From Prevotella sp. (lineage in GTDB: Bacteria > Bacteroidota > Bacteroidia > Bacteroidales > Bacteroidaceae): a stretch of 44,903 nucleotides of DNA. The translations under genes were made by a program, and so were the position numbers. The notes under the pieces were generated by a model, which was given only the letters and a program-made list of their open reading frames with translations, ran no database searches and was not told where the DNA came from. The stretch covers positions 1 to 44,903 of the forward strand of contig JAFVFY010000055.1 in the NCBI GenBank assembly GCA_017475265.1, given 5' to 3'. Below, in pieces: positions 1-44,903 of this stretch. Within the stretch, counting starts at the first letter, position 1. Each line of letters begins with the position of its first letter.

Positions 1-144
1 ACAAAAGCTATGGTTTTGTACTACAAAAGCTATGGTTTTGTACTACAAAAGCTATGGTCTTCTTGTACTACAAAAGCTATGGTCTTGTACTACAAAAGAT
101 ATGGTCTTGTACTACAAAAGATATGGTCTTGTACTACAAGACCA
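1..144. repeat. Tandem 22-bp repeat array with internal dyad symmetry
   Basis: About six head-to-tail copies of a 22-base unit (ACAAAAGCTATGGTTTTGTACT) start at 1, 23, 45, 70, 92 and 114. The third copy is 25 bases long through a CTT insertion, and a partial seventh unit starts at 136. In the first two copies ACAAAA pairs with TTTTGT across a 7-base loop. In later copies the right half has become TCTTGT. The array probably begins before the window. There are no spacers, so it is not a CRISPR array. Confidence 0.9.
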
Positions 145-151
145 CCTTTTT
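124..151 (+). terminator. Possible hairpin terminator at the end of the 22-bp array
   Basis: TGGTCTTGT (124-132) and ACAAGACCA (136-144) form a perfect 9-bp stem with a 3-base loop. CC and a run of five T follow. This resembles a factor-independent terminator for transcription entering from the left, but no gene upstream is visible in the window. Confidence 0.35.
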
Positions 152-423
152 CGGTAAAAACCGACTAAAACGAAACAGTTTTAGAGGGCAATCAGCCCAT
201 AGCTGAGCAGTAGCGTGGAAAACGCGGAAACACCACCCGTCAAAACTGGCTTATACGTCCACCAAACACCTCATTCAAAAAATCGAATTCTCAGAGGGGT
301 CAATGTAAAGATTTTTCAGCACGAGCTTGCATCAAACACCCGAAAAACTTTAGTACGATTCATACAGCAAACCGGCACGCTTTCGCCCGATGTCCGTTAA
401 ACTTTGTCACTTTTTCCGTGCGG
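145..423. other. Intergenic leader region before the GH2 gene
   Basis: No convincing gene is seen here. A 61-codon open frame with a GTG start spans 215-400 on the plus strand. Its product is basic, has no recognisable domain or signal peptide, and ends just before the promoter at 424-457. I treat it as possible dispersed repeat DNA rather than a gene. Confidence 0.3.
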
Positions 424-457
424 TTGCAGGTTATTTAGAAAAAAATGCATACCTTTG
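424..457 (+). promoter_or_regulatory. Bacteroidetes-type promoter for the GH2 gene
   Basis: TACCTTTG at 450-457 matches the Bacteroidetes -7 element TAnnTTTG. TTGC at 424-427 is an imperfect -33 element, 22 bases away. The predicted start of transcription leaves a leader of about 60 bases before the ATG at 525. Confidence 0.6.
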
Positions 458-524
458 CCGACGCAAATTCGCTAAACAACAAAAGATATTAGGGGGTTCA
501 CAAATTTAAGGATATAATCGAAAT

Positions 525-3500
525 ATGAAAAAGATATTCACGACACTGCTGATGATTCCGGCCATGGTGGTGGTAACAGCACAGACAGAGAAGAAAGGTT
601 TTGATGACCTTTATCATTACATCGAGAACCTCGACGTGTTTGAATACGGTCAGGAGGAAGCCCGTGCGTACTACATTCCAGGGCATCACGTTCTGCTCAA
701 CGGACGGTGGAAGTTCTTCTATGGCGATACGCCGCAGGAGATTCCCGCCAACTTCTACGAGGAGAAGTTCTCCGACTCGAAGTGGGCGACCATCGATGTG
801 CCGTCGAACTGGGAGATGAGAGGCTACGGCGACCCGCTGTTCCGCAACGTGGCCGCACCGTTCCAGGCCGACCCGCCAAAGACCCCGCGTGACTACAACC
901 CCACGGGAGCCTATCGCACCACGTTCACCGTTCCGTCCGACTGGAATGGCGAAGAGGTCTTTCTGCGCTTCGAGAAGGTGGCATCGGCCTCGTTCCTATG
1001 GGTCAATGGTCAGGAGGTGGGCTACAACGAGGGCGCCCAGGAGCCTGCTGAGTACAACATCACGCGCTATCTGAAGAAAGGTCGCAACACGCTGGCCATG
1101 AAGGTCATCAAATACAGCGACGGTTTTTATCTGGAAGGTCAGGACTACTGGCGTCTGGCCGGCATCTTCGACGATGTCTGGCTCTATGCCACGCCCAAGA
1201 CCCGTCTGTTCGACTGGTATGTAACAACCGATCTGGACAAGGATTACCGCGATGCGGATTTGTACATTGAGGTGACCGTCAGGAGCTATGACGAGCAGCC
1301 GGTGGGTACGCCATTGAAGGTTCAGGCCGTGCTGACTGGTGCCGACGGTCAGGAAGTGGCGCGATTGGAAAGTCAGGCCGCAACGTTCCCCACCGCCACC
1401 GTGCCCGGCGCGTCAGCGTCGGGAAACACCCCCACATTGACGCTGACTATGAACAAGCACATCACCAACCCCCTGAAATGGACCGCCGAGACGCCGAATC
1501 TATATGAGCTCAAGATGTACCTCGTGGATGCCGCTACCGGCAAGCGCCTGTCGGAAAGCACACCCGAGGATGCCCGTCAAGATGTAGGCTTCAAGGAGAC
1601 TGAAATGCGCGACAACGTCTTCTATCTGAACGGCAAACCGCTAAAGGTGAATGCGCAGTGCTCTCACATGCAAGACCCCGACAACGGCCATGCTGTCACG
1701 GACGAACTCATCAAGAAGGATATGACCATCCTGAAACAGTTTGGCTTCAACGGTGTGCGAACGAGTCACTATCCGCCCGTGCCACGCTATCTGGAATATG
1801 CCGCCCGCTACGGTCTGTATATCATTGACGAGGCTGGCGTAGAGGCGCATGCCACCGAATGGGTCTCTGGCGACAAGCGCTTCATTCCGATGTACAGGGA
1901 GCGTGTGCGCCGTATGGTGCTGCGCGACCGCAACCAGCCTGCGGTGCTATTCTGGAGTGCCGGCAACGAGAGCGGCGAGGGTCCCAACATCGGTGAGGTA
2001 ATCGATGAAGGTCGCAAATACGACAAGACCCGCTGGTGGATGTACGGCGGTAACGCCTACAGCCATCCTGCCGAGGATATCATAGGTCCGCGCTACCCAA
2101 CGCCGTTAGCCCTCGACCTCAGAGTAGGCCGTCATGGCGACGGTGATGTGCGCCCGTCGTTCATGGATGAGTACATATCCGTAGCTGGCAACGGCGGCGG
2201 TATGTTCGACGAGATGTGGCGCGCCGTCTATACCCACGAGCGAAGCCTCGGCGGTGCCGTCTGGGACTTCGTGTCTCCGGGACTTACGCAGCCAGCCCGC
2301 AGGCTCGCCGACAAATCGGGTCATGACGTGATGGCACACATCATGGGCAATGCCAAACTGGTGGCCGACAGTCGTAATCGTAAAAACCATGTGATTGATT
2401 TGAGCGGCCACGACGAGTGGGTGGAGGTCTATCGTGACGACTGCCTGGAGATTACTGGCAGCAACATCACCATCAGTTTCGATGTCTGTCCTCGCCAGCT
2501 CATCAGCTCCTGCGGCTCGTTCGTCACCAAGGGCGAGTGGCAGTTCGGCATCGAGCAGCGAGGCAAGGAACAGCTGTTGTTCTATATCAATACCGACAAG
2601 GCTCCTGAGGGGGCACAAGGCGAAGGCCGTCCCTTCGGCAGAAGGCAGGCGGCCACGAACCACAAGTATGAACTCACAGCCCCGCTGCCCAGCGACTGGG
2701 AGAACAAGTGGCACCATGTGGAAGCCCGCTACGACGGCCGTCAGATGACAGTAAGCATCGACAACGCTCAGGTGGCTCAGATGGAGGCTCAGGGCAACAT
2801 CATCAACGCGCCCTTCCCCGTGAACATAGGCCGCAACGAGCAGACCCACGGACAGGATACCCGTGTATATATCTGCGATGCACTGATGGACAATGTCGTC
2901 ATTGCCGACGCCTCAGGCCAGTTGCTGAACCTCGACTTCGAGACGGAGCAGCAGGAGGGCAAGTATTTCAGTTACGGCATCGGCGCCCGAACCTACGGCA
3001 CAGTATGGCCCGACAGGACTGTACAGCCGGAGATCTATCAGATGAAGAAATCGGCCCAGCCCATATCCTGCACATTGCTGAGTGCAGATAACGGTACGGT
3101 AGAGATATGGAACAGGAACCATTTCCTCAACACCTCGTATTACGACATGAAATGGGAGCTTTACGAGGACGGTGTCTGCCTGCAGCAGGGAACGCTCAGC
3201 CCTGATGTGGAGCCATTGGCCAAGAAGGTCATCACCATACCCTACAGCCGTCCCGTCCTCAACCCCGGTTGCGAATACCGCCTCATGATAACCAGCAGTC
3301 TGAAGGCTGATGAGATCTGGGCGAAGAAAGGTCACGTCTTAGCCTGGGACCAGTTGGAACTCCCCTGGCGCCAGTTGGCTGTACCTTCTGACAAGACCCT
3401 CGGAAAGGCTGTGCTGAACCATAGCAATGACACCATCGTGGTCAGCGGCGACGGTTTCTCCTACACCTTCACCCCCGACGGCCAGCTCTTCAGCATCAAG

Positions 3501-4352
3501 CAAGCTGGCAAGGAACTGCTCAAGTCACCGCTCCAGTTGAACGTGTGGCGCGCCCCGCTGGCACTTGAGGTCGACGGCTGGGACCAGTGGAACATCGCCT
3601 ACAACAACCGCAAGCCTTGGAACGGCTCTCAGATAGCCAACGAGTTCTATAGCAACAACCTGAACGCCATCACCCGCATCCCCATCTCCTGCGAGGCATT
3701 CGAGGCCAATGGTCAGGTCTATGTCAATGTGCGCTGGTTCTCCCAGTTTGGTGCCCCTGTCAACACGACGCTCGATGCCTACATCACCGGCCTCCGCTAT
3801 TTAGGCTTCTCCGAGGTCTATGAGTACCGCATCAACGGCGACGGCACCATTGCCCTGCATCATATTCTGGAGCCCGAGGGACAGATGCCCGCCCTTCTGC
3901 CACGCATCGGCCTGACCATGACGCTCTGCGACGACATGCAGCAGGTGAAGTGGTACGGTCGCGGCCCGGAGGAGAACTATCCCGACCGCAAGACTGGCTA
4001 TGCCATCGGCATCTACGAAAAAACCGTAGACGATATGTTCGAGCCCTATCTCATTCCGCAGGACTGCGGTCTGCGCTGCGACAACCGCTGGCTCGCCATG
4101 AGCAACGGCTCCGGCCAGGGACTGCGCTTCGCGATGGACGAGCCGTTCAACTTCAATGCCTACCACTACAGCACTGACAACCTGACGAAGGCGGTATATA
4201 CCTACCAACTCCAGCAGCAGGACGGCATCACCCTGAACCTCGACTACAACACCACTGGCGTAGGCTGCACGGCCTGCTACGTCCTGCCCGGCTATCAGGT
4301 CAAGCCCACCCGCTACGAGCGACGTCTGACGATAAAACCAATATCCCAGTGA
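525..4352 (+). CDS. Secreted GH2 beta-galactosidase-like glycoside hydrolase with inserted LamG-like domain
   Basis: This 1,275-residue protein has the full architecture of a large GH2 beta-galactosidase. Residues 1-20 form a signal peptide, so it probably acts in the periplasm or at the surface. A jelly-roll sugar-binding domain follows (residues ~50-220), then an Ig-like domain and a TIM barrel. The barrel carries the acid/base motif WSAGNESG (Glu482) and the predicted nucleophile Glu549 in MDEYISVAGNG. A concanavalin/LamG-like beta-sandwich is inserted at about residues 620-800, between the barrel and the C-terminal half. The C-terminal small-chain domain contains YGRGPEENYPDR, typical of LacZ. 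It is longer than LacZ (1,024 residues) because of the insertion. The likely substrate is a beta-galactoside from plant or host glycan; specificity cannot be read from sequence. The ATG was chosen because it opens a clean signal peptide. The gene converges on the permease gene with a 20-base gap. Confidence 0.9.
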   Translation: MKKIFTTLLMIPAMVVVTAQTEKKGFDDLYHYIENLDVFEYGQEEARAYYIPGHHVLLNGRWKFFYGDTPQEIPANFYEEKFSDSKWATIDVPSNWEMRGYGDPLFRNVAAPFQADPPKTPRDYNPTGAYRTTFTVPSDWNGEEVFLRFEKVASASFLWVNGQEVGYNEGAQEPAEYNITRYLKKGRNTLAMKVIKYSDGFYLEGQDYWRLAGIFDDVWLYATPKTRLFDWYVTTDLDKDYRDADLYIEVTVRSYDEQPVGTPLKVQAVLTGADGQEVARLESQAATFPTATVPGASASGNTPTLTLTMNKHITNPLKWTAETPNLYELKMYLVDAATGKRLSESTPEDARQDVGFKETEMRDNVFYLNGKPLKVNAQCSHMQDPDNGHAVTDELIKKDMTILKQFGFNGVRTSHYPPVPRYLEYAARYGLYIIDEAGVEAHATEWVSGDKRFIPMYRERVRRMVLRDRNQPAVLFWSAGNESGEGPNIGEVIDEGRKYDKTRWWMYGGNAYSHPAEDIIGPRYPTPLALDLRVGRHGDGDVRPSFMDEYISVAGNGGGMFDEMWRAVYTHERSLGGAVWDFVSPGLTQPARRLADKSGHDVMAHIMGNAKLVADSRNRKNHVIDLSGHDEWVEVYRDDCLEITGSNITISFDVCPRQLISSCGSFVTKGEWQFGIEQRGKEQLLFYINTDKAPEGAQGEGRPFGRRQAATNHKYELTAPLPSDWENKWHHVEARYDGRQMTVSIDNAQVAQMEAQGNIINAPFPVNIGRNEQTHGQDTRVYICDALMDNVVIADASGQLLNLDFETEQQEGKYFSYGIGARTYGTVWPDRTVQPEIYQMKKSAQPISCTLLSADNGTVEIWNRNHFLNTSYYDMKWELYEDGVCLQQGTLSPDVEPLAKKVITIPYSRPVLNPGCEYRLMITSSLKADEIWAKKGHVLAWDQLELPWRQLAVPSDKTLGKAVLNHSNDTIVVSGDGFSYTFTPDGQLFSIKQAGKELLKSPLQLNVWRAPLALEVDGWDQWNIAYNNRKPWNGSQIANEFYSNNLNAITRIPISCEAFEANGQVYVNVRWFSQFGAPVNTTLDAYITGLRYLGFSEVYEYRINGDGTIALHHILEPEGQMPALLPRIGLTMTLCDDMQQVKWYGRGPEENYPDRKTGYAIGIYEKTVDDMFEPYLIPQDCGLRCDNRWLAMSNGSGQGLRFAMDEPFNFNAYHYSTDNLTKAVYTYQLQQQDGITLNLDYNTTGVGCTACYVLPGYQVKPTRYERRLTIKPISQ

Positions 4353-4372
4353 TATCCCAATAATCACTTAAC

Positions 4373-5098
4373 TTAAGTTATCAGGATGATGAATCCGCTG
4401 ATGCAGATATAGGCATAGACGATGTAGCGGAAGATGCGGTTGGGGATATGCTTGAAGACGTAGGCACCCAGTATCGTGCCGATGATGACGCCGCCGAGGC
4501 CATAGAGATAATCAATGGCGACTGTCGTAGTAAAGAAGTCGTTGTAAGCTCTAACGCCCGTCATCATCACATTGCCAATCAGGAAATAGGTCTGAGCCAT
4601 CGCCATATAGTGTTCTTTCGTAGGTTCACTCTGTATGAAGTACAGCACGGCAGGAGGGCCTTGCATGCCGAAGAAACCGCCCATCAGTCCGCTCAACGTT
4701 CCTGCGCCTACCTGCACTTTCTTCGTAGTCGGTAGTTTTATGCGAGTACTAAACAGCATGAAGTAGATGCTAATCAGGATAAGTGCCACACCAAGGATGC
4801 GTCGCAGAATATGGTCTTCTATTCGCGTCAGGGCGAAGATAGCGACAGTCGAGACGATGGTAAATGTCAGCAGAATCGGCCAGAGTCGTTGCCAAGTAAC
4901 GTAACTCCGCAACCGCCACACAATGGCTGCAGAAGTTGTGGTAGCCAGCACTCCTGAGAGTGTCGTAGCCTCGCCATACGTCGGCATGAGGAACGGCAGC
5001 ATCGTCATGATGAAAATGCCGAAGCCGAAACCCGTGGTGCGCTGGATGAAACTCGCGCCGATGCTCAGCAAGAATATGGAGAATACGATGCTACTCAT
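4373..5098 (-). CDS. TauE/SafE-family membrane permease (sulfite exporter family)
   Basis: This 241-residue protein is almost entirely hydrophobic, with about seven to eight predicted membrane segments. It shows the TauE/SafE (former DUF81) pattern: a first half beginning with a GFGFG-like loop and a second half with the glycine-rich GTLSGLMGGFFGMQGPP. Family members move small sulfur-containing or organic anions across the inner membrane. The substrate here is unknown. The ATG at 5098 overlaps a 16-codon upstream frame that stops at 5091, so translation may be coupled. No clear promoter is seen directly upstream. Confidence 0.87.
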   Translation of the reverse strand: MSSIVFSIFLLSIGASFIQRTTGFGFGIFIMTMLPFLMPTYGEATTLSGVLATTTSAAIVWRLRSYVTWQRLWPILLTFTIVSTVAIFALTRIEDHILRRILGVALILISIYFMLFSTRIKLPTTKKVQVGAGTLSGLMGGFFGMQGPPAVLYFIQSEPTKEHYMAMAQTYFLIGNVMMTGVRAYNDFFTTTVAIDYLYGLGGVIIGTILGAYVFKHIPNRIFRYIVYAYICISGFIILIT

Positions 5099-5141
5099 GT
5101 GATTTCACCATACGTGACCCGCTCGTTTTTATCTTGCTCAT
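5091..5141 (-). pseudogene. 16-codon fragment of a DUF1016-type N-terminus overlapping the permease start
   Basis: Reading leftward from 5141, an ATG opens MSKIKTSGSRMVKSHE and ends in TAG at 5091-5093. The DUF1016 gene downstream starts MSKIIPKELETSEPRMVKSH. The two share MSKI, a TS-x-x-RMVKSH core and similar DNA. This looks like a remnant of a second copy of the gene's 5' end. It could also now serve as a leader peptide for the permease. Confidence 0.6.
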
Positions 5142-5210
5142 GTTCTTATTATGCTCCAAGACAGAAACAATATGTCAGCTTGTTCACCAACAAAATTTGG
5201 ATGTTTGTGG

Positions 5211-6437
5211 TTAGTTGACCTTATTCATTAACTGTTTCGTTTCCCTCAACTGCTTTTGTAGCAGTTCTACCCGCTGCTTCAGCAACTCCTGTGTGGGTAG
5301 CATATCTTTGATGCGGATATTGTTATAAGTGGCTACGCCCATGGGAGTGGTAATACCACGGAAAGACCACTGAACGTCAGTCTTGTCCATATCGGAACAG
5401 ATAAGCAGACCTATTGTCGGATTGTCATCAGGGGCTTTCAACAATTCATCGACCGCGCTGACATAATAGTTCAGCTTTCCTGCAAACTCTGGTTCGAAGG
5501 GCTTTACTTTGATTTCGCACGCAATGAAGCAGCGAAGCCTAATGTGGTAAAACAGCAAATCGATTATCCGAGAACGACCACCGACGATAATCTCTTTCTG
5601 TCGCCCGATAAAGGCAAACCCCGTTCCCATCTCCAGCAACAGGTTCGTCACATCACTTGTCAGCGCATCTTCCAAGTCACGCTCGTCATACATTTCATGT
5701 TCGACAGTGGCAAAGCCGAAATCATAATTCTCTTTCAGTACCTCTTGCACCAAATGGCTCTGTACGTCAGGAAGATGGTCGGAGAAGTTGTTTACAATCT
5801 TTCCGTAATGTTTGAAGAGACTCGCTTTGAAACAGTTGATAAGAGCTGGTCTGCTCAGCCCTTTCTCAATTACTTGCTGTATATAGAACAATGCTTCATC
5901 AATGCTTTTGCTTCGAGTCATAATCTCAATGTGTTGTCCCCATGGAACGAGCGCGAATGGCAGTGGGAACTCTCTGATATCAAGACGGCTACCTCCTTCA
6001 CTAAATTCTGCAACGGGTCGTTGCAATCTTTCCGTTTTCACCTCTATACCTGTTTCGCACATGATTTCTGCAACGGGCCGTTGCAATTTTTGTGCCTCGG
6101 TTGTGTAATAGAGATACCATTGTTTCATGTATCTCAAGTTACGTGCAGAGAATCCATCCTCCTTTGGAAATTCCCGTTTCAAGTCCAGGCTCACTTGCTC
6201 AACAACACCCGCACCCCAACGTTCCTCAGCTTTCTTCTGAACCAGGTCACGTCCCATCTGCCAGTTGAACAGCAGTTTCTCACCATTCACCTTCACGGCA
6301 GCTTTCACCTGTGCCGAGCGATAGCGGTGCTTCACCTCGGCTATCCACTCTGCATACTCGGCATCCAGCGTCACGTCATGCGATTTCACCATACGTGGCT
6401 CGCTTGTTTCCAATTCCTTTGGTATTATCTTACTCAT
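5211..6437 (-). CDS. DUF1016 / YhcG-type PDDEXK nuclease-domain protein
   Basis: This 408-residue protein has the two-part DUF1016 layout. The helical N-terminal domain (residues ~25-115) includes NWQMGRDLVQKKAEERWGAG and FSARNLRYMKQWY. The C-terminal PD-(D/E)xK fold (residues ~165-385) has a core visible as IIDLLFYH followed by ACEIK. Related proteins are found near restriction-modification genes and in mobile regions and are presumed nucleases; no target is known. The linker between the domains holds two copies of LQRPVAE exactly 20 residues apart. A promoter lies at 6604-6634, giving a leader of about 160 bases. No methylase or restriction subunit is nearby, so it stands alone here. Confidence 0.9.
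   Translation of the reverse strand: MSKIIPKELETSEPRMVKSHDVTLDAEYAEWIAEVKHRYRSAQVKAAVKVNGEKLLFNWQMGRDLVQKKAEERWGAGVVEQVSLDLKREFPKEDGFSARNLRYMKQWYLYYTTEAQKLQRPVAEIMCETGIEVKTERLQRPVAEFSEGGSRLDIREFPLPFALVPWGQHIEIMTRSKSIDEALFYIQQVIEKGLSRPALINCFKASLFKHYGKIVNNFSDHLPDVQSHLVQEVLKENYDFGFATVEHEMYDERDLEDALTSDVTNLLLEMGTGFAFIGRQKEIIVGGRSRIIDLLFYHIRLRCFIACEIKVKPFEPEFAGKLNYYVSAVDELLKAPDDNPTIGLLICSDMDKTDVQWSFRGITTPMGVATYNNIRIKDMLPTQELLKQRVELLQKQLRETKQLMNKVN
6006..6091. repeat. Two copies of a palindromic repeat inside the DUF1016 gene
   Basis: TTCTGCAACGGGYCGTTGCA occurs at 6006 and again at 6066, 60 bases apart. Each copy contains the inverted pair GCAACG / CGTTGC. The pair encodes the repeated LQRPVAE in the linker and keeps the frame because 60 is a multiple of 3. 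Confidence 0.85.
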
Positions 6438-6834
6438 ATCGTTATAACGTTTTCGTTCCCGTTCTATTGTATGTTGAAATCATGGCAGTGCGTCTGTTTC
6501 AGTGTCACTCTTTATGCACATTAATGTCTTTTCTCATTATAGGGAACTGTGATTATGAATAACCGTTCCTTCAGATATATTACTTCGGTTTTTATTACGG
6601 GGACAAAGGTACAAAGAAAAGCCGAAAGCTCAAAACTTCCGGCCTAGAATTTGCCAAAAAGCAATCAAGGAGAACCGTCCTCGCTGATTCCGAAGCCCTC
6701 TACGCAGGATGGCTGTTGGCGGTACTTTTGTTGAAAAACCGCAAATCAGTTTTAATCCGTTGTTTTTCCACATTGTGGATGGAATAATTAGAATAATTGG
6801 CTTGTGCGACGGGCGACGTAGGCATAATAAAGAC
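6438..6834. other. Intergenic region between the DUF1016 gene and the small-protein unit
   Basis: No gene is recognised. It contains the long DUF1016 leader and the promoter at 6604-6634. It also has an isolated plus-strand TACTTTTG near 6724 with no gene after it, and a short palindrome TCCACATTGTGGA near 6770. Nothing else can be supported. Confidence 0.5.
6604..6634 (-). promoter_or_regulatory. Promoter for the DUF1016 gene
   Basis: On the minus strand TACCTTTG (6604-6611) is preceded by TTTG (6631-6634) with a 19-base spacer. This is a full match to the Bacteroidetes housekeeping promoter. Confidence 0.7.
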
Positions 6835-6866
6835 GACGGGCAGCGATGATACTATCGCTGCCCGTC
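6835..6866 (-). terminator. Perfect 13-bp hairpin after the small-protein gene
   Basis: GACGGGCAGCGAT (6835-6847) and ATCGCTGCCCGTC (6854-6866) pair perfectly across a 6-base loop. It lies about 30 bases beyond the stop of the 51-aa gene at 6898. Read leftward it is followed by a T-rich stretch (GTCTTTATT), so it fits a terminator for the minus-strand unit. Confidence 0.75.
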
Positions 6867-6871
6867 CTCCT

Positions 6872-6906
6872 AATTATCAATTGCCAATTATCAATTGTCA
6901 ATCTTC
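6872..6906. repeat. Heptamer array (5 units), overlapping a stop codon
   Basis: Successive 7-base units are AATTATC, AATTGCC, AATTATC, AATTGTC and AATCTTC, with no indel. The TGA stop of the small gene (6898-6900) lies inside the array. Confidence 0.85.
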
Positions 6907-7053
6907 CTCCTCCCAGTCGTTGTCGCTGGAGCCGCGTGAGAACTGCACGCCAGTCTGGCCCACGGCCTCGTGGGCATAGGGGCTTTGGGCAATCATCTGT
7001 ATGGTATGGATGCGTACTACCTTCACCGAAGGCTTCTGATAATTCTTTTTCAT
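6898..7053 (-). CDS. Small 51-aa Bacteroidales hypothetical protein
   Basis: This frame starts at ATG 7053 and encodes 51 residues beginning MKKNYQKPSVKVVRIHTIQM and ending in the acidic DNDWEEED. The pattern MKK-Y-KP-V-V, a hydrophobic stretch, then an S-P motif and a charged tail, is one I recognise from many short uncharacterised proteins in Prevotella and Bacteroides, often beside secreted proteins. No signal peptide or known domain is seen. It lies 65 bases after the large adhesin gene on the same strand and is followed by a strong hairpin, so the two may be cotranscribed. Function is unknown. Confidence 0.7.
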   Translation of the reverse strand: MKKNYQKPSVKVVRIHTIQMIAQSPYAHEAVGQTGVQFSRGSSDNDWEEED

Positions 7054-7118
7054 ATCGCTATAATATTTTTTTGGAAACTAATGACCGTAATTGTTCCGTA
7101 ATTGTTATAATCTTTAGT

Positions 7119-10100
7119 TTACTTAATAACAACTTTCTTTCCGTTGATGATGTAGAGACCCTTCTTCTTGATTGAAGATTGAGAATTGAAGATTGAAGAA
7201 TCCATGCGGCGGCCCTGCAGGTCATAGACATAACTATCAACTTTCAATCTTCCATTTTCAATTTCAACGATGCCTTCCGTCTCACCAAACTCGGGCAGGG
7301 CAAAGAAGGAGCGAGAAGAAGCGCTGGGCAGAGCCAGCCATACCTTGTGGGCACCGCTCTGGAAGGCTGCGCCGCCCTCAGCACCCCAGTACCAGCCGAT
7401 GTTCTCGCCGTTGGTGTCGTAGCTCAGCTTGTAGAACTTCGCGCCGCCAGTGGTCGTGGTGGCCACGTTGTTGCCGTGCAGCATGTTTGTCTGGCTGATG
7501 GCGGAAGCAGCGGGGCTTACGAGCTTGATGGGGCTGGTATGGCTCGACATAGCGGGAGCCACCTGCAGCATCATGGCTGTTGCGGCGGGCACGGTTTTCT
7601 CCTCGGTGTCGCCGTCGGCGATGGTCTCATAGGCCAATGCGCCTTCATTTCCCTGTGAGGTGACGATGCGGGCCTTCATGCCGGCGGGCAGCTCCACGTC
7701 GCGCTCGCTGTTATAGTAGGTGCCGAAGCCCTCCTTGGCAAAGGTCACGTCGGCAGACTCAGAGGTGGACGGCTTGGTCAGGCGAATCTGATTCTTTGAT
7801 GTTGTTCTACTAGTAAAAGAAAAGTCTGATAGGGCGGTCGGGTCAGGATTGCTGCCGTTTTTGTAGCAGTACAGAGTCTGATATGTGTTCGCTTTATAAC
7901 AACGGAAGCTATAATTATTAGTTTCACCGCTGCCCGTATTGTCATCTACAACGAGCAAGACATTGTGCAGTCCGTCATAATCAAAGCTCTTGTCCAGTGT
8001 GATGTTTGTCCACGCATTTTTAATAAAGGTCACGTCGCCGCTGAATACGCGGTCGGCAGTGGTGACAGAAACCCCGTCGGTAATACTTTCAAAACTCTCT
8101 TTGTCTGTGCTTACCATATAGATATCTAAGTTCCGGGGACTCTCAGTACCCTCGTGGGCGAAGAAATCTATACTGTTGATGGTGTTTGCCTCGCCCAGCT
8201 CGCCTTTAGTAAATATTTGTTGCGTCAAAGCATATCCATAATATTGACTTTGACTGGTGGGGACATTGTAATTATAGCTGTTAGAGGAACTAAACTGGCC
8301 TATGACCAGCTTGTCGGTTGGCTCGAACTCCACTACTTTACTGCTCCAATCAGACCGATGGTCGCCACCATAGTCGGCACATACCTTGGCTTCATAGCTC
8401 TGATCCTCTGTAAGACCAGTCAGGGTGAAAGGATTGCTGTTGACTTTTACCTCAGTATAGTCTGCGTCGCTCTTTGCCTTGTAGGCCACCACCCATGCCT
8501 TGGCATCTCCTCCTTCCGTCCAACTCAGCGTAGCCGTATTGGCCGTGAATGTGGTAAGAGCCAGGTTGGTTGGAGCAATTAATTTCGTTTTAAAGCTTAT
8601 CTCTTTGCTCCAGGGGCTTTGCTCGGTTTCGCTGCAGCAGGCGCGCACTTTGGCGGTGTAGGTGGTCAGGAAGTCCAGGTTTTTCAGGGTGTAAGGATTG
8701 CAGGTAACGTTTACCTCAGTGAAATCCGCATCGCCTTCAGCCTTGTAGGCCAATATCCAGGCATTGGCTCCGTTTGCATCCCAACTGAGTGTGGCCTTGC
8801 GGCTCATTATGTCGGCAGCGCTAAAGTTGGTAGGCACTTGGCATGAGGGAACATCCTCCACGATGATGTCATCAATGTAATCATTAACAGTTGGTGATTC
8901 GCTGTTGGCAGCTTCAATCATAATGGCAATGTAGTTGCCCTCCACGCCAGACAGCGGAAAGATGTATTCGGTATGGGTTGCGGTCAGTTCCTGGGTGGCA
9001 ATCTCATGGAAGGTGGTGGCATCCGCAGGATCCACCATTCTGCCAATCTTGAAGGTGCTGCCTTCCGTTGATGAGGCAGTCCAGGCAGTCAGTCTGATTT
9101 GCTTCCCATTTAAGTTCTCCATCTCAGGCAAGATGGCATATTGGTCCTTCGGGTCATACTCCGTGGTTTCATGGAATCTGGAGGAGAATCTAAGATGTTT
9201 GGAATATACATAAGGATAAGCTTTATAAGTATTGTGAGTACTTTTGTTGATTGTTTCCCAGCAAATGGGCATCGCTTTATTTGCATAGTCATTGAAATTT
9301 TCCGTCCACGGATATTGCTTGACTGCGCCACCTTTCTTCCATCCGCTGGTCTTGCCATTGCCACAGTCAGTCAGCACACGCACATTATATACTGTTGTCG
9401 ATGCCAGCCCGGTCAGGTTATAGCTATTGGTCGTCAGCCCGTCCACTTCCGTCCATTCAGTGGCATTGGAAGCCTTGTATTGCAATTTCCACAAATTGCC
9501 CTCGCCCTCCCATGTCACTGTGGCCGAGTTGATAGTGATGTTGGAAAATGATATGTCGGTAGGATTGGAGCAGTCGCTTTGCGTGATACCAAGGTTGATG
9601 TTGGCCCGGTAAGCACAGAGTTTTTTATCACCATCGTATGAAGACAATGCGTTCAGGTTTGGCACAGATGTTGTGCTGTAATAGCATAATGCTGTGTTAT
9701 CTGTGGTTGAGTGAGTGCGGAACTTGTAATTGGGTCCTTGGTAACCAGCTGTTTCGTCATAGAAGCAAATCAGCAGATTGCTGGTGCCGTCGTATTCAAA
9801 AGGTGTGTCAAGGTTGATTTTAAGTCTGCCCAATCCGGAGCATGTCAAGGTGCCTTCCCACACTTTGTCGCTTTCGCCGACAATCACCATGTCTGTTTCG
9901 TTGTCAAAAGATTGCTTGTCAACATTCTTCATGAACATCTGTACGTGCGGCATTGACAAATCCGGATCATCCTTTTGGGCTAAATCAAAAGTAATGTAAG
10001 TGATGGTTCCGGCCTCACCAATTTCCTCCTCTTTGTAAATCTGTTGCGCCAGGGAATAATCTTTGGACGGGGCAACAGGCAAATACCAATCCGAGTTGTA

Positions 10101-11498
10101 TGTTGCTGTACCAATGGCAATCTCATAGACCACTTCGAGGGTTACGCTCTTGGCACCCGAATAGCTGCCCTTTCCAGTGAATGTAAGTTCGTAGATGCCC
10201 TTTTCCTTCACCTCGGTTACGGAGTTGCCTCCCTTGGTGATGGTCACGTCATAGTCGGTGCCGTCACTCATCGAGGTGCCGTCAGAGGCCGTAACAGCAT
10301 AGTTGATGGCGATGGCTTCGCCTGTGTACTGGTAGAACGACTGTATGCCGCTGATGGTGCTACTTTCAATTCTTTTAGAATCAATGGGTTGCTTGAAGCG
10401 CAGTTCGCAAAGCTGCATGAAATCATTTCCCGTTGTTTGGCTAATCATGAAACGGAAATACTGGTATTTACCAGGAGTGTCGAGTGTAAATTCATAGTCT
10501 GTGAATGCAATGTTACCCATATTGCTGTTTTCGACAGTGGCGATAGTTGTCCAAGTGTCGTTATTATTCGCCTTTGCCTTGAGTTCCCACGAATTGGGAT
10601 TTCGGCCCTGATAGTCACGGTGATAAGGAGAGTTGTCATTGCCCGTAGTGAGGATATATTTCTCAATATTAATGGGCTCGCTGGCATGGAAATCCACCCA
10701 GTAGTACTCACCAGTCTCGCCTGCCGGAGTACCCTTGGTACTGGTACCCCACTTTGTCCAACCTGTGTTCTTGGAGAACAATCCGTCTACAAGTTTGTCA
10801 TAACCTTCATTACCTGTTCCGCCCGTGCCACCAGTAGCGGTGAAGCCAGTGATAATATGTCCCGTTAGTGGCCATGTTGAGGGAGACTTTTGCATAATGG
10901 GCACCACCTTGCCGTTCTTCACCTCCCAGCCAGAGCCGAGCGCGGTGACAAGTTGGTCTGCAGTCATGCTGCTGGCATCGGTGCCTTGGGCAACATTCAA
11001 TGTGCGGGTGTAATAGGAATTGACGAGACTTGAAGATGTGGCTTTTGCCTTAGGGCGGATGAAGGTGCAGGCCTCATAATCTTGATTATCGTAGGTATCC
11101 AGCACCTCGGTCTCGCCCGTTCCGAGGGTGGCGGGGGCGTATAGGCAGTTGCTGACGGTGGGGGCCACATTAGCCCAGCCAATAAAACCGCCACACTGGT
11201 TGGTACTGTTGGTGGTAAGTAGTTTACCATCGAAGAGGGTGTTGGTGATGGTGACCGTTCCACTCGCAAAATTGCTGATGATACCGCCGTGGGTGCCGTC
11301 GCCGCTTTTGCTGCTGTTGATAACGACGCTGCACCAGCAGTTCTGTATGGTGACCGTCCCTTCGGTGCGGGCTACGATGCCGGCACTGTACTTGCCGTCA
11401 GATGTGATGGTGCCTGCTGTGTGTAGGTTCTTGATAGTGGCGCTCTCTGCAAACCGGAAGGGGGCCATGTAGGCATCGCCGCCGCCAGCGTGCGTCAC
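7119..11498 (-). CDS. Multidomain secreted/surface protein, 5'-truncated, with Bacteroidetes C-terminal tail
   Basis: The 1,459-residue open frame begins inside a domain. The first ~145 residues resemble a GLUG/beta-helix domain (FAESATIKNLHTAGTITSDG) whose start is missing. There is no signal peptide, and an in-frame TAA lies three codons before the GTG at 11498. A discoidin-like domain follows (~220-370), then an Ig-like segment (~370-460), a first adhesin-like module (~461-640), a fibronectin III domain (~641-725), a MAM/cleaved-adhesin-like domain (~726-885), two more fibronectin III domains (~884-1060) and a second adhesin-like module (~1061-1225). The tail has VYDLQGRR and KKGLYIINGKKVVIK, the form common in secreted Bacteroidales proteins. 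An intact relative would be exported and bind glycans or proteins. This copy is probably not secreted and may be a pseudogene. Confidence 0.8.
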   Translation of the reverse strand: MTHAGGGDAYMAPFRFAESATIKNLHTAGTITSDGKYSAGIVARTEGTVTIQNCWCSVVINSSKSGDGTHGGIISNFASGTVTITNTLFDGKLLTTNSTNQCGGFIGWANVAPTVSNCLYAPATLGTGETEVLDTYDNQDYEACTFIRPKAKATSSSLVNSYYTRTLNVAQGTDASSMTADQLVTALGSGWEVKNGKVVPIMQKSPSTWPLTGHIITGFTATGGTGGTGNEGYDKLVDGLFSKNTGWTKWGTSTKGTPAGETGEYYWVDFHASEPINIEKYILTTGNDNSPYHRDYQGRNPNSWELKAKANNNDTWTTIATVENSNMGNIAFTDYEFTLDTPGKYQYFRFMISQTTGNDFMQLCELRFKQPIDSKRIESSTISGIQSFYQYTGEAIAINYAVTASDGTSMSDGTDYDVTITKGGNSVTEVKEKGIYELTFTGKGSYSGAKSVTLEVVYEIAIGTATYNSDWYLPVAPSKDYSLAQQIYKEEEIGEAGTITYITFDLAQKDDPDLSMPHVQMFMKNVDKQSFDNETDMVIVGESDKVWEGTLTCSGLGRLKINLDTPFEYDGTSNLLICFYDETAGYQGPNYKFRTHSTTDNTALCYYSTTSVPNLNALSSYDGDKKLCAYRANINLGITQSDCSNPTDISFSNITINSATVTWEGEGNLWKLQYKASNATEWTEVDGLTTNSYNLTGLASTTVYNVRVLTDCGNGKTSGWKKGGAVKQYPWTENFNDYANKAMPICWETINKSTHNTYKAYPYVYSKHLRFSSRFHETTEYDPKDQYAILPEMENLNGKQIRLTAWTASSTEGSTFKIGRMVDPADATTFHEIATQELTATHTEYIFPLSGVEGNYIAIMIEAANSESPTVNDYIDDIIVEDVPSCQVPTNFSAADIMSRKATLSWDANGANAWILAYKAEGDADFTEVNVTCNPYTLKNLDFLTTYTAKVRACCSETEQSPWSKEISFKTKLIAPTNLALTTFTANTATLSWTEGGDAKAWVVAYKAKSDADYTEVKVNSNPFTLTGLTEDQSYEAKVCADYGGDHRSDWSSKVVEFEPTDKLVIGQFSSSNSYNYNVPTSQSQYYGYALTQQIFTKGELGEANTINSIDFFAHEGTESPRNLDIYMVSTDKESFESITDGVSVTTADRVFSGDVTFIKNAWTNITLDKSFDYDGLHNVLLVVDDNTGSGETNNYSFRCYKANTYQTLYCYKNGSNPDPTALSDFSFTSRTTSKNQIRLTKPSTSESADVTFAKEGFGTYYNSERDVELPAGMKARIVTSQGNEGALAYETIADGDTEEKTVPAATAMMLQVAPAMSSHTSPIKLVSPAASAISQTNMLHGNNVATTTTGGAKFYKLSYDTNGENIGWYWGAEGGAAFQSGAHKVWLALPSASSRSFFALPEFGETEGIVEIENGRLKVDSYVYDLQGRRMDSSIFNSQSSIKKKGLYIINGKKVVIK
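7170..7197. repeat. Heptamer array inside the adhesin C-terminal tail
   Basis: The four units GATTGAA, GATTGAG, AATTGAA and GATTGAA are exact in length. Read on the minus strand they encode the serine/asparagine-rich SSIFNSQSSI between the QGRR and KGLYI motifs of the tail. Confidence 0.8.
7233..7267. repeat. Second heptamer array inside the adhesin C-terminal tail
   Basis: The five units ACTATCA, ACTTTCA, ATCTTCC, ATTTTCA and ATTTCAA encode EIENGRLKVDSY, the linker just before VYDLQGRR. Confidence 0.7.
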
Positions 11499-11508
11499 CA
11501 GGTATTAC

Positions 11509-11601
11509 AAAAGTAAAACAAGTTGTTTTGGTGTAGAAAAAGCCGTTTTTTCTGAGGGTTTGGACGGACTTTTCTAAGGCAAAACAACTTGTTTTACTTT
11601 T
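11509..11601. repeat. Perfect 22-bp inverted repeat around a 49-base core
   Basis: The left arm (11509-11530, beginning AAAAGTAAAACAAG) and right arm (11580-11601) are exact reverse complements. Each arm contains the palindrome-like AAAACAAGTTGTTTT. The core holds a smaller hairpin, GAAAAA/TTTTTTC. The element starts two bases after the stop codon that closes off the truncated adhesin frame. It could be a MITE-like element or a strong transcription terminator downstream of the AraC gene. No target duplication is visible. Confidence 0.85.
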
Positions 11602-11668
11602 CCAGATTCTATTTTGTTAATCAGACAGCTTGCCACTTGGGGTGTTTAAGAACTACTATTTGGGGCAG

Positions 11669-12541
11669 CTATTGAGTTCTGAGGTCGCTGGGCTTGCGGC
11701 CTGTTTTGGCCTTGAACTTTGCGGAGAAATAGTCGGGCGACTCGAAGTTGAGGCGGTAGGCTATCTCCTTGATGCTCATGTCAGTAGTAGTGAGGAGTTC
11801 CTTTGCACGCTGCAGGCGCAGGTCTTGCTGATAGGTGGCCGGTGAGAGTCCTGTGTGCTCCTTGAAGAGTTTCCGGAAGTTGGAGTAGGAGACGCCGAGG
11901 TCTTGTGCCACCTGCTGAATGGTGAGCGAGCTTTCCAGCGACTCTCTTATGCGTAGCCTTGCGCGATTGACCATGTTGACATGGGCTTGGCTGCGGCTCA
12001 TCAGCTCAATGTTTCGCTCCAGGGAGTACATCTTGCCAATGAGGTGGTTGACGATTCCCGCCATGAGCTGTTGCGAGTAGGCCTCCTCAAGCTTGGCGGT
12101 CTCGAACGCTTCCTTGTAGAGGTGTACGATGTCGTCGGAGAAGCCTACGTGGTAGATGGGCTTGGTGGGTGAGAGGAATCCTGCCCGGACACGGTCGTCC
12201 ATGTTCCGTCCCTTGAATCCTATCCAGTATTTCTTCCATCCACGTGGCGGGGTGGGGTGGTAGGAATGCCACTCGCCAGGGAAGAGCAGGAAAAAGTCTC
12301 CCTCACGCAGACGAGCCTCTGGAACCGTACGGCTATGGAAGATTCCGCTGCCCTCGGTGATGTAGAGGAGCTGGTATTCCTGCAGCTCCCGGCCTTTTTC
12401 TAATTCAAAGTAGTAGCCGTCGGCATGTCCTCGGGTGGGGTAGGGGTCACGCGGGCCTATCTCCTCGTAGCCAATGGTTGTGATGGTGAGTCCCCAGAGG
12501 TCGTCACGCTCACTGGCAAGCAGGTATTTGCTGGTCTGCAT
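11669..12541 (-). CDS. AraC-family transcriptional regulator
   Basis: This 290-residue protein has an N-terminal cupin-like sensing domain (residues ~20-150, including LREGDFFLLFPGEWHSYHP). It also has a C-terminal double helix-turn-helix of the AraC/XylS type (~190-288, with LTIQQVAQDLGVSYSNFRKLFKEHTG and IKEIAYRLNFESPDYFSAKFKAKTG). AraC members of this build usually respond to a sugar or related metabolite and activate neighbouring genes. The ligand is not predictable, and no sugar-utilisation gene adjoins. It lies 41 bases after proS on the same strand, separated by a heptamer array. Confidence 0.92.
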   Translation of the reverse strand: MQTSKYLLASERDDLWGLTITTIGYEEIGPRDPYPTRGHADGYYFELEKGRELQEYQLLYITEGSGIFHSRTVPEARLREGDFFLLFPGEWHSYHPTPPRGWKKYWIGFKGRNMDDRVRAGFLSPTKPIYHVGFSDDIVHLYKEAFETAKLEEAYSQQLMAGIVNHLIGKMYSLERNIELMSRSQAHVNMVNRARLRIRESLESSLTIQQVAQDLGVSYSNFRKLFKEHTGLSPATYQQDLRLQRAKELLTTTDMSIKEIAYRLNFESPDYFSAKFKAKTGRKPSDLRTQ

Positions 12542-12545
12542 CTAC

Positions 12546-12580
12546 AACAATAAACAATAACCAATAAACAATAACCAATA
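12546..12580. repeat. Heptamer array (5 units) between proS and the AraC gene
   Basis: The units AACAATA, AACAATA, ACCAATA, AACAATA and ACCAATA run without indels and fill almost the whole 41-base gap. The TAA stop of proS (12583-12585) follows two bases after the last full unit. Confidence 0.85.
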
Positions 12581-12582
12581 AA

Positions 12583-14064
12583 TTAGTAGCTGCGTGCTAT
12601 GATGACACGATACTTAGAGGGTTTTCCTGAGACCATGTCCACACCAGGTGTCTGCTCGTAGGCGAAGGGCACGCAGCGTATGGTGGCCTGTGTCTCCTCC
12701 TTGATTTGAGCCTCAGTCTCAGCAGTACCGTCCCAGTGACAGAGGAAGAAGCCGCCATCCTTGACGCGCTCCTTGAACTCCTCGTAGTTCTCGCACTCGT
12801 AGACGTGTTCGTCACGATACTTACGGGCTTTCTCGAAGATGTTCTGTTGGATGTCATCGAGCAGTTTCTCCACATGGTCTACGATGCCTTCGAGGGGAAG
12901 TGTTTCCTTCTCCAGGGTATCACGACGCATGAGTTCAATGGTGCCGTTCTCCAAGTCTCGGGCACCGAGGACAAGACGAACGGGAACGCCCTTCAACTCA
13001 TAGTCGGCAAACTTGAAGCCTGGACGCTTGTTGTCTGCATCGTCGAACTTCACGCTGATGCCCTTCTTGCGCAGACCCTCGATGATGGGCTGTACCTCAC
13101 GGTTGACAATCTCCATCTGCTCAGGCTTGGTGGCAATGGGGATGATGACCACCTGTATGGGAGCCAGACGCGGCGGCAGCACCAGTCCGTTGTCGTCGGA
13201 GTGGGTCATGATGAGGGCACCAATGAGTCGTGTAGAGACACCCCATGAGGTAGCCCAGACATACTCAGGCTTGTTCTCCTTATTTAAATAGGTGACGTCG
13301 AAAGCTTTGGCAAAGTTCTGACCCAGGAAGTGGCTGGTGCCACTCTGAAGGGCCTTACCATCCTGCATCATGGCCTCAATGGTATAGGTGTCGAGGGCTC
13401 CGGCGAAACGCTCGGTCTCACTTTTAACGCCCTGCAGCACAGGCACGGCCATCCAGTTCTCGGCAAAGTCAGCATAGACCTTCAGCATCAGCTGGGCCTC
13501 CTTCTCAGCCTCCTCACGGGTAGCATGGGCTGTGTGACCCTCCTGCCAGAGAAACTCAGAAGTGCGCAGGAAAGGACGTGTGCGCATCTCCCAACGCATG
13601 ACATTACACCACTGGTTGCACATCAGGGGCAGGTCGCGCCAGGAGTGAATCCAGTTCTTGTAGGTGTTCCAGATGATGGTCTCAGAGGTAGGACGGATGA
13701 TGAGCTCCTCCTCCAGCTTAGCAGCAGGGTCAACCACTACACCGCTCTTGTCGTCTGTGGCCTTCAGGCGGTAGTGAGTCACCACGGCACACTCCTTGGC
13801 GAAACCCTCCACATGCTCAGCCTCACGAGAGAGGAATGACTTGGGAATCAACAGGGGGAAGTAGGCGTTCTGAGCACCCGTCTCCTTGAACATCTTGTCC
13901 AGCTGCTGCTGCATCTTTTCCCAGATAGCATATCCGTAGGGTTTTATCACCATGCAGCCACGTACTGCACTCTGCTCAGCCAGGTCGGCCTTTACTACCA
14001 AGTCGTTATACCACTGACTGTAGTTGTCAGCGCGTTTTGTCAAATCTTTCAGTTCTTTTGCCAT
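12583..14064 (-). CDS. proS: Prolyl-tRNA synthetase, short (eukaryote/archaea-like) form
   Basis: This 493-residue class II synthetase charges tRNA-Pro with proline in the cytoplasm. Visible landmarks are RPTSET (motif 2 region), [25 protein letters not shown], the anticodon-binding domain from about residue 290 ([11 protein letters not shown]) and the C-terminal extension ending YRVIIARSY. It lacks the inserted editing domain of the long bacterial form, as is usual in Bacteroidetes. A good promoter lies just upstream at 14097-14127. Length and motifs are intact, so it is very likely functional and essential. Confidence 0.97.
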
Positions 14065-14096
14065 AATATAATGTTGATTTTTGTTGTTTCAGGCTG

Positions 14097-14127
14097 CAAA
14101 GGTACACAAATAATGGGAACTGACAAA
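14097..14127 (-). promoter_or_regulatory. Promoter for proS
   Basis: On the minus strand TACCTTTG (14097-14104) is preceded by TTTG (14124-14127) with a 19-base spacer. The -7 box ends 33 bases upstream of the ATG at 14064. Confidence 0.75.
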
Positions 14128-14165
14128 AAAAACTCTTGTTATTTCTGATTCTTTTAAAGAACACG

Positions 14166-15236
14166 CTATTTCGCGAAAGCCTTCCTGAGGTCTTCGAGCT
14201 TGAGGAGCGTGAGGTCTTCGGCAGAATTGTTCTTCTCCTTGGAGAGGCGGTTGGCCTGGCATTGGATGGCCTTCTCGAAGAGGTTGCGCACGTAGCGGGC
14301 ATTGCCGAAGTTGTGGTCTTTGTGCTCCACGACATCGTTCAGCTGCTGTTTCAGGAAGGCAGCTCCCTCGCTACTGATGTTGTACTGGTTCTTGCGCAGG
14401 TACATAAGAAAGATGTCGTAGAGTTCGGCTGCGGTGTAGTCAGGGAAGTTGATGTAGCGGTTGAAGCGCGACTGCAGGCCGGGGTTAGTGTTGATGAAGT
14501 CCTTCATTTCGTCGGTGTAACCAGCCACGATGACCACCAGACGGTCACGGTCGTCCTCCATGCGCTTGAGCAGGGTGGCTACGGCCTCGTCACCATAGTC
14601 CTGCTTGCCGCCTTGCGTCAGGGCGTAGGCCTCGTCGATGAAGAGCACACCGTTGAGTGCCGAGTCGCACATCTGGTTCACGCGGGGTGCCGTCTGGCCG
14701 ACGTACTGGCCAATAAGACCTGAGCGGTCAGTCTCCACGAGGTGGCCTTTCTTCAGGATGCCCAGGTCTTTGTAGATGCGTGCCACGATGCGTGCCACGG
14801 TGGTCTTACCTGTTCCGGGAGAACCGGTAAATACAAGGTGGTAGGACAGCTTGGGATTCTTCAGCCCCTGCTTCTCGCGTTGCTTCTGCACCTTCACGTA
14901 GTTGGCCAGCGAGCGCACTTCCTCCTTCACCGACTCCAGACCAATCAGCTCGTCGAGTTCCTGGTAGGGGTCGCTCTCCATCGGTTCCTTCACCTTCACC
15001 TCGTCAGCATCTTTGGAAGGTTCTTCGTCGTCCACGCCCTCCGACTTGATGTCGAACTTGTAGCCGCCGCTCTCCGAGCCGTCGTCATTGTCGTTGGTGT
15101 TCTCTGAGTAGTTTTCTGACTTCTTGCCATCGTCGTCGGCATCTATCACGATGGTGAGAACGCCGAGGACAACAAAGATAACGGCCACACTAACTATAAT
15201 GGTCGTGATTTGCTTACTAGTGAAAAAGTTTGCCAT
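14166..15236 (-). CDS. Membrane-anchored CbxX/CfxQ-type AAA+ ATPase
   Basis: This 356-residue protein has one N-terminal membrane segment (residues ~11-31). A very acidic, Ser/Asp/Glu-rich linker follows (~32-95), then one AAA+ module. Walker A is GSPGTGKTT (Lys144) and Walker B is VLFIDEAYAL (Asp201, Glu202). The order and spacing match the CbxX/CfxQ/SpoVK group, whose best-known members remodel Rubisco or work in type VII secretion; neither system is present here. The anchor would place the ATPase on the cytoplasmic face of the inner membrane. It lies between proS and the VanZ-like gene on the same strand. The 214-base upstream gap is nearly all heptamer array, with no clear promoter, so it may be transcribed from the VanZ-like promoter. 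Its substrate is unknown. Confidence 0.85.
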   Translation of the reverse strand: MANFFTSKQITTIIVSVAVIFVVLGVLTIVIDADDDGKKSENYSENTNDNDDGSESGGYKFDIKSEGVDDEEPSKDADEVKVKEPMESDPYQELDELIGLESVKEEVRSLANYVKVQKQREKQGLKNPKLSYHLVFTGSPGTGKTTVARIVARIYKDLGILKKGHLVETDRSGLIGQYVGQTAPRVNQMCDSALNGVLFIDEAYALTQGGKQDYGDEAVATLLKRMEDDRDRLVVIVAGYTDEMKDFINTNPGLQSRFNRYINFPDYTAAELYDIFLMYLRKNQYNISSEGAAFLKQQLNDVVEHKDHNFGNARYVRNLFEKAIQCQANRLSKEKNNSAEDLTLLKLEDLRKAFAK

Positions 15237-15240
15237 GTTG

Positions 15241-15450
15241 TTTATCGTTTATTGTTTATTGTCTATCGTCTATCGTCTATCGTCTATTGTCTATCGTCTA
15301 TGGTCTATAGTCTAAAGTCTATGGTCTATAGTCTAAAGTCTATGGTCTATCGTCTATAGTCTAAAGTCTATGGTCTATAGTCTAAAGTCTAAAGTCTATC
15401 GTCTAAAGTCTATCGTCTATCGTCTATAGTCTAAAGTCTATGGTCTATAG
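15241..15450. repeat. Thirty consecutive heptamers without indels
   Basis: Exactly 30 units of 7 bases fill 15241-15450. The variants are TCTATCG, TCTATGG, TCTATAG, TCTAAAG, TCTATTG, TTTATTG and TTTATCG. A 21-base higher-order pattern (TCTATGG TCTATAG TCTAAAG) recurs several times. The array starts 4 bases from the ATPase start codon and ends at the base before the VanZ-like stop codon. Two further units continue into that gene. Confidence 0.97.
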
Positions 15451-15894
15451 TCATATTCTATTGTCTATTGTTGCATACGCCAAAAATGGCAGGACGTAGA
15501 GCGCGAGGTCTGTCCAGTCGAAGGTGCCAGGTATGATGCCCATTGCCTGCATCAGTTCCGAGGTTGCCCCCAATGTGGGGATGAACGCCACCGCTGTCCA
15601 TCTTCGTTTTGCGGGTAGTCTTTGTGCCAACATTCCCATGATGAGTACATAGCTCGTGGCCCATAGTCCTGCGGGCAGACAGTAGACGATGAACTCCGCT
15701 GGTTGCCAAGCCGATGCAGCTTGTAGCCGCCACTGGCTGATAGCGTCCGTCAGTCCCAGACCCTCGGCCACGTGGAAGAGCAGCAACGTCTGCGGGCGGT
15801 AGAGCACATAAAGCATGCCGCCCATGAAGAGCAGCATAACGCCCATGAACAGACTGCTCAGCGCATAGCTCTTTGTACATACTTTACTGTTCAT
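15451..15894 (-). CDS. VanZ-like small membrane protein
   Basis: This 147-residue protein has about four predicted membrane segments. Its C-terminal half (LGATSELMQAMGIIPGTFDWTDLALYVLPFLAYA) resembles the Glu-x-x-Gln and Asp-containing pattern of VanZ-like proteins, a family linked in some bacteria to glycopeptide tolerance but mostly of unknown role. I chose the ATG at 15894 because it directly follows a good promoter. The frame is open to 16200, but that extension is low-complexity and crosses the promoter region and the dxr start. The last residues, TIDNRI, are encoded by two heptamer repeat units. VanZ assignment is tentative. Confidence 0.65.
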   Translation of the reverse strand: MNSKVCTKSYALSSLFMGVMLLFMGGMLYVLYRPQTLLLFHVAEGLGLTDAISQWRLQAASAWQPAEFIVYCLPAGLWATSYVLIMGMLAQRLPAKRRWTAVAFIPTLGATSELMQAMGIIPGTFDWTDLALYVLPFLAYATIDNRI

Positions 15895-15898
15895 TGTG

Positions 15899-15930
15899 CA
15901 AAAATACGAACAAAAATCGGAACGGCCAAA
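15899..15930 (-). promoter_or_regulatory. Promoter for the VanZ-like gene
   Basis: On the minus strand TATTTTTG (15899-15906) is preceded by TTTG (15927-15930) with a 20-base spacer. The -7 box is only 5 bases from the chosen ATG, so the transcript would be nearly leaderless. Confidence 0.6.
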
Positions 15931-15958
15931 ACTTTCCCCGAAAACTTTTGACCGTTCC
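15919..15958. promoter_or_regulatory. Inverted repeat over the -33 box of the VanZ-like promoter
   Basis: GGAACGGCCAAAA (15919-15931) and TTTTGACCGTTCC (15946-15958) match at 12 of 13 positions as an inverted repeat, with a 14-base centre. It covers the -33 element, so it is placed as an operator would be. The regulator is unknown. Confidence 0.5.
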
Positions 15959-16074
15959 AATAAAAGTGAGTATTTATATGCTGGCACATTCGTTTCTAAA
16001 GACAAATTTGGGTTAAATGAAACAAAATAGAATAAGAAATATGTGAAAACGGCGGCTATGTCGTAATTATTTAG

Positions 16075-16082
16075 TACTTTTG
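16075..16082 (+). promoter_or_regulatory. Probable -7 element for dxr
   Basis: TACTTTTG fits TAnnTTTG and lies 47 bases upstream of the dxr ATG. No good TTTG element is found at the expected distance, so the call is weaker than for the other promoters. Confidence 0.45.
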
Positions 16083-16096
16083 CGGCCGATTTCGTG

Positions 16097-16124
16097 AATT
16101 GACAATTGAGAATTGATAATTGAG
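16097..16124. repeat. Heptamer array (4 units) just before the dxr start codon
   Basis: The units AATTGAC, AATTGAG, AATTGAT and AATTGAG are followed by AATTA and then the ATG of dxr, so the array forms the 5' untranslated region. Confidence 0.85.
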
Positions 16125-16129
16125 AATTA

Positions 16130-17287
16130 ATGAAACAGAAACGACAGATAGCCATTCTAGGCTCTACGGGCAGCATCGGCACGCAGGCGTTGGAGGTCAT
16201 CAGCGAACATAGTGACTTGTATGAGGTCTACTGCCTGACGGCCAACAACCGCGTGGAGCTGCTGGCAGAGCAGGCTCATCAATATCATCCCGCTGCCGTG
16301 GTCATCGCCAACGAGGCACGTTACGACGAGCTGAAGGCACTGATGACCGACCTGCCCGACGTGAAGGTCTATGCCGGCGCGAAGGCTCTTGACGACATCG
16401 TGGAGGCCGGCCCCATCGACATGGTACTCACGGCTATGGTGGGCTTTGCAGGTCTTTCGCCGACCATCCATGCCATTAAGGCTCATAAGACCATTTGCCT
16501 GGCCAACAAGGAGACACTCGTCGTGGCTGGCGAACTGATTTGTCGCTTGGCGATGGAGAACCATGCCGCCATACTTCCCGTAGACAGCGAGCACTCTGCC
16601 ATCTTCCAGAGCCTCGTAGGTGAGGACGGCAACGACATCGACAAGATTCTGCTCACGGCCAGCGGAGGTCCCTTCCGCACAAAGAGCCTCGACGAGATTG
16701 CCACCGTGACGAAAGCCGATGCCCTGCGTCACCCCACATGGGACATGGGCGCAAAGATTACCATCGACTCCGCCACGATGATGAATAAGGGCTTTGAGGT
16801 CATTGAAGCCAAATGGCTCTTTGGCGTGAAACCCTCACAGATAGAGGTGTACGTTCACCCGCAGAGCATTGTTCATTCTGCCGTGCAGTTCATGGACGGC
16901 TCGGTAAAAGCCCAGCTGGGTGTTCCCGACATGCGCCTGCCCATTCAGTACGCTTTCTCGTTCCCGTGTAGGTTGCCGCTCAGTGGCAACAGACTGGATC
17001 TCTTTACCGCCCAGCACCTTGACTTCTTCAAGCCTGACATGCAGAAGTTCCCCTGCCTCCGTCTGGCCTACGAAGCCCTCGATAAAGGCGGCAACATGCC
17101 CTGTATCGTCAATGCGGCCAACGAGATTGTGAACCGTGCCTTCCTCGAAGACCGCTGCCGATTCCTCCAGATGGCTGAAGTCATCGGAGAGACCATGCAG
17201 CGCGTCACGTTCATCAAGACACCATCATACGACGACTATATCAACACAGACCGCGAGGCTCGGCAGATAGCCTCTTCATTACTTTAG
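16130..17287 (+). CDS. dxr: 1-deoxy-D-xylulose-5-phosphate reductoisomerase
   Basis: This 385-residue enzyme converts 1-deoxy-xylulose 5-phosphate to methylerythritol 4-phosphate using NADPH. It is the first committed step of the non-mevalonate isoprenoid pathway. The nucleotide-binding motif GSTGSIGTQALEV is at residues 11-23. The metal- and substrate-binding segment PVDSEHSAIFQ has Asp152 and Glu154. The MNKGFEVIEAKWLFG block follows near residue 230. Length is normal. The neighbour rseP, 124 bases downstream on the same strand, is a frequent partner of dxr in bacteria. The two are separated here by a large inverted repeat. Confidence 0.97.
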   Translation: MKQKRQIAILGSTGSIGTQALEVISEHSDLYEVYCLTANNRVELLAEQAHQYHPAAVVIANEARYDELKALMTDLPDVKVYAGAKALDDIVEAGPIDMVLTAMVGFAGLSPTIHAIKAHKTICLANKETLVVAGELICRLAMENHAAILPVDSEHSAIFQSLVGEDGNDIDKILLTASGGPFRTKSLDEIATVTKADALRHPTWDMGAKITIDSATMMNKGFEVIEAKWLFGVKPSQIEVYVHPQSIVHSAVQFMDGSVKAQLGVPDMRLPIQYAFSFPCRLPLSGNRLDLFTAQHLDFFKPDMQKFPCLRLAYEALDKGGNMPCIVNAANEIVNRAFLEDRCRFLQMAEVIGETMQRVTFIKTPSYDDYINTDREARQIASSLL

Positions 17288-17401
17288 CCCCCTAAGTTAG
17301 GGGGGTGGGGGTCTGAACAAGCGCGGACTCCTAATACATATTATAATAAATGGGTCTGATGTTACGCTTGTTCAGACCCCCAACCCCCTAACTTAGGGGG
17401 C
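17287..17401. repeat. 37-bp inverted repeat filling the dxr-rseP gap
   Basis: Arms at 17287-17323 and 17365-17401 are reverse complements at 36 of 37 positions, around a 41-base AT-rich loop. Each arm begins with a smaller near-palindrome, CCCCCTAAGTTAGGGGG. The left arm starts at the last base of the dxr stop codon, and the right arm ends 9 bases before the rseP ATG. The GC-rich arms contrast with the loop. This looks like a dispersed MITE or REP-type element and would form a strong hairpin in the dxr-rseP transcript. Confidence 0.92.
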
Positions 17402-17410
17402 TTAGATAAA

Positions 17411-18862
17411 ATGGAAATCTTTCTTATTAAGACCTTACAGTTCTTCATGGCCATCAGCTTGCTCGTGTTGCTTCACGAGCTGGGTCATTTCTTCTTTGCC
17501 AAGCTCTTCGGAGTACGCGTGAATAGGTTCTACCTCTTCTTTAACCCGAAGTTCCACCTTGCCAGCACCTACGACACGTGGGTGCGCCGTCTGTTCAAGA
17601 TGAAGCCCGAAGTGGTGCCTTCGAAAGAGGTTACCGTGACCGATGACAAGGGTAAGACGAAAACCGTGCAGGAGAAAGAGTACGTGGGCACAGAGTATGG
17701 CCTGGGCTGGCTTCCTCTGGGTGGCTACTGCGCCATTGACGGCATGATTGACGAGACCAACCAGAAGCTCTCTGAGGAGACCCATCCCTGGGAGTTCCGC
17801 GTGAAGCCCACGTGGCAGCGACTGCTCATCATGATAGGCGGTGTGCTGGTGAACTTCCTCCTCGCGCTGTTCATCTATGCCATGGTGCTCTACACTTGGG
17901 GCGAGACATACGTGCCCGTGCAGCAGATGACCCATGGAATGGAATTCAACGAGCAGGCCCGTCGTCTGGGATTCCAGGACGGTGACATTCTTCTGGGTAC
18001 GGAGGAAGGTGACTTCAAGAAGTTCGACGTGGATGTGCTGCGCACCCTCACCGAGCCTCACGACATCCGCGTGATGCGTGGCGGCGTGGAGACGACCATC
18101 CACCAGACCGAGGAGCTGAACCTCCTCGACATGCTGAAGAGCGAACCGCCCTTTGCCCGTGCACGTATTCCTGCCGTTATTGACTCCGTGATGCCCGGCA
18201 CTCCTGCTGAGAAGGCCGGTCTGCGCAAGGGTGACCTCTTGTTGGCTATCAACGGACATGAGGTGGCCTCCTTCGGACAGTTTACCGACCAGCTAGCAGT
18301 CATTGCCGACCGTATCAATGAGATGCCCGCCGACAGCCTGGCCATGCGCCGTGTCACCGTGGTTTACGAACGCGACGGACAGCGTGACACCATCTCCACT
18401 ACGCTCACCGCTGAGCTGAAACTGGGCTTTGCACCGGCATCGCCCTACAAACCTACAACGGTGGAATATGGTTTCTTTAAGAGCCTTCCCGCAGGTGCTG
18501 TCTATGGATGGGACGTGCTGGCATCCTACGTCAACGACCTGAAGTATGTCTTTACTGCCGACGGAGCGAAGTCGCTTGGTGGTTTCGGCACCATCGGCTC
18601 GCTGTTCCCCGACTCTTGGGATTGGCACCGCTTCTGGATGATGACGGCGCTGCTCTCCATCATCCTCGCCTTCATGAACATCCTGCCCATACCGGCACTT
18701 GATGGCGGACATGTGCTCTTCCTGCTCTATGAGATGATTACCGGCCGCAAACCCTCTGACGAGTTCATGGTGCGTGCGGAGTACATCGGCTTCGGATTCG
18801 TCATCATCCTCATGGTGCTGGCCAACCTCAACGACATACTGCGCTGGCTGGGGTATATGTAG
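17411..18862 (+). CDS. rseP: RseP-type site-2 intramembrane metalloprotease
   Basis: This 483-residue inner-membrane zinc protease belongs to the M50/site-2 family. HELGH lies in the first membrane segment (residues 22-26). The second metal motif NILPIPALDGGHVLF is near the C-terminus (Asp431), as in RseP. A PDZ domain (~250-335, with VMPGTPAEKAGLRKGDLLLAINGHEV) sits between membrane segments. Bacterial members cut membrane-bound anti-sigma factors or leftover signal peptides. An inserted segment after residue ~60 (EVTVTDDKGKTKTVQEKEY) is charged. No sigma or anti-sigma gene adjoins, so its target cannot be inferred. Confidence 0.95.
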   Translation: MEIFLIKTLQFFMAISLLVLLHELGHFFFAKLFGVRVNRFYLFFNPKFHLASTYDTWVRRLFKMKPEVVPSKEVTVTDDKGKTKTVQEKEYVGTEYGLGWLPLGGYCAIDGMIDETNQKLSEETHPWEFRVKPTWQRLLIMIGGVLVNFLLALFIYAMVLYTWGETYVPVQQMTHGMEFNEQARRLGFQDGDILLGTEEGDFKKFDVDVLRTLTEPHDIRVMRGGVETTIHQTEELNLLDMLKSEPPFARARIPAVIDSVMPGTPAEKAGLRKGDLLLAINGHEVASFGQFTDQLAVIADRINEMPADSLAMRRVTVVYERDGQRDTISTTLTAELKLGFAPASPYKPTTVEYGFFKSLPAGAVYGWDVLASYVNDLKYVFTADGAKSLGGFGTIGSLFPDSWDWHRFWMMTALLSIILAFMNILPIPALDGGHVLFLLYEMITGRKPSDEFMVRAEYIGFGFVIILMVLANLNDILRWLGYM

Positions 18863-18937
18863 AGTCGAGAGTTAGGAGTTAGGAGTTAGGAGTTGCGCAG
18901 CTAAATAGTAAATCGTAAATCCGTAAATAGTAAATCT
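18863..18937. repeat. Two heptamer arrays between rseP and uvrB
   Basis: AGTCGAG, three copies of AGTTAGG and AGTTGCG occupy 18863-18897. TAAATAG, TAAATCG, TAAATCC, TAAATAG and TAAATCT occupy 18902-18937, with one extra G at 18923. Together they fill nearly the whole gap and supply the in-frame TAA just before the uvrB start. Confidence 0.85.
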
Positions 18938-18939
18938 TC

Positions 18940-20964
18940 TTGGATTTTCACCTAACATCGAAGTATCAGCCTACGGGCGACCAGCCGGAGGCCATCCGCG
19001 AACTCACCGCTGGAGTAGAGCGTGGTGACCGTGCCCAGGTATTGCTTGGCGTTACGGGGTCGGGCAAGACGTTCACTATGGCCAACGTCATCGCCAACGT
19101 GAACCGTCCGACGCTTATCCTCTCCCATAACAAGACGCTGGCGGCACAGCTCTACGACGAGATGCGGGGCTTCTTCCCCGACAACGCCGTGGAGTACTAT
19201 GTCTCCTACTACGACTATTACCAGCCCGAGGCATATCTTCCTTCGACCGACACTTACATTGAGAAAGACCTGGACATCAACGACGAGATAGACCGTCTGC
19301 GCCTCTCCGCCGTGAGCAGCTTGCTTTCAGGACGGCGCGACGTGGTGGTCGTGTCCAGTGTTTCGTGTATCTACGGTATGGGCAGCCCCAATGCCCTCTC
19401 GGAGAATGTCATCGAGGTTGTCCAGGGCAAGAAGATGGACCGCAACGCCCTGCTCCGCAAGCTGGTACAGTCGCTCTACGTGCGCAATGACCTAGCGCTG
19501 GAGCGTGGCAACTTCCGCGTGAAGGGCGATACCGTAGACATCTATATGGCCTACAACGACATCGTCCTGCGCATCACGTTCTGGGACGATGAGATAGACG
19601 GCATTGAAGAGCTCGACCCTGTCACCCTACAGCGTCTGGGTCGCTATGCCGACTATAAGATTTATCCTGCCAACCTCTTCATGACCACCGAGGAGCAGAC
19701 GCAGCGGGCCATCCGCATGATTCAGGACGACCTTGTCAAGCAGGTGGACTTCTTCACCGAGCTGGGCGACCCCATCAAGGCCCAGCGTATCAAGGAGCGT
19801 GTGGAGTATGACATGGAGATGATCAAGGAGCTGGGCCACTGCTCTGGCATTGAGAACTATTCCCGCTACTTCGACGGTCGTCAGGCGGGCGAGCGGCCCT
19901 ACTGTCTGCTCGACTTCTTCCCCAAGGACTTCCTGCTCTTCATCGACGAGAGCCATGTCTCCGTGCCGCAGATAGGAGGCATGTATGGTGGTGACCGGGC
20001 TCGCAAGACCAATCTCGTGGAGTATGGTTTTCGTCTGCCCGCCGCCTTCGACAACCGTCCGCTCACCTTCGAGGAGTTCCAGCAGAACACTGGCCAGCGC
20101 ATCTACGTCTCGGCCACACCTGCCGACTTCGAGCTTCAGGAGGCCGAGGGCGTTGTTGTGGAGCAGGTCATTCGTCCAACGGGTCTGCTTGACCCAGAGA
20201 TTGAGGTGCGCCCCTCGGAAAACCAGATAGACGACCTGATGGAAGAGATTCGCCAGCGCACGGAGCGCCATGAGCGTGTGCTTGTTACCACGCTCACTAA
20301 GCGAATGGCCGAGGAGCTGTCGGAGTTTCTGCTCAACCACGGTGTGAAGACGGCCTACATACACAGCGACGTGGCAACGCTCGAGCGTGTGAAGATACTC
20401 GACGACTTGCGCAGCGGAGCCTACGACGTTCTCGTCGGCGTGAACCTTCTGCGCGAGGGTCTCGACCTGCCGGAGGTGTCGCTCGTGGCCATCCTCGATG
20501 CCGACAAGGAGGGCTTCCTTCGCAGCCGCCGCTCCCTGGTGCAGACCGCCGGACGTGCCGCCCGCAATGTAAACGGACGTGTCATCATGTATGCCGACAC
20601 CATCACCCGCTCCATGCAGGAGACCATCGACGAGACAAACCGCCGCCGTACCAAGCAGCTGAAATATAATGAGGAGCACGGCATCACGCCCACGCAGATT
20701 GTGAAGAACTTGAAGCAGAGCGCGTTAGGGCATGACGACAGAGTGGACATGAAGGAACTCAGTTCTCAATCCTCAACGCTCAATCCTCAACTCGGCATCG
20801 CCGCCGACCCCATCATCGCCGCCATGACACGTCCGCAGATGGAGAAGCTCATCGCGGAGACCACACGGCGCATGAAAGAGGCCGCCAAGCAGATGGATTT
20901 CCTGCAGGCGGCCCAGTATCGCGACGAAATCATTCGTCTGAAAAACGAACTGGAGTTGAAATGA
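18940..20964 (+). CDS. uvrB: Excinuclease ABC subunit B
   Basis: This 674-residue protein is the DNA damage-verifying helicase-like subunit of nucleotide excision repair, working with UvrA and UvrC. Walker A is GVTGSGKTF (Lys43). The beta-hairpin region [16 protein letters not shown] is present, as are the helicase motifs [21 protein letters not shown] and [16 protein letters not shown]. The C-terminal UVR motif (~635-672) ends in [13 protein letters not shown]. The start is TTG: it gives the normal UvrB N-terminus ([18 protein letters not shown]), and an in-frame TAA lies only three codons upstream, so no ATG is possible. A heptamer array encodes [12 protein letters not shown] in the linker before the UVR motif. 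Confidence 0.96.
20761..20795. repeat. Heptamer array inside uvrB
   Basis: The units AGTTCTC, AATCCTC, AACGCTC, AATCCTC and AACTCGG are exact 7-mers. They encode a Ser/Gln/Asn-rich linker between the helicase core and the UVR motif. The frame is kept because 35 bases plus flanks are read through normally. Confidence 0.8.
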
Positions 20965-20975
20965 CAACTCCAGTT
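20948..20975 (+). terminator. Hairpin overlapping the uvrB stop codon
   Basis: AACTGGAGTTG (20948-20958) and CAACTCCAGTT (20965-20975) form a perfect 11-bp stem with a 6-base loop. The loop contains the uvrB TGA. A pyrimidine-rich stretch follows. The convergent mutase gene ends at 20996, so the hairpin may stop transcription at this junction. Confidence 0.7.
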
Positions 20976-20995
20976 CTCTTACACATCTTTTATTA

Positions 20996-22738
20996 TTATA
21001 GGTTCAGGCTCTTCTTGATAGCCTCGATGCGCTCTTCTGCTGTCTTCGTGCAACGCTCGTAGCATCCGGCGCACTTGAAGCTGGCATCCTTCACCTCGGT
21101 GTAGAACTTAATCTTTGGCTCCGTGCCGCTGGGACGGACAGAAATCTTCGTGCCGTCGGCGCAGAACCATTGCAGCACGTTGGCCGTGGTCGGCATGTTG
21201 AGCTTCTCCACGCTGCCGTCGGCCTTCTTGCCCTCCAGCGTCTGGTAGTCCTTCCAGAGTACTATGGGTTCGCCCCCCAGTTCCTTCGGCGGGTTGTTGC
21301 GGAAGTCGACCATCATCTGCTTAATCTCGTCCTGACCACTCTTGCCGGGCTTCACCACGTTGATGGTTACTTCCTTTGAGAAGCCATACTCAGCGTAGAT
21401 CTTCATCAGCAGGTCATAGAGCGTCATGCCGTTGTCCTTTGCCCAAGCGGCAATCTCGCAGATGAGGCAGATGCTGGCTGGTGAATCCTTGTCGCGCACC
21501 TTGTCGAATGGCAGGAATCCAAACGACTCCTCGCCGCCGCCGATGTATTTCTGCTTGCCCTCGCTGATGCGAATCTCGTTGGCAATCCACTTGAAGCCCG
21601 TGTAGCAGTCGCGCAGCTCCACGCCGTTCTTCTCGGCTATCTTGGCGATGACCTCGGTGGTCACGATGGTCTTCACCAGGAACTCGTTGCCCTTCAGCTG
21701 GCCCAGCTTCTTCTTATTGGCGATGATATACCAGCAGAACATCATGCAGGTCTGGTTACCGTTCAGGATTTCCCACTCGCCCTTGGCGTTGCGGCAGACA
21801 ATGGCCAGACGGTCGGCATCGGGGTCGGAGGCAATCACCAGGTCGGCATTCAACCTTGTGCCTAATTTCATGCCTAAGGTCATGGCCTCGGCATTTTCGG
21901 GATTCGGGCTGACAACAGTGGGGAAGTTACCGTCGATGACCATCTGCTCGGGCACCACGTGGATGTTCTGGAAGCCCCATGAGCGCAGAGCCTCTGGAAT
22001 GATGACGCGACCCGTGCCGTGCATCGGTGAGTAGACAATGTTGAGATCTTTCTGGCGCAGGATGACGTCCTGGTCGACCATAGCCTCCTTCACAGCCTGC
22101 AGGTAGTCCCAGTCCATCTCACCACCGATAATGTCGATGAGTTCCTTGTTGCCCTCGAACTTCACCTGGTCGATGGTCACCTTGTTCACCTCGTCGATGA
22201 TGCCCTTGTCGTGTGGAGCCAGCACCTGTGCACCGTCGTCCCAGTAAGCCTTGTAGCCGTTATACTCCTTCGGGTTGTGCGAGGCGGTGACGTTCACACC
22301 GGCCTGGCACTTCAGCTGACGGATGGCAAACGAAATCTCCGGCGTGGGGCGCAGGCTCTCGAAGAGATACACCTTGATGCCGTTGGCCGAGAAGATGTCG
22401 GCCACGGTCTCGGCGAACATACGACCGTTGTTGCGGCAGTCATGACCCACAACCACGGCGGGCTGAATGTCGGGGAAAGCCTTGTTGATATAGTTGGCAA
22501 AGCCCTGTGTGGCCATGCCCACGATGTACTTGTTCATGCGGTTCGTACCGGCACCCATGATGCCGCGCAGACCACCCGTTCCGAACTCCAGGTTCTGATA
22601 GAAAGCATCGATGAGGTCTGTCTTGTCGGGATTGTCTAGCATAGCCTGTACTGCGTTGCGTGTCTCCTCGTCAAAGGCCGGAGAAAGCCATTCCTTGGCC
22701 CGTGCCTCGCACTGGGCGATAAGTTCCTTGTTTTCCAT
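20996..22738 (-). CDS. Alpha-D-phosphohexomutase (phosphoglucomutase/phosphomannomutase family)
   Basis: This 580-residue cytoplasmic enzyme moves a phosphate between C1 and C6 of a hexose. The phosphoserine loop TASHNPKEYNGYK (Ser153), the magnesium loop DPDADR (residues 305-310), the sugar-binding loop GGEESFG and the phosphate-binding loop RPSGTEPKIKFY are all intact. The length fits the long group that includes the 581-residue PgcA-type phosphoglucomutase. It links glucose-1-phosphate, glycogen or cell-surface sugar synthesis to glycolysis. Which sugar is preferred is not decided by sequence alone. It stands alone, with a probable -7 element at 22803-22810. Confidence 0.94.
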   Translation of the reverse strand: MENKELIAQCEARAKEWLSPAFDEETRNAVQAMLDNPDKTDLIDAFYQNLEFGTGGLRGIMGAGTNRMNKYIVGMATQGFANYINKAFPDIQPAVVVGHDCRNNGRMFAETVADIFSANGIKVYLFESLRPTPEISFAIRQLKCQAGVNVTASHNPKEYNGYKAYWDDGAQVLAPHDKGIIDEVNKVTIDQVKFEGNKELIDIIGGEMDWDYLQAVKEAMVDQDVILRQKDLNIVYSPMHGTGRVIIPEALRSWGFQNIHVVPEQMVIDGNFPTVVSPNPENAEAMTLGMKLGTRLNADLVIASDPDADRLAIVCRNAKGEWEILNGNQTCMMFCWYIIANKKKLGQLKGNEFLVKTIVTTEVIAKIAEKNGVELRDCYTGFKWIANEIRISEGKQKYIGGGEESFGFLPFDKVRDKDSPASICLICEIAAWAKDNGMTLYDLLMKIYAEYGFSKEVTINVVKPGKSGQDEIKQMMVDFRNNPPKELGGEPIVLWKDYQTLEGKKADGSVEKLNMPTTANVLQWFCADGTKISVRPSGTEPKIKFYTEVKDASFKCAGCYERCTKTAEERIEAIKKSLNL

Positions 22739-22802
22739 AAGCGTTTGTTTTATAATTTAAGGTTTCAAGAAAGATTCTGTGTCATAAAAAGAAACTGACT
22801 GC

Positions 22803-22810
22803 CAAAGATA
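22803..22810 (-). promoter_or_regulatory. Probable -7 element for the phosphohexomutase gene
   Basis: TATCTTTG on the minus strand fits TAnnTTTG and lies about 65 bases upstream of the ATG. No TTTG is seen at the expected -33 position. Confidence 0.45.
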
Positions 22811-22876
22811 CGAAGATTTTATGAAACGCAGTCCATTCTCTTCGTTTATTTTTAATTTTTTAGCAGTTTACCGTAT

Positions 22877-22935
22877 GGGAGCGCGGGCGTCCTCGCCCGC
22901 TTTTACTATCATCACGGCGAGGATGCCCGCGTCCC
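22877..22935. repeat. GC-rich inverted repeat after the giant gene
   Basis: GGGAGCGCGGGCGTCCTCGCC (22877-22897) pairs imperfectly with GGCGAGGATGCCCGCGTCCC (22916-22935) around an AT-rich loop. It is a GC island in AT-rich intergenic DNA, 21 bases beyond the giant gene's stop. It resembles REP-like elements and would also act as a terminator for the minus-strand transcript. Confidence 0.8.
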
Positions 22936-22955
22936 ACATTACAGTATGGTCTACC

Positions 22956-25900
22956 TTATTTTGCCATAACCTTTTTGGTCTTACGGTCGTTCTTCGTTTG
23001 TGCCTCTATGATGTAGACCCCAGCGCTAGGCAGACGGAAACTGTACTCCTGTGATTTCGGTTCAGCAGTGTGTATCAGTCGTCCTGATAGGTCGAAGCAG
23101 CGCACGTTGACAATCGGCTCTTCGGTAGAGGCAATCACCCTTGCCGTGAGTCCCTCGTTGAAGATTTGCAGATGAGTCTCTACGGCAGCCTCCTCCTGAA
23201 TGAGAGTGCTCACGAGGTAATAGCGGTTCTGCGTCTGTCCGCTGACCTCAAACGTCATACCCGACTCCAGCGGTGTCAGCTTCTGCTCCTTGGCATCGTA
23301 GAAAGCTATCGAATCGCCGAGCAGTTCCACGCCCTCGAAGGTCAGCACGCACAGTGCATCGCTGGCCGACTCCACACCAAGCGGCAGACTGCGGAAGTCA
23401 TGGATACTATTGATAGTCGTGGCCAGTCGTCCGCAGAGCGTGTAGACCATCGGCACGTTCTTCAAGTCCTCCGAGCAGATGAACGTCTCCGTGTCCTCCG
23501 ACGGCAGGAAGTCGTTGCTGGCCTCCTCGCGCTTCATCACCAGTGCACTGCTCTGGTCGTTGCCGCGCTGTGCCGTGATGACCAGGCCGGGAAGGCTCGA
23601 TGCACCGCCACGGGTACGACGGGATAGTAACGGGTATTCCTTCTTGTGTGTGACGTCAAGGTCCTCCTGCTTGTACTTGTAAATAACTACATCTTCCTCA
23701 ATATCTTTAAGAACTGGAATTTTTATCGTCTGCCCAGGATTATCTGGGTCATCTTCTTCCGTATATACAGGCACCATCACGGCCTCTACCTCTCTCTCTA
23801 CTATTGTCTTTGTTACTGTTTCACCATCTTCTTCTACTTGTACGGTATATGTTTCTCCAGGAGTACCATTGTTGTTCAAGTCAATTTCTTCACCATAGAT
23901 GCCATCGCCGTCCAAGTCAACATCAATATACTGGGGCTCACCTTCAATAACCAATTGCTCCATTTTCTGTGCCTGACCAACGACGATAGTATAGGACGTG
24001 CCGTTTTCATTGTCCTTCACGCCGAAGCGAGACTGAGCCTGCATCTCCCTGTTAAAGTTGATTGTTGTATTTTCACCAGCCGTCCTGGCTTGCACAAAGA
24101 ATCCCTGTCCAGGAGCCACCACGGCATGGGGGTAGAATGTTTTGTTTGTATCGTAGGTAACAGGTGTACCGTCAGAGGTGAGCCAATCGCCGTTAGCAGC
24201 CTTCTGTACCAAGTGCTGGCCTGTCTTTGTCAGAATCCAGTACTTCTTATACAGACCTTCCTTCACATCGTCAGTAGTCTTCCCGTAGGCAGGTTCGCCC
24301 TCTTGGGCGGCGTTTATCTCCGCCTCTGTAAAGGTGACAGAGTTAGCTGCAAAGAACTTATCCATGTCCAGTCCGCTGGGGAACGGATTTTCAACCAAGT
24401 AGAAACCAAGGTTAGAAACTCCGGCAGGTATAGTCTCGGTAAAGAATCCTGCAGTCGGGGGTTGCAAAGCACCATCATCGCCAACAGAGGGTAGGAAGCT
24501 GTTGTTCATGGTCTGCAAAGCATCTTCATAAATAGGTATGCGAGTGTACGTACGCTGGTCGCCATAACGAATGGCAGCTGTTGCTGTGCTTTCCTGCTTC
24601 TGTATGCCGTTCTGCATTGGCAGCAGGTTGTCGGTTTTCAGACGGCCGCGGTTCTTGGCACGGTTCTTGGTCCAGACATCGCTCAGTTCTGTGTCAGTTC
24701 CTCCTGCATTTTCTTTACCACCCCATTCCGAGAACTCGTAGTAGTCGTACATCCTGTCTTCCTTGGGCAGACGGATGACGGACTTGCCATTGCTGGTATC
24801 ATTATTCTTCAGATGGTTCATCACCATGACAGAGAATCCTCCTGTGGCATAGTCCACCTGAGCGTCATTGTAGGTGTTGCTCCATACGCCTTTGATAGCC
24901 ACGTTTGCCTTCATGCCTCCCATAGGCTTGTAGCCTAATCGATCGAGGTACTCGTCGGCAGCACCGCCGCCTTCAACAGACCATGTGGCATTGTCACCTG
25001 TACCAGACCATTTACCCTCATCGTCTGTGCCCAAGTTGGCATCTTGCTTATCATCATCTTTGTCATACTCAGCACCTACCTCATAGAGCACAGCCTTGGC
25101 CTTATCCCAGCTACGCTGATAGATAGCCGGACTGTAACGGTCGTATCCAGCACCGAATTTGACGGGGTCGTAGTAGGTGGTCTCCTGTTTGGCAGTGCCG
25201 GTGGGTGCATACCACTCGCCGGAGATGGTGCCCTGCAGGGGCGAGCCAAGCAGATACCAGCGCTTGTTGTCGAGCTGATACTCCACCCACGCTGAGTTGT
25301 AGTTCAGCAGATGGGCGTTCATCAGTTCTGTGCCGGACTGGAAGGCTATCTCGTCACAACTGTTAACTTTATACATTTCTGCAATAAGGTCATTAGGATG
25401 ACCAGAACGTCCTCTGTCAGGATTCTTCCCGTATGTTTCATACCAAAGGCTATATTTTCGAGCCTGCATGTCGAATTTCAGGATGGGCGTCGACGTGTCG
25501 CGTAGGTTGGGGAAGGGCACGTCTTGTAGTTGGTTATTGTTTCCTGTAGTCTCCACATCAAGGGCATCATAGAGTACTGGTGCATTGCCCCACTCGTCAT
25601 TCTTCATTAGCACGTGCGTACAGTAGAGTGGTGCGAAGCCCTTGCGGAGGATTTGATCCTTACTGGGTTTGGCGTTGGCCTTCTTGCTTGACGAATAATA
25701 GTTGTCTTTATTGGTGACGTATTCATGAAGCGGTGAGTCTTCATTATTCATGGCACCGTTGGCCCTGTAAAGCTCGTCGCCATACACATCATTATTAAGG
25801 GTTGTGTTGCCGTCGGCTCGTCGCCAGTTCTCGTCGTTGTTCCAGTCGACGTTGCCGGCACCGCCTGTCCATACCTCGTAGTCGGGCACAATCTTCAGGT

Positions 25901-28900
25901 TGAAAAGGATGGTGCCGTCGCAGGCGTTTGAGTTGTCATCCTCCTGGAAGGGCAGGCTCAACGTGTAATTATAGCCCTCGCGCACCTCGAAGTTCTTGGT
26001 GAAATAGACACAGAGACGGTTCTCGTCATTCTGGTTATTGATATTTTTATATATTACCTGTTTTGTATCCTCGTCTATATGATCAAAAGTATTAATGGCT
26101 TCCAACTGTACGATTCTTCCGACGATAGGCAGCGACCCGTTCTTGTCCATCTCCTTCGAGATCTTCTTGTCCCATGTCAGGTCGTTGGAGGAAGCCAAAT
26201 AGATGTTGTCATCTTGTGACTTTTTGATAACGCCACTGGCACCCTCAGTCAGAGCGTTGCGGATAGGTAGCCATAGGTAGTTCACTGATTCGCTAAGACT
26301 ATAGGTTACTTCACCAGTTCCTGCATTTGTAATCTTCACCTCCTCTTCTTCATTCTTCACCATCTCAAACTGCGCAGCCTTGGCCAGACGTATACTCAGC
26401 ACGGGATTGGTTCCCTCAGGGAAATTGTAATTATAGGAGGTGAATCCGCGCTCTCCCGGCACGAAGCCAGTCTGCAGTCTCGGTGCCTTACCGTCAACCT
26501 TTATGCGGAGGCCTTGCGGCTCGTCGCAGTAGTACGCCACATACTCATCTGCTGCTGGATTAAGTGCTCGGTCAAACTCATCGTCGTGAATGGGGCAAGC
26601 TACCATATAGAAGTAGGGGTCGGTCTCAGAAACCTTCTCAGCAGGGATGCTGACAGATGTCTGGTGCAGCACCAGCTCGCCGGAGGCCACCAGCGTCTTC
26701 AGATACTTAATCATGGGTAAAGTGAGTGCCGGGTCGGGAGCATGCACAACCTCTTTTTCAATACCATCAAGCGAGGTGACAGAAGGATAGTAGGTACGTA
26801 GGGTGGACAGGGCTTTGTCGAGCCTGACATCTACAGTATGAGAACCATTATTGTCTTCATAAGTAATCTCCTTGTGCTGCTTATGATAGTTCTCTAATGT
26901 AGCTAACTTTGGCCGTTTTGTAATGGTCGTTGTGTTTCCATTTTCCGTTACTGTTTCTGTTTCAGTGTATGTGGGATTGCCTAACCACCAGTCGTAATTA
27001 ATTCCATTCATGTCCAACTTGTTGCCCTTCAGGTCGAAGCCCTTCAGGTTGAGGACTATCGTGGGTATCTGGCCTTCGCAGACCACGTAGTCATTGGTCG
27101 TCTCAGTCGATTCCAGACCAAGCACATGGTAGGGTGGGTCTATTCGGAACACGTTGGTCATGGTACATTCCGAACAGATGTTGAAGATTTCAAAATGTTC
27201 TCCAGAACCAGGTTCAAAGGGGATGTTTGTGTCGATAATATAATATTCGGTATTGGTTTTCCAGTCCATTTGCGGGAAATTACCGTTCATCACTATGAAC
27301 TTCTCACCTTTTACTACTTCGCGGTAGACGGGACTCGTCTTGTTTACAGCCTTCTGGAACGAATACTCCTCCATCGCATTGAAGTCGCTGTTCCACTCGA
27401 AATACAGAATAGAGGAATTTTTCTTCTGTTCATACTCTTCGGGCTTATTAGAATACCAAGTGGTCTTCTTGCCTACGATAGCTTCATCAAATGCATGTTG
27501 ATAGGCTGGTTCATCGCCTGTTATTGAAGTCAATTCACCATCCTCGATGGCTGCTGCCAGCTCATCTACAGTAATGTTAGCAAAATCAAATGCATCTAAG
27601 TGCAACTCATGCTTCCGCGTTGAAGTCAATTGTGCCAGCTCGTATTTGAACTTTTCAAGGAACTTGTATTTATCTAAAAACGCGAAGCCTATCTGGGCAG
27701 TACCAGAATTCACGTTAGCCGACTTCTTCAGCTTGTTAAAGTCGACGCTCAACTTCAGCAGACGCATGTCGGTTACTTCATTACCATTTTCATCGATGCT
27801 TACGCACAGCGGCGTGTTCACGCCAGGAATCACTTCGGGCACAATGGCATAAACCTCAACGTTGTCGAGCATGAAGTCACCACCTTGCGAGCTCACGCAG
27901 TTGTTGTTCACCTCAATCCAGTGACGGTCGTACTTGTCGGAAACGATAAACTCGAAATAGAACTGCTGCCAGATGACATGGTAATTTCGATTGTCGCAAT
28001 TGGGGTTGGGGACATGGTGTTGATCATCTACTTTATTACCATTTGCATCGATATAGTCCCCATTCTTTACTGTATTACCGTTTGAGTCGGTATACTCCGC
28101 GCCAAAATGTCTTAGCGATTCTTCTGTGTCGTTTCCAGACCCGTCGGGATCACTTGAATTTGGATTATCATCTAATTCATAGCACTGGCCGGGGCAGAAG
28201 CGATAGAGAGTCACCGTTTCTTTCTTGGGCTTACCGTTTTCATATACAATCGAACCGTCAGGATTGTGAACATTGTGCTCGCCCTTCACCGTCAGCGTGA
28301 TGCCGCCAGGGCAACGGTCATCATTGCCACCCATTTTGTTTGAACCGGAAATCCAGCCAGTGAACATCAGTTTGTCGCCAGCACAGAAGTCACCAATGAA
28401 CGGAGCAGAGCAGATGTCACCGGGCTGCTCGGAGGCATCGATATAGAGGAAGCCGTTCTGGAGACCTGCATCTGGTCGCAGACTCCGTAATTGCTCATTA
28501 GCTGCTATTTCTTCATCTGTTGGGCCATAGCCATATTCAATGTCGTTGGCAGGTGCAGCATTCTGGTGGTTACCGTAGTTGGTGGTCATCTTATTCACAA
28601 TGGAGTAGGAACCCCAGTTACACTCGAAGCCGCTGAACGAATAGTTTGTTTTGCTGTTATCACCTGCAAAAGCCAGAGGAATGGGGCTACAGTCGGACAG
28701 AGTACCACCTGTGAATGTAGACCAACCTTGCTTCGTCTCACCATTTGCTGGGAAATGATAGGTGTCGTTGGTTGGATAGTCGAAGGTAATCTTGGCAATG
28801 GGTTTGCCGGCCTGCTCCACCAGTTTCGCGGGGTCGCGATATGAACCCTCCACGAATTTCAGCGGATTATCTACGGTCGGATTCTCTGGGTTGGTGACTG

Positions 28901-31900
28901 AGGTGTCCGTCAATTTCCAAGGAATGGTTTGTGTGAGTGGGTCGAAGATGATGGTGAACTGGGCCAGCTGGTATCTCTTTCCATTGTTATTGAGATACAC
29001 ATTGACGTATGCTTTTTTGTGAAACACTATTTCAGTTCCATCCTTCACTATCGTATATGTGGGTTGGCTGATGACGCCACCCTCTGGGTATCTGAACACT
29101 ACGAAACGGCTGTCACCATACTGGGTCTTATTCTGATCAGACATCTTGTCGTAGAAATAGAAGCCCCTGAAGTCTGCTTCAGTATCAGCATCGTAGGTGT
29201 CGACATTGTCAACGAACTTCAGGTGCCCATTAGGATTTTGGGTAGTTGCCTGGGTTCGTGCAAGGGTGGGGTTCCACCCTCCTAAGCGGATTCCCAGATT
29301 CATGGGGTCTTCTATCTCCACCTCAATCTTACCCTCAGAGTTGCTGTTGACGGCAGACACCAGGTTTTCATCGTCTGTGCCATTATCATCATACACCCAA
29401 TAGTCGGAGAAGATGTGGCGCAGACCGATAAACTCGCCACGGTAGCCCACCTTCTTGCTCAGTTCGTAGGCAATACGCCTGGCAGGAAAGTGGAAATCTT
29501 TCGTCTCCTTCCAGCTCGAGCGTGTGTAATAAGTGGTGCCTGTCTGCGGCTCGATGTCGGTTGTCCGTGTGTATCCGCCGTTGCCATCGCTCACATACCA
29601 GCCTTCGTCGGCGGGGTATCTGTTGGTGGTGTTGGTAACCGCAGTGTATGATTCGGTACGCGTCGTGAGGTCATCTGCCATATCCTTGGCATCCTTCATA
29701 TAGTAGATGTAGCGCATGGTGAGCGATGGCTCTTCCAAATTGCCTAATGTTGGGTTGGTGGTGTCCTCATAAGTCATATCACTGTATTTTGACACGTCGA
29801 CAGCAACCGTGAAGGCATTACCGTCGGAGTTGGTAAAGTTGAACCGTCGCTGTTCGTTGCGGGCCATACCGCCATCAGGAATATCGATGCTTGTTTGTGT
29901 GTCCTCGTCATAATACCTCCAGTCCAGCTTCTGGCCTGTGACCATACCATTATTATAAAGGAAGTACTGCACATCACCGTCATCGCGGGTGTCCAAGCTG
30001 ACGTGAGCCTTCAGGTTGTCAAGGTCCATGCTTGTGTCCATCTCGTCGTAGTTGAAGAATCGCTGGAAATAGATGTGGTCGTTGCTTTTGTTAAGCACAG
30101 TGGGGAACTCCACTACCATGCTGTTACCCTGCTTTATATAGTGGGTAATCTCGAAGTGGTTCACCTTCTGGGTGCCTTTCTGGGGGGTATCAAAGCCATT
30201 CCCGTCGAAGTTCCACCAGTCAGACTCTACTTCCGTGGCCAGTCCCTGCGCCTTAAGATCCAAATCCTGATGCGCTTCGGAATACTGCTTCAGGTACGAC
30301 TCACGGTGGGTCACATAATGATTAACACGAATCTCCTTGGGCGCCTTCTTAGTGGGAATGAACCATTTCAAGGTGAAACCGTTATTCTCGCTAAACTTCA
30401 GGTTGGTATATACCTCCGCATCGTCTGGGTCATTTGGAGCCGTAACGCCTTGGCCAAAAGGCTTTAGGTAAGTTCCATTGTTGGGGTTCTTCAATCGGAA
30501 CTCTGTATAGTCATCCACTTGCTCCAACTGCCACAATATGCGCTCGTCCTCAAGTTCAGAATAAGTCGTAGCCCAACCGCTGTATGCAACCATCTCGGTG
30601 GGCATATTGTCATAGGACGTAAAGTAACAGGCTGATATCTTAATTGTAGACCGAACACCATACCAGTTAAAAATGGTGAAGTCATCTATTTTTTTGCTTG
30701 GATCAAGTGTAATCTCATATCGCATTTTTCCTTCCAATGATTCAAAATCGCCCTGTTCTCCGTATGCGTGAATATTCCAACCGGAAGGAACTGGCTCGCC
30801 AAATTCTATAACAATAGACTTGAAGTTATGTGTCGGAAAATTCGTATATTGAAAAGCATGCTGACGGTCATCTGTAGGCGTAAAACTCGCTCCGTATATA
30901 GGACCATTGTTTTGACCTTGATCCGTAACATCTGTCATGGTCATGTTTCCACCCGTTAATTCTATTTTAACATTGTTGCCTACCGAGCTCCTTAATCCTA
31001 CCAGCACCTGGAAGAATTCGTCCTTATTTGGCACAGGCACCTCAACGGGATAGAAAGCGGCATACCATATATCATTATATTTATTTGTCCATTGTGGAAC
31101 CTGCCATCCGTCACCTTGATCATAATGCAAATAACGGACATCACCTGTTGTGGCCAGACGTATCAGATTGATTTCGGTAATGGTACCTGAAGGGCTGTCA
31201 TTACGAACCTTGATAGAATTCAGGTGAACGTAAGATAGATCGGATAGGTCTACCTCGGCATAGCCGTTTGAACCGATGGTTGTCACTCTCTCAACAAAGG
31301 AACCGCCGTTTTGGTCATATCCTTGCTCTCCCGGAGTAATTGGTTCCTGACGGTTCAGTATCACACGCACTATCATACCAGACGTACCCTTAATTACCAA
31401 TTTCTTACTACCAGACAAGTCTGCGTATGTAAGGTAATATACCGAACCCGTTCCAGCAACAAGATTATCAGAGGGCGAAATAGTATAGCCATTTACATGG
31501 AAGTACACGTCAGATGGACTTTCTGTATTGACACTCTCAGCATTCAAGTCATTCCAGTAATGGAACTGGCTTTGGGCCAGCGAAACTGGTTCGAGCTTGG
31601 GCCTAACTACATCAATAGAGTTAACCTGACCTGTACTACCTCCCCAGTTCTTGATGGCATTGATATGAACGTATGGCAGGTCGGACACGTCAACTTCACC
31701 CCTGCCGTTTTCATCCAACATACAATATCTCTGGACTAAGCTTCCGCCGTGAGAGTCATAACCTTGCTCACTTGGATCAATGGGAACCTGACGGTTCAAT
31801 GACACACGCAGATACATGCTTGGCGTACCCTCAATCACCAACTTCTTGCAACCTGTCATATCGGCGTAGGTGTGATACCACACTTCACCTGTTCCGACTA

Positions 31901-33029
31901 CTGTGCCAGCGCTTCCTATATCCGTATTATTACCTACGTTGAAGACCACGTTAGTACTTTCACTTGATTGCGAGGCAGCACCAGCGGTGGTTTTGTCCCA
32001 CTGATAGAAATGATCGGAGGAAAGTGCGACAAACTCGTACTTACTGGTGTTCACAATACTTGTGTACCTATTGGCAGTCGGATCCTCCAGAGTATATTTG
32101 CCATATTCCAGATCTTTTGTTCCCAAGACACTTGTCGTACCACTTGGATTCAGATATTCATCTGTAGAGCCATATTTCTTTATGAAAAAAACACCATCAG
32201 TGCCTGATTCTTCTAATGTCCAAAGACCGTCTTGATGATAGGCTGCAGCTGTCGGCAGCGTCCAAAGGGACTTGTCAGCAGGAATAATTGATTGCCTTGA
32301 CGATACGTTAGATGCTCTTAAGCCCCCAGTGTTGGTAGCGGGCGGATTTCCTGTGCCCGAATAGGTGAGGTAGTGGCGGGTGGTTGCGGCTTGGGGATCA
32401 GTATTATCAATTCCTTCACCACGGTAATAGATGATATGGGCAGCAGTAGGCTTTAACTTGGCAAAACGGACGAAATTAACCGTATTATATCCCCCTGTAT
32501 TAATAATACCGCCCCATTCAGAACCTGACCAGCGACCCAAGCGTTGGTTATTAGTTGTTATTAATTCCTTGAAACCAGCGCGGTAGCTTCCTCGTTCACT
32601 GATTGAAAATTCTGACGCATTGGCTTCTGTAGCAGTGGTATAAAATCTATTATTATCATAATATGCATAAAAACCTCTTTTGCTCTTCAGTTTAAAATGA
32701 GTTGCATCACTACCTGCTACTAATGTCCACAATCTGTTGGAGGCAAAGGGAAGATAGTCCATCGCCTGCATCTGTTGACCCTCACCCAGCTCACCTAAGA
32801 AAGACTGATACAAATATGGTGAATAAATCTCTTCTTTATAAAATTGGACGTAATAATATTCTCCGTCACCGACAACAGGATTCTTCGTCTCGAAGGCATC
32901 AGGCATCTCAGGTGTAATGCTCACTGGCTGCGCCGTTGTCTGTTGTGTGTTTACTAAAGTCGATACACCGAGCAGCAGGGCTGTTCGGAGCAGGGTGGAG
33001 GTATATCTGAAAAGTTGTTTCATCTTCAT
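22956..33029 (-). CDS. Giant secreted surface protein (3,357 aa) with type IX secretion-type C-terminal domain
   Basis: The protein is about 370 kDa and has no overall family that I recognise. Residues 1-35 are a signal peptide. Two related modules of about 140 residues follow (~330-476 and ~480-625), sharing the YADxxGxKKLVIxGT and VHxNxIK patterns of beta-sandwich binding modules. A region near 1410-1728 looks like a carbohydrate-binding beta-sandwich. Near 2387 there is WTGGAGNVDWNNDENW, a motif seen in surface proteins. An acidic DVDLDGDGIYGEEIDLNNNG segment near 3036 looks calcium-binding. The last ~75 residues (VRCFDLSGRLIHTAE, then PSAGVYIIEAQTKN and a basic end) match the T9SS type A sorting domain. 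It is probably exported and attached to the surface as an adhesin or matrix protein. Its own promoter was not found; a 27-bp repeat and a KilA-N gene lie directly upstream. A second ATG two codons in (33023) is also possible. Confidence 0.85.
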   Translation of the reverse strand: MKMKQLFRYTSTLLRTALLLGVSTLVNTQQTTAQPVSITPEMPDAFETKNPVVGDGEYYYVQFYKEEIYSPYLYQSFLGELGEGQQMQAMDYLPFASNRLWTLVAGSDATHFKLKSKRGFYAYYDNNRFYTTATEANASEFSISERGSYRAGFKELITTNNQRLGRWSGSEWGGIINTGGYNTVNFVRFAKLKPTAAHIIYYRGEGIDNTDPQAATTRHYLTYSGTGNPPATNTGGLRASNVSSRQSIIPADKSLWTLPTAAAYHQDGLWTLEESGTDGVFFIKKYGSTDEYLNPSGTTSVLGTKDLEYGKYTLEDPTANRYTSIVNTSKYEFVALSSDHFYQWDKTTAGAASQSSESTNVVFNVGNNTDIGSAGTVVGTGEVWYHTYADMTGCKKLVIEGTPSMYLRVSLNRQVPIDPSEQGYDSHGGSLVQRYCMLDENGRGEVDVSDLPYVHINAIKNWGGSTGQVNSIDVVRPKLEPVSLAQSQFHYWNDLNAESVNTESPSDVYFHVNGYTISPSDNLVAGTGSVYYLTYADLSGSKKLVIKGTSGMIVRVILNRQEPITPGEQGYDQNGGSFVERVTTIGSNGYAEVDLSDLSYVHLNSIKVRNDSPSGTITEINLIRLATTGDVRYLHYDQGDGWQVPQWTNKYNDIWYAAFYPVEVPVPNKDEFFQVLVGLRSSVGNNVKIELTGGNMTMTDVTDQGQNNGPIYGASFTPTDDRQHAFQYTNFPTHNFKSIVIEFGEPVPSGWNIHAYGEQGDFESLEGKMRYEITLDPSKKIDDFTIFNWYGVRSTIKISACYFTSYDNMPTEMVAYSGWATTYSELEDERILWQLEQVDDYTEFRLKNPNNGTYLKPFGQGVTAPNDPDDAEVYTNLKFSENNGFTLKWFIPTKKAPKEIRVNHYVTHRESYLKQYSEAHQDLDLKAQGLATEVESDWWNFDGNGFDTPQKGTQKVNHFEITHYIKQGNSMVVEFPTVLNKSNDHIYFQRFFNYDEMDTSMDLDNLKAHVSLDTRDDGDVQYFLYNNGMVTGQKLDWRYYDEDTQTSIDIPDGGMARNEQRRFNFTNSDGNAFTVAVDVSKYSDMTYEDTTNPTLGNLEEPSLTMRYIYYMKDAKDMADDLTTRTESYTAVTNTTNRYPADEGWYVSDGNGGYTRTTDIEPQTGTTYYTRSSWKETKDFHFPARRIAYELSKKVGYRGEFIGLRHIFSDYWVYDDNGTDDENLVSAVNSNSEGKIEVEIEDPMNLGIRLGGWNPTLARTQATTQNPNGHLKFVDNVDTYDADTEADFRGFYFYDKMSDQNKTQYGDSRFVVFRYPEGGVISQPTYTIVKDGTEIVFHKKAYVNVYLNNNGKRYQLAQFTIIFDPLTQTIPWKLTDTSVTNPENPTVDNPLKFVEGSYRDPAKLVEQAGKPIAKITFDYPTNDTYHFPANGETKQGWSTFTGGTLSDCSPIPLAFAGDNSKTNYSFSGFECNWGSYSIVNKMTTNYGNHQNAAPANDIEYGYGPTDEEIAANEQLRSLRPDAGLQNGFLYIDASEQPGDICSAPFIGDFCAGDKLMFTGWISGSNKMGGNDDRCPGGITLTVKGEHNVHNPDGSIVYENGKPKKETVTLYRFCPGQCYELDDNPNSSDPDGSGNDTEESLRHFGAEYTDSNGNTVKNGDYIDANGNKVDDQHHVPNPNCDNRNYHVIWQQFYFEFIVSDKYDRHWIEVNNNCVSSQGGDFMLDNVEVYAIVPEVIPGVNTPLCVSIDENGNEVTDMRLLKLSVDFNKLKKSANVNSGTAQIGFAFLDKYKFLEKFKYELAQLTSTRKHELHLDAFDFANITVDELAAAIEDGELTSITGDEPAYQHAFDEAIVGKKTTWYSNKPEEYEQKKNSSILYFEWNSDFNAMEEYSFQKAVNKTSPVYREVVKGEKFIVMNGNFPQMDWKTNTEYYIIDTNIPFEPGSGEHFEIFNICSECTMTNVFRIDPPYHVLGLESTETTNDYVVCEGQIPTIVLNLKGFDLKGNKLDMNGINYDWWLGNPTYTETETVTENGNTTTITKRPKLATLENYHKQHKEITYEDNNGSHTVDVRLDKALSTLRTYYPSVTSLDGIEKEVVHAPDPALTLPMIKYLKTLVASGELVLHQTSVSIPAEKVSETDPYFYMVACPIHDDEFDRALNPAADEYVAYYCDEPQGLRIKVDGKAPRLQTGFVPGERGFTSYNYNFPEGTNPVLSIRLAKAAQFEMVKNEEEEVKITNAGTGEVTYSLSESVNYLWLPIRNALTEGASGVIKKSQDDNIYLASSNDLTWDKKISKEMDKNGSLPIVGRIVQLEAINTFDHIDEDTKQVIYKNINNQNDENRLCVYFTKNFEVREGYNYTLSLPFQEDDNSNACDGTILFNLKIVPDYEVWTGGAGNVDWNNDENWRRADGNTTLNNDVYGDELYRANGAMNNEDSPLHEYVTNKDNYYSSSKKANAKPSKDQILRKGFAPLYCTHVLMKNDEWGNAPVLYDALDVETTGNNNQLQDVPFPNLRDTSTPILKFDMQARKYSLWYETYGKNPDRGRSGHPNDLIAEMYKVNSCDEIAFQSGTELMNAHLLNYNSAWVEYQLDNKRWYLLGSPLQGTISGEWYAPTGTAKQETTYYDPVKFGAGYDRYSPAIYQRSWDKAKAVLYEVGAEYDKDDDKQDANLGTDDEGKWSGTGDNATWSVEGGGAADEYLDRLGYKPMGGMKANVAIKGVWSNTYNDAQVDYATGGFSVMVMNHLKNNDTSNGKSVIRLPKEDRMYDYYEFSEWGGKENAGGTDTELSDVWTKNRAKNRGRLKTDNLLPMQNGIQKQESTATAAIRYGDQRTYTRIPIYEDALQTMNNSFLPSVGDDGALQPPTAGFFTETIPAGVSNLGFYLVENPFPSGLDMDKFFAANSVTFTEAEINAAQEGEPAYGKTTDDVKEGLYKKYWILTKTGQHLVQKAANGDWLTSDGTPVTYDTNKTFYPHAVVAPGQGFFVQARTAGENTTINFNREMQAQSRFGVKDNENGTSYTIVVGQAQKMEQLVIEGEPQYIDVDLDGDGIYGEEIDLNNNGTPGETYTVQVEEDGETVTKTIVEREVEAVMVPVYTEEDDPDNPGQTIKIPVLKDIEEDVVIYKYKQEDLDVTHKKEYPLLSRRTRGGASSLPGLVITAQRGNDQSSALVMKREEASNDFLPSEDTETFICSEDLKNVPMVYTLCGRLATTINSIHDFRSLPLGVESASDALCVLTFEGVELLGDSIAFYDAKEQKLTPLESGMTFEVSGQTQNRYYLVSTLIQEEAAVETHLQIFNEGLTARVIASTEEPIVNVRCFDLSGRLIHTAEPKSQEYSFRLPSAGVYIIEAQTKNDRKTKKVMAK
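31160..32040 (-). repeat. Internal duplication in the giant surface protein
   Basis: Two adjacent modules, about 31601-32040 and 31160-31590, encode similar proteins. The shared order is a FHYW/FYQW start, VxFxVxxY, a YADxxGxKKLVIxGT strand, LNRQxPI, EQGYD, GGS, then DVSDLxYVHxNxIK. The DNA has diverged, so the duplication is old. Confidence 0.75.
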
Positions 33030-33030
33030 C

Positions 33031-33057
33031 GCTTTATCTCGTTATATTGTCGTTTAT
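33031..33057. repeat. 27-bp direct repeat, copy 1 (between giant gene and KilA-N gene)
   Basis: This copy matches 33898-33924 at 25 of 27 positions, including 18 identical bases in a row (CGTTATATTGTCGTTTAT). It overlaps the KilA-N stop codon and forms the leader of the giant gene. Confidence 0.85.
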
Positions 33058-33872
33058 TTTATCAGTTTTCTATTAGTATCTCCTTCTAAGACCTGCATCT
33101 GCTGAATAGCTATCTTATTGAGTTTGATGAGCCTTTCGCCTTGCGGTATGTTATCATTGATAAGAACTGCATTGATGTTCTCCATGTTTGACAGACATAT
33201 CAGTTCGTTGACAGTAGCATAGTCACGGATATTCCCTTTGAGGTCAGGGTTGTTCTCGCGCCATTGCTTGGCAGTCATGCCAAACATAGCCACATTCAAG
33301 ACATCGGCTTCCTCTGCATAGATAATGCTTGCCTGGGCTGGGGTAACTTCTTCAGGTATGAGGTGGGATTTTATGGCATCGGTATGTATGCGGTAGTTAA
33401 TCTTTGAAAGTTCCCGTTTGGCTGTCCAACCTATCTGTTCTTGTTCCTTTGCCTTCAATCGCTGGAACTCCATCACGAGATATAGCTCAAACTCCACCGA
33501 TACCCAGTTGGCAAACTTGAATGCTATATCAGAATGTGCATAAGTCCCCCCATATCTGCCAGACTGAGACAGAAGGCCGATTGCATGTGTAGAGTCTATC
33601 CATCGTGTTGGGGAGAGTGTAAAGGCATTAAGACCAGACTCTCGCCTAAACCCCTCGAATTCGAGGGGGTTAAAAATAGGATTATGCAAAGTTTCCCATA
33701 AACCTAAATACTCTATGGTATTTCTATTCCTCAGCCAATTCGCAATAACCCCATTTGGGTCTACGGCATTCTTCTGCCTGGCTATGTCTGTTATACAGAT
33801 ATAGTCGACACCATCCTTCTTAATGGTTCTGATGGAAGTTCCCTTAACTATTATCTCGGTCTTCTTTGCCAT
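33054..33872 (-). CDS. KilA-N domain protein
   Basis: This 272-residue protein has an N-terminal KilA-N domain (residues ~10-145): YICITDIARQKN, IANWLRNRNTIEYLGLWETLHNP, FRRESGLNAFTLSPTRWI, then SGRYGGTYAHSDIAFKFANWVS. KilA-N is a DNA-binding fold common in phages and mobile elements. The C-terminal half (~150-272) is helical and resembles companion domains seen in Bacteroidetes KilA-N proteins. The role is unknown; regulation or phage defence are options. It is flanked by copies of a 27-bp direct repeat, which suggests that it arrived as a unit. Fic lies 124 bases upstream on the same strand. Confidence 0.9.
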   Translation of the reverse strand: MAKKTEIIVKGTSIRTIKKDGVDYICITDIARQKNAVDPNGVIANWLRNRNTIEYLGLWETLHNPIFNPLEFEGFRRESGLNAFTLSPTRWIDSTHAIGLLSQSGRYGGTYAHSDIAFKFANWVSVEFELYLVMEFQRLKAKEQEQIGWTAKRELSKINYRIHTDAIKSHLIPEEVTPAQASIIYAEEADVLNVAMFGMTAKQWRENNPDLKGNIRDYATVNELICLSNMENINAVLINDNIPQGERLIKLNKIAIQQMQVLEGDTNRKLIK

Positions 33873-33897
33873 AGCTCAATAATATGATTGTTGTCCG

Positions 33898-33924
33898 GCT
33901 TTATTACGTTATATTGTCGTTTAT
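33898..33924. repeat. 27-bp direct repeat, copy 2 (upstream of KilA-N gene)
   Basis: This is the second copy of the repeat at 33031-33057, in the same orientation and 867 bases away. It lies 26 bases before the KilA-N ATG. Confidence 0.85.
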
Positions 33925-33935
33925 ATTATGTAGCA

Positions 33936-33961
33936 GTCCCCGGCAGTGGGCTGCCGAGGAC
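33936..33961. terminator. Hairpin after the Fic gene
   Basis: GTCCCCGGCAG (33936-33946) and CTGCCGAGGAC (33951-33961) form an 11-base stem with one mismatch and a 4-base loop, 36 bases beyond the Fic stop on the minus strand. No T run follows, so termination is only possible. Confidence 0.5.
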
Positions 33962-33996
33962 ACTTGTTGTTGTCGTAAGATGCACAATCCTTGGGG

Positions 33997-35070
33997 TCAG
34001 TCTTTGGCGTTGGTGATGCAGACATGCCAGCGGGCATACTTGCCCACGTCGCGCATGATGTAGCCCTTGTCGGCTAATAGTTTGACGGTCTTCTGGATGG
34101 CGATACGGCTAACTCCTGTCATTTCGGCAAGCTCTGTCACCTGTACGTCAGGGTTAAAGCGCATGGCATTCAAGATCTGGCCAATGGTAGGGCTTTGGAA
34201 CTTGATGCGCTCCCCGTCGAACCACCACCCGTCTGGGTCATCGTCGTTAATGAAGTCGATATCAGCCTGAATCTCATTGGCTACTAAACGGGTGAAGTAG
34301 TTGCGGAAGGGGCTGATGCTCTGCAACGAGGCGTGACTGCCGTCAGAGGGTGCGCTGCCTACTTTGAGGTCTGCTTGATGGAGGGCCTCAAGATACTCTT
34401 TCTTCTTGCGTGAGCGGACTACCACCATCGGGTAGCCGTGGCGCGAGAGGATGTAGTTCACTAATAGGCGGGCTATGCGCCCATTTCCGTCCTCGAAGGG
34501 GTGGATGCGTATGTAGCGGTAGTGAAACAGGATGGCCAAATCCACGGGGTGCATTTCTCCACGCTGCTCCTCATCGTTGTACCAGCTCACGAGGTCGGCC
34601 ATCAGTGCCGGTGTCTCTTCCGGTGATGCGTAGGTGAAGATGTCGCCATAGCGCGTTTTCACGGAGTTGGGACGAGTCTTATAGCGTCCGGCATGAATGG
34701 TAAAGGTGGTATAGACACCATCAGACAACTCACGGCGCACTTCATAGTCCTCACGCAGCAATGTCTTATGCAGTTGCCGGATAAAGGTCTCGGTGAGCGG
34801 ATAATCTGTCACGCGGGCCTCCTCCTGCATCATCTTCATTCCCACGTTAGAGGCTTTCATCTCCTCCAAGTCGTGCATCTCGGCATCGCCAACCACATGG
34901 CCGAAGAGCAGCAGCAACTCAGTTTGGCCGTAGGTCAGGGTGTTTCCCTCAATGTGGTTTGAGTTGTAGTTGAAGTCGAGGGTGAACCTTCGGCTCAACC
35001 GCTCCTGGTCTCTCTCGCTGAGTGGCTGCATCGACTGCCACTGAGCAAACAATGTGTCAAGCTTTGTCAT
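33997..35070 (-). CDS. Fic-domain protein with N-terminal inhibitory motif and winged-helix C-terminus
   Basis: This 357-residue protein contains the Fic catalytic motif HPFEDGNGRIAR (residues 190-201). Most enzymes with this motif transfer AMP from ATP to a target protein. An SxxxEG motif at Ser37-Gly42 (in NSNHIEGN) is the type that blocks the active site in class II Fic proteins, so activity is probably self-limited. The C-terminal ~75 residues (VTELAEMTGVSRIAIQKTVKLLADKGYI) form a winged helix-turn-helix, suggesting DNA binding and possible autoregulation. No separate antitoxin gene is visible. The gene has its own promoter, whose -33 box lies in one of several TTTGGTGG sites. Confidence 0.93.
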   Translation of the reverse strand: MTKLDTLFAQWQSMQPLSERDQERLSRRFTLDFNYNSNHIEGNTLTYGQTELLLLFGHVVGDAEMHDLEEMKASNVGMKMMQEEARVTDYPLTETFIRQLHKTLLREDYEVRRELSDGVYTTFTIHAGRYKTRPNSVKTRYGDIFTYASPEETPALMADLVSWYNDEEQRGEMHPVDLAILFHYRYIRIHPFEDGNGRIARLLVNYILSRHGYPMVVVRSRKKKEYLEALHQADLKVGSAPSDGSHASLQSISPFRNYFTRLVANEIQADIDFINDDDPDGWWFDGERIKFQSPTIGQILNAMRFNPDVQVTELAEMTGVSRIAIQKTVKLLADKGYIMRDVGKYARWHVCITNAKD

Positions 35071-35100
35071 TTTTCATTTCTTTTTATTGGAATTCGGTTG

Positions 35101-35132
35101 CAAAGGTAATATTTTTTAACCAAACCACCAAA
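35101..35132 (-). promoter_or_regulatory. Promoter for the Fic gene
   Basis: On the minus strand TACCTTTG (35101-35108) is preceded by TTTG (35129-35132) with a 20-base spacer. The -33 TTTG is part of a TTTGGTGG site (35125-35132). Confidence 0.7.
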
Positions 35133-35220
35133 TATGTAACCAAAAAAAGGTTAGCAGTGACAACCTTTTAACACATAATTCTGTTTGTACCTCCATTTTT
35201 GGTGGCCTTGTACCACCAAA
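35125..35220. promoter_or_regulatory. Repeated TTTGGTGG sites and hairpin upstream of the Fic gene
   Basis: CCACCAAA occurs at 35125-35132 and 35213-35220, and its complement TTTGGTGG at 35198-35205. The last two form a perfect 8-bp inverted repeat with a 7-base gap. Between them, AAAAGGTT (35145-35152) and AACCTTTT (35162-35169) form another inverted repeat. The layout is that of an operator region; the Fic winged helix is one candidate binder. Confidence 0.5.
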
Positions 35221-35280
35221 CGGTGACGATGCGGGTTGGCACCGGGATTGTGCTTCAGTATTTCAAAGAACGCGGTGTTC

Positions 35281-35310
35281 TGGCGGGCTGGCACGGGGCC
35301 TGCCCCTACA
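35281..35310. repeat. GC-rich REP-like element at the end of the fimbrial operon
   Basis: TGGCGGGCTGGCACGGGGCC followed by TGCCCCTACA contains GGGGC-CT-GCCCC and partly complementary flanks. It lies directly beyond the last fimbrial gene. It may be a dispersed repeat that also ends the operon transcript. Confidence 0.5.
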
Positions 35311-35312
35311 CG

Positions 35313-37343
35313 TCACTTCTGCAGGACGACGTTGAACGTGAAGCTGTAGTCGTACTGGCTACCCGTGGGCCCGAGCTTCACGTTGATGGTGAGCGTGGTC
35401 TTGTGGGGTCCCGAAGTGAGGTTGTTGTTCAGTTCGCCGACGAGGCAGTGGTTCGCACTGTCGTAGGTGAAGGCCGTCTTGACGATTTTATTGTTACCCG
35501 ATACGGTGTTGCCGTCGCTGTTCGTCCACGAGACGGAGACGAAGGTCACGTTGGGGTCGCTGAAGTCGAGCCACGTGGCCTCGTTATATTTCTTGACGAA
35601 GGGTTGCAGGATGATGAAGCCGCCGGTGCTGAAGGTGGCGGTGAGGCCGTCGCTGCTCACCACCGAGGCGGGATAGCCGGCAATGGGTACGAAGGCGAGC
35701 GGCTCGATGCGCAGCTGCCAGTCGGTGAGCACGACGGGAATATGTATCCAGTCGTTGCGGCGGATGACGTTGAATCCGCCGTTGTAGCCGCCGTAGGGGC
35801 CGCTGTTGGTGAGGTCGTGGTGGGTGGTCACGCCGTAGCGTATCTCGTCGTCGTACCACGCATTTGTCGTAGGGTCTTGCCGCTGTATCTTGAAGCGCAG
35901 AGATAGCTGGTTCTCGGTAGCGGTATAGGTGCCGTCGCTCTCGTTGACATAGAAGAAGATCGTGCCTGTTCCGTTCGCGGCATTAAGCTCCAAGGGTTGC
36001 GCTGGCGTGAAGGTGAATGACCCTACATCGTCCCTGGCGCCTCCTGGCAGGGTGACGCTTTCCGTCGTCACACCCTCGGTATTCCTCACGTCGCCGGTGA
36101 TGACGAAGTCGCTGAAGGCATACTCAAAGCCTGCATTCAGTTCTCTCAGATAGATTTTCACATAGAAAGTGCCTGTAGTAGATGCACTGTTCAAGGCGTA
36201 CGAGTATGTGGAGATGAAGGCTCCCTGGTTGTAGCGCTCAGGATACAGCCCTGATTCCACCGAAGTACTTGTGCCGTTGCAGACGGTCACCACATCGAAC
36301 TTGCCGCTGTTGGTACCACCCCTGCAGGCTTTGAACGACAGATGGGTAGGCGTAAAGGTAAGTCCGTTCATCGGCTTCACCTGAAGGATGATAGCCGCAT
36401 CATCGTCTTGGGCAGTCACTCTCTCCATAGCCTTGAACTTCTGCAGCTTAGTCGAGACCCCATCTTGCGCCGTAATCTGTCCCGTTGACTCTAACTTCGG
36501 TCCCCACATCAGCTGCGCCTGTGCGAACAGTCCTGCGGGTGCCAAGCTGGCTTTCGGCTGCATGGTGGCATCGTGGAGCGCCCATGTGGCGGTGGCACCA
36601 GTCTCATCGACTGGCTCGGTGACCCACTGTGCCGCCAGGTTGTTTTCCGATGTCAGGTCGTCCTTGCTGAAGAGATAGATGCCGGGACCATTGGTAGAGG
36701 CGAGGTTGAGGGGTTCCACCTCGATACCCTTTATCCTTACCTTCTGCGATGTCTCGTTTTTGAACTCAAACTGTAGTTTTCCTATGACTCGCCATACAGT
36801 GATGATACCAGCGTCTGTCTCTTGATTGGCGGTGACGGTGACAATATTATCCAGTTTGCCTGTCATGGGGATATTTGTCTCACTATAGCCGTTGAATGTG
36901 GGAAATTTTACCGTTCTGTCGAGGTCTATAGTAGCTCCAACAGTATAGCCATCATCATAGTTTGCTGTTGCATATACTTTATAGCTGCCGGGGATTAACG
37001 ATGACGAGGTGACGGTGGCCGATTGCTGATATGGATATGAAGTTCCTTCCACAGCAGTCATTGTCGGTTCGATGCGCTCAATGATATCCACTATCTCGTT
37101 CGATGTGTTACATATGAGTATACGGAAACTGTGCAATTTCTCCCAATCGTGGTCAGGGGCTTCCCAAGGATTGGCGTTGACAGCACGTGTCAGGTTAGGA
37201 TTATTTTCTGGCGTACAGATGGTGATGTGTATGCGCCCCATACCTTCAGGCAGGGGCTGCTCGTTATCAATAATCTCATCGCTCGTGCAGGCGGTAAGCA
37301 GCACGGCGACAATCAGGGTCATATAGTAGAATAGACGTTTCAC
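35313..37343 (-). CDS. Large fimbrillin-like lipoprotein, candidate fimbrial tip subunit
   Basis: This is the last gene of the fimbrial operon and encodes about 676 residues. A lipoprotein signal ends in LLTAC, so the protein is predicted to be lipidated and then exposed after proteolytic maturation, as for other Bacteroidales fimbrillins. The N-terminal part (IHITICTPENNPNLTRAV, then a KLHSFRILICN strand) matches Mfa/Fim-type subunits. The C-terminal half is beta-rich and larger than in stalk subunits, as expected for accessory tip proteins. I prefer the GTG at 37343, which gives MKRLFYYMTLIVAVLLTAC; the frame is also open to a TTG at 37379. The assignment to the tip is an inference from gene order and size. 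Confidence 0.75.
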   Translation of the reverse strand: MKRLFYYMTLIVAVLLTACTSDEIIDNEQPLPEGMGRIHITICTPENNPNLTRAVNANPWEAPDHDWEKLHSFRILICNTSNEIVDIIERIEPTMTAVEGTSYPYQQSATVTSSSLIPGSYKVYATANYDDGYTVGATIDLDRTVKFPTFNGYSETNIPMTGKLDNIVTVTANQETDAGIITVWRVIGKLQFEFKNETSQKVRIKGIEVEPLNLASTNGPGIYLFSKDDLTSENNLAAQWVTEPVDETGATATWALHDATMQPKASLAPAGLFAQAQLMWGPKLESTGQITAQDGVSTKLQKFKAMERVTAQDDDAAIILQVKPMNGLTFTPTHLSFKACRGGTNSGKFDVVTVCNGTSTSVESGLYPERYNQGAFISTYSYALNSASTTGTFYVKIYLRELNAGFEYAFSDFVITGDVRNTEGVTTESVTLPGGARDDVGSFTFTPAQPLELNAANGTGTIFFYVNESDGTYTATENQLSLRFKIQRQDPTTNAWYDDEIRYGVTTHHDLTNSGPYGGYNGGFNVIRRNDWIHIPVVLTDWQLRIEPLAFVPIAGYPASVVSSDGLTATFSTGGFIILQPFVKKYNEATWLDFSDPNVTFVSVSWTNSDGNTVSGNNKIVKTAFTYDSANHCLVGELNNNLTSGPHKTTLTINVKLGPTGSQYDYSFTFNVVLQK

Positions 37344-37426
37344 GATTCTCAATAGTCTATAATCATTTTCGTTATTCAATGTTCAATTGCGGACATACAT
37401 AAAGAAAGTCCCCATGGTGTCCAATC

Positions 37427-38890
37427 TTAAATATAGATAGTAGGATTGTCCACATGCCGCCACTTCTCTTCCTCTATCTTTATCTTGATAGAACCATTTT
37501 CCGAGTTGATACTACCAATAGAGATGCGGTAGATGTTGTTGCGCACGATGCCGTAGTTCATAGGTGTGCCTTCGTTACCAATGGTAGTGGTCTTGTCGAA
37601 AGTAGCCAGTTCGGCAGCGGTCAAGGCGTCATAGGCAGTACTCTTCTCACCTTGGTGGCGTATGAAGTGATAGTAAACGCGGCGCTCGCCGTTGATTTTA
37701 GCACCGTTCCTATAGTAGTAGCCTTCAAAGGCCAGTCCTGTAGCATAATAATAATATGGTGTAGCGGTGCTTATGGTGTTTTCTTTTACATAACCGACGA
37801 TAATGTTGTCCCTACCTTGGATGGAGGTTTTGTAATCTTGCTGTCCGCTCATCGTTACGTTAAGGGAAGAAGTCATGCCGATAACATCGGTTAATGTGTT
37901 GCTCAGGTAGTTGGGATGGCTGCTTGCTGTTTTCGATGAAGTGTTGGGGTCGAGTACCCAGTTTTGTGTTGTCTCATCACGGAGGTATGGAGCTGTGTCA
38001 TCATTAGTACGCTTGATGAGGTACTCACCGTCATTGTTTACGTTGAACGGCATGACGCTGGTGAGCACAAAATGGTCGGTACTGCCCTCTATAGCATACT
38101 CGTAGCCTGAGTGGTCGTAGGTTTCATTATAGGTGGCACCATTCGTCAGCAGGTCGATGCGTGCTGCCATGCGTTCCAAATGTATGTTCTCAAAAATAAA
38201 GGTGAGGCGGTTCTGGCTCTTGTCGTAAGTGGAGTAGTTGAAGGTCAGCACGTCGTCTCTCTCCGAGGTCATGACAAATTTAGTGGCATTGGTGCCTACG
38301 CCCGAATCTGTGTCTTTGTAAACGGTTGTACGAGTCATTTCGCGTAAGGTGGCGAGGTTCGTAACCGTTGCGTCGCCCACGGTAATCTGACTTGTCAGGT
38401 CAGCATTGGCCACGACAATAACGTGATATTGCTGGTCTGACTGCAGACGTGTAGGCATCTCTTGGTCACCAGTAGTGTAGTAAACCTCGTCGGGGTAGTG
38501 AACACCCGTTCGTGGGGTGTAATTTTCGTCGAGGGTGGTCTCGTAGTATGCGACGAAGTCTATTGGTGTGGCCTGAGCCGATTCCGGCGTAGCATTGATG
38601 CCGTTAGTGTTGCGGTAGAAAATGATTGTCACACCGTCAACCTCGTTCTCGCGGGTAACAATGCCCTTTTCGCGCCCGTCACCCTCTTCACCGCCATTGG
38701 GATTGGCACGTGTGGCGGAATTGTTGTCGGCGCTCACCGAAATAATAATATTGATGTATTGGTTCGCATCGCTAATGTCTGACTCACAATCATAGTCTTC
38801 CGTCACCAGTTGGCACGACCATGCCAACAGGGGCAGCAGCATGAGGGCTGTGGCCTTGCGGATGAACTTGAATGACTGTGACAGAAGCAT
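37427..38890 (-). CDS. Fimbrillin-family lipoprotein (Mfa1-like C-terminal domain)
   Basis: This gene encodes about 487 residues, starting at ATG 38890 with a lipoprotein signal ending LLAWSC. The frame is open further to 39190, but that part overlaps the preceding gene out of phase and is low-complexity, so I reject it. Residues ~25-60 are acidic (TEDYDCESDISDANQYINIIISVSA). The C-terminal region (MNYGIVRNNIYRISIGSINSENGSIKIKIEEEKW) is the conserved donor-strand/Mfa1-like end. It is probably a minor or accessory fimbrial subunit. It starts 46 bases after the mfa2-like gene, and a heptamer array fills that gap. Confidence 0.8.
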   Translation of the reverse strand: MLLSQSFKFIRKATALMLLPLLAWSCQLVTEDYDCESDISDANQYINIIISVSADNNSATRANPNGGEEGDGREKGIVTRENEVDGVTIIFYRNTNGINATPESAQATPIDFVAYYETTLDENYTPRTGVHYPDEVYYTTGDQEMPTRLQSDQQYHVIVVANADLTSQITVGDATVTNLATLREMTRTTVYKDTDSGVGTNATKFVMTSERDDVLTFNYSTYDKSQNRLTFIFENIHLERMAARIDLLTNGATYNETYDHSGYEYAIEGSTDHFVLTSVMPFNVNNDGEYLIKRTNDDTAPYLRDETTQNWVLDPNTSSKTASSHPNYLSNTLTDVIGMTSSLNVTMSGQQDYKTSIQGRDNIIVGYVKENTISTATPYYYYATGLAFEGYYYRNGAKINGERRVYYHFIRHQGEKSTAYDALTAAELATFDKTTTIGNEGTPMNYGIVRNNIYRISIGSINSENGSIKIKIEEEKWRHVDNPTIYI

Positions 38891-38896
38891 TGTTGT

Positions 38897-38938
38897 GATT
38901 TGCGATTTACGAATTTTCGATTTCGAATTATGGATTTT
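38897..38938. repeat. Heptamer array (6 units) between two fimbrial genes
   Basis: The units GATTTGC, GATTTAC, GAATTTT, CGATTTC, GAATTAT and GGATTTT run without indels. They end inside the TAA stop of the mfa2-like gene (38937-38939) and lie 6 bases from the next ATG. Confidence 0.85.
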
Positions 38939-40205
38939 AATAGAGCACCTCATGCTGATGGCGGGTAGCCCAGGAAATGATATGTACGTGCGTTCCGAGG
39001 AAGAGCTGTAATTCTTCCACACGTCCGCCTCTGAGGATGAACTGCAGGCGGTAGTCGTATTCGCGGTCGAGGTATTCCTGATAGTGGTAGTAGCGCTCCT
39101 GGTAGGTGCGGCCACTGGCAAGGATATAGGGAAGGTTAAGGCCGAAAATAATCTCACCCGTTTCTTTCTTGCGGATGATGAGCAGGGCATTGCGCGACTT
39201 TGCGATATCTTCCTCGTTGAGCACGGCGTAGCGATCTTCCTCCACCGAGGCGTTCTTGTAGATGAGACGGTTGAACATCAGGTCGTAGTGGGCTGCACTC
39301 TCGCTGACCACATCGCCACTGCCGACGAAGGATGTCGTCCACTGGCGATAGGGTGTGTAGACAATAGTGTCGTTGGGGTTCGAGAGGTTGTTCTGGCAGT
39401 CCAGCTGTGAGTTGTTGTCAATAATCTCCACGGTGTAGTCCTCGTCCAGGACCTGATTGTCGGAAAGGTGGTATCCCTCATTCTCAAGGTCGTAGTTGAG
39501 TTCACGTATGGTGATGTTTAGGTGCTTCGTGTCGCGTATGAGGCTCACGGTGGCGTATGTGGGTTCGTCCTTCACCAGGTGCACCCTTTCCACTCCGCTG
39601 GACTTGATGCTGCCGTCGCGCTGCCATGTGTAGTCGGTCTTGGCAGGAGTGAGCATGGAGGGGTACATGGTCATGGGCATGGAGTCGGCGGGGGTGGTGT
39701 ACGTAGCGAGCGAGTGCCACAGCGTGTCGAGCGGGGCGGCATTGCTCACATAGAAATAGTGGGAGGGCAGGCGGGTGGCGCTGTGGTCGAGGTCGAGGTA
39801 GAACTGCTGCCATTCCGACCCGGTGCTGTTTCCCGTCTGGCGGTACTTGGCACCATTGGCAGAAATGTTGTCCGTCTGGAAGGCCACGGCCATCAGCCGG
39901 TAGTCATGGCCGGGGGCCAGCTCCCCTTCCGTGAAGTGGATATAGCTTCCATACTTGGAGAGCTGGCCCTCACCCATAGACTTAGAGGCGACAAGTCGAT
40001 CCGACTCATCATACACATAGAGCGTGAGGCCGCCGACATGGTCTTTCAGCATGTCTGCCCGCTGAATGTTATAGTCGTAGACGAAGTTGACGTAGAGGCC
40101 TGTCGGACAGTCGTCCCGGTCCTCCATAATCACGTCGCAACTACCTAATGCCATTGCAGCCAGTACGGCCACAAAGCCCTTCTGTATGATGAGTCGAACG
40201 TTCAT
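38937..40205 (-). CDS. mfa2: FimB/Mfa2-family fimbrial anchor lipoprotein
   Basis: This 422-residue protein has a lipoprotein signal ending ALGSC. It carries the family's hallmark N-terminal block EDRDDCPTGLYVNFVYDYNIQRADML followed by HVGGLTLYVYDESDRLV. FimB/Mfa2 proteins sit in the outer membrane, anchor the fimbria and limit its length. The gene lies immediately after the Mfa1-like stalk gene, 35 bases away, as in the P. gingivalis mfa locus. The assignment is to the family; direct orthology to mfa2 is not shown. Confidence 0.9.
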   Translation of the reverse strand: MNVRLIIQKGFVAVLAAMALGSCDVIMEDRDDCPTGLYVNFVYDYNIQRADMLKDHVGGLTLYVYDESDRLVASKSMGEGQLSKYGSYIHFTEGELAPGHDYRLMAVAFQTDNISANGAKYRQTGNSTGSEWQQFYLDLDHSATRLPSHYFYVSNAAPLDTLWHSLATYTTPADSMPMTMYPSMLTPAKTDYTWQRDGSIKSSGVERVHLVKDEPTYATVSLIRDTKHLNITIRELNYDLENEGYHLSDNQVLDEDYTVEIIDNNSQLDCQNNLSNPNDTIVYTPYRQWTTSFVGSGDVVSESAAHYDLMFNRLIYKNASVEEDRYAVLNEEDIAKSRNALLIIRKKETGEIIFGLNLPYILASGRTYQERYYHYQEYLDREYDYRLQFILRGGRVEELQLFLGTHVHIISWATRHQHEVLY

Positions 40206-40240
40206 TGTCGAAAATAGTTTAAAAATGTTTACTTGCTAAA

Positions 40241-42229
40241 TTAGAACTTCACGCTCTGAGTACGGAGTACCCAAGGCAGGATGTGGATATGGGCTGCGAT
40301 GTAGTACTTGGGTTTCGGGTTGTCGTCAGGAGTATCCTTTAAAGTAGCGTCACCGAAGTAGTCAACAGGCTCTGCAGAACCAAGGCCAGTAACCTCGTCG
40401 ATAGTCAGCTGATACCAGTTGTTACGAACGATACCCCAACGGCCAAGCCATGCCGCAGCGCGATCTGCGCCGAAGTTTAATCCTGTTCCAGTCGTACCGA
40501 GTAAGGGATTTGTACCATTTTCAGGATAAATCTTGTCATAGTCGTTTGCGTCCGTAGGATCGGCATCCCAAGGAGTCTCGGTGTCGCCGAAGTGAGAGAT
40601 ACGCATTGTGTAGTAGGCATTGCCTCCTGTGTAAGAATAAGCCTTCAGCTTCAGAGCTTTGACATCATCACGTGTAGAGAGTTCTGCCAAGGCACCTTCA
40701 GTGGTTATAATATTCACTATAGCGTCATAAACGCCACCCGAAGTAATGGCAGTACCATTTTGCTTAATAAAGTCAATCTCTAAGGCGTCCGTCCAGTCAT
40801 GTGAGCCATCGGCATTTCGAGTATCATCTATTTGCACATTGTGCTTCAGTTTAAATTCGATGTTATCTGTTGCAGCAGCACCAGCGTTACGAAGATCACT
40901 TCCATCAGTACCCAGTTGAGTTGTAATTTCAGTTTCGATAGCAGATATCCATGTCGAAATCACACTACCATTGATAGCAACGTCAATATCCTGCTGAATC
41001 TTGTTGGCAGCATCTGTCTTGGCAGTCAGCTTCGTGTCAGCATCGCTACTCACCGTCCAGAATGCGGTACCACCATTCAGCTGAACCTTTACGCCCACGT
41101 ATGTGGTGTTCATCCATGTCTGGTGGTCTTCGTCAAATGTGTTCTCATAAGTATAAACACAATCGTCTATGGCGCTGCCATAGCTACTTACCTGTGCATT
41201 GGCCAGCTCACCAGTTGTGACATCTCTGTCGTAGTTCACGTCCTCTGCCCAGTAAGTACGATAGGCTGCGGTAGGCTTGTGACCAGAATTGAAGAATGCG
41301 GTGTTACCAACAAAACGCCATTTCATGTTGAGGTCAGCGGCAGCCATCTGCGAGTTGAAATAAGGCAGCCAATCTGACTTTACCTGACGGGTGTTGAAAT
41401 ACGTAGTGTTGGTGTTACCCAATCCCCAAGAGAAAGCGGAAGCAGTCAAGGCTGAATTTGTAATAGGATCCTTAACGCTTGCACCCAGTTTTACCTCCAC
41501 CTTAACGGCAGCTCGCTCAACATAAATGCAGGCCGAAGAAGCACCTGATGCATTAGCTTTAGCTTCAGTGTCAAAGATGCAGTCGGAAGGAATCTCTGCC
41601 AATGTTGTCTGCTTATCACTTGTAGGTTCTACAGATCCACCCTGAACACCGTCGCTAAGGGGAACGCTGGTCATGACTAGACCATTGGTCAAATCACCTA
41701 TCTTGGTAAAGATTTGACGGCTGTAGTCCTTAAATGTCTGACCAGGAGTATTATTAGCCGAGAGAGAGTTGGCTGCATTGTTCAGAATGACGTATGCAAA
41801 CAGTTTTTGGTTCGTACCCAGACTGGGGTTGTCGATAGCCTTCACAATGCGCTTGCTGGTTGTGGTAATCTCACCATCGGAACCGTCCTTAGGCACATTA
41901 TCATCCGTTTCCATATGCCAGTCAGAACTTGCCTTGATTTCATTCGTGATGTCATAAGCTTTTACCAGCGTGGCATTAGTTTCTGATGTTCCCTTAAAAA
42001 GCACCAGCTGTCCATCCTTAACGGCATACTCAGCAGCATCGCCGTCTTTCAGATCATCATTAGCTCTGGTATTAGGGTTACCAGGCATTGCGATACCGAT
42101 GGAGATGAAAGAAGTCTGCCCTTCAGCAAACTTGTAGTCATTGCTGACATCAGCAACGTCGTCGCTTGACGAGCATGCACCGAACAGCATACCAGCTGCT
42201 GCAAGTGCGAATAAACTAAATTTTTTCAT
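40241..42229 (-). CDS. mfa1: Mfa1-family major fimbrial subunit
   Basis: This 662-residue protein is the probable stalk subunit. It has a lipoprotein signal ending LFGAC. A likely Arg-protease maturation site follows at NPNTR-AND. The N-terminal domain block is EYAVKDGQLVLFKG, and the C-terminal part includes GRWGIVRNNWYQLTIDEVTGLG, the conserved donor-strand region. Mfa1 of P. gingivalis has about 560 residues, so this one carries extra length in the middle (~370-480), including a Thr/Ala-rich helical stretch. In this class of fimbria, lipidated precursors reach the surface, are cut, and polymerise by strand exchange. It follows the DUF3868 gene by 67 bases. Confidence 0.88.
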   Translation of the reverse strand: MKKFSLFALAAAGMLFGACSSSDDVADVSNDYKFAEGQTSFISIGIAMPGNPNTRANDDLKDGDAAEYAVKDGQLVLFKGTSETNATLVKAYDITNEIKASSDWHMETDDNVPKDGSDGEITTTSKRIVKAIDNPSLGTNQKLFAYVILNNAANSLSANNTPGQTFKDYSRQIFTKIGDLTNGLVMTSVPLSDGVQGGSVEPTSDKQTTLAEIPSDCIFDTEAKANASGASSACIYVERAAVKVEVKLGASVKDPITNSALTASAFSWGLGNTNTTYFNTRQVKSDWLPYFNSQMAAADLNMKWRFVGNTAFFNSGHKPTAAYRTYWAEDVNYDRDVTTGELANAQVSSYGSAIDDCVYTYENTFDEDHQTWMNTTYVGVKVQLNGGTAFWTVSSDADTKLTAKTDAANKIQQDIDVAINGSVISTWISAIETEITTQLGTDGSDLRNAGAAATDNIEFKLKHNVQIDDTRNADGSHDWTDALEIDFIKQNGTAITSGGVYDAIVNIITTEGALAELSTRDDVKALKLKAYSYTGGNAYYTMRISHFGDTETPWDADPTDANDYDKIYPENGTNPLLGTTGTGLNFGADRAAAWLGRWGIVRNNWYQLTIDEVTGLGSAEPVDYFGDATLKDTPDDNPKPKYYIAAHIHILPWVLRTQSVKF

Positions 42230-42296
42230 AAATCTAAAAATTTAAGAAGTTAATAAAAAGTGAATTTAAAATATTGTTTGTTTTTTATAAACGATG

Positions 42297-43766
42297 TTAC
42301 TTTGTCAAAAGTCGGATAGCCTCCCTGTTCTTACTGACGTCGAGGCCTTTTTGTTCTGCCTTCTTTAGCAGTGCTTCTGCGTCGGCGTAGCGTTTCTGTA
42401 TGATGGCTACTGCAGCACGGGTGTTGAGGGCCTCGGCACTGTCGCCGGCTCGCTCCAGCAGTGTCTCTGCCTTGAGTAAATCCCTCTGTCGGATGGCGAT
42501 GTTGGCCAGGTTGAGGTTGGCCACGGGGTCATCGGGATAGATGTTCACGGCCTGCTGCATGGCGCGGTAATACTCCTTGCTCTCAGGCTCCATGGTGTGT
42601 GCCACATCCCAAAGCTCGCGTACTGACAACTGGTAGGGGCGTGTCTTATAGACCTCCTTGGCCTGTTCGAGCGTGAAATCGCTGAAGTTGAAGGATATGT
42701 CATAGTCCGAGCGGCGAAGGCCTGGATAGATGTTCTGTAATAGATAGCGGTATTCGGCTGGATACAAGCGCTTTATCTTCGCTTCCTTCGGGTCGGGCTG
42801 TAACGTCGTGTCATCGATGATGGCAAGGATTTCCTTTTGGTGCGGAAGTGTCTGCTCGTCCATTTTCACCACGGCCTCGCGCAGTCCTATCCAGTTCTCA
42901 GGCGTTGCCTCAGCGGGTGCGAAGACGCTGGCGGGGAGGTTGTAGAGCTTGCTGACATAGTCGGTGAGCGACTTGGCACGGTTCTCGGCCAGCATCTTGT
43001 TATGCTCGTAGGGGCTCTCTGGCGATGCCCATCCGTGGATTTTCACCTCACGCACGGAGACGTTCTTATCGGCCACCATCACGTCGAGTGTGTCGGTAAT
43101 CTTGCGCAGCTCTCGGCGGTTGTTCATGTAGTCGGGCTTCACCTCCCATTTGTTCACGACGAAGGTGATGTATGCTGAGCCGTGGAGGTTACGCTCCTTC
43201 TTCACGTGAGTAGGCACGAGGTCGGTGACGCTGACCAGGTCGTAGGGGTCGGGTGGGGTGGGAGGAGTGAGCGTGGCGAGGAAGGCCTGCTCGTTCTTCA
43301 GCGTGTCACCACATCCGCAGAGGTCACATTCCACGTATAGGTCGGCATCGTCGAACCAGGGCTGGTCTTCTGCAACGTCGTTGTAGTGGTAGGTCTGCGG
43401 AGCCTTGTCGTTGCGACGTATGTTGTCGCAGTTGTCGGCATAGAGCGGGTCGATGCCGTCGCGCTCGAAGACGATGTTCTGCCGCCGCCCACTGACGATG
43501 AGGGTCTTGAGGCGCTGCTCATACTGCCTGTCGGCTGTGCGTATGACGGGGGTGAAGGCACGGTATCTGTTCGAGGGCACGTCGAGGCTGTCGAGGATGA
43601 AGTCCATGTAGACGAACGTACGCTGGTCGTTGCGTGCCACTTGCAGGTTCTGCACCGTGACTTGTGTGTCGGTGCCCTTCTTTTCTCCCGTAAGGCGGAT
43701 GGACTGCTGTGCGGAGAGTGTGCCCGCGAAGGTAAGTAGCAGTGATATAGTAAAGATTTTGTTCAT
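42297..43766 (-). CDS. DUF3868 / OmpA-like protein with C-terminal TPRs, fimbrial locus
   Basis: This 489-residue protein has a signal peptide ending in LSAQ. A DUF3868-type beta domain follows (~20-180). It contains a CxxCxC motif (Cys147, Cys150, Cys152 in ECDLCGCGDT). Next is an OmpA-like peptidoglycan-binding region (~205-290, with VREVKIHGWASPESPYEHNKMLAENRAKSL). The C-terminal third is helical with TPR-like repeats (~395-480, DPVANLNLANIAIRQRDLLKAETLLERAG). Such proteins are encoded beside Mfa-type fimbrial genes in many Bacteroidales and are thought to help assemble or anchor fimbriae in the envelope. It follows the DUF3575 gene by 43 bases. Confidence 0.85.
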   Translation of the reverse strand: MNKIFTISLLLTFAGTLSAQQSIRLTGEKKGTDTQVTVQNLQVARNDQRTFVYMDFILDSLDVPSNRYRAFTPVIRTADRQYEQRLKTLIVSGRRQNIVFERDGIDPLYADNCDNIRRNDKAPQTYHYNDVAEDQPWFDDADLYVECDLCGCGDTLKNEQAFLATLTPPTPPDPYDLVSVTDLVPTHVKKERNLHGSAYITFVVNKWEVKPDYMNNRRELRKITDTLDVMVADKNVSVREVKIHGWASPESPYEHNKMLAENRAKSLTDYVSKLYNLPASVFAPAEATPENWIGLREAVVKMDEQTLPHQKEILAIIDDTTLQPDPKEAKIKRLYPAEYRYLLQNIYPGLRRSDYDISFNFSDFTLEQAKEVYKTRPYQLSVRELWDVAHTMEPESKEYYRAMQQAVNIYPDDPVANLNLANIAIRQRDLLKAETLLERAGDSAEALNTRAAVAIIQKRYADAEALLKKAEQKGLDVSKNREAIRLLTK

Positions 43767-43809
43767 TGTGGTTTTCTTATAGCTCTTATTTAGAACGTAT
43801 TATAGAGGC

Positions 43810-44400
43810 TTAGAAGAAATATAACAGCGAAAGTGCTAGCTTGGTGGGGCCGATGTAGATTTTGTGGCCGTCGTCAATCTTCTTGCCACAGGTGCCACAC
43901 TTGTATTTGTCGTAGTCTATGTAGGCGGCTCCCACACCTAGTGCGGCCTCTATGTTCCAGTGTTTGTGGAGAACCCACTGATAGCCATAGCTCACGCCGC
44001 CTCCGACATACCACCCTTTAAAACGGTGGTCCTGAAGCTCGTCCCACCAGCCGAAGGGCATCTTGATGTTGGCTGCGTTGTACTGGCCTCCGAAAGCATG
44101 GATACCAATGAATGAACCATTGAAACGGTGGCAGAACCAGTGACGCCACTCAGGATTCACCACCCAGTGCTTCAGGAATTTCTCGTCGTTGCCGTGGCCG
44201 AATTTCCACGGATGAAGACCGTAGAACACCTGGAAGGAATGCTTCTTATTCACACCTATCTCCATACCGATGTTTGGAGTGAGGGCGGCATCATACAATA
44301 GATTCGTCTTTAGTGCTACTTGGGCGTTTACAGTGCTTATGTCAAATAAGATAGTGATGGCAAAGACCGCCATCCATTTTAGCTTGTTTAGGTGTATCAT
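43810..44400 (-). CDS. DUF3575 outer-membrane protein, first gene of the fimbrial operon
   Basis: This 196-residue protein has a signal peptide (ending VNAQ). It shows the DUF3575 pattern: ALKTNLLYDAALTPNIGMEIG, then WVVNPEWRHWFCHRFNGSFIGIHAFGGQYN and GWYVGGGVSYGYQWVLHKHWNIEAALGVG. This alternating pattern suggests an outer-membrane beta-barrel ending in an aromatic residue (YFF). A CGTC motif at Cys168-Cys171 lies in a loop. The family travels with Mfa-type fimbrial genes; a usher-like or assembly role is suspected but unproven. The operon promoter is at 44448-44480. Confidence 0.9.
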   Translation of the reverse strand: MIHLNKLKWMAVFAITILFDISTVNAQVALKTNLLYDAALTPNIGMEIGVNKKHSFQVFYGLHPWKFGHGNDEKFLKHWVVNPEWRHWFCHRFNGSFIGIHAFGGQYNAANIKMPFGWWDELQDHRFKGWYVGGGVSYGYQWVLHKHWNIEAALGVGAAYIDYDKYKCGTCGKKIDDGHKIYIGPTKLALSLLYFF

Positions 44401-44447
44401 ATAAGGTTAATACATTGTCTGATTCTTATGATTCTAAATTCGAGTGG

Positions 44448-44480
44448 CAAAAGTACAATAAATTTGTTTTATATTTCAAA
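44448..44480 (-). promoter_or_regulatory. Promoter of the fimbrial operon
   Basis: On the minus strand TACTTTTG (44448-44455) is preceded by TTTG (44477-44480) with a 21-base spacer. It is the only good promoter seen for the six fimbrial genes, which supports a single long transcript. Confidence 0.7.
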
Positions 44481-44694
44481 ATGTATAATTATTTTAAGCA
44501 GTTTTTGATTTTGTTAAACATTCCAACGTCAGCCTCACAATCACAGCTATAAACGGGACTGTCGTTTGTCCCGGTGCATGATGTCTAAACAAAGGAAAGA
44601 CCACGGATAAACATACAGATACCCCCCAATTTCGTAAAGTATTCACAAAAAATCTATAATTATTGCTTTAGTTCTTGTAAAAAATGTAAAAACA
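44481..44694. other. Divergent intergenic region with a small hairpin
   Basis: No gene is seen. CGGGAC (44554-44559) and GTCCCG (44568-44573) form a 6-bp hairpin. The stretch before 44695 is very AT-rich and could act as an UP-type element for the promoter that follows. Confidence 0.45.
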
Positions 44695-44726
44695 TTTGTG
44701 AGTTCTGGAAGAAGTGCGTACCTTTG
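44695..44726 (+). promoter_or_regulatory. Strong consensus promoter, probably for an rRNA operon
   Basis: TTTG (44695-44698), a 20-base spacer and TACCTTTG (44719-44726) form a full consensus Bacteroidetes promoter, with an AT-rich region upstream. No protein-coding start follows in the remaining 177 bases. Confidence 0.75.
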
Positions 44727-44903
44727 CATCCGCTTTCGCTCAAAAATTGGGTGTAGGCCAATAGGAAAGAGTTCTTTGAAAGATTTACATAGACAGAAGA
44801 AGTAGTACAAGAAGCAGCGGAATTATCGATTGTCAATTATCAATTGTCAATTAGTTTCCGTTGGGTAAATGAAACGAACCGTTCAATTCGCTTATACATA
44901 TAA
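44727..44903 (+). other. Probable rRNA operon leader with boxA-like element (partial)
   Basis: The transcript from 44719 would carry GTTCTTTGAAAG at 44771-44782. This resembles boxA, the antitermination signal ahead of 16S rRNA. The rest of the leader is non-coding. The sequence near the right edge looks like the untranslated stretch before 16S rRNA in Prevotella as I remember it. The 16S gene itself is outside the window, so this is an inference. Confidence 0.55.
44821..44855. repeat. Heptamer array (5 units) in the presumed rRNA leader
   Basis: The units AATTATC, GATTGTC, AATTATC, AATTGTC and AATTAGT are nearly the same as the array at 6872-6906. Confidence 0.85.

Follow-up and report, generated by a model that had tools for sequence, protein, structure and literature searches.

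Short degenerate heptanucleotide arrays in a Prevotella genome: position, turnover between species and probable growth in place

Heptanucleotides were the commonest repeat class in most of the genomes studied by Mrazek (2007, cited in PMC4679880), and a seven-nucleotide contact of the polymerase was proposed as the cause (Mrazek 2007, cited in PMC4679880 and PMC4692102). In the accessible text of this literature no settled cause was found for the excess, which has been reported since 2007 (cited in PMC4679880). Direct repeats of one heptamer, TAACTGA, are distributed among Beggiatoaceae, Cyanobacteria and five Bacteroidetes (MacGregor 2015, PMC4679880), and heptamers lying near start codons, including those of Bacteroidetes, are missing in close relatives (PMC4679880). 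A literature search returned nothing on heptamer tandem repeats in Prevotella, which is no proof of absence, and the available part of PMC4060949 held no match for heptanucleotide.

The stretch analysed here, referred to throughout as the window, comprises all 44,903 nucleotides of contig JAFVFY010000055.1 (assembly GCA_017475265.1, Prevotella sp.), which is contig 84 of a 4.75 Mb genome in 135 contigs. The nearest named relatives of the product of its AAA gene come from Prevotella metagenome-assembled genomes of yak rumen and reticulum and of red deer, so the organism is likely to be a ruminant-gut Prevotella. When an array was defined by at least 16 self-matches out of 21 at lag 7, nine period-7 clusters were detected, at 6872, 7169, 7232, 12543, 15234, 16092, 18858, 20763 and 44821, compared with a mean of 0.1 in 30 dinucleotide shuffles of the window; by the same self-match test, periods 4-6 and 8-13 gave 0 or 1 cluster each. 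An earlier note had counted ten arrays of period 7, nearly all of them free of indels and differing in their units. A period-7 row of TRF is present at all ten, and nine pass the self-match test, the weak array at 38897 failing it; eight of the ten period-7 rows have 0% indels, the exceptions being 7232 (6%) and 38897 (9%); and the words do differ between arrays, but are held in common above chance level. The same note had placed the array at 44821 in a presumed rRNA leader, for which no support was obtained: Rfam at gathering scores gave no match anywhere in the window, although the contig ends at 44903 and an rRNA gene may lie further on.

The arrays occupy a variety of contexts. An AATTATC/AATTGCC array (6872..6906, no strand assigned) lies in intergenic sequence flanked by two minus-strand genes, and a hairpin-like stretch was seen by eye adjoining it. 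Two minus-strand arrays fall within the fn3 protein gene at 7119-11498: that at 7169..7201 codes DSSIFNSQSSIK near the C terminus, whilst the weaker one at 7232..7268 (6% indels), detected by TRF and by self-match, is inverted relative to its neighbour with 71% identity over 28 nt. On the same strand, AACAATA/ACCAATA units (12543..12585) occupy almost the whole gap between a proS-like stop and the start of an AraC-type gene (12542-12582), and about 30 units of GACNATA/AACAATA (15234..15468) span the gap between the AAA gene (14166-15236), at whose start codon they begin, and the ORF upstream of it, whose 3' end they enter. Three plus-strand arrays follow: GAATTGA/CAATTGA in the dxr leader (16092..16133), between the ATG at 16130 and a shared stretch that is presumed to be promoter-like; GAGTTAG (18858..18900), after the rseP-like stop at 18862; and CTCAATC/CTCAACG inside uvrB (20763..20790), coding 11 residues of the linker that precedes the UVR domain. 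A further plus-strand TAAATCG/TAAATAG array (18902..18936), of mixed 7/8 step and with 6% indels, lies 5' of the uvrB ORF start at 18940. The weak GATTTAC array (minus strand, 38891..38937, 9% indels) lies in the gap between the start of a fimbrillin-like gene as called (38890) and the next stop (38937), and AATTATC/AATTGTC (44821..44854, no strand assigned) lies 49 bases from the contig end. Elsewhere in the window, a 22-bp quasi-palindromic unit occurs six times within positions 1-139, and a very long minus-strand ORF of 3357 aa extends over 22956-33029.

The excess of period 7 extends to the rest of the genome. A sample of 400 kb, taken as twenty 20-kb stretches on contigs of this genome picked for length, contained 77 period-7 clusters against none in a Markov-2 control. 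The excess also stands in the comparison with periods 5, 6, 8 and 9 that the earlier note had proposed. The array density of one per approximately 5 kb may be somewhat high, as the stretches came from a pattern-match list and were chosen for length. With the cut raised to 17 of 21 and overlapping multiples dropped, the 400 kb held 63 clusters of period 7, 22 of period 22, 19 of period 9, 11 of period 11, five of period 8 and four of period 10, with six for periods 4-6 together. Period 7 is thus the mode and not the sole period, since 9, 11 and 22 also occur. The arrays are enriched outside genes: by the authors' own gene caller, 57 kb of intergenic sequence from sample and window carried 39 clusters of period 7 (with 5, 15, 4, 9 and 23 of periods 8, 9, 10, 11 and 22), compared with 30 in 388 kb of coding sequence (period 9, four; period 22, none). 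In the concatenated gaps alone there were 33 period-7 clusters versus 0.0 in a Markov-4 control. Twenty other Prevotella genomes, sampled at 40 kb each and selected for long contigs, also have period 7 as the mode (41 clusters, with 10, 12, 10, 4 and 20 for periods 8, 9, 10, 11 and 22, and three for periods 4-6), at densities ranging from 0 to 10 per 40 kb. Across the order the distribution is patchy, with 20 clusters in 236 kb from ten genomes selected by pattern count and three in 351 kb from ten others; each set of ten includes one genome that was read as N. The pattern CTCAATTCTCAATTCTCA, which matches 161 of 393 genomes of the order, was rejected as a census, its backward control being a heptamer array in its own right. 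Other repeat families were observed as well: 22-bp tandem families of several sequences recurring in the genome sample (23 intergenic, none in genes), a separate period-9 family AATTCGTNN / AATCCGTNN (L012, L014, L018, L020, L021, L025 and L027), and a period-11 family TTTCACTCCCC arranged as inverted pairs (L012, L016 and L018).

The words themselves vary but recur. The 77 arrays of the sample and nine of the window, 86 in all, fall into 35 consensus word classes. Identical word pairs amount to 5.4%, against 0.5% for letter-shuffled words, some neighbouring arrays being non-independent; this tenfold recurrence argues against a purely sequence-blind mechanism. In other Prevotella, 32% of 50 arrays match a word of this genome exactly, compared with 11% in the control (maximum 22%). 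Among 29 arrays from other Bacteroidales families, 41% share a word with this genome, versus 9% for shuffled words, and 14% versus 9% share one with the other Prevotella, which lies inside the control range (maximum 21%). A claim of word sharing across families was dropped, as most of these arrays come from genomes that had been chosen by CTCAATTCTCAATTCTCA or by its backward control; the standing of the main readings is unaffected, none having depended solely on it.

Comparison of orthologous loci, made between species with one genome per species, reveals turnover: in relatives the array is missing, or another word or period is found in its place. The gap 5' of the AAA gene, with its approximately 30 units here, has about 10 in L031 and a short seed-like stretch in L033, and no array units were seen in that gap in L032. 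The units adjoining the ATG are AACAATA/AACGATA, the word of L031, the remainder having drifted to GACNATA; retention of the L031 word at the start-codon edge is what growth in place would leave. Over 28 units of this array, identity is 9/25 at a spacing of three units, 7/21 at seven and 7/18 at ten, compared with 4/27 for neighbours, single lags carrying no significance test; identities three, seven and ten units apart are as left by block duplication. At dxr, the promoter-like stretch is common to L069, L074, L092 and others, from which the array is absent. Of 30 dxr-rseP gaps (this genome and 29 relatives), 14 show a self-match of at least 12/14, a count that has no chance control; the period is 7 in seven of these, 8 in five, 10 in one and 11 in one, and the remaining gaps have lower self-match, are too short or are unmeasured. 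The occurrence of periods 7, 8 and 10-11 in this gap in other Prevotella argues against exclusivity of the seven-base step.

These features are probably best accounted for by short, degenerate heptanucleotide arrays that are born and grow in place, through slipped-strand or block duplication with a seven-base preference, and are then filtered by selection. In such a scheme, arrays would arise and lengthen where they stand, during the copying of DNA; the duplications would strongly favour seven-base steps, and the arrays would turn over between species. Selection would retain them wherever the sequence is unconstrained: in leaders and gaps, mostly beside start codons, and in those protein loops in which the array runs in a direction that keeps the frame open. 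The earlier note had favoured a mechanism of seven-base spacing over the copying of a mobile repeat. The single period, with its many words and differing flanks, partly supports this view; the recurring words tell against a mechanism that is purely sequence-blind, and the other periods against one exclusive to seven.

Among the alternatives, the one that survives best derives the arrays from small, dispersed, mobile palindromic elements (MITE- or REP-like), of which they would form the ends or arms, solo arrays being remnants. It is most concrete in a relative, G736, where the query of one heptamer-tipped element returned 80 matches (both strands counted) and, as scored by script, GTGTAGA arms flank a conserved core on both sides at nine of 13 fetched loci. 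The two arms of one element are more alike there (24.9/28) than arms of different elements (23.8/28; n = 9, P 0.008), which also speaks for this alternative. So do the inverted partners found within 600 bp at 80% or more for 14 of the 86 arrays (both pair members counted), as against 1/86 in the control, and the similar element that is present in the dxr-rseP gap of L074, L076, L087 and L096. In other Prevotella stretches, GCTACCGCT lies within 80 nt of an array at three of its four matches, a further point in favour. Against it, 72 of the 86 arrays are without an inverted partner at 80%, and any one 6-mer of the 40-nt flanks recurs at nine of the 86 at most, the commonest being pieces of neighbouring heptamers. 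The G736 core motif, moreover, has no match in the genome of the window at up to one mismatch, and its pattern matches 24 times, in 23 of 150 Prevotella genomes (G736 excluded), which is not above the backward control. A conserved element sequence recurring at many loci was thus found for the G736 element and not for the arrays of this genome. A single mobile repeat as their source was therefore rejected, on the absence of flanks in common and the control-level frequency of the G736 core, and the broader palindromic-element account is considered unlikely. A second candidate core motif (CGCTCGRCC / GGYCGAGCG, GGWCGCTTGC / GCAAGCGWCC) was also set aside, having too few matches to carry a case: in the 400 kb, an array lies no further than 80 nt from 3/8 and 3/6 matches of two of its written forms, which probably mark the same sites, and from none of the other forms.

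Palindromic elements were also observed individually. In G736, the element at L100:19099-19284 has heptamer-built 35-bp arms that match exactly around a conserved core, and is amplified in that genome. In the window, the dxr-rseP gap contains a palindromic element at 17288-17410 with arms CCCCCTAAGTTAGGGGG, which is also seen in the same gap in L069 and L070; it has 100 matches in its own genome (both strands counted), with about 30 places near full length.

The position of the arrays relative to genes bears on a second alternative, according to which they have a function in leaders, for example as unstructured or protein-bound tracts for ribosome loading, and are selected beside start codons. 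By a crude gene and start caller of the authors' own, which missed the ORF at 15451, 38 of the 86 arrays lie inside called genes, 38 in same-strand gaps, five in divergent gaps, two in convergent gaps and three at edges. Arrays crowd at start codons: 28 of 43 scorable gap arrays end within 20 nt of the downstream start, where placing each at random within its own gap would give 21.6 (P 0.005), and in gaps of at least 100 bp the count is 12 of 21 versus 3.9 expected. This crowding beyond uniform placement may reflect function and is a point in favour of leader elements; in addition, TAACTGA repeats lie mostly just upstream of starts, and translational regulation has been proposed for them in the available text of PMC4679880. 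However, leader arrays have no strand preference (C-rich 13, G-rich 18, equal 5), and arrays also lie close behind stops, with 42% within 20 nt after one versus 22% of random gap positions. The 38 arrays inside called genes likewise count against a leader function, as does the variation of word and period between species at the same gene, several species being without an array. Taken as a whole, this alternative appears improbable, more so than the palindromic elements. Leader arrays occur in both directions, a stop-free frame being found in the sense direction for 14 and in the antisense direction for 16 of 36, whilst in-gene arrays are in the tolerated direction (sense 31, antisense 7 of 38), the sense-open count being partly circular because a called gene requires an open frame. 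Selection against closed frames would set this in-gene direction under the preferred reading of growth in place.

Within proteins, the arrays code for loops rich in Ser, Asn and Gln, such as SNLKSQT, STLNSQL and MVNGQSS. The array-coded linker of UvrB is unlike most of the similar-length linkers of 29 orthologs, one of which (L141) has NPQL in common with it. In IleRS, an array adds 10 aa relative to the 15 of 25 orthologs that have a short loop, the other 10 carrying unrelated, longer sequence in that loop, and the array-coded stretch is absent from the deposited IleRS 8c8w. The net insertion of 30 nt is no clean multiple of seven. Three arrays, one adding 10 aa, are found in the gene of an AMP-binding enzyme (Pfam), which is taken to be MenE-like; its array at L027:455-494 has an in-frame stop inside, the C-terminal part continuing in the same frame. 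Near-identical arrays at 7169-7201 and L030:16525-16557 accompany the same C-terminal stretch (DLQGRRM...KKG) in two different proteins, a likeness suggesting that this domain may have been copied along with its array. At L020:9231-13282, several arrays per gene surround a GC-rich core (CTTGC...GCAAGCGTCC..GGCCGAGCGG) inside open frames, an arrangement that somewhat resembles the Rickettsia-type palindromic insert.

A template-driven enzyme (telomerase- or retroelement-like) adding heptamers at breaks would explain the fixed step and the words common within genome and genus, and variation at certain unit positions was noted by eye in its favour, but many words would require many templates, and the block structure and edge words of the long array are what local duplication gives, leaving this by far the least credible of the alternatives. 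Loss of MutS was discarded as a cause, since a full-length MutS frame, over the cut-off, is present in the genome.

Slippage is the best generator on hand for arrays that grow in place, although it does not by itself account for the step of seven, the recurring words or the inverted pairs. Neither the words shared within genome and genus nor the inverted partners are predicted by slippage alone, and coding insertions other than clean multiples of seven also count against it. A bolder and rather doubtful reading is that some Bacteroidales possess a replication or repair activity that produces tandem copies in fixed seven-base steps, favours a small number of words, and keeps rewriting leaders as well as the surface loops of essential proteins. 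If true, such an activity would supply new linker peptides and 5' leaders throughout the genome. With an array every approximately 5 kb, drift within arrays and other periods in sister species, this genome is well suited to a direct measurement of the step, and the in-frame repeat loops of UvrB, IleRS and other enzymes matter for gene calling in Prevotella and for models of protein families.

The closest of the known systems are the prokaryotic heptanucleotide repeats of Mrazek (2007), which, as far as the citing text describes them, have the same excess of seven-nucleotide units over other lengths. Here too, units of 5-11 nt occur beyond chance (degenerate arrays being counted, where the 2007 definition may need exact repeats), seven is the commonest unit length and the arrays are enriched outside genes; they differ from those repeats, so described, in their many degenerate words, frequent in-frame coding copies, drift within arrays and other periods arranged as inverted pairs. 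The TAACTGA repeats, in the portion of PMC4679880 available, likewise lie directly upstream of starts, with the matching gap empty in close relatives and other heptamers alongside in Bacteroidetes. There a single word is involved, whose class is absent from the 35 consensus classes of the 86 arrays, and the forward orientation of the TAACTGA pattern is not seen here, leader arrays having no direction bias. GGGAATC and GGGGA(C/T)T of Xanthomonas and Nostoc (Rehm 2015, PMC4692102, available text) are also intergenic heptamers whose length and sequence vary between relatives, but they are G-rich quadruplex formers of one word type, whereas the words here are mostly AT-rich. Rickettsia palindromic elements share the in-frame insertion into housekeeping genes but, in the accessible part of PMC10969869, form families of about 150 bp with conserved sequence, whereas no conserved element sequence was found here. 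The arrays of this genome are a known kind of repeat, and what is new in them is their density, their many drifting words, their presence in-frame in loops of core enzymes and the change of word and period from species to species at a given site.
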